From assembly GCF_025698545.1 (NCBI RefSeq), contig NC_068566.1, positions 43,751,192-43,815,191 of the forward strand: a stretch of DNA of 64,000 nt, in the 5' to 3' direction. Source of the DNA: Gossypium raimondii (lineage: Eukaryota; Streptophyta; Magnoliopsida; Malvales; Malvaceae). The notes under the pieces were generated by a model. It worked only from the letters and a program-made list of their open reading frames with translations. It was not told where the DNA came from and did not search any database. The position numbers and the translations under genes are program-made. Below, piece after piece: positions 1-64,000 of this stretch (within the stretch, counting starts at the first letter, position 1; each line of letters opens with the position of its first letter).

Positions 1-700
1 TCATACATAACAAATCCGTCATTTGAAAAAGATTGGCTATACACATGCATATATATGAAGCCTGGTTTTTACCCATATGTGCAGAAGTGCCCCCAAGCCT
101 ATTTCTTGTTAAGCTTCTTCATTAAAATTTTCAGCTGTTGTTTCCTTTCTGGTTCTCAATCAACTTTACTGCATTACAGAGGTTGTCAGTTTTACAAGAT
201 AATGCATAGCTAATAATCTTTTTACTTGAGAGATGTGGCTATCTGTTGTAGCATGCTTTTGAGTTGAGTTCATTGTTTTGAAGTATGTTATGTGTTACTG
301 CGAAAGGTAAGCAGCTATACATTGTCATGGTATAGGATCTTCAGAGGTTATAATATATGTTTCTTCCATTGCTCAAGGAAGGACATTTAAAGAAAATATA
401 TGTTTGTAAACAACAAGGATGGCTACAACTCGTATTGCATAAATGGGTTTTTTGAGAGTGTTTTGTTTTGGGAATAACTTTCTTTCATTAGTATTTACTG
501 TCTCATTAACTCTCGGGTTTTTCAGTTGCCCTAAATCTTTATATTGCCTCTTCTTTTCTTGTTGCTATGATAAATAAGGTTCAGATATTGCCTATGATCT
601 GCAATAATATTCAATGTTCCAAGCAATTCAATGAACTAATATTAGGGTCCCATTTGAGCTTATCAATGTGGTGATGGGGTCTTTTGACACTCCATGAGAT
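1..700. other. Non-coding stretch, no gene recognised
   Basis: AT-rich sequence with no open frame that I can connect to a protein and no clear repeat termini. It ends where the 4CL-like tandem duplication begins, near 'tgtaggtttaatcc' at about 703, which recurs at about 7504. Confidence 0.4.
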
Positions 701-701
701 C

Positions 702-3700
702 CTGTAGGTTTAATCCAATCTCTTAACCTCACCACTTTAGCTTCCCTTACAGTGAAGGAGTCTCCGGACATTTGCGAAGTCCGTGCCTTCCGTCTGGTCG
801 TCCTTGGACAGGTCTTATAATCATATAGCGACCGTTTAGTTTACTTTGAAATTGCAGTAATCTGCACCAAGTGTCTCAGCAATGATGTTCATCTTCCATA
901 TACATACATAAAATGCACAAAACAATGGTTTACAACACAAATGATGTTTTCGAGGAACTGAAACATTTATTGACCCAATAATCTGTTGTTCGTTGTAATT
1001 TTACCCCAATAATATAGTTACAAATTTAGACAAAGACAGCTTTAACTTAACCGCTAGTTTGTATTCATGCTATGTGCCTAAAACAGAATTATAGAATTTC
1101 ACATTTTGGATCTTACTTTGGCTATAAGTTCTCTCCTCAGGATTTTCCCTGATACCGACTTTGGGACACTGCTTACGAATGTGACCTTCCTTAACCTTTT
1201 GAAAGGTGCCACCTGCAAAGGTGAAAAACAGCTTCGGTTTTATAAGGTCTTCCTATTTCATTGGAAGGGAAAAAGACTTCACTTAAAAATGGCTATCGAT
1301 TTATTTGGATATCGTACCTGCTTAGCAATAAACTTTAGAACATCTTCTTCGGTTAACGAACTGTTGGGTGAGCGAACAACGTATGCAACTGGGACCTCAC
1401 CAGCTTCATCATCAGGATATCTGTAGTGTGGTGAAATATGTGTTAACTCCCAATGATATCTTTACAAGGAAGAACTCAGGTATTTTCCCAGCTTTAGATT
1501 ATGCAAACAGTTAACAATTTTTGGGTATAACTTACGGGATAGTGACAGCATCCACTATTTCAGGGTGAGATACAAGTAGACCTTCAAGCTCTGCTGGTGC
1601 AATCTGGTGAGTTATTTATGAAGCAAATCAAAGGCTTTAGTTTAGAAGGAAACACATTAAATCATGCACATATAACTTTGGGGTCACCACAAAGACTTAC
1701 ACATATAGATAGTTAAACCAGAACACTACAGCATAGGAACTGTCTATGCAACTATAACTCTTACGTGAAAATGAGCATTCAACGTAGAACCAATTGGCAA
1801 TTGAAATAAGTTACCTGGAAACCTTTGTACTTGATCAACTCCTTAATTCTGTCAACAACATAGAGATAACCGTTCTCGTTGAAGTATCCAAGATCTCCAG
1901 TATGCACCCAACCCTTTTCATCTATTGTCTGTTTAGTTGCCTCAGGATTGTTGAAGTATCCTGAAAATAGTAATTGGAAATTGCAGTGTCAGTGAAAATA
2001 GCAGAAGTTATAATAGAAGTAGAAGACAATAAAAATATATTCCATTCATACAAATACAGGTATAGGTAGATTACTATGTATTGACTAACCAATGACTGTT
2101 CATGATCCTGTAATTGAATCAATGTTCCAAACTAGAGGAATGTTATGGTAAAACTTCATTTGAATGATGTGGTAGAAAGCAACATGCGAGTTGGAGGGCA
2201 TGATTGGCTGTGGATGACGAAGCCCACCACTTTCCTTTAACCATTTAACTCTTGTGCCTAGCTTATTTAACTGTTAGCATAATACATGCACCTTTACTAT
2301 AGCCCAAAACAAACTCTTAACAGACCACAAATAAGGGTTATTAAGAATTTTACTGATCTACATATGAGATGCAAAGCTAGAAGTTATTGTTATCATATCA
2401 AAGAGTCTGAATGATTAGCATATACAAATAACTGGATGTTGTTTATACCAAAAGATCGATCTTCTTTTATTTCCACAGGAAAGAAGAAGCAAGTAACGTT
2501 ACCTTGCATCATATTAGGCCCTCGAACCCATATTTCCCCTAATTGTTTTGGAGGAAGAGGCTTTGGGTTCTCTGTACTGACTATCTGAGCTTCAATACCT
2601 GGAGCAAGCAGTCCAGCTGAGCCAGTATGTCGGACACCAAATGCGAGATTCTCCATTGAGATAATTGCACAGGTTTCAGTCATTCCATAGCCCTGAAACC
2701 AACGAAAGCTTCATTAGGAGAAGGCAGGTTCTCTACTTCCAAGTTATTCCAAAAATCCAAAGAATCATGAACTTGGAACAACTTCCAAGCAAATACAATT
2801 ACAAATCCTACTTCATATATGCTAACAGGCTAGTCACCATTCATTGGTTCCCATTAGAACGTTGCCCAAGATATCAATTTGGATTGAAAGCAACAGTGAC
2901 TAACACAATATGGATATTTAACTGAACATTTTTATGCATGCAAAGGACCATATCAGCTTGCAGATTTGAAATGCTTTCCCCATTAAGACAACTAAATTAC
3001 CTGCATAACAACTGCTTGAGGGAACTTCTTTGCACACTCCTCCATCAACTCTTTTCCCAAAGGTGCAGCCCCAGAACCAATTTGCTTCAATGAGGAAAGA
3101 TCAAACTTGTCAACCACATTCTGCTTAGCCATAGCAAGCACAATAGGAGGCACAACCCACAAATGGGTGGCTCTGTACTTCTCCACATTCCTCAAAAACA
3201 TCTCAAAATCGAACTTCGCCATTGACACCAAAGCATTTCCCATCTGCACCTGCGCGTACACCATGACAGCCAATCCGAACACATGAAACATAGGCAAGAT
3301 GCACAAGTAAACCCGGTGGATATCCCCTGCAAGTTCTTGATCCTTTGTCACCATCAAAGATGATGCAATGAAATTCCCATGTGTCAGAACAACACCTTTA
3401 CTGAGTCCCGTCGTCCCCGAAGAGTAAAGCAGCACTGCTGTATCGGTCTGCTTAACGGAAACCGAGGGAAACTCTGTTACGTTACCCGCTATATCAAGAA
3501 GATCATGAAAAGAAAGGATTTTTGGGGTGTTTTTTACATTAAATCCTCGTTGGTTCCGTTTAGAACCAAGGGAGATCAAAGGGATGTTGAAATCCTTAAC
3601 TTTGTCGAACAATTCAGGGACGGTGACAACAAGCTTGGGATTGGAATCTTTGAGTTGTTTCGAGAGTTCGTTAGCAGTGTAATTGGGGTTGGCAGTTGTA

Positions 3701-4134
3701 GCAATGGCACCGATGGCTGTTATGGCAAAGAAACAAAGAGGGAATTGGACTGAATTGGGAGCAAAGATCAATACTCGGTCGCTTTTGTTGATACCCAGTT
3801 TTAGAAATCCATGGGAGAGCTTGATGACAGTGGATTTCAACTGAGAGAAAGTGAGGGTTTCCCCAGAATCTGCATCGATGAGCGCTGGTTTGTAAGGGTA
3901 ACAAGACACGTTCCTGAACAGAAACGAAACCATTGAAAGATTTGGTTCCTTGGGAAAATCTATCGGTGGCCTTAAAGACCTGTAAATCCCATCTCTTCCA
4001 TACCCAGATTTCTCCATCAAAACCTGATCTTTGAGCTTTGATCCTTTCGTGATTGTTTTAGATAATGAAAAGCTGGAAGCTTGGAATGGATTAATAACAA
4101 AACAGAGTAAGGACTAACAATGTATGGAAGATCA
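702..4134. repeat. 4CL-like tandem duplication, copy 1
   Basis: This block recurs at about 7504-10940. From about 702 to 910 the copies differ at several positions. From about 945 to 4130 I see no substitution by eye, only five single-base length differences. Beyond about 4134 similarity continues at a clearly lower level, through about 5000. The near-identical core covers the whole gene from 3' flank to 5' leader. Confidence 0.85.
1099..4017 (-). CDS. 4CLL7: 4-coumarate:CoA ligase-like acyl-CoA synthetase (4CLL7 type), intact copy 1
   Basis: ATP-dependent acyl-activating enzyme: forms an acyl-adenylate, then the CoA thioester. I assembled six exons with GT-AG borders: 3001-4017, 2503-2692, 1815-1960, 1536-1603, 1318-1420 and 1099-1212, giving 545 residues, the usual family length. 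Visible motifs are the AMP-binding loop [10 protein letters not shown] (about 199-208), GYGMTET (340-346), GEIWVRG (about 391), TGDLGY with the ribose-binding Asp at about 425, [13 protein letters not shown], and the C-terminal GKILRRE with the catalytic Lys at about 531. The protein ends SKM, a minor plant PTS1 signal, so import into peroxisomes is likely. The start [17 protein letters not shown] agrees with my recall of Arabidopsis At4g05160, a peroxisomal acyl-CoA synthetase acting on fatty-acid or jasmonate precursors rather than on monolignols. The substrate cannot be read from the sequence. Confidence 0.93.
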
Positions 4135-4220
4135 TTTGGTTGAAGAAGCAGCGGTACGTGGGGACAAGTTGACGAGAAACAACACTAATGATAAATGACC
4201 AATGTAGGATACGTGGACAA
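4018..4220 (-). promoter_or_regulatory. Putative 5' leader and proximal promoter of 4CL-like copy 1
   Basis: No canonical TATA box is seen on the minus strand. Two ACGT-core elements are present: TACGTG at 4155-4160 and again at about 4211. The matching site upstream of copy 2 is a perfect G-box. Function is inferred from motif type only. Confidence 0.3.
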
Positions 4221-4379
4221 AATTAGGCAATAATTTCATGTTTTTCAACCTACGGAAAATCATGTGGATATTTTCAGAGCTTGATTTCGTTATGCATCTG
4301 ACTCAAATAAGGATCAAAAGGCTGGATTTATTAATACTTTTGAGTATACTATATATTTTTTCCCCTTCTTTTACAACCT

Positions 4380-5000
4380 TTTTCATGCTAAAAGTTTGGA
4401 AGAAAAGAAAATGATGATTGGTAACTTTATTGAAAAAGTCCAATATTGTCTAATATGGAGTTCGAGTTAAATTAATTATATTTTACTTTTTTATTTAAAA
4501 AATATATATTAGATTAAAAATAAATTTATTTTTTGTTAAATTTTTTATTACTTTTATTATTAAAAACGAGTCCTCAGCATGAAGTACGCATAACACGCTA
4601 TCTGTCACTATCGATTATTTTATGAGATATATTAGTTTTAATAATATAAATGAATAACTTTTGACAAAAATAATTAATTCTCTCTTTAATTTAACCAATA
4701 AAATTTAATTTCTCATATTTTAAATAAAAAATAATTTAACTAACTCACTTTTACCCCAAAATCTCCTTTCTTAACATTTAAACTTTGAAGTAGTTGACAA
4801 AAATTAATAAATAAAAAAACAAAAGTCAATAGCTTAAGAGTCAATTTTGCATTGCTCTTACTGTGTATATTCAAAAGTTACATTTGGGTAAAATAATATA
4901 TTTGAAAGATATTATAAAAAATACAGTTGGTATTTAGTATTGTATCTAATTTATATAATATATAAAATAATATAATATAAAATATTATAAACTTAAAAAT
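4380..5000. repeat. Diverged tandem-duplicate sequence (partner near 16995-17870)
   Basis: Motifs such as 'gaaaaagtccaa', the downstream 'atttaaaaaatat', the 'agcatga..tac' stretch and 'caaaagttacatttgg' occur in the same order at 16997, 17090, 17490 and 17807. In copy 2 this sequence is pushed away from the gene by the LTR nest at about 11185-16990. It carries no coding capacity. Confidence 0.6.
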
Positions 5001-5145
5001 AAATCAAGTCAAATATTGAATGTTTAAGACCGAATTTGATCTATATTTTAAATAAATTTAATATTTTTATTTAAATTTATTTTTAAACTTAATATTTTTT
5101 CGAATAGACATTTGAATAATTTACTCATGAGCAAGTGTAGTAGAC
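4940..5145 (-). mobile_element. Fragment of an AT-rich hAT-like MITE family
   Basis: The end 'tttcgaatagacatttgaataatttactcatgagcaagtgta' region reads as the reverse complement of the left end of the repeat at about 49388. The other end is not resolved. Confidence 0.35.
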
Positions 5146-5739
5146 TTGAGCAAAAATTGGATGTAATTTTGTCTTCAACTAAGAAAAAGGGGCAACCTTA
5201 GACATAGTTTAAATCGTTACAATCCTCGACCAAGGGAAGTCCCTGTTCATCATCGAGCACAAGTCTAACATAAACTTACCACGACACTGTACTTTATATA
5301 AAAAATTTACGAGAATTCTACTGTGTGTTTCTAGTCATTCAAAATTATTTCGGCATAACTTAAGAAAATTTTGATATGATTTTTGTTTTCGAGCGCACAG
5401 CAAAATTGACACTTGTTTAACTTCTACAAAGAAAATCGGATGCAAAGCTCCAAATCACAGAAAAGAGAAGCCAAGCCGCAAATTATAAGCAGAGCGAAGA
5501 AGAAGTAAAATGATGCTTTGAATGAAGAAATTGTAGGAAAGTATTTGTGTCCCCAGACCAGACGAAAAGAGTAAAGTGCCGCTGGTTGGGTGGATGAAAT
5601 AATGAATAAGGGTGTTCAGGTATTTTCACTTCTAGACTCTATAAGCCAATGCTTTTGCTGTCGGCAAGGGCTGCGGTGCCCAATATATTTGCTCTGCCCG
5701 TTGATGAGTAGCCTTATGTTTAGAATCTTAGCTCGGAAT
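5146..5739. other. Non-coding stretch, no gene recognised
   Basis: No long frame, RNA gene or element boundary is seen. Confidence 0.35.
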
Positions 5740-6265
5740 TTAGGAATCTTTGAATAAAGATATTAAGTTTAAAAAATGAGTTTGGATAAAAAATAAGTTC
5801 ATTTAAAATATGAATCGATTTCGGAGTTGAATATTCAAGATTCAAGCTTGGTCCGACTCGACTTATTTTAAATTTATAATATTTATATTATGTTATTTTT
5901 ATATATTATGAAACTTATAACACATTTAAAAATAAACTTATAGTAAATGTATAATATTATTCTAATGTAAACATTGAAATAATGTTAAGATGACTATATA
6001 AAAATTTTAATAAATAAATAAATAATGTATAAAATTATTAAATATTAAAATAAAATAAAATAAATATATTTTTTAAAAATTAAAAATAATATCGATGAAC
6101 CTAAAATGAGCTTGGATTAATCTTATGCAAATATGAGCAGTTTTGAGTAAAGTTTTATACCTAAATTTTAAGTCGGGCCAAACTTGAACAAATATAAAAT
6201 ATATTAATATCATGTTTAAATTCAACTCAAATCCAATTTTACTAACAGGAGTTGAAACACCCAAA
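5740..6265 (+). mobile_element. Degraded AT-rich hAT-like MITE
   Basis: The order of motifs (cgactt..tttaa, 'attatgttatttttatatattatg', 'gttaagatgactata', 'aaaattattaaatatta', a Gly/Cys-rich-looking 'cctaaaatgagcttgg', 'gggccaaacttg', 'atattaatatcatg') follows the element at 45383-49084 outside its LTR insert. No target-site duplication is identifiable, so this looks like an older copy. Confidence 0.45.
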
Positions 6266-7503
6266 AGCTGAGTGCACCGCATGCCTCTGCCCTATCAAGT
6301 AAATAAATCAGCTTTTCCATACACAATATAAAGAGGTAAGGCGACAAAAGATCTTTCTAACGCTTATTTGTTCTATTCATATATGTAGAATTAATCGCTT
6401 TATACATTTAAAGAATTTAGTCTCGAGTATTTCATATCGTTTTTATTATTTTTCCACAATTATTAGATTTCATGTTTAAATTTAGTTTTTACTTTGTTTT
6501 TATGCTTTTTAGAAAAAAGTTGATAAGTATATACCATTAGAGATCTAATATTTGAGTAGAGCTTATTTCAAACATCTAGTTAATACAAGAATGAGAAGAA
6601 GAGATTGAACTGGAGTTAAAGTCACGACACCATTAACTAAAGAGTTGGACTTCACCAAATCACATGATTAACTGCCTTTGAAGTCGCGACACTAACACTC
6701 GTGCTCACAAAATTAGGCCAATAATGTTGTAATACCAACCATAACCCCGGATAATGAAGAATTGAGCTGGATTGAGAGCAATGCCACAACACCAGATGCT
6801 GTGGTTGCGACACTGAGAGGTCAATGACACCAAAGGTTGAAACTATTGAGGATGTCGCAACATCAATATGTGGGTGTCGTGATACAGACTTTGACTAAGT
6901 CAAAATTTTGAAGACCATATTTTAGTCCATCAAAACTTAACCCAGCTTGCAATGGAGCACACAATTGTCATTGCAAGGTTAAGTTAAAAAACGAGTATAA
7001 ATACTATTTGTAAGTGTTTTTATGGTGGAGAAAAAGTAGGATAGAAGTTAAACAATTTTTATTCTCTTTGAGGTTTTTATTTTTCTTCTCTTCTCTTTTT
7101 TTTTTATTTTACTTTAGAATAGATTTTAATTTTGGTTGTTTCATTTCTTTTTTTCTTTTTTGAAGACTTTGCAAAAGAGAAATGATCAAACTCCTACATT
7201 TCATTGGATTTTCATCAATTGAGTGGTCATTTTTTCAAATCCTTTGCTTTTATATATAGCACACCATGCATTTGATGAAATGCCTATTATGTCATTGAGT
7301 TTGATTATATGCTAAATTGGTTGTCGGGTTAATTGATTAGTTATTTGGCAAACTAGGTTGATGATTATTCTTGATTAATTTGTTGTTTTTTTACATGGGA
7401 ATGCTTAATAGAATTGATGCCTCTTGTAGAAAATCTAGATAAATGAAATCACGAGAAGAGTTTATCATTGATAGGTAAATATATTCCTACCAAATAGTGA
7501 GAC
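6266..7503. other. Non-coding stretch with LTR-like features
   Basis: No protein is recognised. Between 6610 and 6900 variants of 'gtcgcgacac' recur six or so times. At about 6995 'gagtataaatac' resembles an LTR TATA box. The segment 7300-7500 has a diverged partner at 18275-18500, so it belongs to the tandem unit of the 4CL-like genes. Confidence 0.35.
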
Positions 7504-10500
7504 CTTGTAGGTTTAATCCAATCTCTTAACCTCACCACTTTAGCTTCCCTTATCAGTAAAGGAAGCTCTGGACATTTGCGAAGTCCGTGCCTCCCGTCTG
7601 GTCGTCCTTGGGCAGATCTTATAATCATATAGCGACCGTTTAGTTTACTTTGAAATTGCAGTAATCTGCACCAAGTGTCTCAGCAATGATATTCATCTTC
7701 CATATACATACATAAAATGCACAAAACAATGGTTTACAACACGAATGATGTTTTCGAGGAACTGAAACATTTATTGACCCAATAATCTGTTGTTCGTTGT
7801 AATTTTACCCCAATAATATAGTTACAAATTTAGACAAAGACAGCTTTAACTTAACCGCTAGTTTGTATTCATGCTATGTGCCTAAAACAGAATTATAGAA
7901 TTTCACATTTTGGATCTTACTTTGGCTATAAGTTCTCTCCTCAGGATTTTCCCTGATACCGACTTTGGGACACTGCTTACGAATGTGACCTTCCTTAACC
8001 TTTTGAAAGGTGCCACCTGCAAAGGTGAAAAACAGCTTCGGTTTTATAAGGTCTTCCTATTTCATTGGAAGGGAAAAAGACTTCACTTAAAAATGGCTAT
8101 CGATTTATTTGGATATCGTACCTGCTTAGCAATAAACTTTAGAACATCTTCTTCGTTAACGAACTGTTGGGTGAGCGAACAACGTATGCAACTGGGACCT
8201 CACCAGCTTCATCATCAGGATATCTGTAGTGTGGTGAAATATGTGTTAACTCCCAATGATATCTTTACAAGGAAGAACTCAGGTATTTTCCCAGCTTTAG
8301 ATTATGCAAACAGTTAACAATTTTTGGGTATAACTTACGGGATAGTGACAGCATCCACTATTTCAGGGTGAGATACAAGTAGACCTTCAAGCTCTGCTGG
8401 TGCAATCTGGTGAGTTATTTATGAAGCAAATCAAAGGCTTTAGTTTAGAAGGAAACACATTAAATCATGCACATATAACTTTGGGGTCACCACAAAGACT
8501 TACACATATAGATAGTTAAACCAGAACACTACAGCATAGGAACTGTCTATGCAACTATAACTCTTACGTGAAAATGAGCATTCAACGTAGAACCAATTGG
8601 CAATTGAAATAAGTTACCTGGAAACCTTTGTACTTGATCAACTCCTTAATTCTGTCAACAACATAGAGATAACCGTTCTCGTTGAAGTATCCAAGATCTC
8701 CAGTATGCACCCAACCCTTTTCATCTATTGTCTGTTTAGTTGCCTCAGGATTGTTGAAGTATCCTGAAAATAGTAATTGGAAATTGCAGTGTCAGTGAAA
8801 ATAGCAGAAGTTATAATAGAAGTAGAAGACAATAAAAATATATTCCATTCATACAAATACAGGTATAGGTAGATTACTATGTATTGACTAACCAATGACT
8901 GTTCATGATCCTGTAATTGAATCAATGTTCCAAACTAGAGGAATGTTATGGTAAAACTTCATTTGAATGATGTGGTAGAAAGCAACATGCGAGTTGGAGG
9001 GCATGATTGGCTGTGGATGACGAAGCCCACCACTTTCCTTTAACCATTTAACTCTTGTGCCTAGCTTATTTAACTGTTAGCATAATACATGCACCTTTAC
9101 TATAGCCCAAAACAAACTCTTAACAGACCACAAATAAGGGTTATTAAGAATTTTACTGATCTACATATGAGATGCAAAGCTAGAAGTTATTGTTATCATA
9201 TCAAAGAGTCTGAATGATTAGCATATACAAATAACTGGATGTTGTTTATACCAAAAGATCGATCTTCTTTTATTTCCACAGGAAAGAAGAAGCAAGTAAC
9301 GTTACCTTGCATCATATTAGGCCCTCGAACCCATATTTCCCCTAATTGTTTTGGAGGAAGAGGCTTTGGGTTCTCTGTACTGACTATCTGAGCTTCAATA
9401 CCTGGAGCAAGCAGTCCAGCTGAGCCAGTATGTCGGACACCAAATGCGAGATTCTCCATTGAGATAATTGCACAGGTTTCAGTCATTCCATAGCCCTGAA
9501 ACCAACGAAAGCTTCATTAGGAGAAGGCAGGTTCTCTACTTCCAAGTTATTCCAAAATCCAAAGAATCATGAACTTGGAACAACTTCCAAGCAAATACAA
9601 TTACAAATCCTACTTCATATATGCTAACAGGCTAGTCACCATTCATTGGTTCCCATTAGAACGTTGCCCAAGATATCAATTTGGATTGAAAGCAACAGTG
9701 ACTAACACAATATGGATATTTAACTGAACATTTTATGCATGCAAAGGACCATATCAGCTTGCAGATTTGAAATGCTTTCCCCATTAAGACAACTAAATTA
9801 CCTGCATAACAACTGCTTGAGGGAACTTCTTTGCACACTCCTCCATCAACTCTTTTCCCAAAGGTGCAGCCCCAGAACCAATTTGCTTCAATGAGGAAAG
9901 ATCAAACTTGTCAACCACATTCTGCTTAGCCATAGCAAGCACAATAGGAGGCACAACCCACAAATGGGTGGCTCTGTACTTCTCCACATTCCTCAAAAAC
10001 ATCTCAAAATCGAACTTCGCCATTGACACCAAAGCATTTCCCATCTGCACCTGCGCGTACACCATGACAGCCAATCCGAACACATGAAACATAGGCAAGA
10101 TGCACAAGTAAACCCGGTGGATATCCCCTGCAAGTTCTTGATCCTTTGTCACCATCAAAGATGATGCAATGAAATTCCCATGTGTCAGAACAACACCTTT
10201 ACTGAGTCCCGTCGTCCCCGAAGAGTAAAGCAGCACTGCTGTATCGGTCTGCTTAACGGAAACCGAGGGAAACTCTGTTACGTTACCCGCTATATCAAGA
10301 AGATCATGAAAAGAAAGGATTTTTGGGGTGTTTTTTACATTAAATCCTCGTTGGTTCCGTTTAGAACCAAGGGAGATCAAAGGGATGTTGAAATCCTTAA
10401 CTTTGTCGAACAATTCAGGGACGGTGACAACAAGCTTGGGATTGGAATCTTTGAGTTGTTTCGAGAGTTCGTTAGCAGTGTAATTGGGGTTGGCAGTTGT

Positions 10501-10940
10501 AGCAATGGCACCGATGGCTGTTATGGCAAAGAAACAAAGAGGAATTGGACTGAATTGGGAGCAAAGATCAATACTCGGTCGCTTTTGTTGATACCCAGTT
10601 TTAGAAATCCATGGGAGAGCTTGATGACAGTGGATTTCAACTGAGAGAAAGTGAGGGTTTCCCCAGAATCTGCATCGATGAGCGCTGGTTTGTAAGGGTA
10701 ACAAGACACGTTCCTGAACAGAAACGAAACCATTGAAAGATTTGGTTCCTTGGGAAAATCTATCGGTGGCCTTAAAGACCTGTAATCCCATCTCTTCCAT
10801 ACCCAGATTTCTCCATCAAAACCTGATCTTTGAGCTTTGATCCTTTCGTGATTGTTTTAGATAATGAAAAGCTGGAAGCTTGGAATGGATTAATAACAAA
10901 ACAGAGTAAGGACTAACAATGTATGGAAGATTATTTGGTT
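7504..10940. repeat. 4CL-like tandem duplication, copy 2
   Basis: Partner of 702-4134. Offset to copy 1 steps down from 6804 to 6799 through five single-base losses in homopolymers. Past about 10930 the promoter sequence is only loosely similar to copy 1. Confidence 0.85.
7903..10816 (-). pseudogene. 4CL-like acyl-CoA synthetase copy 2, frame-broken as written
   Basis: The same six exons as copy 1 are found at 9802-10816, 9306-9495, 8618-8763, 8339-8406, 8122-8223 and 7903-8016, with intact splice sites. Three single-base losses lie in coding sequence: AA instead of AAA at 10784-10785 (stop after about 14 codons from the native start), GG instead of GGG at 10541-10542, and G instead of GG at 8155 in exon 5, which gives an early stop and removes the catalytic Lys motif and the SKM C-terminus. 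Two more losses are in introns (9553-9556 and 9731-9734). No substitution relative to copy 1 was seen in the core. Either this is a very young pseudogene, or the losses are sequencing errors and the gene is intact. Confidence 0.75.
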
Positions 10941-10953
10941 GAAGAAGCAACGG

Positions 10954-10959
10954 CACGTG
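10954..10959. promoter_or_regulatory. G-box CACGTG upstream of 4CL-like copy 2
   Basis: A perfect palindromic G-box about 138 bases upstream of the copy 2 start codon. Copy 1 has TACGTG at the equivalent place. bZIP or bHLH binding is inferred from the motif. Confidence 0.35.
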
Positions 10960-11395
10960 GGGATAAGTTGAAGAGAAACGACACTAATGACAAATGACCG
11001 AGGCAATAGTTTCGTGTTTTTCAACCTGCAGACAATCATGTGGATATCTTCAGAGGTCGACTTCGTTATGCATCCGACTCAAATGAGGCTCAAAAGGCTG
11101 GATTTCCCCTCTTTTTTTTTTTTTCTTTTTACCTTTTTCATGCTATAAGTTTGGAATAAAAAGAAAAAAAAATATTCGGTAACTATAATATCTCAAAAGT
11201 TATTACAGTAAAAAAGTAAAATATTGTGTTTGATATAATAAAATAAGGGAATAAAGTGACAAAATCTGTTTGGGAAGTATATTATGATATATTAATTTAA
11301 GAAATGATTAAATCGCAAAAGTGAGAAAAGTTTTGTGGCTCAAAAGTAAATACATAAAATTTGAGGGTAAAAGTGTAAATATGAAAAGTTGAAGG

Positions 11396-13804
11396 TGTAA
11401 CACCCCTTACCCGTATTCGACACCGAAATAGGGTACGAGGCATTATCAGAGTTTACTAATTAATTTTCAGACATTTCATTTTTATCTAACATTCATATTT
11501 ATAACCAATCAAAACCAAAACATTAATGAGCTAACGTTAACCAAATTAACTTATACACGCCATTATAACCAGAATCAAATCATCTAAAATTACCGATAGA
11601 ACCGATGGATAATATAATATATCTCCAATAAGCTTCCGATAATCATCTCAAAGCGTCTAATAACTATACATATTACCAATAATAATTCGGTTCAATATAA
11701 AACACACATATATAATATTCATTACCAAATAGCATTCATTTCAATTGAAATTAAACAAAATATAGTTCATACGAACTTACCGAAGCTAAATTAGAAATAC
11801 CAAAATTTAGGAACATTTTGGAAATTTTCTATTTTCTCAATTTCCACCCAATCTTGATCTAAATTGATATTTTATTCAATTTACTACTTTAAATAATAAA
11901 ACAATTCATTTTATACAATTTGGTCACTTTTTGATATTTTTACAAATTTACCCTTAAATTTTCACCTTTGTTCAATTTAGTCCTTGAAACATATAAATTG
12001 GTCATTTTTAATAAAGAAAACTCATGTTAGTTGAATAATCATATATTTTCCTCCTCCTCCTCTCCATTCCACATCCTTAATGTATATAACATGCTTATAG
12101 GTAACATTATCTATAATTTCACCATTACTTATATATTCATTCAAAGTTGTCCACTTGAGTCATAGTCACTAAATTAGTTATATATTGAACTACAGAACTC
12201 CAAATTAAGATCCGTTAATTTTCTCTGAAACTAGACTCACATATATTCTTACCATAAAATTTTTAGAATTTTTCGTTTAGCCAATAAGTACAGTTTATTC
12301 TTTAAAGCCATCCCTGTTCTGCTGTCTGACACTTCCGACCTTTTTTCACTAAAAATTAATTATCTCCTCGTACAGAATTCTAATGATGTTACCGTTTATT
12401 TCTATTGAAAATATACTCATTAATTATTTAAAAATATAAATTTAAACCTCTAATTATTTTTCTCCATTTTTTGATGATTTTCCAAAGTCAGTACAGGGGA
12501 ACCCGAAATCATTCTGACCTTATCTCACAAAACCTATTATAGCTCATAATTTAAAATTACATTGCTTACACCGTTTCTTCTATGAGAAACTAGACTCAAT
12601 AATATTTAATTTCATATTTTTTTCATCCTCTAATTCAATTTATACGATTTTTGGTAGATTTTCAAAGTCAGACTACTGCTGCTGTCTCAAAACTGTTTTA
12701 GTGTAAAATGTTGATAACTAAATTTATAACACTTTCCTTCCCTTTTTCTTTAATATTTTACATCACTTTCTCTTATTTCCCTTTTCTAACATAACAAGAA
12801 TATATAACCTTATATAATGAAACTCTACTTTAACATTAATTTCCTACTTTTCCATAATATCAAACTCAAAAGTATATAAAAATCTTGATGTTCTTACCTT
12901 ATGCCATTGCTTTCAATCTTTAACTTGATTTTCTCCCTCCTCCAGCTTCTATTTCTTGAATCTAACTTGATATTCTAACTCCCCATAGTCTCCTTGTTAT
13001 CTTTCTCTCTTGATGGATATGGAAATTCTTTTGATTTCTAAGTGAAAATGATAAATTTTTTGTAAAAGGACCAAATTGTAAAGAAAAGAAAGTTTCTCTC
13101 TTTCTTTTCTCTTCATACGTGAGTTGCATGGGGAAGAAGATGATGGGTTGGTTCCCTTTTCATCTTTCTTTCCACAAATATATATACTAAATAAATTAAT
13201 AATAAAATAATAAAATATCATTTAAAAATCAAATTAAAATATTAATAAACTAATATTTATTTAATTAATTAATCTAAAATATCACCAATATCATCATTGC
13301 CTTCTAGATTTTCTCTCTTCTAATTGACCATTTTGCCCTTTATGTTCTTTTAAAATTCCATCATTGAGTCATCACTTAATTTGGTAAAATTACAATTTAG
13401 TCCCTCATAATTCCTTCATCTATTCAATTTGGTCCCAATTCATCCATCTTCCTTAGTTTCTAGATTATTCCACCCTTAAAATATTTACACTATTGGTCCT
13501 TCAACTTTTTATATTTACACTTAAACCCCTCAAACTTTAAGTATTTATTCTTGGGTAACAAAACTTTTCTCACTTTTGTAATTTAATCATTTCTTGGATT
13601 AATATGTCATAATATACTTTCCAATGTTGACATAACTCAATTACCCTTTTTATCACTTTATTTCCTTATTTTACCATATTAGTATTTTCATGCAATCTTC
13701 CTATCATAATGCAACCCATGTCATAATTTTAAAATAAATTTTCCTTGTCGGATTTGTGGTCCCGAAAACACTGTTCCATCTAGCCCCAAAATCAGGCTGT
13801 TACA
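11396..13804. mobile_element. Solo LTR, 2409 bases, TSD GAAGG
   Basis: Begins TGTAACACCCC and ends GGCTGTTACA, with short inverted TG..CA termini. It is flanked by a perfect 5-base direct repeat GAAGG at 11391-11395 and 13805-13809. It has no coding capacity, primer site or polypurine tract, as expected after LTR-LTR recombination. Confidence 0.8.
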
Positions 13805-15321
13805 GAAGGACCAATAGTACAAATATTTTTAAGGGTGGAAGGATCTAGAAACTAAGGAGAATAGATGAGTTAGGACCAAATTGAATAAGTAGAAAAAGTA
13901 TGAGGGGTTAAATCATAATTTTACTAAAATGAGTGATGAGTCAAAGAGTAATTTTGAAGGATAATAAGGGGAAAATGGTCATTTAAGTGAGGAAGATAAT
14001 TTTGAAGAGTAATAATGTTGGTGATATTTTAAATTAATTAATTAATTAAATATTAGTTTATTAATATTTGATTTGACATTTATTTATATTTTATATTTTG
14101 TTAATTTTTATTTAGTATATAAGGAAAGAAAGATGAAGAATTCTCTTCATCTTTTATGTTCTCAACGTGAGAAGAAGAAGAAAGAAAGAAAATTTTCTTT
14201 TCTTTACAATTTGGTCATTTCATAAAAAATTCACTATTTTTACCTAGAAATCAAAAGAAATTCCATAGCTACCAAGAGAGAAAGATAATAAGGGGACTAT
14301 GGGGAGCTTTAATATCAAGTTAGATTCGAGAAATAGAAGCTGGAGGAGAGAGAAAGTTAAGTTAAAGTTTGGTTTCAATAGAATAAGGTATGGATGTTAA
14401 GATTTTATGTTATTATTAAGCTTAATAGTGATAAAAAGCATAAAATGGGCTGTATTAAATGCCATGAATATTTAGCTAGCATGAGTTTGCATTAAAAATG
14501 GTTAATTTGCATGTTTTAGACTCAGGGACTAAATTGAATAAAAGTAAAATTTGAAGGGTAATTTTGTAAAATGTCAAAATGACCAAATTGTATGAAATAA
14601 AATTTTTATTGTCTAAATGAATATGTTGTATGAAATTATTAGTTTATATCAAGTGCATTTAGAGCTTTAATTTTGTTGTATGATGACTATATAAAGTGAT
14701 TTTGTTAAATATTGATTTTAGGATTAAATTGTGAAAAGGTTAAAAATATTAGGGTTTGGTATTAATTTTTTATTAAGGGTTGTATGATAGCCTAGAATAT
14801 TTGGATAAATTATTAATTGAGAAAAATTAGTTGATTTGATAGATTAACTAGTTAAGGGACTAAATTGCAAAAGTTATAAAAATTGGGGTAATTATGTAAA
14901 TTCAAAAGTTGAAGGGTATAAATTGTGAAATTAATTGGAACTGAAATATATGCTAATGAATGAGTAATTTTATATTTTAGATCAAGATCCATGAGATACT
15001 GTGAAAAGGAAAAAAAAGCGAAATAGTCCATGAACTCCTGCAATTATTACAATTCAATTTAGGTAAGTTCGTATGAACTGTATTCTGTATAATTTTGATT
15101 AAAGTGAATATTAATTGGTGATTGGTAATATATATGTGTTCTGTTGTTGGAATTGAATTATTGTTGGAAAAATATTATTGAAATTAATACTCAATTTGGA
15201 TTGAATGCGGGATTTGAGTACATTCGTGATTTGGCGAATTGACGGCATTGGAGGAAAATGACGGCAAATTACCCAAGTAAACCGAGGTTCAGTATTTGTT
15301 GCGAACTCTCGTGTTTTACTT

Positions 15322-15628
15322 TTCGTTCAGCTCTTTTAAGCTTTTATTTAACTCATATGAGTTTCCGTTTAGCTCTTTTGATTCCTATTTAACCAATATG
15401 GGTTTCTGTTCAGCTTTTACGAGCTTCTGTTCAACCCTTATGGGTTTCTGGGTTTCTGTTCAGCTCTTACGAGCTTCTGTTCAACTCTTATGGGTTTCCG
15501 TTCAGCTCTTACGAGCTTCTGTTCAACCCTTATGGGTTTCCGTTCAGCTCTTACGAGCTTCTGTTCAACCCTTATAGGTTTCTATTTAGCTCTCATGAGC
15601 TTCTGTTCAGCTTTCGAGCTTCTGTTAA
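15322..15628. repeat. Minisatellite, 42-base unit built of two 21-base halves
   Basis: About four near-perfect units of 'gtttccgttcagctcttacg' plus 'agcttctgttcaacccttatgg', with degenerate units on both sides. The 93-residue open frame here is a by-product of the repeat (unit length divisible by three). Confidence 0.8.
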
Positions 15629-16994
15629 CGATGTACTCAAATCCGTAAGTTATTCTTCGAAAGGTAAAATATCGGGAGCTGTCTTGAATGATATATGTAT
15701 ATGAAGAAATGGTAAGAGAATGATATGTATATATATCAATATCTTGATATGTTGATACATGGAAATTATGTAAGTTTAGACAAGTAATAAACTCAAGTGT
15801 AACGTGTTGAGATAGTCAGGTTATCGATGTTGAAATTATATGAAATATGTTAAGTACGGTAACAAGTGTTGTTGTTTGATGCTTAGGCAAGTGCCAAGCT
15901 ATTGGTTGAATGGTATGTTTAATTGTAAGATGCATTGAAATGGTAAGTGCTCAAATGAAAATATGCTTGTGTTCATGAAAGAGTGGTAAGTTTAAAGTTA
16001 TGTAATTTCTTATGAAATGACTTATTATATGATTAATTTGAAAAATGCTATGTTTAAATGCATTAGCTAGTGGCTATGGTTGAATGATATGTTTATGACT
16101 GGCGTGTTATGCGTATGGAATGAGTGTAGAAAGTAAAAATGCAAATGAAAATAAAGAAATTCGGAAGAGTTAAAGGTTGTTTAAAATCCTACTATGCTAG
16201 GGATAATATGTACAAGTGATGTTGTGGATTTATTTACCTTGTGAGTTGATGAATATAGCCACGTGAGTACTGTGGTATCAATATTAGATTATTCTTGATA
16301 TTTATAAATTTCATATTTGAAATGAATGGATATGATTAAAGTTTATACGAGCTTACTAAGAATTTATTGCTTACGTATTTGTTTTTCTTTACTTTTTAAA
16401 TTATCGGAAGCTCGATTGGGTTGAAAGCTTGTCGGAGTTATATCACACTATCCACGGTACTTTCGAATGTTTTGATTTTGGTTATAATGGCATGTATAGG
16501 TAACTTGTTCAATGTTGGCCTATATGTAAATTGTTGAGATTAGACACTTATTTTGGCTTGTTTTGGATGCCTAATTATGACTTGTTGATATGTATAAAGT
16601 TGATTGTAGGTTGACACAAAATTGAGTGGGAAATATGACTTGTAAAATGACCTATTTTTGTCCACACGGGTAGAGACACGGGCGTGTGTCTCAACCGTGT
16701 GTCCTATGTATCTTAAATTTGCATAAAACAGAATGCTCACACGGCTTAGCACACGGGTGTGTGGCTTGGCTGTGTGACTCAAGTCAGTATGCTCAAATTG
16801 TTCACACGGCTTGACCACACGGGCGTGTGTCTCCTGCACCTTAGAAAGTTTTTTTTGATGTTTTCTGAAAAAAATTTTGACTTCCCGATTTAGTCCCAAC
16901 TTATTTCCAATGTGTATTTTGAGCATCGAGAGCTCACCTAAGGGACAATATTATTGTTTTTGCTTGGTTTCTGATATGAATGCTAAATTAAATA

Positions 16995-17870
16995 CTTGAA
17001 AAAGTCCAACATTGTCTCCCTTGTCATCAAAGCCGTAAAAGTACTATAGAGTTGGATCTATTAGTACTAAAATTATATTTTATTTTTTATTTAAAAAAAT
17101 ATCTATATTTTATTTTTAGTTCAAATAGTAAATTAATTTTTTTGTTAAATAATTAAATAATTAATATCATTATTAAGAACTAGTCTTATACATCAGTATG
17201 TAGGCTCATCTTTAGAGGTTGTTTGAGAGTACAGTCGCCGAGGGCCCAAGACTAGAAGGGACCCAAAAAAATTATTTTTTCAAATTTTAATATGGGAAAG
17301 AGATTTTTCATACTAAAATAAATTAATTAAATGACTAGAGCTTTCAATTTTTCGCCATAAATGCTTTATCTCCTAGGGCCCCAAATTTTTTTTAATTTTT
17401 ATTGTATTACATTTTATATTTTTTATAAAAAAATGGCTCAATTTATTGTTTCGTATAGAGCCCCAAAAATATCAAGACTGAGCCTGTCAGCATGAGGTAC
17501 ACGTGACACGTTACGTGTCATTGTCTGGTTATTTCGTCAGTCACATTAATTTTTAATAATACAAATTGATGAATTTTTTAACAAAAAGACTTATTCTCTA
17601 ATTTAACGCATAAAATTAAATTTACTCAATTTTTAAATAAAATAAAATATAATTTACTCTAAATACGATTACCTCCGTATATTTTTACACCTAAAACTCG
17701 TTTCTTCACATTAAACTTTAAAATAGTCAGCAAAAACAAACGGAAGGAATAAGAAAAAAAGTCAAAAGTTGAATAGTCAGTTTCACATTGCTCTTGCGGT
17801 GTATTCAAAAGTTACATTTGGAAAAATAATTATTTGAAAAGTATTATAGAAAATTACAATTGATTAATAT
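16995..17870. repeat. Diverged tandem-duplicate sequence (partner 4420-5000)
   Basis: Continues the region upstream of 4CL-like copy 2 on the far side of the LTR nest. Confidence 0.55.
17203..17484. mobile_element. MITE-like insertion with GGCTCA ends
   Basis: Starts GGCTCATCTTTAG and ends AAGACTGAGCC. The corresponding place in the first tandem unit (about 4570) lacks these 282 bases, which supports insertion. The target duplication is not clear. Confidence 0.45.
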
Positions 17871-18980
17871 TAATATTTATCAATCGCTGTCAAATTGAAT
17901 ATCCATATTATACATGATATTAAAAATAAAAATTCAAAAATACCAAGTGTTATTAATTTGATAATAATAATTATTAAATTAATTAATTTAAATAATATTT
18001 ATAAATTACATATTAAATATTAGTAATATTATAACAATTATTATTATTATTATTTAGGTCATTTGTTAGCAACGTGGATGTTGATAAATATGCCAAACAC
18101 TAACAATAATTTCATAACAAGAAATTAATACGTTTCTTTTTTGTGTTTGTGAGAATAAAGACGAAAACACAAACATTTTGCTTTAGATTCAACGACGAGG
18201 CTATCTTTGAATAAATTTGTAGTTATTAAACTCTAAACCCTAAAATTCTAAAAAAATTTGCTTTTATTTCTCAATTTTGTTTGATTATATGCTAAATTAG
18301 TTGTTGGTTGATTGATTAATTATTTGTCAGATTAGGTTGATGATTATTTTTATTAATTGGTTGTTTTTTATATCAAAATGTTTAATACATTAAAATTGAT
18401 ACATTTAGTGAGAAATCTAGATAAATGAGATCGAGAAGAGAGTTGGTCCTTGATAATTCGATATAATTGTACCAGATGGTGAAATCGAGAGAATTTAGTT
18501 GGAAATTCCGAATTAAGATGAGACCGAGAGGATAACTTTATTGATAATTTAGATTTAGTTTCAATATATTTTCATATTTGGTTTGCACTAATAATTTTTG
18601 ACTCGATTACATTAGTAATTGCTTAGCTCGTAGTTAACTTGATAAATATATTTATCAATTGAAAAATTCATTGGGTTCAATCCTTTGAATACTTTCGTAT
18701 TTTGTTGTAAAAAAATTTATATTACAACTCGGCACTATAAACTTATAGTTAAAGTCGTTTTTCATATTGTTAAATATTTTCATTGTTTTCTACGCACGCA
18801 ACACAACGATCAAACCTAAATGTAGAGAAATTCGACCCACCTCTTGGCCATTCAGAGAGATTTAATAATTAATTGTAGTGACATAGATCATGATCTAGTT
18901 CACCCACAACATAAAAAAAAACTCATTTTCCGCATTGTAAACCCAAGAAAATTCCAATCAATATGGTCATACTATTTACT
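17871..18980. other. Non-coding stretch, no gene recognised
   Basis: AT-rich. The segment 18275-18500 is similar to 7300-7500 of the first tandem unit. Confidence 0.35.
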
Positions 18981-18989
18981 AACATCAAA

Positions 18990-20014
18990 CTCCTGAGCTA
19001 TCTCACCCACCTTACCCCAACCTTTATTCTTCATGTAGTGGATAAGCTCAAAAGCGATTGAAATGTTATTCATGATCAGACGTACCAGAGCAAACTAAAT
19101 TACATAGGAGAAATGATGGAAGGCAGAAATTCTTAAGGCGATTAGCAAGAACTTCAGCCACTATCTTGTAGAGAAAGTTACATAGCACAATGGGCCTCAA
19201 ATCTTTTAAGCTATTAGGTTTATCCTTTTTGGGAATCAAAATAATCAAAGTTTCATTAAGAAAATCATGAAAAAGACCGTTATTTAATCATGAACAACAT
19301 TGATCGATAACATTAGTACCCAAAATAGACCAACACCTTTAAAAGAATCCCAGATTCATTCCATCATGTCTTGGAGTTTTATTGGGTTCATGCTCATAAT
19401 CGCATCAGAAAATTCCTCGATACAGAATGGGGCAACAAGAGACTCATTCTGGCTACAAAGAATGTAAGTAAGAAGATTAAAGAAAACAGTGAAACGAAGT
19501 GGAAGAATGTGTGAATAGATTAGGAAAGTACCTCTTAATTATATCGCACATCTCATTGGAATTAGTTCACATCCTCTATCATCATCGTGAAGCATACGAA
19601 TATGATTGTCTCTCTTCCATTTAGAAGCTTGGGCATGAAAGAACTAAGAGTTAGCTTCTCCATGTTTCATCCAAAGGATTTTTGACGACCTCTTCTTGAG
19701 CATAAAGCACATTTAATTCCAAACGTAGGTTCACCAAATCAAGTGCATTAGGATGCTGTATTCGGGTAGCCTCGATTTGATTTTTCAAATTATCGATGCA
19801 TGACTTATAGTTGTTACTTCAATTGCTTTTCCATTCCATGAGTCGTTCACCACAAAACTGTAACTTGGACATAACATCATTAGAAGGCATTCATACTAGC
19901 TTGAGTTTATAACGTCCCCAAAAACTCTTCGTTAAACTACATATTTTCAAAATGAAATTTACGAGCATGGTGGACCGGCATCTATTTACTTGTAACAAGC
20001 TTTTATCGGGTTAC
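18990..20014 (-). mobile_element. LINE ORF2 fragment (reverse transcriptase region), interrupted at 20015
   Basis: On the minus strand 19066-19248 reads IPKKDKPNSLKDLRPIVLCN and continues YKIVAEVLANRLK, the diagnostic RT block of plant L1-type LINEs. Further upstream frames (about 19370 and 19640-19700) fit the preceding LINE domain (for example QDMMESG and MKHGEANS). It is full of stops and shifts. The LINE resumes on the other side of the Copia element at 25286. Confidence 0.75.
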
Positions 20015-20019
20015 GACCT
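20015..20019. repeat. Target-site duplication GACCT (left)
   Basis: Matches GACCT at 25281-25285 exactly, flanking the Copia element. Confidence 0.9.
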
Positions 20020-20327
20020 TGTTAAGATAATATGTTTAAGATTGCTGCCATTTAAATTTTTTCTGTTACTAAGTTTGAATAATTCTCCTTAACTTTAGGA
20101 GATTAGATTCTTGATTTGTTTGTTATTTTGTTATCAATTTTTTAGCAGTTTTTTAGAACCTCTTTTTTCTATTTTTAGTCTTGAATTTTCTGTATTTAAA
20201 TCGTTGAGGTGCAAATCAATTAATATTCCAATCTTCAATTATTTTTTCTACTTAAAAACTTCCTGTCTCTTCTTTCTGCTTCAAATCTCTCGATCAACCA
20301 TCAAAGTTCGAGTTCTAAACACCAACA
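20020..20327 (+). repeat. 5' LTR of the Copia element
   Basis: Same length as the 3' LTR at 24973-25280 and bounded by TG and CA. Confidence 0.92.
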
Positions 20328-20329
20328 AA

Positions 20330-20342
20330 TTGGTATCGAAGC
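20330..20342 (+). promoter_or_regulatory. Primer-binding site
   Basis: TTGGTATCGAAGC, a near match to the initiator Met-tRNA primer site common in plant Copia elements, two bases after the LTR. Confidence 0.75.
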
Positions 20343-20382
20343 TGTTTTCTTGAGGGATCTGTGAGGTTATTTGCGTGTTAAG

Positions 20383-21276
20383 ATGGAAGGAGGATCCAAT
20401 TTTTTAGTTGTTGCACCACCAGTCTTCGATGGAGACAATTACGGATGTGGGCGATTCGCATGGAGACTTACACGGAGGCTTTGGATCTTTGGGAACCTGT
20501 AGAAGAGGATTACGAGGTCCCACCACTTCCAGCAAATCCTACTGTGGCACAGATTAAAGCACAAAAGGAAAAGAAGACAAGGAAATCAAAGGCAAAAGCT
20601 TGCTTATTTGCAGCTGTGTCTCAAATGATTTTCACACGAATAATGTCTCTGAAATCAGCAAATGAAATCTGGGATTACCTCAAGGCTGAATATGAAGGAG
20701 ATGAGAGGATTTGTGGAATGAAAGTCCTAAATCTAATCAGAGATTTCGAGTTGCTAAAGATGAAGGAGTCCGAGTCAGTGAAAGAATATTCTGACAGACT
20801 TCTCAGCATTGCCAACAAGGTGAGATTGCTTGGTTCTGAGTTGAACGACTCTAGAATCATGGAAAAGCTACTGGTCACTGTTCCAGAGAAGTTTGAAGCC
20901 ACCATTACTACTCTGGAGAACACCAAGGACCTGTCAAAGATCTCTCTTGCAGAACTCTTGAATGCTTTACAAGCATAAGAGCAAAGAAGATCCATGAGGC
21001 AAGAGGGAGTGATAGAAGGTGCCTTACCTGTCAAGCATCAAGACAACAACAGGTATAAAAAGAAGAAAAAATTTAAGAACCAGTCGATGAGTGGAGAAAA
21101 TTCATCAGGCAATTATCAGAAGAGCAAAAGAGGAGGTGTCAAGAAATCCTACCCACATTGTCACCATTGTGAGAAGAAAGGTCATCCACCATTCAAATGT
21201 TGGAAAAGACCTGACGCCAAATGCTCCAAATGCAATCAACTTGGACACGAAGCAGTGATTTGTAAGGTCAAAGGCT
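20383..21276 (+). pseudogene. Copia gag with two zinc knuckles, broken
   Basis: Starts MEGGSNFLVVAPPVFDGDNY. One base is missing at about 20442, so the frame shifts before WAIRMETYTEALDLW. A stop at 20976-20978 follows LNALQA. Two CCHC knuckles are clear, CHHCEKKGHPPFKC and CSKCNQLGHEAVIC (about 21155-21270), and another stop lies at 21277. This is the nucleocapsid part of the element. Confidence 0.88.
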
Positions 21277-21278
21277 AG

Positions 21279-24200
21279 GTGCAAGAAGTAGATGCACAGG
21301 TAGCTGATCAAGAAGAAGAAGATCCATTGTTCGTGGTTACTTGTTTCTCAGCCAGGGAATCAAGTGAGAGCTGGTTAATTGATAGTGGGTGCACAAATCA
21401 CATGACGTATGACAAGGAGCTCTTCGAGGAATTGAGAAACACTGAAGTCCAAAGAGTGAGGATTGGAAATGGTGAGTACTTGGAAGTCAAGGGAAAAGGC
21501 ACAATAGCTATTACAAGCTATGAAGGTACAAAATTCATTTCAGATGTTTTGTTTGTACCTAAAATTGATCAAAATCTTTTAAGTGTTGGCCAGTTGCTGG
21601 ATAAAGGCTATAAAGTGCTATTTGAAAATAAGCAGTGCTTGATCAGAGATGCTAATGGCAGAGACTTGTTCAATGTCAAAATGAAGGGAAAAAGTTTTGC
21701 TCTTAATCCAATGAAAAAGGAGCAAATGGCTTTTAAATCCAGAGTTAGTACTACTGAGACTTGGCACAAGAGACTTGGGCACTTTTACCATCGATGATTG
21801 CTTCAAATGCAGTCGAAGAAGTTGGTGGAAGGACTTACAGACATTGATGATGATCTACCTTATTGTCGAGCTTGCAAATTTGGGAAACAACATAGACAAC
21901 CCTTTCCTAAACAAGCTTGGAGAGCATCGAAAAAGTTACAGCTTGTTCATACTGATCTTTGTGGTCCTTAGAGAACGCCTTCACTAAATGGTAACCTTTA
22001 TTACTTAGCCTTTATCGATGATCTAACAAGAATGTGTTGGATTTTTTTGTTGAAGTAAAAATCAGAAGTTGCTGGTGTGTTCTGGAAATTCAAAGCTAAA
22101 GTTAAGAATGAAAGTGGATGATGATTCAGATTTTAAGATCTGATAATGGCAAGGAGTACACTTCAGAAACTTTTAATAGGTTTTGTGAAGAGGTTGGAAT
22201 TGAGCATCAGTTGACGGCGCCATACACTCCACAACAAAATAGAGTCAGTGAAAGGAGGAACAGATTCATAATGGAGATAACTCGATGTATGCTTCATGAG
22301 AAGAGTCTTCCAAAAAGTTTTTGGGGAGAAGCTGCAAACACTGCTGTGTTCTTGCAAAATCAGATTTCAACAAAAGCTGTGAAGGATCAGACTCCATTTG
22401 AAGCTTGGTATGGTTACAAACCTTCTTTAAAGTTTCTTAGAGTGTTTGGCTGTCTGTGTTTCACTTACATTCCACAGGTCAAGCATGATAAGCTTGACAA
22501 AAAGCGCGGTCGGCATTTTGTTGGGTATAGCTCTGTATCTAAAGCTTACAGAGTCTTTCAACCACACACTGGACGTGTTATTGTGAGCAGAGATGTTTAT
22601 TTTGTTGAAAATGAGCAATGGAATTGGGAAGACTCGATCAAGACGAACCAAAGGTCTAGTACACCAAATCGTTCTACAATTGGCAGCACGTTAGAAGAGC
22701 TTGAAGATGAAGGGCAAGATGTTTTGGCTGATGATGCGCCTGTCAGAGGTACAAGGCTGCTCTCCGACATTTACCAAAGATGTAACATGGCTATTTGTGA
22801 GCCTGCAGGGTATTATGATGTAAAAAACAGTCAACATTGGATGGCTGCAATGAATGAGGAGATTTCAATGATCGAGAAAAACAAAACTTGGGAATTGGTT
22901 GATCGACTTCTAGACAGAAAGATAATTGGAGTAAGATGGGTGTTCAGAACGGAACTAAATCCCGATGGTTCAGTTAACAAATTCAAAGCAAGACTTGTTG
23001 TGAAGGGATATGCACAAGTCTTTGGAGCCGATTATTTAGAAACATTTGCACCTGTTGCCAGGCTTGACATTGTAAGGTTGCTGTTTGCTCTTGCTGCACA
23101 AAAGAACTGTCTAGAGGTCAAGCATGATAAGCTTGACAAAAAGGCAGAAGCTGGCATTTTTGTTGGGTATAGCACTGTATCTAAAGCTTACAGAGTCTTT
23201 CAACCACACACTGGACGTGTTATTGTGAGCAGAGATGTTTATTTTGTTGAAAATGAGCAATGGAATTGGGAAGACTCGATCAAGACGAACCAAAGGTCTA
23301 GTACACCAAATCGTTCTACAATTGGCAGCACGTTAGAAGAGCTTAAAGATGAAGGGCAAGATGTTTTGGCTGATGATGCGCCTGTCAGAGGTACAAGGGT
23401 GCTCTCCGACATTTACCAAAGATGTAACATGGCTATTTGTGAGCCTGCAGGGTATTATGATGCAAAAAACAGTCAACATTGGATGGCTGCAATGAATGAG
23501 GAGATTTCGATGACCGAGAAAAACAAAACTTGGGAATTGGTTAATCGACCTCTAGACAGAAAGATAATTGGAGTAAGATGGGTGTTCAGAACGGAACTAA
23601 ATCCCGATGGTTCAGTTAACAAATTCAAAGCAAGACTTGTTGTGAAGGGATATGCACAAGTCTTTGGAGTCGATTATTTAGAAACATTTGCACCTGTTGC
23701 CAGGCTTGACATTGTAAGGTTACTGTTTGCTCTTGCTGCACAAAAGATCTGGAAAGTTTTTTAGTTAGATGTTAAATCTGCATTCCTAAATGGAGTTTTG
23801 CAAGAAGAAATATTTGTTGAGCAACCTGAAGGTTTTGTAAGCAGAGGCAATGAAGACAAAGTTTACTTGCTGAATAAGGCTTTGTATGGCCTAAAACAGG
23901 CTCCACGAGCATGGTATAGTAGAATTGATGATCATTTGATGGGACTTGGCTTTCAGAAAAGTCAATCTGAGCTCACACTGTATGTCAAGCATGAAGGTAC
24001 AAACACTTTAGTCATTTCTCTTTATGTAGATGACTTATTGATTACAGGGAGCAATATTGATCAAGTTAATCAGTTCAAATTGGAAATGCAAAAGGTCTTT
24101 GAAATGACAGACCTTGGTCTGATGTCTTATTTCCTTGGCATTGAGATCAAACAAAGCCAAGATGAAGTGTTCATCTGTCAAAGAAAGTATGCAAAGGAGA

Positions 24201-24961
24201 TACTTAGAAAATTTCATATGGAAGATTGCAAAGCAATGAGTACTCCTATGAATCAAAAAGAGAAGCTAATAAAAAAAGATGGTTCTGCCAAAGTCATTGA
24301 AGCTGAGTTCAGGAGTTTGGTAGGTTGTCTAATGTACTTAACAACAACCAGACCCGACATCTTGAATGCTGTAAGTATTCTCTCCAGATTCATGCATTGT
24401 CCCAATGAGACTCACATGAGAGCTGCAAAAAGAGTTATCAGATACATCAAGGGGACCTGGAATTATGGAGTAAAGTTTTTAAAGCACAGGGAATTGAAGT
24501 TGATTGGTTTCTCTGACAGTGATTGGGGTGGCTCAACTGATGATATGAAGAGTACCTCTGGTTATTGTTTTTGCCTTGGATCAAGCATGTTCTCTTGGAG
24601 CTCGAAGAAGCAAGAAACTGTAGCTCAATCCACTGCTGAGGCAGAATTTGTGGCTGCAACAATTAACCAAGCTCTCTGGTTAAGGAAGATTCTTGTTGAT
24701 CTAAACATGGAGCAGAAGCAAAGCACAAAGATTCTAGTTGATAACCAGGCTGCCATTGCAATCTCTAACAATCCAGTCTTTCATGGGAAGACTAAGCATT
24801 TCAACATCAAGTTATTTTTTGTTCGAGAAGTTCAAAAGAGTGGTGATGTGTCTCTTTGTTACTGCGAATCTGAAGATCAAATTGCAGATATCTTCACCAA
24901 ACCACTGCCACTTAGCAAGTTTGAAAGCTTCAGGAAGAAACTTGGAGTTTGCAGCATCTAA
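21279..24961 (+). pseudogene. Copia pol (protease, integrase, RT, RNase H), broken and internally duplicated
   Basis: Protease has LIDSGCTNHM. The pre-integrase region has WHKRLGH, then shifts near 21790. Integrase pieces HTDLC, FIDDLTR, SDNGKEYTS and the conserved Glu in ERRNRF are spread over several frames with stops around 21970-22130. The RT N-terminal half (WVFRTELNPDGSVNKFKARLV) occurs twice. A stop at 23762 precedes LDVKSAFLNGVLQEEIFVEQPEGF. The catalytic YVDDLLITG is at about 24025, and RNase H motifs (SDSDWGG, STSGYCF, STAEAEFVA) follow to the terminal stop. It cannot make an active polyprotein. Confidence 0.9.
22477..23749 (+). repeat. Direct tandem duplication inside pol (about 640-base unit)
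   Basis: The unit starting 'ggtcaagcatgataagcttg' at 22477 repeats at 23116. Offset is 639 bases at the left and 642 after a scrambled patch (RGRH versus AEAGI), both in frame. The copies share the integrase C-terminus and RT N-terminus and differ at few positions. Confidence 0.9.
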
Positions 24962-24972
24962 ATAAGGAGGAG

Positions 24973-25280
24973 TGTTAAGATAATATGTTTAAGATTGCTG
25001 CCATTTAAATTTTTTCTGTTACTAAGTTTGAATAATTCTCCTTGACTTTAGGAGATTAGATTCTTGACTTGTTTGTTATTTTGTTATCAGTTTTTTAGCA
25101 ATTTTTTAGAACCTCTTTTTTCTATTTTTAATCTTGAATTTTCTGTATTTAAACCGTTGAGGTGTAAATCAATTAATATTCCAGTCTTCAATTATTTTTT
25201 CTACTTAAAAACTTCTCGTCTCTTCTTTATGCTTCAAATCTCTCGATCAACCATCAAAGTTCGAGTTCTAAACACCAACA
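24973..25280 (+). repeat. 3' LTR of the Copia element
   Basis: Preceded directly by the purine tract 'aaggagg ag' at about 24963-24972. It is followed by the right GACCT target duplication at 25281-25285. Confidence 0.92.
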
Positions 25281-25285
25281 GACCT

Positions 25286-25843
25286 GAAATGGCGCTAACC
25301 ATACAACTTATCAAATAGAAAAAGATGAAGCCATTCAAAGTTAGAAAATCCATAGTTAAGCCTTTACAAAACCAAAGAATTAGAATCATGGCCTCTTTCC
25401 CATGGATATCCGAAGCCCGTTAACAATATCTCAGCCAACTAACAGTCATTGATCTAAAGCTATCCGACCAACTAGGTAGGCAAATAGACCCTTCATAGTT
25501 ATCACTAGAAGACAACAGATTGTTGAAATCTCCCAAAAAATCCCCATGAAGATCCAGTAAAGTTGCCAAAGAGCATAATAGATCCCATCTAGCAGTGGGT
25601 TCAAGGACAAGCAGTTAAATCTCAAGCGAATAAACATGATAGCAACAAAAAATGAAAAAAGGGACTTTAGAGTTGGGTTGTGCATAGATTTAAGTATTGG
25701 AGAACAAACTTGGAATATTGTCATAGTATAACACTTTTCTTGCATTAATCCTACTTTGTAATCTGGTTCATCAATTGAGACAATGGTTACTACAGTTAGT
25801 GGAAGAAAAGTTGTAGCTGCTGATGCTTCCCAATTCAACCATT
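25286..25843 (-). mobile_element. LINE ORF2 fragment (endonuclease region), continuation
   Basis: Reading on the minus strand gives DFNNLLSSSDNYEG near 25500, the conserved GDFN block of plant LINE endonucleases, in several frames. It lies between the Copia insertion at 25280 and the gag-only element at 25849 and continues the fragment at 18990-20014. Confidence 0.65.
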
Positions 25844-25848
25844 CCGGG

Positions 25849-26272
25849 TGTTAGGGATCGACCCGATTAAGCAGCAAGTAACAAAAAAATGGAATAAATT
25901 GAGAAATTGAACACACAAATTTAACGTGGAAAACCCCTCCAAAGAGGATAAAAAACCACGGGCAAAGATAATTTTACTATAATGGCAAAAGAACGAATAG
26001 TACAAAAGATGAACATAAAACTAAACCCCAAAAACCCGAAAACAAAGAACCCTCAAAACGTAAACATAAAATTCTCTAAATGTGCTATGAGTTCTAATGT
26101 CTAATGGGTTTTTTTACTAAGGTTGTAAAAGAGCCTATTTATAGGCTAAATTCATATGTCAAATAATAATAAAATAATCTAAACTAATTAGTGTTTGACT
26201 GAAACAAATAAACAATGTTTAACTAAAAGATTATTTCTCAAATTTGACTGAAAATGTGAGTCATACTTAACA
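25849..26272 (-). repeat. 3' LTR of gag-only element copy 1
   Basis: Contains 'cctatttatagg', which on the element strand fits a TATA region about 270 bases from the LTR end. Confidence 0.85.
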
Positions 26273-26330
26273 AATCTCCACCTTGACTCATATTTTCACA
26301 ACGTCATCTTTGCCAAAGCCTGCCACGAGC

Positions 26331-27742
26331 CTATCTTGAACTATGCAAGGAATTAATTGAGTCGAATCTGTGCTTATAAACTGGAAGACTTCTAGCCTTC
26401 GACTTGTACACTGCCAAATCAAAACTAACTCGGGTCTGATTTTCACGAACACAATGCCCTAACTTTTCAAAACTTGCATTCAAAAGAGAACCTCTCTTCA
26501 ACGAAACGGTCATACATTTTTCCCTCCTATGACCAAGTTGCCTCCGCTCTAAACGAGTGGACTTCGAGTCTGTAACGGATGAGGGACGTCTGATTTCACC
26601 GGTCACTGTAGAACCTTCCAGAATATAAAGACTGCCAGTTCTTTTACCTTTTAACAAAACGAGAGCTCCACGAGATACTTTAATACTGCTCGACTCGATG
26701 TTGATTCTGCATCCTTTCAAGTCTAAAATACTCAATGAGATGAGATTCTTTCGTAAATCAGGTACATACCTGACATCTGAGAGTGTCCTAATTGTCCCAT
26801 CGTGTGTCCTGATTTTAACAGTTCCAATACCAACTACCTTACTAGATGAATCGTTTCCCATGTGCACAACTCCACCTTCAACCGAACTGTATGTAGAGAA
26901 CTATTTTCTATTGGGACACATGTGGAAAGAACATCCCGAATCTAGGATCCACTTGGACGTGAGCTTGGAGTTATCACTTGTTGACACTAATAAGAAATCA
27001 TCACCGCGCCAAATTAGCACCAGCTACATCTTCCTCGTTACTCTCAGCAGCTCTTTTATTTCGCAGTTTATAACAATTTGCTTTGACGTGACCTAAATTT
27101 TTACAATAGCGACACCTTTTTGTCTCATTTCTTTGATGCTACCAAAACGGAAGCTTGCCTATCTGCCTTGCTATCCAAATAATGCTCATTGTCAAGTTTG
27201 TCTCTACTCAACAAATGACTCTTCACATCTTCGAACGATATTTTGTCTCTGCCATAAATCAGTGTCTCCCTGAAAGACTTGTATGAAGGGGGTAAAGAGC
27301 ACAATAATAGCATAGCCTGATCTTCATCATCAATATGAACCTCAACGTTCTTTAAATCATTTAAAAGAGTAATGAATTGACTGATGTGATCTCTAAGAAG
27401 CTCACATTCGTTCATGCGAAACGTAAATAGACGTTGTTTCAACACTAAACGGTTAGCCAGAGACTTAGTCGCATAAAGAGTTTCTAACCTTTTCCACAAG
27501 GCAGATGAGGTCTTCTCCATCAATACCTCATGCAATACCATATTCGCGAGACACAACTGGATTGCAGATAAGGCATTTTCATCAAGCTCTTCCCATTCTT
27601 TTTTATTTAGATTCTCAGGCTTTTTCCTGGTAACAACCTTTTTCAAACCAGATTGAACTAGAATTGCCATCATCCGAACTTGCCACAGATTGAAATTTGT
27701 CTCACCATCGAACTTTTCAATTTCAAACCTTGTTGTTGCCAT
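26331..27742 (-). pseudogene. Gag-protease of the short LTR element, copy 1, broken
   Basis: Starts MATTRFEIEKFDGETNFNLW at 27742, a Copia-type gag (UBN2 family). The frame stops at 27125 after VASKK, where copy 2 has CGA for the TGA here and one base fewer in the following A run. A zinc knuckle and LDSGCSFHMC (protease) follow in shifted frames near 26910-27110. The second open part (26331-26867) reads NLISLSILDLKG, TGSLYILEG and RRQLGHRREK, a degenerate pre-integrase motif, and ends at SLHSSR. Confidence 0.85.
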
Positions 27743-27782
27743 ATCTGAATGGGCTGATATTTGAACTAGCTCTAATACTACT

Positions 27783-28208
27783 TGTTAGGGATCGACCAGA
27801 TTAAGCAATAAGTAACAAAAAGCGAAATAAATTGAGAAATTGAACACACAAATTTAACGTGGAAAAACCCCTCCAAAGAGGATAAAAAATCACGGGCAAA
27901 GATAATTTTACTATAATGGCAAAAGAACGAAGAGTACAAAAGATGAAGATAAAACTAAACCCCAAAAACCCGAAAACAAAGAACCCTCAAAACGTAAACA
28001 CCAAATTCTCTAAATGTGTTATGAGTTCTAATCTCTAATGGGTGTTTTTTTACTAAGGTTGTAAAAGAGCCTATTTATAGGCTAAATTCATATGTCAAAT
28101 AATAATAAAATAATCTAAACTAATCAGTGTTTGACTGAAACAAATAAATAGAGTTTAACTAAAAGATTATTTCTCAAATTTGACTGAAAATAGAAGTCAT
28201 ACTTAACA
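27783..28208 (-). repeat. 5' LTR of gag-only element copy 1
   Basis: Near-identical to 25849-26272. Ends match TG..CA. Confidence 0.85.
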
Positions 28209-28213
28209 CCGGG

Positions 28214-28400
28214 AAAGGGAGAGGATTAGAATGGCAAGGTAAAGAAGCTATCACAAGAAGGCAGCTTCAACAACAAGAAGATTCAATTAGGATGACTAGA
28301 GGGAGGCCTCCAAAGAACCATACATGAGGACACAAGGAAGCCAAACTTGGGCTATATAAAGTGCAAAATACTGGAACACTTGACAAATTTATGGTGATTT
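28214..28400 (-). mobile_element. Possible further piece of the interrupted LINE
   Basis: It must have been contiguous with 25843 before the gag-only element inserted, because the TSD is exact. I do not recognise a domain in it. Confidence 0.35.
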
Positions 28401-29540
28401 TGACAAGAATAGTATTTGACTTTTTTTTAAAAATTATTTTGAACAATAAAGTTAGTGGTCAAGAATTATTGAATTGTGCCTGCACTATAGAAAAGTAAAA
28501 TAATATTCAACATCAAAATATTGAAGTAAACATATATGTAATTAAGGTAAAAAGTTATATTTATATATTTATTTTAACATAAATAATTATATATTTATTT
28601 GTTTATTTTAATATAACTAATTTTATTCATATACAATAATACTTTTATAGGATGCCAAAGAAAAAAAATCAATTTTATATACTTAGGTTGACAAAGAACA
28701 TGAGAGCTAAAGAAGATCAACTGTTTGGTGAATTTTTATTCTAGTTGGTAATGGAACCGAACCTACAATACATGATGACTTAATATTTTGTTATAAGAAA
28801 TAGTGATAAAATATGAAAATTAGAAAACATGTGAAAATGCTTTAATAGATGTTGTTTTCCCAACTGAATGACAATTCTATTTAAACACATATGAAAATTG
28901 TGTAATTTTGATGACAACAATAGACTACGTGGGCAAAATAAATGAGAAGATGAACAAGTTTGTATGTGATAGTAAAACATTCGTAAGTTTCAATTATGGA
29001 TAATACAAATAATGACTATCTAGAAGTATTCTAGAAAATACTTCTACCAAATGGTTTGTCTCCACATACATGTGTCTTAAAAGTCAATTGTTTGATAACA
29101 CTTTTAAGAAATTTAGATCCATCAAATGGTTTGTGTAATGGAGCAAGAGCGGTCTGTAAATGTTTTAATAACAATGTAATATGCACTGAGATTACAATTG
29201 GTCAACATACTAAAAAGTAAGTCTTTTTTACCAAGAATTTCATTCTCACCTACAAAAAATGAAGGATATCCTTTTTAGTTTAAGCGAACAATTTTTTTTA
29301 GTAAAATATAGGCTGATTTTATAACACACTGTTAAACAAAAGAATCATAAAAAAAACATGCAGTGTCTCTTTACCATACCAAAATCAGCCAAAGTGTTTT
29401 CTCTGAAAAAACTACCCTCGTACCCACAAAAGAAAACAGAACGCTTTGAAGACGAACCCTTGGAGGTTCAACAGAACCTTCTCCAAAAACAAAGCCAACT
29501 TTCAGCGAGCCCTCACTCTGCTGTTCCACGCAATCCTATC
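28401..29540. other. Non-coding stretch, no gene recognised
   Basis: AT-rich. Short frames only, with no recognisable motif. Confidence 0.35.
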
Positions 29541-29569
29541 CTTTCTTACCACCATCCAAACTAGCTCCG

Positions 29570-31360
29570 GTACATCGATAGTCCAGATCTGACCAACCCC
29601 TTTCCTCCGACCCTCAATAGCCAAGGCATGCGCCACTTCATTCACTTTCCGAGGCATGAAATTGAAGGTAACTGCTTCAAACTTCCTTCTTAACTAATGT
29701 ATATGGAAAATGATCGGTCTGATAATTGATTTCCCTGCCTCCCTGCTTCTGATGTTTTTTATCACAGATAGTGCGTCCCCTTCGACCTCGAACCGCCGGA
29801 ATCCCATTTTGTGCGCAAATACCAAAGCCCTCTCACAAGCCTATGCCTCCACCACAAACGAATCAGCAACATTTAGAACCAGATAAGTTTCCCCTCCAAC
29901 AACCTCTCCTTTATAGTCTCTAGCTAGAACTGCTGTTGTGGCTAACCCCGTATCCTGTGAAAACGCTGCATCAAAATTAATTTTAATGAGACCATCATCC
30001 GGTGGTCTCCAACATTCATTCACAGTAGATCCAGTAACGGAGCTGGAAATCGCATTATGTAAACTTAACTCTTGAACATAGCCACGAATGAAACCGAGAA
30101 CTTCCTGCTTTGAGAAATTAACTCCTTCATGCACTAACCTGTTTCTGCGATGCCAGAGACTCCACAGTGAAATAGCTATAAACTTTTTTTGACTGTTATC
30201 TGCTTCCGAAAAAGTTCTTACAAAATTTTCTTTATGCCCCAGTAAACCGTCAGAAGGGGAAATCTGCACTTTTAAAGCATCCCAGATGTCCTGCAAGATA
30301 ACACACACCCACAAGAGATGGTCAGAGGTTTCCAGCTCCGTTTTGCACAGTGGGCACACTGCTTCTTCGCACAAAGTTCGTCGTGCCAGATTTCCGTAGT
30401 GAGGCACCAAATTATGAAACAACCTCCACATATGTATTTTAATTTTTGTCGGAATATCAAGTTTCCACATTCCCTGATAGAACCATCTGTACTCCTCGAT
30501 TTTAGGGGATAAATTAGGCATATTTTGTAATAATTCTGTAACAAGGGCCCGGTAACCACTCTTGATCGTGTATTCACTCGTGCCTTCGAACTTCCAGACT
30601 CTTATATCTTCTAGTCTACTATCAGAAATAGGGATAGTGAGAATTCTGTTTACTGTTTCACTATCAACTAGCTTATGGATAAGCTCTCTGTTCCAAGTAC
30701 TACCCTCAATAAGTTGATCAACCGTTATCCAGCTAGTTCTAATATCGTGACCTTGAATTTTGTTGTTTTCTTTCCCAGGTAACCAGGGGTCATTTCAAAT
30801 ATTAATGTGGGTTCCATTCCCCACCATCCACACCAGCCCATCTCGAATCACATCACGAGCACTACAAATGCTTCTCCAAGTAAATGAAGGGTAAGAACCG
30901 ACCTTGGCTGATAAAATGTCTGAAAACAGAAAATAACGTGCTTTAAACACTTTAACTAAAAGGCAGTTGGGACTAGTCAGAATACGCCAAACCTGTTTAG
31001 CTAACAAAGCTTTATTGAACAGAAACAAATCTTTGAACCCCATTCCCCCTAGATATTTTGGTCTGCAAAGCGATTCTCAAGTACTCCAATGAATCCCCTT
31101 TGACGTTTTATTATTAGTCCACCAAAATCTATTCATGATTCCTTCAAGTTTTTGACAGACAGTCCTTGGTAAAAGAAAACATTGCATCACATAAATTGAC
31201 GTAGCCTGCAATATCGACTTAATGAAAACCTCCTTCCCCCTATTGACAAATATCGCACACTCTATCCATCAACCCTTTTCTTGAATGTATCCACATAATT
31301 GGCAAAAGCCCACTTTTTCGTCCTTCCCACCATCATCGACAATCCTAGATACTTTTTCTA
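29570..31360 (-). mobile_element. LINE ORF2 3' part (RT tail, zf-RVT, RNase H)
   Basis: On the minus strand 31043-30795 reads [20 protein letters not shown] and then KARYF, the post-RT block of plant LINEs. The frame 30521-29841 holds a zinc-binding RT domain (IPTKIKIHMWRLFHNLVP, CPLCKTELETSDHLLW-C) and an RNase H start (KINFDAAF). NEVAHALA at about 29635 is the RNase H C-terminus. Upstream, 31080-31200 gives degenerate MNRFWW-type sequence. Stops separate these blocks, so the element is dead and 5'-truncated. Confidence 0.85.
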
Positions 31361-31760
31361 TACGTCTTTGTTTTACTATAACTATAAATAAAGCACAAAG
31401 CCAAATAATACCGATGGTAGAAGTATATTTACCGTAACGTGTTTTCTCTCATTGAAAACTATATGTTGCACTTATAGGGTTTATAGTCTCGTCATCAAAA
31501 GTGTTAGTCAAATCCAAAAAGAAAAGCATGAAATAAGAAAAATACACAAAATATGTGACATATATGGAAGCGTTACTACAAGAAAGGTACATATACAACA
31601 TTTTTTATAATAGAAAATAAAATTATTATATGTATTTATAATATAATTTATTTGTTTATATTGGTTTTACAAGATCAAAACAATGAGAATTGAATAGTGG
31701 GATGTATGATACTATAATATGTCCACGTGTTTATAAAATAACATTTTATAATAGGAAAAA
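31361..31760. other. Non-coding stretch, no gene recognised
   Basis: AT-rich, no element ends seen. Confidence 0.3.
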
Positions 31761-31935
31761 TATTTGGTACACTCTTTGGTGGAGATTTTAAATTCCACAA
31801 GTAGAATTAAAGGATTGACAAGTGTCCTATAGAGGTATAGTAAATTATTAGAAAATATATATTTAAAAAAAGAGGCAAATATCAAAATTTTAAGGTTGCT
31901 TGTGAAATAAAAAAAGTACACTAGTGTACCAAATA
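31761..31935. mobile_element. MITE-like element, 175 bases
   Basis: Inverted ends TATTTGGTACACT and AGTGTACCAAATA match over 13 bases. A TA duplication would fit if the TIR starts at TTTGG. The interior is AT-rich and non-coding. Confidence 0.55.
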
Positions 31936-32150
31936 CTCACCCTTTATAGTATTGTACCTATTACTTACAAAATAATATGTATTTTAAATCTTATTACATT
32001 AAATATGTTATATATGATTTATTACTTTTTTTAATTTTAAAAAATTGCATTTGAATTTTTTTGAATTTATAAAAATACCCTTTATTTTTCATCATATTAC
32101 TAAATTTGCATTTAAAAATAATTATAATATTTATCATATTGAACCTCCAT
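31936..32150. other. Non-coding stretch
   Basis: AT-rich, nothing recognised. Confidence 0.3.
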
Positions 32151-32159
32151 GGCTTCAAG

Positions 32160-32580
32160 GTTCGAGAGAATTTCTTTAAACATTATTAAGTGTTCATGCA
32201 CAGACATACCTTCCTCCAAACAATGAGCATAAGGACATTACTTCATATACATCTTGCTAGTTAGAGTTTTCGACATACACAGTCGTTCTAGCCTCTTCCA
32301 TAATGCAGTGACGGTCTTCTCCTTCATTGCATCCTGCAAAATTTCATTAGACAAATGTAGATGTAATTGCGTCAAAACCTTTTGATCCTTACGCTTATTC
32401 TCTTCATCCGTTAATGTCGAAGCCATCTTATCTATCTCTAGCAAGGCATCCTCCAGACCCATCTGCGCAAGAACTGCATGCATATTAATCTGCCACAACG
32501 TGAATCTGGTGTTGCGACCCAACAACGAAATTTCATATTTTAGCGACGTCATTATCGTGATCGAGATAAGCAACCTTGAA
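32160..32580 (-). pseudogene. Copia gag remnant
   Basis: From a start at about 32550 the minus strand reads MTSLKYEISLLGRNTRFTLW, then ALWKRLERLCMSKTLTSKMYMK, a Copia gag N-terminal domain of a family other than the two above. After a stop near 32238 the frame goes on with CPYAHCLEEGMSVHEHL. The rest of gag and all of pol are missing beyond about 32150. Confidence 0.75.
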
Positions 32581-32596
32581 AGCTATGATACCAATT

Positions 32597-32944
32597 TGTG
32601 AAAAATAGAACGTCGATAATGGCAATGTATCGCAAAAAAAAAGAGAAAGGAAAAACACATATTTTTACATGGAAACCCTTTCGGGAAAAAATCACAGGCA
32701 GAGGAAAAGATAATTCAATATGTCGAATTCGAATGATTATAAGAGGAGTAGACTATGTTTATTTATAGGTGTGTAAAACCATATTCTAATCAAAATAAAA
32801 TAGAAGTAACGCAGTAATGTTAAAACACCTTATTCAAATCAACATTAAACAGAGGAAGTACACTTCTATTCGAACTTCTCTTGCACACTTGTATGTTACC
32901 ACTTGTATTTTATTTTATCATGAATTTGGGTCATATCTCTAACA
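32597..32944 (-). repeat. 5' LTR of the Copia remnant
   Basis: On the minus strand it starts TGTTAGAGATATG and ends TTTTTCACA. The following 'aattggtatcatagct' is a Met-tRNA primer site, which fixes the LTR end and its link to the gag remnant. The other LTR is not in view. Confidence 0.7.
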
Positions 32945-32959
32945 CGTCTTGCATGTTTT

Positions 32960-34180
32960 TCATTCAGATTTTGTTTATGCATGCCATGTTACATTGCATG
33001 GGGTTGAGATAATATGGTAAGGAGGAAGTTTTGACAATTTAATGATCTGTATTATCTGATGGTTTAACCACATTTCTGTTCTAGAAGATTTACTGCAATT
33101 ATAGTGGTTCGACCACACATATCTGTTTTGGCAGGTTGGCTGCAATATAATGGCTTGACCACATATATCTTATATGGCAGTTTTAACTGCAACTCTAGTG
33201 GCATTGTCCACAATTATCTGTTGGTGTGTTTTTGGATGGACGAGTTCTGGGGAACTCTAATTTGGTGAGTAGCGGAGTTGGGTAGGAAGTTTTCTGAAAA
33301 ATATGCATTCTATTTTCTAATAATATTGCACCGGCATAATCACGCATGCACAAGTTTTGTAATTTGAGTTTGGTGAAATTCTGGATTTTATTTTGTTTAA
33401 AACAAACTATTGTAATTCTTTCAGATTCAGCCGTAACGTCTAGGTCAGATTTTAGGGTGTTATATAATATATATATTTATTCATGAATGTATGAATGTTG
33501 TATTAATGAGCAACTCTGAGAATTGATTATTTGATACATGAAACTGAAAGTTATGATGCTTAAATGGTGGTGGCATTGAAGTACCGTACTTTGAATTGAA
33601 TTGCTATCTATGTTAATTATGAGCAATGTCATTTATTATATATCTTGTTAGTAGTTTATATTGGTTTTATTGTAAATGAATTTACACTGAGTGTCATAAC
33701 TCACTTCCCTTAATTTTCCATCCTTTTAGATAACCCATCAAGTGAGGACACGAGCGCGACATTCAGATGAACACGATTTACTTTTGTTTTCTTTAAATAT
33801 TTTAGTTTCTTTAATATGTTTTATTTCTTTAAAAATATTGTCATTATTTATTATAAACCATGACATGTTAGTGTTTAGATTTGATCATATGTTGTATGAC
33901 ATGCTTTATAAATTTTAAATTAGGATATTAGATTATAATTATATGATGAAACCGATTTTCTTAACAAACATAAACAGTTTCCATCTTTTCCGTTGCAAAG
34001 TAATAAATAAGATTTGAGGTATAATAAATTAAAAGAATATCTAAGTTTTCTAAACAAATTAAACAAACCTTTTAAAATGACCGTTTCCAAAAAGTCTGAT
34101 AGCTTGTCGGGCCGCTTCAATGGCTAATATAATCTCTTGAATTCGGGTCTAACGTCTAGGTTGGGTTGGGAAGTTTATTC
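32960..34180. mobile_element. Degraded LTR-like sequence with a ~50-base repeat
   Basis: Between 33090 and 33225 three imperfect units of the pattern 'ctgcaa..tagtgg..gaccaca..tatctg' are arrayed. Further on are 'ataacccatcaagtgaggacacgagcgcg' (about 33730) and two 'taacgtctaggt' stretches (33430, 34150). The composition recalls cotton Gypsy LTRs. No termini are defined. Confidence 0.35.
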
Positions 34181-36780
34181 CTACATTAAATATGTTATAC
34201 ATGATCTATTACTTTTTTTTTAATTTAGAAACAAAAGTGTTTGGAAAAACTTTTGAATTTACGAGAATACCCTTTATTTTCTATCATATTACTAAATTCA
34301 CATTTAAAAATAATTATAATATTTAACTTAAAATTATTAGTTAAAAATTGAAGTAAAATAAAAATTTTGGTAATTATATATTTAAAATAATTATAATTTA
34401 GTTTACAATTATTAATTAAAAATATTTGACGTAAAAAGTTGTGCTAATTTTATTGAAGTAACATAGAGTTATTATTTGAATAGAATTCTAAGCATTTTCA
34501 TTATCACTTAATTAAAAATAGATTTATGTACCAACTAAAATTTAAGTTTAGCTTTATAAATAACATCCTGTAATTAGATATATTTGATTAAGTAGTATTT
34601 AAGAAAATTGTCGATAAAAAAATTAGAGATTGTTAGCATTAATAAGTTAGAATTATATATATATATATATATATTTATATATAAAGAAAAATAATGGTTA
34701 TTCAAGAGGCAATAATAAACCATATTCAAACAACAACGACATTGGAAAAAAAAATTGAAGATTATTTTAATTATTGATGAGATAATATAATATATGAATT
34801 TTTTATAATTATGTTGTATGTTGTTTATACCATTTGAAGCATACACTCTTAAAACTGATTTTTTTTATATTTTTAATTATCATCATTAATATAATTAAAA
34901 TCATAAGCAACAAATGTGACATTAGAAACTAGACTCCAATAATATATTAAAAATGAAAAGTTTGATAAGGCTCACGAGCTGCTTGAGCCGAGCATTACTA
35001 AGTTCGACTTTAACTTGATCAATGACTCCAACTGCTCAAACTAATTGTAGTAATTACCAAATCGAGTTCAATCGAGTTGAAACATTTTCGAATTCAACTT
35101 GAATAGTTTTAGAGGACCAATTCTTCATGTACCCACCTAATTTATTTCTAGTATTTTCCTTTTATGAATCATGTTAAAGAAAGATAGAATTCAATATATT
35201 TTATCACAAGAAAAAAAGTGATTCATACGATATATTCCTAGAGAAAATAATCAAGCAACATACACTTTAGCTAAAATGACATTTACAAATGAAGGTGATT
35301 TATGCTTATATGAAAGTTTGGGAATTATCAGAAGCGGATATTCCTAACGGTGTCCTTTTTCCCTGGTTGTAGTATGTAATATTTTGTTTTTAGACTATTT
35401 GTTAAAAAAAAACCGGCAATTTTTATTTTAGAAATTAGGAGAGGCGATAAAATCGGAGATACTAAAGACAAGCAAAGTTGTTAAGTCAAAATTCATTGCG
35501 TAGATAATATATTGTTTAAAATATTATATTTTTTATAAAGCTATTTAATAGTTTGTCACTATCCACGTTGGATAATCTATTTGTTTAATGTTATTATTTT
35601 TGGGTAAATTATATTTAAGGTCATTAAATTATTAATAAGTTTATGTTTTAGTCACTTAACTTTAAAAAATTATAAAAATATCACTAAATTATTCGAAAGT
35701 TTTCATTTAAGTTATTAAACTATTTAAATGTTCTTTTTTAAGTTACTGGGCTATTCAATTCTTTTTTCTTAGAAAAAGCCTACGAGCTTTAAGCGACGAT
35801 TTGACAATTGATATGATGGATCGGTACTCATCGACAAGTAATAGAACATATCTTAGATTCAAGTCGATTTAGCGGTCAATGTCGGAGATAGAAGAAAAAA
35901 TCTATTTAAATTTTAGTTCGTAAATTCATAACGTTCAAAATTATTTCATGAAAATAAAAATTGAACTACAGAAAAGAAAGGGAATGTGAGCTTTGAATTA
36001 GTATAGGCAGTGAGAACAAAAAAGACTATACAATGATAATTTTAATAGTCCAATGACTTAAATGAAAACTTTTGACTAATTCAATAACTATTTTATAACT
36101 TTTTATAATTGAGTAACTAAAACATAAATTTACTAATAACTTATTCAACTTAAATTAATTTTTTTCATTCAAGTTGAAGTGCGTCAGCAAGCAATAATTT
36201 AGAATTATTAATTCGATAAAATAAATTATATTCCCAAAATAACCTAAAATATTACCATTCAAAATTCTCAGAATAGAAACACGAAACAAGCAAGTTGCTC
36301 ATAAAATAAATTAAATTATTACAAGAGTAACTGAGCAAGCCATTGTGGACTTTGACACATACAAACGCTGTCTGTTTTCCTTAAATTTACTTAAATACTA
36401 ATAACTCTCAGTTTAGTGTTTAGGATCTTGACTTTAAAATTTAAAATTTAAATTTTAAAATTATTAGTATTTACTATTTAAGATTTAAGGTTTAAGTCTC
36501 TAAGTATTCAGGTTTAGGGTCCATCATGCGTAGTTGTAATATATAAGTCTCTATTTTATCATTTTCACATGTCATGTGTGAATTTTATCCGATTTTATTC
36601 TATTCTTTATCACATTTATTTTAAGTTGTGTAGTAATAATAAATCTTTAAAAAATTAATGCTATTTGCATTTATTTAACTCTTCAATTATTTTTATTTTA
36701 TTCAATAATGTGACGTAATTCTCAGATAAAATATTCTCCCCAAAATTAGTAGCACTGTCAATAAACTATTGGAATTACGT
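34181..36780. other. Intergenic, AT-rich, no gene recognised
   Basis: Includes an (AT)n microsatellite at 34654-34675 and low-complexity 'aaatttaaaatttaaattttaaaa' near 36440. No protein-like frame is seen. Confidence 0.4.
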
Positions 36781-36886
36781 CAACGGCGGCTAGTTGCCGT
36801 TTCTTCTGTTTCATTTAATTGGCGAGCCCTTCACATCACCTACATCACACTCATTTGTTTTTTGTTTTTAACATCTTCAAAGCCCC

Positions 36887-36893
36887 TATATAA
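36887..36893 (+). promoter_or_regulatory. TATA box of glyoxalase gene A
   Basis: TATATAA, 94 bases upstream of the start codon. It is conserved in B and C at 99 bases, followed by a matching CT/CA-rich leader. Confidence 0.75.
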
Positions 36894-36986
36894 GCAATCT
36901 TTCACTTTTAACACAACTTCACAAACTTTCCCTCATTCCACTCTTTAACTCTAAACCCCAACTCTCCAGATTACATATTGCAAACA

Positions 36987-38941
36987 ATGGGGTCATTGGA
37001 TTCAAAAGAATCACCAGCCAATAACCCAGGCCTTCATTCTCCCCCTGATGAAGCCACCAAAGGCTACATCATGCAGCAAACCGTAAGTTCCTGTTTTGGG
37101 CGTTTACAACATGTACATTGCTATGGCTTTTAAGGGAATTTATGTAATGTTTTCATTTTTCTTTTGAATTTTACAGATGTTTCGAATCAAGGACCCAAAA
37201 CCTACCCTTGAATTTTATAGTCGCGTTTTGGGCATGTCGTAAGTTATATTATTCTTTTTTTTTTCTTAATTTTGACCCTTTTGCATTATAAAGTTAAATA
37301 AATATCTTTTGAAGTTCAAGTAACTTTTTAAATATAAGCAATGGCGTAGTTAGGGGATTGGCAGGCTTCGGCCTATTTAAAATAGAAAATTTTTCATTTA
37401 GTCTTTTTAATTTTTTTAAAAATTTTAAATTAGTGAAATTAAAATTGTACTTTAGCCTCTTAAAAATAATAAAATGTGATTTAGTCCTTTAAAAATTATA
37501 AAGATATAGTCTATTCAAATGGCAAAATTGTATTTTTATTATCGTAAAAATTAAAATTTAATTTCGATCACCCTAAAAAATTTTTCCTTCACCCCTGAAT
37601 ATAAGAAAAGTATTTTTGAAAAATTAAAATTTTTATTTTTAAAAGTTACTTTTGAGTTAAATTACCTATTTTTTTCTTATTTATATCTTCCTATAAACAC
37701 TTTTATTATGGAATCTATTTTCAAAATTGATTATTTCTAAAATCAAACACTTGTATTTGATTTGATTGTTAATGGAATCCATGACAACATCATTTTCAGG
37801 TTGCTAAACAAAGTGGATGTTCCATATATGAAAATGACATTGTATATGATGGGCTATGAGGTAAAATTGATATAGTTGTATTGCAAGAAATTGTCTTGTT
37901 ATTTGTCTCATTTCATTGTGCTATCATCTTTCGCTTATTGGTTTTAGGTGCCACCATTTTGGAAAAAAATTAATTATGTTTGATTCTAAATGCAATGTAG
38001 GATGTTTCATCAGCTCCAAGTGACCCAGTTGAGAAAACTATTTGGACATTTGGAAGACCAGCTACTATGGAATTAACACAGTAAGAATACATTTTTTTAA
38101 GAAAAAAGAAAAGAAAAATAATTGAACCCCATTTTGTTTTGACAAAGGTTTTGTTCTTCTGATTAAACTAGTAGAAAATCAATCAAACTTTAAAAAAAAA
38201 TTATATTGTAATGATTGAACCGGTCAAATTAAAATTTTATGGTCTAACCGATTTGATCACTAATCCGATTCTTATCATATTGATTTAACAATTTGATGTT
38301 TCCTACAGTTTCTGGGGTACTGAAAACGACCCTGAGTTCAAAGGATACCACGATGGGAATTCAGAACCTACTGGCTTCGGTATGCATAATTTTTGTCACT
38401 TTTGTAATGTTTGTTTCTTCCCACTGTTTGGTTTGCAAATTAGAGATGGAGACAATTTGATGGCATATACCATTCATTTGTTGTGCCTTATTGAACTCCA
38501 ATGGTGATAGTGGCAGGGGATCATATTATTGGTATTAATAGCTATCCTTAAAATATATGGGAAAACTTTAGAAAAAGTTGAGTATAATCATGCCACATAC
38601 TTGTATGTAATATTTACCCTCAACTCTGGTAACGTTTTCCCCTTCAGGGCACATTGGCATCACCGTGGATGACATGTATAAGGCATGTGAGAGATTTGAG
38701 AGTCTTGGAGTAGAGTTTGTCAAAAAACCAGGCGATGGTAAGTCATTTCATCTATATTAGCAACCAAAGTTAATGTCTGAAATATTTTCTTTCGGATTTT
38801 TGTTTTTAAAAAATGTATTAATTCATGCCTTATTTGCCAATTTGATTTCTAGGTTATGCATTCATCAAGGATCCCGATGGTTACTGGATTGAAATCTTTG
38901 ATTTGAATGGAATTAGAGCAATAGTTAACAATTTAGCTTAA
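36987..38941 (+). CDS. SPG: Glyoxalase I-family protein A, SPG-like (glutathione site degraded)
   Basis: Seven exons, all GT-AG: 36987-37082, 37177-37238, 37800-37860, 38001-38080, 38309-38379, 38648-38737, 38853-38941, giving 182 residues. It is one complete glyoxalase fold. The metal ligands of the family are present: Q31 (QQT), E97 (TMELTH), H125 (GFGHIG), E167 (WIEIFD). Of the glutathione contacts known in human GLO1, the Arg is kept (R35), but Asn is F101 (THFWGTE), Arg is T121 (SEPTGFG), and the KMKG loop is missing (DG joins Y155-AFI). There is no N-terminal targeting extension. Classical glyoxalase I isomerises the methylglyoxal-glutathione hemithioacetal. This protein fits cotton SPG, reported to have lost glutathione binding and to aromatise a sesquiterpene in gossypol synthesis. 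The fold call is firm and the SPG role is inferred. Intron 2 carries a MITE. Confidence 0.9.
37339..37597. mobile_element. hAT-like MITE in intron 2 of gene A, TSD AATATAAG
   Basis: Flanked by a perfect 8-base repeat AATATAAG (37331-37338 and 37598-37605). The right end reads inward CAGGGGTGAAGG, a hAT-type terminus, and the left end CAATGGCGTAG is a decayed match. Genes B and C lack it, so their intron 2 is about 250 bases instead of 561. Confidence 0.75.
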
Positions 38942-38963
38942 GCTAGTGCTTCACCAAGTTCAG

Positions 38964-39039
38964 GTAGTTTTGTTTTTATTGCTTATCAATCTTTGTACAT
39001 CATTGCAAATTAATCTAATACATGTCGGTGTCTATGCAG
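38964..39039 (+). other. Intron in the 3' UTR of gene A
   Basis: Donor 'ttcag|gtag' lies 22 bases after the stop codon and acceptor 'tatgcag|gaaac' ends at 39039. B (54397-54473) and C (60596-60672) have the same intron at the same distance. Confidence 0.65.
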
Positions 39040-39589
39040 GAAACAAGGATATGGCATATGTAGTAGGTTTCGTTCGTTGTCATGATTCTAGTGTTATAAT
39101 GTCTGCTCTCGTACATTAATTCCTTTGCTTTCTAGAACTTATCGAGAGACAAAATTCGGTGAAATCTTAATTGAAGCACATTTCATTTCTATTGTGTACG
39201 TTTTTTGTATGTTTAATATGTATAACAAGCACGAAAAAGTGGAAAAATAAAATAAAAATTGTAAGAGAAAACTTAATCTTCAGTTTTACTAAAATTCAAC
39301 TTAAGTTATTTAAGATTTTATGTCTATGTATCATGCATGTGCTTACCAAGTCAATGCATGAACTAGAAAAACTGAGTGATGAAAATGCAAAAACTTTCTT
39401 TGAAGTTACACACATGATACCATTCATCCTTTTACAATCCCCAACAGCATATATCATTTTGGGGATTAGCAAGAATTAACCTCTTTTTTTTAGGAATCTG
39501 TTAACACTATAGTACTATTATCAGTTAGCAGTTGAAACTTTTTTTTTTTTTGGTAGTAAATAAAAATACATGCCTAAAATTAGGAATGT

Positions 39590-40260
39590 ATAGGATAAAG
39601 GTCACCTCATGCAGTGAGCGACGAACATCCTTCACTAACAGACTTCTTACATATTGTGGTGGATCTGTGAGAATAACTAATTGATTTAACTGCTCTACTA
39701 TTGTCTTGGCCTAGCATTCAACCACCATGTTACTCTCTCTCAATATATGTCTAAACTTCACTTGCCAATCTTTAGTGCACCATTCATGAATTACTCAGAC
39801 TTCTGCAATGTTACTAATTGATGCAAATCCATTTTGAATAGTATAAATTAACATTGCATTATCACAATCAACCTCTACCTATTTGAAGCCCTTTGACCAA
39901 ACCAACTTTAAGCCTTCAACAATTGCTCGTGCTTCAATCTGGAAAACATCGAACACCCCTGTTACCATTCCGCAATCGACCTACCAAACTCCACTTGAAC
40001 ATCTCACTACTCCCCCTATTGCCGCTTTGGTGTTGCTCATTGATACCGATCCATTGATGTTAATCTTGATCCATCTAGGTGGATGCTGCCACCCTTGTTC
40101 TGTTTTAGAAAAACAGGCCAATTGTTTCATATTAATTACCACTAAATCCAAAAGACTTTGCGCAAGCAAGAGCCGAAGCAATGAGTTCATGGCTACTTCT
40201 ACTAGCATTATTAAAGATGAAATCATTAAGACTCTTCCAAAGAAACTAAGTAACAATTGA
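39590..40260 (-). mobile_element. LINE RNase H-domain fragment
   Basis: Minus strand near 40090-39980 reads GWQHPPRWIKININGSVSMS and AAIGGVVRCSSG, the start of a plant LINE RNase H domain. Pieces such as EARAIVEGLKLVWSKGFK and an HEW-C-W-VKF stretch follow down to about 39700. It is inserted downstream of gene A and is broken by stops. Confidence 0.65.
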
Positions 40261-40739
40261 GAAAAAAAAGTTGGCCATTCGCCCCTGCCAATTGTTAGAT
40301 TCCCCTCATTCGTGATATTCTAGTGTACCCAACACCCAACATGTAAGTTGACACTATTTAACACTTTAATAATAGCAATTAATAATAATGTTATTTATTT
40401 CAACTTCGACCTACTAATAATATTATAAAAACAAATTATTAAATTATATAAAATTAAAATAGAGAATTAAATTTTAAATTTCAAATAGTTAGAGGGATTA
40501 AAGCTTCATTATTCAAATCAAATCTAAAACTTTGTTCAGATTTGAAATTTTTTAACTTGCATGGAGCGGTAGTTAAAGCTTTTATCAGACATAGATTCAA
40601 AACGTGCGACTCCATTCCCATCGCCAATATTGTATCAAAAAATTCGTCACAAAAACTTTCAAGAAACATCAAATTTTAACTCCCTCTCTCTAGCTCCCAA
40701 ACCAACGTGAACAGAAAAGTTGAAGAGAAAATGATGAGG

Positions 40740-42201
40740 TCATGTTTTAATGAATTAAAATCAAAAGAAAAGAATTAGAAATCACCTTACCTAATTGGAA
40801 TCAAAAGTTTAATCAAGAAAAATCTTAACAACACAAGTTCCTCCTCTTCACACCAACAACGGTTGGTTCTAAAGCAAATGGAAAATTTTGCCAATACCAA
40901 TCATTTTATTACATTCCATATTATGCATGTACCAATTCAATTTCATTTTTTGTATCTCGTACAAGCATGCATATAACCTTATTGACATATCAATCATATT
41001 CTATCCTTTATTACATTCACTCGGGCATCTTTAGCACATATAATCATTTCTTTACAATTTAGTCCATAACTCACCTTTTTTACCAAATCGCAAACCATTC
41101 AAATTACAACCAAACATACACATATTCATAATTCAAATACATAAAAATTTAAATAAAATCATATCATATGACTTACTTGGTCAAAATAGCAAACAACCGA
41201 ATCTTCAAGGACTAATAGCAATTTTGCATATTCCCCGATTATCTTCAGTTTGGTTCAATTCCTGATTTATACAATAATTAGGTTCCATTTATCAATACCA
41301 ATCATTTTATAACATTCCCTATTATGCATATACCAATTCAATTTCATTTTTACATGCTCTAAAATTTTTCATTTTATTCAATTTAGTCTCTAAAATCAAA
41401 ATTGTCATAACTTTCAATTTTGAGCTACGATTTAAAAATCAATCTCAATCACGTCCTTCTATGACCCTCTATTATCTAATATTAAAGAAATTTGACATCA
41501 ATTTCAAAATTTATACACTTTGGTCCTTTTGAACAAAACTAACAATTAAACTTTATAATCTAGTCCTTTTTACTTCTAAGCTTAAAATCTATCAATTTAA
41601 CACCAATTTTTTAAGACTTCATCAATGGAAACTTTCAAAAACTTTAACAGTTTTACAAATTGGTACAGGGACTAGCTAAATTAAGCTTCCATAACCTCAA
41701 AAATAAAAAATACAAGAAAAAGACTAGATTGAACTCACCAATAAAGGACCGAAAGTTTGAAGACCTGGCTTGGTTATATCCTTTTTTTTTATTTTCAAAT
41801 TCGGTGAAGAAGAAGAAATATGGATGACAACATCCACTCTCTTCACTTTTTTTATACTTAAATTATATGTTAATGATCATAATTAATTTAATTAAACTAA
41901 ATTAATTAATCTAAATCAAAATTAATCAACTTATTAGATTTTAACAATCCTCCACCACAATTTGACCATTTAACAATGTTCTAATTGCTCATTTGGTCCT
42001 TTGATTAATTAAAAATCTATAGTGATAAAATTTTACAACTTTTACAATCTAGTCCTTATACCTTAATTAACTATCAATTTGACAAAATTAAGGGACCAAA
42101 CTTTAATAAAATTTAATTCTAACCTTGTAAATATTATCAAAAAATGAAAATGGGGTTCCGAAACTGCTGTTTTCGACACCTTTGAAAATCAGGCTATTAT
42201 A
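40740..42201. mobile_element. Truncated LTR of the TGTAACA family
   Basis: The right end 'ggttccgaaactgctgtttt' then 'aaaatcaggctattata' matches the right end of the solo LTR at 13760-13804. The preceding text has the same 'ttggtcc..tt' spacer style. The left end is not found. Confidence 0.4.
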
Positions 42202-42816
42202 GATCACTTAGTGAAAGTTGTGATAGTGAAATTAGCAAACATGGTGAAATTAATAGTGAGGAATGTTCATAAGAGTCTATAAATTTAGAACTTGAAACAT
42301 CATCTCCTCCAAATAATTTTATTATGATGAATTAAATGTTAAAAATATTGTGAGGGGGATATGAGAAGTGAGGATGATCCATATAAAAAGATTGAGAGAA
42401 AAGAGACTTTGAATAATAAAAGTAATTTGATGGTTGAACTTTGGTGAGTAAAAATTCATGAGATAGAATTCAAGAGTTGTCCTCAAGATGAAAAAAAAAA
42501 AAGAAGAATGAAAAGAAAAAGATACCTATGTTGGATCTAGTACCTTTATAGTAGTATTTCCGTCTATGTATACTTGTATTTTTGAAAAATTGGTTTAATA
42601 AAACATCCATTGATTAAATTAATATTCTTTGTATATTTTCCTCAACAGGTTTTTACATGCAAAGCAAATATCGACTCATTGATTATCTAACGTTTAACTA
42701 ATACTAAGCGGTATTACGTGATCATATTGTAATACGAACAGACAACTTATATTATTAGATAATCTAAACATGCCTTCGTTTAATTAAAAATGAGCAAACC
42801 AATTGAAAGACTAATA
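42202..42816. other. Non-coding stretch, no gene recognised
   Basis: AT-rich. Nothing supported. Confidence 0.3.
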
Positions 42817-43448
42817 TGTTGGTTTAAATTATAAAGTGTTGTGTCAAAAGTTCGGGAAGCATTTATAATTGGACCTAATACATGAGAGACCCAATTTGTC
42901 CCTCATGTAATATGAAGGGACAACAACTCTAGTCAAATTATGAGGGTGTGTCACCCCCTCTTTCTCAGTTAGACTGGGAGTATGTTTTCTATTTAAAATA
43001 ATATTATTTATCAAAGGCTTGTTCAATCAAGATTCTTGTACTTTCCTCTATAAATAGAGAGCACCAATTGACCTAAAATGATACTTCATACATTATTCAC
43101 ATATTGTTATTCTGTCAGAAATTAGTGGTAATTTATTTACTTAGAATAAATTCTATACGATATTTTTCGGTTTTTATAGAGAGAACTTACTTTCCTATTG
43201 AAAGTAAGTAAATCGTTTTCTTTTCTATGTTTTGGTTCGTATTGCTCGAGCCCAAACTCAATGCAATTCATTATACGAGAATAGTGGAGAAGATGGTTTG
43301 GTTGAAAGCATCCGTCTCGCACAAAGTACAGGTCCTATTCTGGTTTAGGGTTTATTACTATAAATATCACAAAATTGCTCGGTTTTGAAAATTTTTAAAA
43401 CAACCGCTATAGCTGTAAAAACTATTTTCTTAACTAATTTTTCCAACA
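42817..43448. mobile_element. Possible solo LTR, TGTTGG...CCAACA
   Basis: 632 bases with perfect 6-base inverted termini and an internal 'ctctataaatagagag' that would be a good LTR TATA box (about 43050). The flanks TAATA and ACCTA do not form a target duplication, so it could be a recombinant or a chance match. Confidence 0.4.
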
Positions 43449-45374
43449 ACCTATAGAAAAGAGAGAAAAGATTATGTTTTCATTAACCTTAACTTAAATT
43501 TGTCAAGTAGACTTGTTTCTTTATTTTAGGATTTCGTGGATTCATTTAGAGGAGCTCAATTAAACTATTCCACTTTTCATAAAGATTCTTTCCTGTTCTA
43601 CCATGGATAAGATTCAAGGATGAATCTTTTCGAGGAAGGGGAAATGATACATGCATGAACGGAGTGAAATTTATTAAATTCAATTCACCAAAGTAGCCAA
43701 TTTTCAAGTTTGGAAAACCAGCTAACTTGTGACATGGGTCCTAGCATTTCTAGGTCGGGATGTCTTCTAATCGGTGAAAGATTAATCTCTTATCTTCGAA
43801 ATGCACTTTAAATCGTCTGATTTTGAGTTTGGTATCTCAAATTATGGTCATTTTAGTGAAGACAGTGTGTATAGAAAATTTTGGGCGAGATTATTGCGGA
43901 AATTACGAGTTTTGGACTTGGATTAGATTTTACATCAATTTAGGTTCAATTTTGAGGCTTAATTTTGATTATATATAAGCCCAATATTGCATTATGCTTT
44001 TTGTATTTATTGATTCCTAATTTTAGGATATTATTTAAGTGTTTTAACTTCTTTAGAAGTTTTTTTTTATAATCTTTTTTTGGTTGGCAAGAAGGTTTAG
44101 TTCAACTAGAATCACCTCTCACTTAGCCAAACTAGAAGTTTAATTAAGTTATGAGTTTGTTTTCATTCAATGAACTTACATTATTCATTATATTATAAGA
44201 TTTTGATTATTTAATTAATAAAAACACTTTTTGGAGTATTTTATTTTGCAAGATTCTATTCTTATTTTTATTCGGAAGATTCTTTTTACTTAATATTGTT
44301 CAAGATTTGGAGACAAATTCTTCAAACTCCGGATTACCAAAAATTCATTTTTGGAGGGTCAATTAGAGTTATTGATTGAGTTTGTCGAGAAATATTTCTC
44401 GGAGAATTCAATCAAACACTTATCCTTATATTCATCTTCATTAACTTATCTATTCCATCTTTCACCTTTTTTATCTTATTTAATTTTTAGTTTTTTTGTT
44501 ATCTTTACTAGTTAAATTCGTTTAATTCACATTGCTTGCAATTTTTTGTTCTTAAATTTCAAGAACTCTTGTTCAAGTCGGTTTTCTTAAAACCAAGTCA
44601 CTAATCATTCGAGCTTAATTCCATCCTCTTATTCTTTCTTCCATATTCCATTTTTGCTATCAAATTCTCATCTTTCTTTGCTTTTTTTTCCAGGTTCGAA
44701 ACTTTCCTTTGCTTGCGGCCCTTTTTTTTTTTCAACATTATCAAATAATTCTTTTCTTCCTAAATTTAAAATAATTCACCTTAAATATTCTTTTAAATCT
44801 TAATCCTTCAAATAGTGAGAAAAAATCATACAAAACATAAAATTCAAATTTTTTTTCTTTTTCATGAACGGGGTTCAGATTTCTTAAAGTTTCTCAATCT
44901 TTAATAATCAAATTTGTATTTCTACTTGTTTATTTTGAGAATAAATAAATTTAGGTTTTTCTTTAAACCTCTCCTTTATTTTCATTCTCCATCTCTCCTT
45001 CGTAATGAAAGTTAAAATATATTGTAAGTCTCTATTTTTTTGTATATTTGAAATTTAGTCTATCTATTTTTATTTTCAGAAATTTAGTGTTTCTACTATT
45101 CATATAAAATTCATTGGTGTGACACTTAAGTATAAAATTCACTTAATAGTCATATTACAAAAATTGATGTGGTAATGAATCAATCTAAGGGAAGAATTTT
45201 AATAATGTTAATAGTTAAACTTGCATTTTTAAACCCTAAAAGTAAAGGGACTATATTTCTTAAAATAAAAGCAGATGTACTAAATTCCAAATGTACTAAT
45301 TGAAATGTATTTTAACCTATAAATAAACCAATAATAATGACTTTTTAAATGTTTTTTTAAAGAATTTCGATATT
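43449..45374. other. Non-coding stretch, probably old repeat
   Basis: AT-rich, pyrimidine-rich around 44450-45000. No protein frame or element end is identified. Confidence 0.3.
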
Positions 45375-45382
45375 GTTATACT

Positions 45383-48300
45383 TAGATCTGTCCATGGGTC
45401 AGATTACACGCCTAGGTCCGAAGGCCCGCCTAAATTTTGGGAGGGTTTGGGTAAAAATATTAGGCCTGGAAAACAAGTTTGGGCAAAAAAATTATGTAAC
45501 AACCCTGTTTAGACTCTAGTCGGAACAGTGGTTTTGAGACCACAAATTCGAGTCTGAAAAATATCTTAATATTATTTTCTGAGTCTACAGCATGTGAATT
45601 GGTATGTGTGAAATTTTCATGATTTCATTTGATCATTTGTGTGCTTAATTTGCAAAAAGGATTAAATCGCAAAAAATGCAAAATTATACTTCTATTTGAA
45701 TAATGGCCGATTTGATGTGTCTTTAAAAAGAGGAGATCCTTATGTGGTTATTTAACCATTGAATGCATTAAATGGCAAAGCTGGACATTACTTAGTGGGT
45801 TTTAAATGATATTATAAAGGTTAAAAATGGAAATTGATAATTAAATAATGAAATAATAAAACAAAAGTATGAAAATAGGCCATTATGTTCATCTTTGGCC
45901 GATAATAACAAGAAAAGAAAAGAAAAAAGACTAAGCTAGGGTTCGGCTTTGATATTTGGTGATTAAGGTATGTGTTTTGATCTATTTATGATAATTTCTA
46001 TGTTTTTGTGATTGTTGCTTAGCATTTTATTAAGCACATGCCTCAATTTCTGATTTTGATGAAGATTGTGAGTTAAGTCATTGATGAATTTGTGAGTTTA
46101 ATGATGTTAATTGAAATTTTATGAAAGATAGGTGTTGGATTAATATGTTTTGTATTGAGATTTTTGATGAATTTGAGTATTTTGGGTTAAATCGTGAAAA
46201 TGAGAAATTGAGGGGCTAAAATGTGAAATAAATGAAATGTGTGGGGTTATATGAGTTAAAGGAATATTTAACCAAGCTAGGATATTGTTAAATTATGTGT
46301 ATTTTGTGATTTTATGAAATAGGGATTAAAATGTCAAAATGTGAAAATGTGAGGGCTAATTTGTAAAATACCCTAAATATGTGTATATGGATTGAATTGA
46401 ATGGTTTGGTGAATGAATAAGCTAAATTTGTATTGAATTAGATTAAGAAAAGAAGAATTCGGATTTGGATTAGGGGAAATCAAAAGTAGACAATAGCCGT
46501 TCCGGTCCGTTCGTCTCCGTACAAGGTAAGTTCATAAGTAAATAATTATTGTTAATTTATATGAAAATTTATTTAATTGTGCTGAATTGAATTTTAGTAA
46601 TTATATATGAGCTTGTTGAATTGACATAAGTGTGGGAAAAGTAGATACAAGCTTGAATCGATCGAATTACGACGTTCGAAAGCCCCGTACGAACCATAGG
46701 AATAGTTAGGATATATATGTCATGACATAGGATTCCGATATGTGATTTCTTGTAAGACAATGTTTGGGACGTTGGCATCAAATTGAGATTTACGTGTAAG
46801 ACCCTGTCTGGGACAGTAGCATCGATATTTGATTACAAGTAAGACCTCGTCTAGGACGTAGGCATTGTACGAGCTTTTCGAGTTATCCGAGTATCCTTAT
46901 TGATTCTGAATGGTTCAACAGGCAGTGTTAAGTTGAGATCGAGTGTGAATCGAGTTAAATGACTCAGGTACGTGCGAAATTAAATGTTCATGAAAATAGG
47001 TAAGTATAATACTTGAGATGATGATATGAATTATACATGTTAAAGGTGTGACTATTATGTGCATGAGTTTGTTCATGTTCGGCCATATTGATATAATTAT
47101 GCTAATGTTCATTTGATAATTTATTTACTTATAACTTACTAGGCAATTTAAGCTTACTGTGTGTGTGTTTGTTCGTCGTTTTATAGATTTTTGGAAAGTT
47201 AGTTACAAGCCCAGGGATCGTCAAGGAAGTCTGTCACACTATTGACCTCTATTTCGGTATTTTAAAAGCTTGAAACTTTGAACAAATGGCATGTATAGGC
47301 TAGCATTTGTTTTGTTTAGTCTTGAAATGAGTATATATTTAGCCAGGCGAAAATAGCTTAATTTTGATATTAATGTTATGTGTATTCGGTCATGGCAATA
47401 GCTCATTATAGAAGTATATTTCTTGGTGTATATATATGTGGTATGTGATTATATGGTTTGGTTTGATTAATAAGTTAGTTGATGGTTGTGTAATTTTGGT
47501 CATGGTTTACACACATTTTGGTAAGTATGTTCCAAAACAAGTATGAACGGTGTTTTGGTTATATGTCTTGGTTGACTAATGATATGAATGATTTATAAAT
47601 AGCTCATTTAGTAAGCTTGATACATGATTTGATTTGCAATGGTGGTTGGTCTTGTGTTTCGGCTCAGTGAAGAGGTAAATTGATGAAATTATGTTCGATT
47701 GCGTAAGGGTTATTTAAATCGGTCTGTAATGGTTAAGCATGCACATATTATATGCTTGAATGAGTGAGTTTTTAGGTACGGTTCAAGATGAAAATGGCAT
47801 GAATTATTTTTGGAGGTTAAAGGTGATGACCGAAAATTGGATTAATGGATTTGGTTGTGTATATGAAATTTTGGCATGGTACATAGCATATGAAATTGGC
47901 ATGTTTAATATTGATTATTGAACTTAGAAAATGGTTAAGTATAGTCAAGTGGGCAATGTATGAAATGGTTAGTTTTACAATTAAAATTTGGTCATTTAGA
48001 AATTGCTTGCATGTACTTGTATAATTTTGCCCATTTTGCCGTGTGATATAGTTCAGCTTAAATTAATATGTACATGTATAAAGATCGTAAATACTTTATA
48101 TTGATTTTAGTTAATGTTATGAATTGATATGGTTAGTTGTGGTTTAAATATGCAAGTGGGTAAGTTAATATAATGAATGTATTGTTGTAAGTTGAGTATA
48201 TGAAACCGACATATGATTGATGATTATTTAGGTGTCCAAATGCCTTACTATATAGCCACAAGTTTCGCTAATGGAATTAATGTATATATATTACGATATG

Positions 48301-49084
48301 ATGTTTTATAATAGTAAAATATGTTTGGTTAGTTGGTTAAGTGGTACACATGTAAAAATTTTATAAATTTATGACATATGGTTTGAATTTGGTTTTCATG
48401 TGTTAGTTTGATTAAACATTTTGATGTGGATTGGCTTTATGATTCATATATTCGAATCTAGTATAAATGATTCGTGGACATTCGAGTTTAGTAATGTTAC
48501 AAATGTAATTTTATTCTTTGGTGAATAAAAGGTGATAAATGATTGTGCTGGATTGTGTCTTTTACGGTAATGCCTCTTTACCCTAATCCGGCGACAGATA
48601 TAGATTAGGGGTGTTACAAATTAGACCTATTTAAAATATGTGTCTGGCTCAGACTTGAACATTCAAGGCCCAAGTCCAGCCCAACCCAACTCGTTTTTAA
48701 GCTTATAATACTTTATATTATGTTATTTTTATATATTATGCAATTTAATATGCATTAAAAAAAATAAATCTATGCTACATATATAATACCATATAAAAAA
48801 TAAATCTAATATAAACATTAAAATAGTGTTAAGATGACTACATAAAAATTTCAATAAATAAAAAATATATAAAATTGTTAAATATTAAATTAAAACAATA
48901 TAAATATATATTTTTTAAATTTAAAAATAATATGGGCGGACCTAAGATGGGTTTGGGTTAGTCTTTTGTGAAAGGGCGGGCTTGGACAAAATTTTATGCC
49001 TATATTTCAAGCCGGACTAAGCTTGGACAAACATAAATTATATTAATATCATGCTTAGACCCGATTCGACCACAAGCACCTCTA
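45383..49084. mobile_element. hAT-like MITE (573 bases) split by a solo LTR, TSD GTTATACT
   Basis: Perfect 8-base TSD GTTATACT at 45375-45382 and 49085-49092. Termini TAGATCTGTCCATGG and, read inward from the right, TAGAGGTGCTTGTGG are imperfect inverted repeats of hAT type. Without the nested LTR and its duplicated target the element is 573 bases, AT-rich and non-coding. Related copies lie at 5740-6265, 49388-49990 and 61690-62049. Confidence 0.82.
45495..48618. mobile_element. Solo LTR, 3124 bases, TSD AATTA
   Basis: Starts TGTAACAACCC and ends GGGTGTTACA, with a perfect 5-base TSD AATTA at 45490-45494 and 48619-48623. Its left end 'ggaacagtggttttgagaccac' matches, in reverse complement, the right end of the solo LTR at 11396-13804, so both belong to one family. 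No pol or tRNA primer site is present. Confidence 0.85.
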
Positions 49085-49387
49085 GTTATACTGATTTATT
49101 TTGGAAATGTGAATTTTATAAGTTAGAATAAGGTTAGAGGTTCTTTTCCCTGATAATGAAATAATGTTAGAGTTAGAAGATTAGAAACACAATGAATTAA
49201 GGGATTTAATTATTAAATTTTGTTTGATTAGTAAGAAATAAGAAAGAGATTATATAAAAAGAATTGATTCCGTGTAAAGGGGAAAAGATTTTTTTTTTTT
49301 TTTTTTTGTAGTTACTTGAAGTTTGTCTCATTATTTTAAATATTAAGATTTAAAAAAAAATTAAGGTGGGTTAAAATTTAAGCTATG

Positions 49388-49990
49388 AAGAGTACACTTG
49401 CTTATGAGTCGGGTAATTTGTCCAAGTTCGAAGGTCCATTCGAAAATGAAAGGGTTTTAACAAAATACGAGACTTGAAAAATAGATTTAGACAAATTTTA
49501 AGGCTTAGTTTTTATATGGGTTGAGTCTTGGGCAAAATTTTTTACTTAAGCTTGGCCCAGCCCGAATATTGTTATAAAATAATATTATATTGATTATATA
49601 TATTAAATAATATTTATATTTATATTAAATCACTAACCCAATAACAATTAAATCACCCAAAACCTAAAAAACTTACCCGACTAAATAACCCAACCCAAAA
49701 TATAAAATTTTAAAATTTATATTTAATACAATAAAATGCTTATTATATTTATTTTTTAATACAATGAAACATGCATTATATTTATAGTGTTTTAAATATT
49801 TTTAATGTGTCGAAAATTTTCATTTTAGGATTTTTAGTGCATTTAGTATATTATATTTTTAAAAATTAATTTAAAATAAAATTAATCTAAAATAAGCACA
49901 TTTTTCAAGCCGAACCGAACCTAAACTTAAAAATTGATCTAAATATATTAGATGAATTAGACTCAAACTTAAGTGTTGATACCTCTTATG
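49388..49990. mobile_element. AT-rich hAT-like MITE relative
   Basis: The left end 'agagtacacttgcttatgagtcggg' and the right end 'gttgatacctctt' form a weak inverted pair. Composition and internal order follow the family above. No clean target duplication. Confidence 0.4.
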
Positions 49991-50285
49991 TAGTAAATTA
50001 AAGAAGGATAAGTCAGAAAACGACTGCAATAAAAAAATAAAATAAAAGTAGTTGTGGGGATAATTTATATATATAATAAGGGTTGATTAAGAACTTATAA
50101 ATTATCAAGAGCATTTTTATATATAAAAATAAATATTATTTTAAGCGTAATATTTTTTATAACTTTTTGAATTTAGGAACAAATATATATTCTATTCATC
50201 ATTTTAATTTCAACTAAAATAAAATATAATTAAAAAACTAATGAATAATTTGTGACTATCAAAAAGATCAAAGATGAATAGTTTA

Positions 50286-50362
50286 GAACCCCGTGTGATG
50301 GCCTGGTGTGGTATGAGTTCGAGCCGCACTAGTCTATTTCTTGTTCGGGCATTAAAAAAATA
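50286..50362 (+). mobile_element. Short SINE-like (tRNA-derived) insertion, TSD AATAGTTTA
   Basis: 77 bases between perfect 9-base repeats AATAGTTTA (50277-50285 and 50363-50371). It contains 'gagttcgagccgc', a good Pol III B-box, after a 'tggcctggtgtggta' stretch, and ends in an A-rich tail. This is the layout of a 5'-truncated tRNA-derived SINE. Confidence 0.55.
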
Positions 50363-50399
50363 AATAGTTTAATGTATTTAATTGGAGTAGGAGAGTAAT

Positions 50400-51450
50400 T
50401 TAATGAAATCAAATAAGACAAAATGAGAGAGCAAGCCATAATTGACCCCTTTTTTAATTCAAAGTTGGAGACTGGCAGAAAACAACTATTTGATCAAATA
50501 AATATTATTTTCTAAACATCCCACATGAAATCTACTTAAATTGTTATACTCTTTTGAGTATTTATACTTTTAGGATTTTTTTATTGAAAAATTCAGGTCA
50601 TGATTACTATTACATTTAAAATTATTGTTAAAGGTTTGACTTTTATTTGTTAAAGGTTATCAAAAATTATTTTAATCAAGTATTTGATAATTAAATTTAT
50701 TGAAATGTGTTGAGTGTTTTCTTCTGTGTCTACTCAGATAGATTAATTCTATATATTTATATGATACGGTCGTTGTTCATAGATATAACATATTAGGTAG
50801 GTCTCCATGCATGATGATACGTACTCTACCTGAGGGTTAACATGTGTATACTCGAAGTGAGTCCACATACTACGCATGTGTGATCCCATATAGAGTACGG
50901 GTCAAGACCCAACGATCTAACGAATCAATGAGTTAATAATAGTTAATATCATAACAAAATGAGAATAATATTGGAAGAAAAGTAGAAGGGATTTAATTAT
51001 TAAAGGAGATGCTTGAATTTTGTCTCGTTATCTTAAACAGAGATTTTTTTAAAGGAACAAAACAAGTAAGGTGAATTAAATTTTGAGTTAGGATATTTTT
51101 GTTTACGAGAGAAAATAAATAAAAGAAGGACGAGTCGAAAAGACAGCAAATTTTTTATTATAAAAATTAGACAGCCAAGAAATATTTCTCAAATTGAACG
51201 TATTATTTTTACTTAATTTATTTTAATTCAAATTTGGAGACTGGATCAAATAAATATTATTTTTCTCATTGTTTTTCTCATTCACATTACCCACATGAAA
51301 GAAGTTTAAATATAACTTAAGTTGCTATACTCTTTTCATATTTAGAATTTAATTTAATTTTTTAATTTTAGGATTTTTAATTTTTTAAATTTAAAATTTA
51401 GGTGTTAATTATTAAAATCGCTATAATTATTATGTTATATTCGTTAAAGA
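50400..51450. repeat. Repeated copies of glyoxalase-gene upstream sequence
   Basis: The motif order 'gagagcaagccata..ttgac', 'aattcaaagttggagactgg', 'aaataaatattattt' and 'cacatgaaa' is present at about 50425-50530, again from about 51220, and at 58400-58510 upstream of gene C. These mark unequal duplication of the promoter-proximal region. Confidence 0.5.
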
Positions 51451-51539
51451 AACATTTTAACATAAAAAATATTCATAATCAAAGAAATACCATTATAATA
51501 GAATTTTTTAAATATTAAAAATTAAACTTATATTTTGTT

Positions 51540-52300
51540 TTGAAATGTAAATCCATTAATTCATTCAATGAATGGAACCGTACAATTTAGAGAAGAAAAA
51601 AAGTAAACACTTGTCGTAGATGGTGAAAGACGAGCTCCATCAATACAACAAAGGCTTTAGCCTCAGCATTAATAGAACATTATGACACGTTGACAATTGA
51701 CATATTCAGAGTGATTGCAAGCACTTAATACGATAAGGAAATCAGCCCCGGATGGTCCAAAGCAGCGAGCAAAAATCGACAAAAGAATTTAGCATTCACC
51801 AAACTAGAGAGGACGACAACAAAATCATTCCTAAAATCACTTGTAAAACTAAGATTACATGTATAAGCAAGACTAAAAAATGTACTACAAGAGCAAACAA
51901 AAGCTTCTAAAACTGAAGACTCATTAAATAATGGAAAAACAAACAAAAAAGTAAAAAACTTAAGACAACACAGGTCCAAATCGACGCATGAAATCATTTA
52001 TTATTTTGAAATACTCTCAAAACATAAACAAATTAATTAAGAAGTTAACGAAGAGTCATCCACTTTTCCAAAAAAAATTATTGGTGGCCGGTGGAGTTTT
52101 AGCGAATAACAAACACCACCATCTGTCCATCACAACTTGTGAAGACAACAAAGATACCTACAAAATAAATCTGCAAACTGAAAAGAAAGAAGACGTGTAA
52201 TGAATGAGAAGAATAAAGAAAGAAAATATTAATGGAAGAAGAAAAAGGCAAGCGATAACCAGCCTGAAAGCTGACACCGCCGCTGAACAAAACAAAATTG
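51540..52300. other. Unassigned sequence upstream of gene B
   Basis: Less AT-rich than its surroundings and absent from the region upstream of C, so probably an insertion. 'cattaatgctgaggctaaag' on the minus strand could be an RNase H remnant, but I cannot support it further. Confidence 0.3.
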
Positions 52301-52482
52301 AACTTACATTTTTAAATCTAGAAAGTAAAGAGATTAAATTATTAAAAAAACTAAATTTCAAATATATGAAAAAAATTTAACTAATCAACCATAAAACATT
52401 ATTACCATTCAACCATATTTTTTATAATATTAACAATAATTTACAACAATGTCATCAAACTTTTTGTTTTAGGCAACGGCGG

Positions 52483-52490
<8 letters not shown>

Positions 52491-52513
<23 letters not shown>

Positions 52514-52515
52514 TC
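52491..52515. repeat. (CT)n microsatellite in the gene B promoter
   Basis: About 12 CT units, roughly 50 bases upstream of the TATA box. Confidence 0.9.
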
Positions 52516-52563
52516 GGCATCACCTTTTTCACACTCATTTTTTTTCCACATCTTCAAAGCCTC

Positions 52564-52570
52564 TATATAA
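52564..52570 (+). promoter_or_regulatory. TATA box of glyoxalase gene B
   Basis: TATATAA, 99 bases before the start codon, in context shared with A and C. Confidence 0.75.
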
Positions 52571-52669
52571 GCATAAGCAATCCTTCACTTTTAACACAAC
52601 TCCACTGACTTTCCCTCATTTCACTCTTAAACTCTAAACCCCAACTCTCCAGATTACATATTGCAAACA

Positions 52670-54374
52670 ATGGCGTCATTGGATTCAAAAGAATCACCTG
52701 CCAATAACCCAGGCCTTCATTTTCCCCCTGATGAAGCCACCAAAGGCTACATCATGCAGCAAACCGTAAGTTCCTGTTTTGGATGTTTACAATATGTACA
52801 TTGCTATGCCTTTCAAGGGAATTTATGTAATGTTTTTTTTTTTTTTTTTTTTGGGTTTTGCAGATGTTTCGTATTAAGGATCCAAAGCGCACTCTTGAAT
52901 TTTATAGTCGTGTTTTAGGCATGAAGTAAGTTATATTTCTCTTCTTTTCTTAATTTAAGCTGTTTTGTATTATAAAGTTAAATAAATATCTTTTGAAGTC
53001 AAAATAAAAAGTATTTTTGAGTTAAATTATCTATTATTTTCTTATTTATCTCTTCTAAACTTGTTTATAAACACTTTTATTATAGAATCTATTTTCAAAA
53101 TTGATTATTTCTAAAATCAAACACTTATATTTGATTTGATTGTTAATGGAATCTATGAATACATCCTTTTCAGGTTGCTTAACAAAGTGGATGTTCCATA
53201 TATGAAAATGACATTGTATATGATGGGATATGAGGTAAAACTGATTTAATTATATTGCAAGAAATTGTATTCTTATTGGTCTCATTTCCTTGTGCTATCA
53301 TCTTTCGCTTATTGGTTTTGGGTGCCACCATTTGGGTAAATTTAATTATGTTTGATTCTAAAAGCATGTGTTCCCTTGGATGTAGGATGTTTCATCAGCA
53401 CCAAGTGACCCAGTTGAGAAAACTATTTGGACATTTGGAAGACCAGCTACTATGGAACTAACACAGTAAGAATACATTATTTTTAGAAAATGAAAAATTA
53501 ACCCACCTTTTGATTTAGCAAAGTTATCATTTTCCTGTACGGGATTGTTAGATTCGAATCGGTTCGATCGATTACATCGATAAAATATTGATTGACCGTG
53601 TAAAAGAGTTGTTGAAAGATCATTTTAAATTGAATTTAAGCTAGTTTAAATATTTAATTTTTTGGGTTTTGTTTTTTTTATCTTGAACTAATTAAATCAG
53701 CAACCAATTTTTACAACACTGATTTAATAGTTTAACGTTTGCTACAGCTTTTGGGGTACCGAAAACGATCCTGAATTCAAAGGATACCACGATGGGAATT
53801 CAGAACCTATTGGCTTTGGTATGCATAGTTTTTGCCTCTTTTGCGACGTTATTCTTCCAAGTGTTTACATTTATAAATTAGAAGCTGAGACATTTTGATG
53901 GCATATACAATTCGTTTGTTTTGCCTTATTGAACTCCAATAGGAGAAAATAATTATAATATATGTATTAATTGCCGTCCTTAAAATATATGAGAAAACTT
54001 TAGATAAAAAAAAAAACCAGTATTACCATGCCACATACATGGTTGTATCTGATATTCACCTTCGAATGTATTCCTTTCCAGGGCACATTGGCATCACTGT
54101 GGATGACATGTACAAGGCCTGCGAGAGATTTGAAAGTCTTGGAGTAGAATTTGTCAAAAAACCAAGCGATGGTAAATCATCTCATCTATATTAGTAACCA
54201 AAGTTATGTCTGAAATATTTCCTTTTGGATTTTTGTTTTTTAAAATTGCATCAATTCATGCCTCGTTTGCCAATCTGATTTATAGGTTTTGCATTCATCA
54301 AGGACCCTGATGGTTATTGGATTGAAATCTTTGATTTGAAAGGAATTAGACAAATAGTTAACAGTTTAGCTTGA
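52670..54374 (+). CDS. SPG: Glyoxalase I-family protein B, SPG-like (glutathione site degraded)
   Basis: Exons 52670-52765, 52864-52925, 53174-53234, 53386-53465, 53748-53818, 54082-54171, 54286-54374, all GT-AG, 182 residues. Metal ligands Q31, E97, H125 and E167 are kept. Glutathione positions are F101 and I121, and the loop KMKG is absent (DG-F155-AFI). R35 is kept. Relative to A it has A2, F18, R41, K53, I121, S152, F155 and a different C-terminus ([10 protein letters not shown]), so A is an outgroup to B and C. The 22-base-distant 3' UTR intron (54397-54473) is conserved. Expected location is the cytosol, as no targeting peptide is visible. Function as for A: probably a glutathione-independent isomerase/aromatase rather than a methylglyoxal detoxifier. 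Confidence 0.92.
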
Positions 54375-54479
54375 GTTAATGCTTCACCAAATTCAGGTAA
54401 CTTTTTATTGCTCATCATTTTTGTACATCATTGTAAATCGATCTGATACATTTCGGTGTTGATGTCGATGCAGGAAACA

Positions 54480-55754
54480 ATGATATGGCATATGTTGTAG
54501 ATTCCAATGTCTACTCCCATACATTAATTCCTTTGCTTTCCGAAACTTGTCGAGGGACAAACTCAAGTGAAATCTTAATTGAAGCACATTTCATTCTAGT
54601 TGTGTTCATGTTTTCTTCACGTTTGATATGTATAACAAATAATGTGAAAATAAAGAATTTTGTAAGAGAAATTTCAACCTTCAAATTTACTAAATTCTAT
54701 TTAAATTACATATAAATTTGTATGCCAATATATCATGTATACAAAGTCATGAATGAAGTAGAAAAATAAGTGATGAAAATGCAAAAACTTCCAATGGTTG
54801 AATCATTGAATGGGGCAAAGCAAAAGTATTTTCTTTGAAATGATACTCTTGAATAAAAATACGAGACGTTACACATTTTTATTGGATGTCGGTATTTTTG
54901 GAGTAAAATAAAACAAAATGATACTTCATGTATCAAAATGAGAAAAAAGTTCAAATACCAAAGTGAGAAAATAATATAATTCAAGAATTAAATTATGACT
55001 TAAGCCTTAATTAGTAAGGTGGAGAAACTTGAGCACTTTTATGAATTTGTTAACAATATTAGTACTATCATCTATCAACGGTCAATACTATTAACACTTT
55101 AAAAGTTGCCATTAAAAGCGTTATCAATTTAGACCTACTAATAACATTATAAAAAGTAAATAATCAAATTATATCAAATTAAAGTAAAGAATTAAATTTC
55201 AAATTTTAAATAGTTAAGCGGACTAAAACTGGAATTAGACCATAAAACAAAACATATGAAAACTTCACAATAGAAATTGCTCTACTCTTTGCCCTCACCT
55301 ACGCCCCATGCGAAGGGATTGTATGAAACTGTCATCCCTATCACTTCCCAATAGGAGAATGACAAATTAAATTGTTCCTCTTAATTTTTGGCCTACAATT
55401 GACAAAATGGAATTATCAAAAACAACTCTTCAAAAGCCATTTTTGTTAGATAACCACTCATCAAACTGAAAACTCATAGGTTAGATTAGGATATCAGTCT
55501 CGAATTTGAGATTTAATTTTATATTTTAATTAGTTTGTATATCCGCAATATACAAATTGATAGTGTATATTATTTAAAAATTAAATTAATTAAAAATTTT
55601 AACGTATAATATTATTATTTAAAATTCATATAGTAGAGTATGGTGTGACTATCAACGATGAATGGTTAATCTGCTTAATGCATTTATTAATTTTTAATTC
55701 AAGTCAGTAATTCAATGAAATAAAATAAAAATCCCTAAAACATCACCATTGAAA
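54480..55754. other. Downstream flank of gene B, part of the tandem unit
   Basis: No gene. The segment 54900-55230 ('attatgacttaagccttaatt', 'aaacttgagcactttt', 'actattaacactt') is repeated downstream of C at 62230-62470, and traces occur beyond A near 39480-39530 and 40340-40440. Confidence 0.55.
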
Positions 55755-55759
55755 CATTC

Positions 55760-56187
55760 TGTTAAGTATGACTCCTATTTTCAGTCAAATTTGAGAAATA
55801 ATCTTTTAGTTAAACTCTGTTTATTTGTTTCAGTCAAACACGATTAATTTAGATTATTTTATTATTATTTGACATGTGAATTTAGCCTATAAATAGGCTC
55901 TTTCACAACCTTAGTAAAAACACCCATTAGAGATTAGAACTCATAACACATTTAGAGAATTTTTGTGTTTACGTTTTGAGAGTTCTTTGTTTTCGGGTTT
56001 TCGGGGTTTAGTTTTTATCTCCATCTTTTGTACTCTTCGTTTTTTTTGCCATTATAGTAAAATTATCTTTACCCGTGGTTTTTTATCCTCTTTGGAGGGG
56101 TTTTCCATGTTAAATTTGTGTGTTCAATTTCTCAATTTATTCCGCTATTTTTGTTACTTGTTGCTTTAATCGGGACGATCCCTAACA
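55760..56187 (+). repeat. 5' LTR of gag-only element copy 2
   Basis: Contains 'gcctataaataggctc', a likely LTR TATA box at about 55888. Confidence 0.87.
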
Positions 56188-56234
56188 AGTGGTATCAGAG
56201 CTAGTTCAAATTTCATAGATCAGCCCGTTCAGAG

Positions 56235-57653
56235 ATGGCAGCAACAAGGTTTGAAATTGAGAAGTTCAATGGTGAGACAAATTTCAATTTGTGGCAAGTT
56301 CGGATGATGGCAATCCTAGTTCAAAACGGCTTGAAAAAGGTTGTTACAGGGAAAAAGCCTGAGAATCTAAATCAAATAGAATGGGAAGAGCTTGATGAAA
56401 AGTCCTTGTCTGCAATCCAGTTGTGCCTCGCGAATACGGTATTGCAGGAGGTCTTGATGGAGAAGACCTCATCCGCCTTGTGGCAAAGGTTAGAAACTCT
56501 TTATGCGACTAAGTCTTTGGCTAACCGTTTAGTGTTGAAACAACGTCTATTTACGTTTCGCTTGAACGAATGTGAGCTTCTTAGAGATCACATCAGTTAA
56601 TTCATTACTCTTTTAAATTATTTAAAGAACGTTGAGGTTCATATTGATGATGAAGATCAAGCTATTCTATTATTGTGCTCTTTACCCCCTTCATACAAGT
56701 CTTTCAGGGAGACCCTGAAATATGGCAGAGATAAAATCTCGTTTGAAGATGTGAAGGGTCATTTGTTGAGCAGAGACAAACTCGACAATAAGCTTCATTT
56801 GGATAGCAAGGCAGATAGGCAAGCTTCCGTTTTGGAAGCATCAAAGAAACGAGACAAAAGGTGTCGCTATTGTAAAAAGTTAGGTCACGTCAAAGCAGAT
56901 TGTTATAAACTGCAAAATAAAAGAGCTGCTGAGAGTAACGAGGAAGATGTAGCTGGTACTAATTTGATCGATGAAAGCGGTGATGATTTCTTGTTAGTGT
57001 CAACGAGCGATAACTCCAAGCTCATGTTCGAGTGGATCCTAGATTCGGGATGTTCTTTCCACATGTGTCCCAATAGAGAATGGTTCTCCACATACAGTTC
57101 GGTTGAAGGTGGAGTTGTGCGCATGGGAAATGATTCATCTAGTAAGGTAATTGGTATTGGTACTGTTAAAATTAGGATACACGATGGGACGATTAGGACA
57201 CTCTCAGATGTCAGGTATGTACCTGATTTACGAAAGAATCTCATCTCCTTAAGTATTTTAGACTTGAAAGGATGAAGAATCAACATCGAGTCAAACGGCA
57301 TTAAAGTATCTCATGGAGCTCTCATTTTGTTAAAAGGTAAAAGAACTGGCAGTCTTTATATTCTGGAAGGTTCTACAGTGACCGGTGAAATCGGACGTCC
57401 CTCGTCCATTACAGAGTCGAAGTCAACTTATTTGGAGCAGAGGCAACTTGGTCATAGGAGGGAAAAATGTATAACCGTTTCGTTGAAGAGAGGTTCTCTT
57501 TTGGGTGCAGGTTTTGAAAAGTTAGGGCACTGTGTTCGTGAAAATCAGACCCGGATTAGTTTTGATTTGGCAGTGTACAAGTCGAAGGCTAGAAGTCTTC
57601 CAGTTTCTAAGCACAGATTCGACTCAGTTGATTCCCTGCATAGTTCAAGATAG
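56235..57653 (+). pseudogene. Gag-protease of the short LTR element, copy 2, two stops
   Basis: Starts MAATRFEIEKFNGETNFNLW. A TAA at about 56598 follows DHIS (copy 1 has Gln). The frame goes on through LCSLPPSYKSFRETL, a CCHC knuckle (CRYCKKLGHVKADC), the protease motif ILDSGCSFHMC and VRYVPDLRKNLISLS, to a TGA at 57272 where copy 1 has Cys. It resumes with TGSLYILEG and RRQLGHRREK and ends SLHSSR. One frame carries nearly all of it, so only two point changes break it. Confidence 0.88.
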
Positions 57654-57711
57654 GCTCGTGGCGAGCTTTGGCAAAAATGGCGTTGTGGAAATATGAGTCA
57701 AGGTGGAGATT

Positions 57712-58145
57712 TGTTAAGTATGACTCCTATTTTCAGTCAAATTTGAAAAATAATCTTTTAGTTAAACTCTGTTTATTTGTTGCAGTCAAACACTGATTAG
57801 TTTAGATTATTTTATTATTATTTGACATGTGAATTTTAGCCTATAAATAGGCTCTTTCACAACCTTAGTAAAAACACCCATTAGAGATTAGAACTCATAA
57901 CACATTTAGAGAATTTTTATGTTTACGTTTTGAGAGTTATTTGTTTTCGGGTTTTCGGGGTTTAGTTTTTATCTCCATCTTTTGTACTCTTCGTTTTTTT
58001 TTTTGCCATTATAGTAAAATTATCTTTGCCCGTGATTTTTTATCCTCTTTGGAGGGGTTTTTTCACGTTAAATTTGTGTGTTCAATTTCTCAATTTATTC
58101 CGCTATTTTTGTTACTTGTTGCTTTAATCGGGACGATCCCTAACA
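57712..58145 (+). repeat. 3' LTR of gag-only element copy 2
   Basis: Near-identical to the 5' LTR, with small length differences in T runs. Confidence 0.87.
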
Positions 58146-58670
58146 CATCCAAAGAACAAGAACGACGAAACTAAGTATTTTTTTAAAAACAAAAGTAGGA
58201 CATCTTTATTGAAGTAAGGCAACGACGTTTTATATTAAAAACAAAAAGATAACTAAATAAAATATAATTTCTAAAACTTGAAAGAAAACATCAAAGGAAA
58301 AAACATAACTTCCAACCACATTTGAACTTTCCTAATCTAAAATTCAGAATACTAACATGAAAAGCTCCCAAACAAGTTAGTTTATAAAATATGAGAAAAT
58401 GAGAGCAAGCCATAGTTGACTGTTTTCTTTTTAATTTAATTCAAAGTTGGAGGCTGGCAGAAAACTACAACAATTTCATTAAATAAATATTATTTTATAA
58501 ACATATCTTTACGTCAATAAGTTCAATCTTTCTCCTTTATTAGTTTAGAATTTTAAATCTGTTTAATAAAACTATATTCTAATATTCAAACATTCAAAGT
58601 TAGCTATTTTTATAGCGTTATAAAATTTACAAAAATGTAATCAAACCTTTTGTTTTAGTCAACAGCAGCT
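58146..58670. other. Upstream region of gene C
   Basis: No gene. From about 58400 it matches sequence upstream of B at 50425-50530. Confidence 0.4.
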
Positions 58671-58676
58671 AGTTGC

Positions 58677-58678
<2 letters not shown>

Positions 58679-58720
<42 letters not shown>
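58679..58720. repeat. (CT)n microsatellite in the gene C promoter
   Basis: 21 CT units ending 17 bases before the TATA box. The equivalent tract is about 12 units in B and absent in A. Confidence 0.92.
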
Positions 58721-58723
<3 letters not shown>

Positions 58724-58737
58724 AACAGCAAAGCCTC

Positions 58738-58744
58738 TATATAA
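58738..58744 (+). promoter_or_regulatory. TATA box of glyoxalase gene C
   Basis: TATATAA, 99 bases before the start codon. Confidence 0.75.
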
Positions 58745-58843
58745 GCATAAGCACTCCTTCACTTTCAACACAACTTCACTAACTTTCCCTTATTTCACTC
58801 TTAAACTCTAAACCCCAACTCTCCAGATTTCATATTGCAAACG

Positions 58844-60573
58844 ATGGCGTCATTGGATTCAAAAGAATCACCTGCCAATAACCCAGGCCTTCATTTTCCC
58901 CCTGACGAAGCCACCAAAGGCTACATCATGCAGCAAACCGTAAGTTCCTGTTTTGGGTGTTTACAATACGTACATTGCTATGGCTTTCAAGGGAATTTAT
59001 GTAATGTTTTTCTTTTCTTTTGGGTTTTGCAGATGTTTCGTATTAAGGATCCAAAACGAACTCTTGAATTCTATAGTCGTGTTTTGGGCATGACGTAAGT
59101 TATATTTATCTTCTTTTCTTAATTTAAGCCGTTTTGCATTATAAAGTTAAACAAATATCTTTTGAAGTCAAAGTGAAAAGTATTTTTAAGTTAAACTATC
59201 TATTTTTCTTATTTATCTCTTCTAAACTTGTTTATAAACACTTTTATTATAGAATTTATTTTCGAAATTGATTATTTCTAAAATCAAACACTTGTATTTA
59301 ATTTGATTGTTAATGGAATCTATGAATACATCCTTTTTCAGGTTGCTTAACAAAGTGGATGTTCCATATATGAAAATGACATTGTATATGATGGGATATG
59401 AGGTAAAACTCATTTAATTGTATTGCAACAAATTGTCTCCTTATTGGTCTCATTTCATCGTGCTATCATCTTTCACTTATTGGTTTTGGGTAAATTTAAT
59501 TATGTTTGATTCTAAATGCATGTGTTTCCTTGGATGTAGGATGTTTCATCAGCTCCAACTGACCCAGTTGAGAAAACTATTTGGACATTTGGAAGACCAG
59601 CAACTATGGAACTGACACAGTAAGAATACATTATTTAGAAAATGAAAATTTAAACCACCTTTTGGTTCGATAAAGTTATCATTCTTCTGTCTTATGGCTT
59701 CTTTAGCACATGGTTATCAAAATCGAATGAGATCGGTCGATTACACCGATAAAATATTGATCGAATCGAGTAAAAAAAACTATTAAAAGATTATTTTAAA
59801 TTGAATTTGATCTGGTTTAAATGTTTAACTTTTTGCTTTATGGTTTGATGCTATTTTGTAATTGATCTTTCTCTTTTTCTACTAAAAAAATTTTAAAAGT
59901 TTTTTTTTTATCTTGTAATCGCTGAACCAATTAAATCAGGAACCAATGATTTAGTTGATTTGATCATATGTCCGGTTTTTACAATATTGATTTAATAGTT
60001 TAATGTTTCCTACAGCTTTTGGGGTACCGAAAACGATCCCGAGTTCAAAGGATATCACGATGGGAATTCGGAACCTATTGGATTTGGTATGCATAGTTTT
60101 TGCCTCTTTTATGATGTTATTCTTCCAAGTGTTTACGTTTATAAATTAGAAGTTGAAACATTTTGATGGCATATACCATTCTTTTGTTTTGCCTTATTGA
60201 ACTCCAATAGTGATTGTGATAGGGGAAAATAATCATAACACATGTATTAATAGCCGTATCTGATATTCATCTTCAAATGTATTCCTTTTTCAGGGCACAT
60301 CGGCCTTACCGTGGATGACTTGTACAAGGCATGCGAGAGATTTGAAAGTCTTGGAGTGGAATTTGTCAAAAAACCAAGTGACGGTAAGTCATCTCATCTA
60401 TATTAGCAATGAAATATTTCCTTTCGGGATTTTTGTTTTTAAAAATGCATCAATTCATGCCTTATTTGCCAATCTGATATATAGGTTTTGCATTCATCAA
60501 GGATCCTGATGGTTATTGGATTGAAATCTTTGATTTGAAAGGAATTAGACAAATAGTTAACAGTTTAGCTTGA
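58844..60573 (+). CDS. SPG: Glyoxalase I-family protein C, SPG-like (glutathione site degraded)
   Basis: Exons 58844-58939, 59033-59094, 59342-59402, 59540-59619, 60016-60086, 60294-60383, 60485-60573, all GT-AG, 182 residues. It differs from B at only four residues by eye: T53 for K, T80 for S, L128 for I, L133 for M. It has the same retained metal ligands (Q31, E97, H125, E167) and the same altered glutathione positions (F101, I121, KMKG loop absent, F155). L128 sits three residues after the metal His, so it may touch the active site. The 3' UTR intron is at 60596-60672. B and C are clearly the youngest pair in the array. Confidence 0.92.
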
Positions 60574-60979
60574 GTTAATGCTTCACCAAATTCAGGTAAC
60601 TTTTTATTGCTTACTATTTTTGTACATCATTGTAAATCGATCTGACACATTTCGATGTTGATATCGATGCAGGAAACAATGATATGGCATATGTTGTAGA
60701 TTCCAATGTCTACTCTCATACGTTAATTCCTTTGCTTTCCGAAACTTGTCGAGGGACAAACTCAAGCGAAATCTTAAATGAAGCACATTTCATTCTAGTT
60801 GTGTTTGTGTTTTCTTCATGTTTGATATGTAGAACAAATAAGGTGAAAATAAAGAATTTTGTAAGAGAAAATTCAACCTTTATTAAATTCTATATAAATT
60901 ACATTAAAAATTTGTATGCCAATCTATCATGTATGTGCTTTACGAAGTCATGAATGACGTAAAAAGTATAGTGATGAAA

Positions 60980-61680
60980 ATGCAAAAACTTCAAATGGTT
61001 GATTCTGGGGCAAATTTTTAAAAATTAAAATATTTATAAAAGTAATATAAAAAATTGCATAATATTAACCCTTGATAAGTCAATGTATGTGACTAAATTT
61101 TACTTTACTTTTGTGTTTTTCTCTAATTTTATCTTACTTTGACTTTTTCACTATTTATTCGTTCCTATTAAACATTTAGAACAAATAAATCCAAAACTTA
61201 AACAGGTAAAGGTCTTCATGAAGCAACATACAGCTAATAATTTTCCTTCATAAAATAGAAATCAGTTATGCGTGCTTTGGTGTCACGAGAATGTAATATG
61301 TCAATTTTCTAACACAAGATTCAAAATAATCACACTAGCAATAACAATTTCTAAATAATAATACTAAATTTCTAGTCAATATTCAAGAAATTCAACATCA
61401 TATAAATACAAATCAATCCTAATTTCTTAAAGGATTTGTATTAATCAACCTCTAAATTTTTACTCAATCAAGGTGTTAGTAATCTCATATAAATTAATAT
61501 CCCAAATCATTCAATAAATAAAAAATCTTACGCAAAAATCTTAATCTATCATAAGAAAAATCACAATTCTAACTTTTAGATTCAATAAAACTTGAAAAGA
61601 AAAGAAGAATAGTTACCGAATCAGAGAGACCCACATGAAAGTATTGAAAGATTAATCTTACACAAATATGGGTCTAAAAT
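60980..61680. other. Non-coding stretch downstream of gene C
   Basis: AT-rich. No gene or element recognised. Confidence 0.35.
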
Positions 61681-61689
61681 TATACTCAA

Positions 61690-62049
61690 CCTCTCCATAT
61701 TTGTAAATGGTTAACCCAAGTCCATCCATATTATTAAAAATATATATATTTATATTACTTTAAATTTAATATGTAATAATTTTATATATTTTTATTTGTT
61801 AAAATTTTATATATAATCATCTTAGCTTTAATTTTTATGTGTTATAAATTACATAATACATAAAAATAGCATAATACAAAATATTACAAACTTAAAAAAT
61901 GGGTCGGGTATAGTTGGGTTCGGGCCTTGAATGCTCAAGATGAAGCACAACTCATATTTTAAACAAACTTAATTTTTTTGCCTAAACCCTCCCAAATTTT
62001 TGGTGGGCCTTCAAGTTTGAACGGATAACCCAACCCATGAACAAATCTA
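61690..62049 (-). mobile_element. AT-rich hAT-like MITE copy, reverse orientation
   Basis: Read from the right end on the minus strand it starts TAGATTTGTTCATGGGTTGGG, matching the terminus of the element at 45383. Its left end is not resolved. Confidence 0.5.
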
Positions 62050-62149
62050 ATTGCTTAGGTCATAATATAGCCCTTGAATTATATTCATTTTTCGCTTTGG
62101 TATTTAATCCTTTTTCACTTTGATAGCTAAACCATAATTTTAACCTTAA

Positions 62150-62490
62150 TTTACCGTAAAACAAAAAAATTCCCATTAAGAACATGTGATGTTGCACATT
62201 CTTATTAGATATCGGCAATTTTTTAGTAAAATAAGACAAAATCATACTTTAAATATCAAAATGAAAAAAAAGTTTAGACACCAAAATGAGAAAATGGTAT
62301 AGTTCAAGAGTCAAATTATGACTTAAACCTTAATTAGCAAGGTGGCGAAACTTGAGCACTTTTTAATATTATCATCAATTAAGAGTTGATACTATTAACA
62401 CTTCAAAAGTAACAATTAAAAGTGTTATCAATTTGAACCTACTAATAATATTATAATAATAGATGATTAAATTATATCAAATTGACTTCT
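62150..62490. repeat. Tandem-unit flank, partner of 54830-55230
   Basis: Shares 'tcaaattatgacttaa.ccttaatta', 'gcgaaacttgagcacttt' and 'gttgatactattaacacttcaaaagt' with the region downstream of B. Confidence 0.6.
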
Positions 62491-63434
62491 TTACATTATA
62501 TAGCACCCCATAGACACTATATTTGTTGCCAAAGTAACTAAGATTGGCTTATCTTTTAAAATTCAACTCAAGCGTCAAATATTTATCATATTATATAAAC
62601 TTTTCATTTCTAAAGCATTCAAATATTTACCATCTGAAGTATAATCGAAACTGGTTCCGATCGGCTGCTCTACGAACCGAATGTTGGATTCCTGTGAAGG
62701 GACATTAAAATGTATCAAAGAAAATCATGGAATTCTATTAGATACCCTGTCCCAACCATAGTCATTCCAGAAGTGACAAGTTTTTAGCTAGATGGAAAGG
62801 ACCAATTTCATAAAACAGTGCTGCATTTGGGAAGTCCAGTCAGCCAAATCATTACATGCTCCCTTTTGCTGTTCCCAGATTTGAAGAAGTAAAAACATAC
62901 TGCAAATTTAAGTCAGTTCAACAAAAGAATTTAAGACCCTTTTTAGCATGCATTGATATGTTCATCAATTTCCTCGGAAAAAAGTACTACTTTGGAAGCA
63001 ACATATAAGAACCATGACATATTATACTCAATGTTCACTGCATATATATATATATATGTATGTATAAGTTGAATTCTGAAACGAGATCATTTTTCAAAAT
63101 GAACTTTTGAAAGAAAGTTGAGGCCATTTCTTTTTGTGGGAGTGTTCATGATCTTTTGGGAGATTGCAGCAAATCCTGTTTGGTTTGTACACAGTTTGAT
63201 GGAGCTCCACCCCACCCCAGTTGGGGACAAAGTTGCATAAACAGTAACTCAATAATTAGGAAACCCTGCACATCACCTTCTTCACTCTCATTTTCTTACA
63301 TCTCAAAGCCCCCTTATCAACAAAAGTATCTCCGTTTTCAAAGCAAATTCATTCATTTTCAGTCATTTCAGTCAAAACTCTCAAAACTAAAGTTTGGATC
63401 TTTGTAGGATCAAACCTAGTTTAGGTTCTACTCA
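62491..63434. other. Upstream region of gene D
   Basis: No coding frame. It holds an (AT)n run at 63042-63058 and a pyrimidine-rich leader from about 63270. No convincing TATA box, and no CT microsatellite like that of B and C. Confidence 0.4.
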
Positions 63435-64000
63435 ATGGCATCCATAGCCTCGAAAGAATTAGCTGCCAATACCCCTGGCCTTCATACTTCCCCTGACGAA
63501 ACCAACAAAGGCTACTTGGTGCTGCAAACTGTAAGTTTCTCTCTCTTTTTTTGGTTTATGTTTTTTAAGGAATTTGTGTAATGCCTTTTGTTTTCATTTT
63601 CTTTTGGGTTGCAGATGTTTCAAATTAAGGATCCAAAAATCAGTCTTGATTTTTACTCTCGTATATTGGGCATGTCATAAGTTGTAGTACTTCATTTTTC
63701 TCTTTTTTATGGGTTTTTTTCCCTAATTTAGCAAAGTCTAGTGGTAGTCAGCTCGTTTTTATCTAATTTGACTTCTTTGTTGGCTGTTTATAGGTTGTGT
63801 CTAAATATCTGAAGTGTTTATACAAATGTAAGTACTACTTTCAACCTTTTTTGATTTGATAGTTAATGGATTCTATGAAAGCTCGTTTTCAGGTTGCTTA
63901 AGAGAGTGGCTGTTCCTGAATTGAAGTTCACCTTGTATTTTATGAGCTATGAGGTCAAATCCTTGATTAGTCTCATATCTTAGTGGCTCATTGTGCTAGC
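63435..64000 (+). CDS. Glyoxalase I-family protein D, partial at the window edge
   Basis: Exon 1 is 63435-63530, exon 2 begins at 63615, and exon 3 is 63893-63953 (GAG then GTCAAAT). Exon lengths and phases match A-C. The protein starts MASIASKELAANTPGLHTSP, keeps metal ligand Q31 (LQT), and has MFQIKDP where A-C have MFRIKDP, so the conserved Arg is Gln. Exon 3 (LLKRVAVPELKFTLYFMSYE) is closer to my recall of Arabidopsis GLXI than A-C are. The intron 2 donor is AT instead of GT at 63677-63678. A GT at 63674-63675 would keep the frame with loss of one residue. The residues matching F101, T121 and the KMKG loop lie outside the window, so whether D is a working glyoxalase I is open. Confidence 0.8.

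What the first reader, a model, noticed from the sequence alone, without database searches (positions are those of the whole stretch)
36987..60573. Three tandem glyoxalase I genes keep the metal site but have lost the glutathione site: a likely SPG locus
Seen: A, B and C all retain the four metal ligands (Q31, E97, H125, E167). At the positions that contact glutathione in human GLO1 they have Phe for Asn (F101), Thr or Ile for Arg (121), and lack the Lys-Met of the flexible loop. Only the first Arg (R35) remains. Known: cotton SPG is a specialised glyoxalase I that lost its glutathione-binding sites and its targeting signal and aromatises a cyclic sesquiterpene hydroxyketone in the gossypol pathway. 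Inference: A-C are SPG or SPG-like genes. The array then shows a detoxification enzyme turned into a biosynthetic one by local duplication, with three intact copies that may differ in substrate or tissue.
Basis: partly seen in the sequence, partly recalled or inferred. Interest (0 to 1): 0.9.

Follow-up and report, generated by a model that had tools for sequence, protein, structure and literature searches.

The report
Cotton gossypol aromatase gene array
Cotton carries a row of three intact copies and one dead copy of the already known enzyme SPG, a detoxification enzyme remade into a maker of the defence compound gossypol, and the DNA here still shows traces of how its targeting signal and probably its glutathione loop were lost.

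Summary
A, B and C are intact seven-exon genes at the stated coordinates. Their best solved relative is the crystallised cotton SPG (7VQ6); A matches it at 173 of 181 residues. SPG in cotton is published, and neighbouring SPG gene numbers in upland cotton are in print, so identity and tandem copies are not new.

What I add, not found in the papers I could search:
(1) The array derives from the canonical glyoxalase I gene on another contig (C13), inside a collinear block (ABCF-like, 4CL-like, GLXI), and was then multiplied locally.
(2) A fourth copy, D, starts at 63435 and runs out of the window. It is a pseudogene that still shows the end of the transit-peptide exon.
(3) Through D, the TATA region and leader of A-C align with that exon and its intron.
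(4) The lost Gly-Lys-Met-Lys loop lies flush at a splice junction. I favour an acceptor that slid 12 bases over a DNA deletion; shuffle tests alone do not settle it.
(5) A-C are old copies under strong purifying selection.
(6) Hibiscus, Durio and Craigia hold relatives with related losses, so the change may predate gossypol.

The parts
36987..38941 (+). Gene A, SPG; exons 36987-37082, 37177-37238, 37800-37860, 38001-38080, 38309-38379, 38648-38737, 38853-38941
   Evidence: 173 of 181 residues as in 7VQ6
52670..54374 (+). Gene B, SPG; exons 52670-52765, 52864-52925, 53174-53234, 53386-53465, 53748-53818, 54082-54171, 54286-54374
   Evidence: 181 of 182 as in G. barbadense D03 protein P0001, 171 of 181 as in 7VQ6
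58844..60573 (+). Gene C, SPG; exons 58844-58939, 59033-59094, 59342-59402, 59540-59619, 60016-60086, 60294-60383, 60485-60573
   Evidence: 168 of 181 as in 7VQ6, 177 of 182 as in P0001
63435..64000 (+). Gene D, fourth GLXI-like copy, pseudogene, cut by the window end (continues to about window position 65047 in L008): broken splice donor after exon 2, exon 4 truncated, exon 7 acceptor and frame damaged, stop near the end; Asn at 101, Leu at 121
63258..63434 (+). D leader: remains of the transit-peptide exon end, its intron and the short second exon
   Evidence: 82.9% over 70 nt to the canonical gene, E 1e-14; local score 92 against a maximum of 32 in 1000 shuffles
36816..36986 (+). A core promoter and leader, collinear with the transit-peptide exon end and intron of the canonical gene; TATATAA at 36887
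   Evidence: A-D local score 51, 0 of 1000 shuffles reach it; A to canonical gene directly 25, 54 of 1000 reach it
52518..52669 (+). B core promoter and leader, same origin; TATATAA at 52564
   Evidence: B-D 71.9% over 121 nt, E 3e-9, local score 70, 0 of 1000 shuffles
58702..58843 (+). C core promoter and leader, same origin; TATATAA at 58738 (a further TATAAAA lies at 58619)
   Evidence: C-D local score 46, 1 of 1000 shuffles reaches it, match begins in a CT repeat
38841..38852 (+). End of intron 6 of A, inferred remains of the Gly-Lys-Met-Lys codons (B: 54274-54285, C: 60473-60484)
   Evidence: alignment with canonical gene; inference
2992..4020 (-). AMP-binding (4CL-like, label recalled) exon, copy 1; second copy 9793-10800; left-hand marker of the collinear block
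   Evidence: 82.6% over 345 residues to the gene head-to-head with canonical GLXI on C13; PF00501
55760..58145 (+). Short LTR element between B and C (copia type by recall, no family search run); LTRs 419 of 428 identical, so inserted after the B-C duplication (inferred)

Best explanation
A, B and C are SPG genes of a D-genome cotton (most likely Gossypium raimondii, inferred): cytosolic, metal-dependent glyoxalase-fold enzymes that no longer hold glutathione and aromatise a cyclic sesquiterpene alpha-hydroxyketone in the gossypol pathway. Shown here: gene structure, metal site, loss of glutathione contacts, absence of a transit peptide, block duplication of the canonical GLXI gene, purifying selection, and a dead fourth copy. 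Inferred: (a) the duplicate lost the start of its transit-peptide exon, and what was left of that exon and its intron became the TATA region and leader; (b) the glutathione loop went when the acceptor of intron 6 moved 12 bases downstream to an AG already present in the exon, so the Gly-Lys-Met-Lys codons became intron; (c) the change at 121 came with or before the loop loss, and Phe101 and the Met65/Met69 pocket came last. Catalysis itself is taken from the literature.
For: SPG identity. Sites. Searched with the canonical protein, the genome gives one canonical GLXI gene (C13:58552342-58554475), the four C2 copies and only weak hits on C6 and C8 (best candidates only; a Pfam search also shows other, distant glyoxalase-family loci on C6, C8, C10 and C12). 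Same order and strand in two blocks: ABCF-like(-), 4CL-like(-), GLXI(+) on C13 and C2; dS 0.88-0.92 for 4CL-like and 0.69-0.78 for SPG against GLXI. Transit exon to leader. Loop: the missing residues are the first 12 bases of exon 7; the exonic AG ends exactly 12 bases in, and 5 bases plus GCATTC follow in A-C as in the canonical gene; in the alignment the old acceptor AG is gone in A, B, C and D; the span from the intron motif to GCATTC, counted by hand on sequences printed, is 30 bases in the canonical gene and 31 in all four (the motif is altered in D). dN/dS 0.09 (A-B), 0.08 (A-C), 0.04 (B-C) with dS 0.22-0.39. Papers (passages): SPG function in PMC12362738; SPG hub genes with neighbouring numbers and five glyoxalase I family genes in a gossypol module in PMC10298013; glyoxalase I as the most connected gene of a gland module in PMC7004908.
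Against: No enzyme, expression or transcript data were produced here. Shuffle tests of the acceptor slide are weak: 26, 238, 344 and 1000 of 1000 shuffles do as well for A, B, C and D, and the best alignments of B and D in that call do not place the old acceptor as one search does. A's leader matches the canonical gene directly only weakly (54 of 1000); the link runs through D, and the B and C matches to the canonical gene lean on CT repeats. The right-hand neighbours of canonical GLXI have no close paralog near the array: exostosin's is on C5, MYB's are on C8 and C5. The protein tree does not recover SPG, D, Hibiscus, Durio and Craigia as one clade, though it does not reject it (p-AU 0.39). 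[quoted passage not shown]
Confidence: 0.9

Rival explanations
1. A-C are ordinary or stress-type glyoxalase I genes that keep glutathione-dependent methylglyoxal activity and merely diverged at these positions.
For: Metal site, R35 and the two lysines kept. PMC12566506 (passages) states that the ancestral role is preserved in SPG.
Against: Best match is SPG itself. Among 151 listed homologs plus A-C only A-C, the SPG cluster, Durio, Craigia and two Hibiscus syriacus proteins (one of them lacking the stretch with position 101) combine loss at 101, loss at 121 and a shorter loop. PMC12362738 (passages) reports, citing earlier work, that deleting the loop abolishes GLO1 activity.
Confidence: 0.04
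2. The glutathione loop was lost by a 12-base in-frame deletion at the start of exon 7, not by an acceptor slide.
For: Same protein result; shuffle tests do not exclude it.
Against: It needs one breakpoint exactly at the splice junction plus a gain of about 18 bases at the end of the intron; the slide needs loss of the old AG and a gain of about 5-6 bases (hand count).
Confidence: 0.3
3. The array arose purely by local or dispersed single-gene duplication, and the C13/C2 neighbours are coincidence.
For: Right-hand neighbours are not shared between C13 and C2.
Against: Two further genes, ABCF-like and 4CL-like, keep order and strand, and the 4CL-like pair has a similar dS.
Confidence: 0.1
4. 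B and C have moved on to a different sesquiterpene or mycotoxin-like substrate, and only A is the gossypol SPG.
For: A and B/C differ at pocket sites 121, 152 and 155. The A residues match all 11 pocket positions listed for OR9 in PMC12362738, B and C 9 of 11; the paper gives OR9 higher deoxynivalenol activity than Gr-SPG (OR9's full sequence not seen).
Against: The changes are few; 7VQ6, an A-type protein, also has Ile121 and Ser152.
Confidence: 0.2

Closest known systems
SPG, specialised glyoxalase I of cotton (PDB 7VQ6; Gr-SPG, Gh-SPG; PMC12362738, PMC12566506)
   Same: A, B, C are 92.8-95.6% identical to 7VQ6, with the same metal ligands, the same loss at 101 and of the loop, Arg121 lost, no transit peptide
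   Different: Three intact copies and one dead copy in one array; A has Thr121 and Gly152; origin features described here were not found in the papers searched
Canonical plant glyoxalase I (EC 4.4.1.5), here C13:58552342-58554475
   Same: Fold family, metal site, exon plan; sister of the array by block duplication
   Different: Keeps Asn101, Arg121, the Gly-Lys-Met-Lys loop and a 41-residue first exon read as targeting signal
Hibiscus 'Glyoxalase I;3' type proteins (P0013, P0121, P0122), Durio P0006, Craigia P0034
   Same: Listed proteins of 169-185 residues without a transit peptide (P0121 is an 'isoform X2', so longer forms may exist), Arg121 lost, loop shortened (4 residues in Hibiscus, 1 in Durio and Craigia), Phe or Tyr at 155, which is also Phe in one canonical Malvaceae protein, Diplodiscus
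   Different: Lack the SPG pocket changes Met65, Met69, Tyr62, Asn56; Hibiscus trionum keeps Asn101; function unknown

Membership tests
SPG (specialised glyoxalase I) | Glyoxalase family with Q/E/H/E metal ligands | tested here: met
SPG (specialised glyoxalase I) | Loss of glutathione-binding residues and of the GKMK loop | tested here: met
   R35 and K149/K150 remain
SPG (specialised glyoxalase I) | No organelle-targeting signal | tested here: met
   start codon corresponds to the second Met of the canonical gene; no ATG in the 180 bases upstream of A, B, C; transcripts not seen
SPG (specialised glyoxalase I) | Near identity to the crystallised cotton protein | tested here: met
   A 173, B 171, C 168 of 181 to 7VQ6; B 181 of 182 to the D03 protein P0001
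SPG (specialised glyoxalase I) | Aromatase activity on the pathway hydroxyketone without glutathione | not testable with these tools
   needs enzyme assay; taken from literature for relatives
SPG (specialised glyoxalase I) | Co-expression with gossypol genes in glands | not tested
   literature on other cottons only, passages: PMC10298013, PMC7004908 for; PMC10169749 against
Canonical glyoxalase I | Asn101, Arg121 and Lys-Met loop contacting glutathione | tested here: not met
Canonical glyoxalase I | Glutathione-dependent isomerisation of methylglyoxal adduct | not testable with these tools
   needs enzyme assay

The most novel reading that the evidence does not exclude
The switch from detoxification to biosynthesis was made largely by gene-structure accidents after a block duplication: a truncated transit-peptide exon was recycled into the new TATA promoter and leader, and an in-frame slide of one splice acceptor turned the glutathione-loop codons into intron. 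This happened in a Malvaceae lineage older than gossypol itself, whose living members in Hibiscus, Durio and Craigia and dead copy D mark the intermediate steps.
Probability: 0.5. Interest if true: 0.65.

Novelty: already known. Interest (0 to 1): 0.45.

Why it matters
SPG is a model for how a housekeeping detoxification enzyme becomes a biosynthetic one. The cotton genome still holds the canonical sister gene, the recruited copies and a dead copy with older features, so the order of the steps can be read and tested. If the splice slide and the recycled exon hold, the key functional losses were single cheap events rather than gradual erosion. The relatives in Hibiscus, Durio and Craigia are ready candidates for similar chemistry outside gossypol.

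Tried and rejected
Direct match of A's leader to the canonical transit exon: weak (54 of 1000 shuffles reach it), kept only through D. Alignment test for the acceptor slide: not decisive. Protein tree (30 rows: A-C, D, the canonical protein and 25 of the 142 homologs listed by then, the columns of sites 101, 121 and 152-156 left out) to prove one Malvaceae clade: unresolved; D has a long branch. Right-hand synteny of C13 and C2: not found. The original SPG paper (Nature Chemical Biology, recalled; looked up by a recalled DOI) is not held, so what it says of gene structure is unknown to me. A structure prediction was not run because 7VQ6 is 93-96% identical. The dS script stopped with an error at its third comparison (the two window copies of the 4CL-like exon) after printing the two used here. 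In one search the printed joined N-terminus of the canonical protein is out of frame by my coordinate slip; the frame was read instead. One search's last line (D) is also out of frame; D was read. The labels ABCF, 4CL and copia are recalled; Pfam gave AMP-binding, Myb and exostosin domains, and the ABCF-like exon was not run against Pfam. One search listed 20 of 103,102 papers, none holding 'specialized glyoxalase', so it adds little.
Full report
Check of the observation. Splicing by hand gives A 36987-38941, B 52670-54374 and C 58844-60573, each seven exons and 182 residues, all introns GT-AG, no internal stops. Protein identity as counted there, stop included, is 94.5% (A-B), 92.9% (A-C) and 97.8% (B-C). 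The four metal ligands and R35 are kept in A-C and in the 142 homologs aligned with them (145 of 145 rows). Asn101 is Phe, Arg121 is Thr (A) or Ile (B, C), and the Gly-Lys-Met-Lys loop is missing. The homologs are the best 120 listed of each of three searches with 3182, 7971 and 3571 hits, 151 distinct in the end. Among these plus A-C, the combination of no Asn101, no Arg/Lys121 and a shortened loop occurs in 8 of 154 rows: A, B, C, the Gossypium cluster P0001, Durio P0006, Craigia P0034 and Hibiscus syriacus P0121 and P0122; P0122 counts because it lacks the stretch that holds position 101.

What it is. A search of the PDB puts 7VQ6 first for A and for C, at 3.1e-121 and 5.5e-119, with the next glyoxalase I chains at 1.0e-65 and 5e-65. 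7VQ6 is called the SPG structure of Gossypium hirsutum in PMC12362738 (passages) and PMC12566506 (passages). A shares 173 of 181 residues with it, B 171 and C 168; B shares 181 of 182 with a G. barbadense D03 protein. The genome (750.8 Mb, 281 contigs, window on contig C2) and these matches point to a D-genome cotton, most likely G. raimondii (inference). Tandem SPG genes are in print at least implicitly: PMC10298013 (passages) lists GH_A03G0398, GH_A03G0399 and GH_D03G1574 as SPG hub genes and five glyoxalase I family genes in its candidate module; PMC11321651 (passages) names Gh_A03G0248 and Gh_D03G1322 as SPG. PMC7004908 (passages) names glyoxalase I as the most connected gene of a gland module. 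PMC10169749 (passages) points the other way, with two SPG genes, one of them on A05, higher in a glandless line.

A fourth copy. Exons of a fourth gene, D, start at 63435 and run past the window end to about position 65047 (L008). It is dead: broken splice sites, a truncated exon 4, a stop near the end. It has Asn at 101, Leu at 121 and Tyr at 155. Searched with the canonical protein, the genome gives one canonical GLXI gene on C13, these four copies on C2, and weak hits on C6 and C8 (best candidates only). A search with the Pfam model also finds distant glyoxalase-family loci on C6, C8, C10 and C12. No further copy was seen in about 49 kb downstream and 10 kb upstream of the window.

Where it came from. 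The canonical gene lies head-to-head with a 4CL-like gene, with an ABCF-like gene to the left. The window holds two copies of that 4CL-like gene on the same strand left of the array, and two ABCF-like copies lie further left on C2. Order and strand agree. Synonymous divergence is 0.88-0.92 for the 4CL-like pairs and 0.69-0.78 for SPG against GLXI. So the array is a block duplicate, as after polyploidy, that was then multiplied in place. The genes to the right of canonical GLXI do not help: exostosin has its best paralog on C5, MYB has near-equal ones on C8 and C5, and none was found near the array on C2 (150 of 228 MYB candidates were scored).

How the targeting signal went. The canonical gene has a 41-codon first exon, an intron, and a short second exon part that leads to the internal Met from which SPG starts. 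D keeps the end of the first exon, the intron and the second exon: 82.9% over 70 bases, E 1e-14, local score 92 against a maximum of 32 in 1000 shuffles. The leaders of A, B and C match D (0, 0 and 1 of 1000 shuffles reach the score) at the collinear place. Each has a TATATAA, 100, 106 and 106 bases before the start codon; D has none in 250 bases, and C has one more TATA-like site at -225. In the alignment the shared TATA falls on the last codons of the old transit exon. The first 19 or so codons with their ATG were not recognised in any of the four. Against the canonical gene directly, A is weak (54 of 1000), B (0 of 1000) and C (8 of 1000) lean on CT repeats. I infer that the copy lost the front of its first exon and that the rest became promoter and leader.

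How the loop went. In the canonical gene the loop codons are the first 12 bases of exon 7, and they end in an AG followed by GG. In A-C exon 7 starts exactly after the matching place. In the alignment the old acceptor AG is gone in A, B, C and D. The distance from the intron motif before the old acceptor to the conserved GCATTC of exon 7, counted by hand, is 30 bases in the canonical gene and 31 in all four copies (sequences; the motif is altered in D). This fits a slide of the acceptor to the in-frame AG, with the loop codons now intron. A scored comparison with shuffled introns does not prove it: 26, 238, 344 and 1000 of 1000 shuffles do as well for A, B, C and D. I put the slide at about 0.7.

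Order of changes. Hibiscus proteins P0013, P0121 and P0122 lack the same four loop residues and have Leu121, while P0013 keeps Asn101; Durio and Craigia have changed 101 and 121 and a loop shorter by one. D shares Leu121 with Hibiscus and Craigia. The SPG pocket residues Met65, Met69, Tyr62 and Asn56 are seen only in A-C and P0001 among the 145 rows. The tree puts these rows in a group of 16 that holds Malvaceae only (family membership recalled; support 92/86; Corchorus, also Malvaceae, falls outside) but does not settle one clade (not recovered, not rejected, p-AU 0.39). A stepwise path, Arg121 and loop before Phe101 and the pocket, is the simplest reading.

Are the copies different? dS between copies is 0.22-0.39, with dN/dS 0.04-0.09. 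They are old and kept, not recent spares. A differs from B and C at 121, 152 and 155, positions that PMC12362738 (passages) treats as lining the active site or tested there. A agrees with all 11 residues listed there for the enzyme OR9, B and C with 9. The paper reports OR9 as more active on deoxynivalenol than Gr-SPG. I did not see OR9's sequence, so that A is the OR9 type is inference. The low dN/dS within the array does not speak for ongoing positive selection, which PMC12566506 (passages) suggests for SPG; their comparison is between species and mine between copies.

Novelty. The enzyme and its role are known. Searches for the loop name with glyoxalase, for gossypol with SPG, for the gene numbers and for splice, transit peptide and tandem terms (listings, with passages read in six papers) showed no account of the block origin, the dead fourth copy, the recycled exon or the acceptor slide; the original SPG paper is not held, so it may contain some of this.

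Noticed in passing
695-4329 and 7498-11105: The 4CL-like gene region is duplicated in direct orientation at 98.4% over 3.6 kb, a recent local duplication next to the SPG array.
   Followed up: partly
25848-28208 and 55760-58146: Two copies of a short LTR element (copia type by recall) in opposite orientation, 92.5% alike; short interrupted frames. Observed only.
   Followed up: partly
20445-24961: Retroelement polyprotein frames (copia type by recall) with an internal direct duplication (22476-23109 and 23115-23751, 97%).
   Followed up: no
P0151 (Ulmus minor) and P0138 (Kalanchoe fedtschenkoi): Glyoxalase I relatives outside Malvaceae with other losses at the glutathione site (Ulmus Asp101, Val121, altered loop; Kalanchoe Leu121, altered loop), possible independent cases of the same switch.
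   Followed up: no
G000 C13:58550444-58552342: Canonical GLXI and the 4CL-like gene are head-to-head about 720 bases apart and may share a promoter; on C2 about 26 kb separates the nearest 4CL-like copy from A.
   Followed up: no
G000 C5:8143725-8155375: MYB and exostosin neighbours of canonical GLXI both have close paralogs within 12 kb of each other on C5, a further paralogous block.
   Followed up: no
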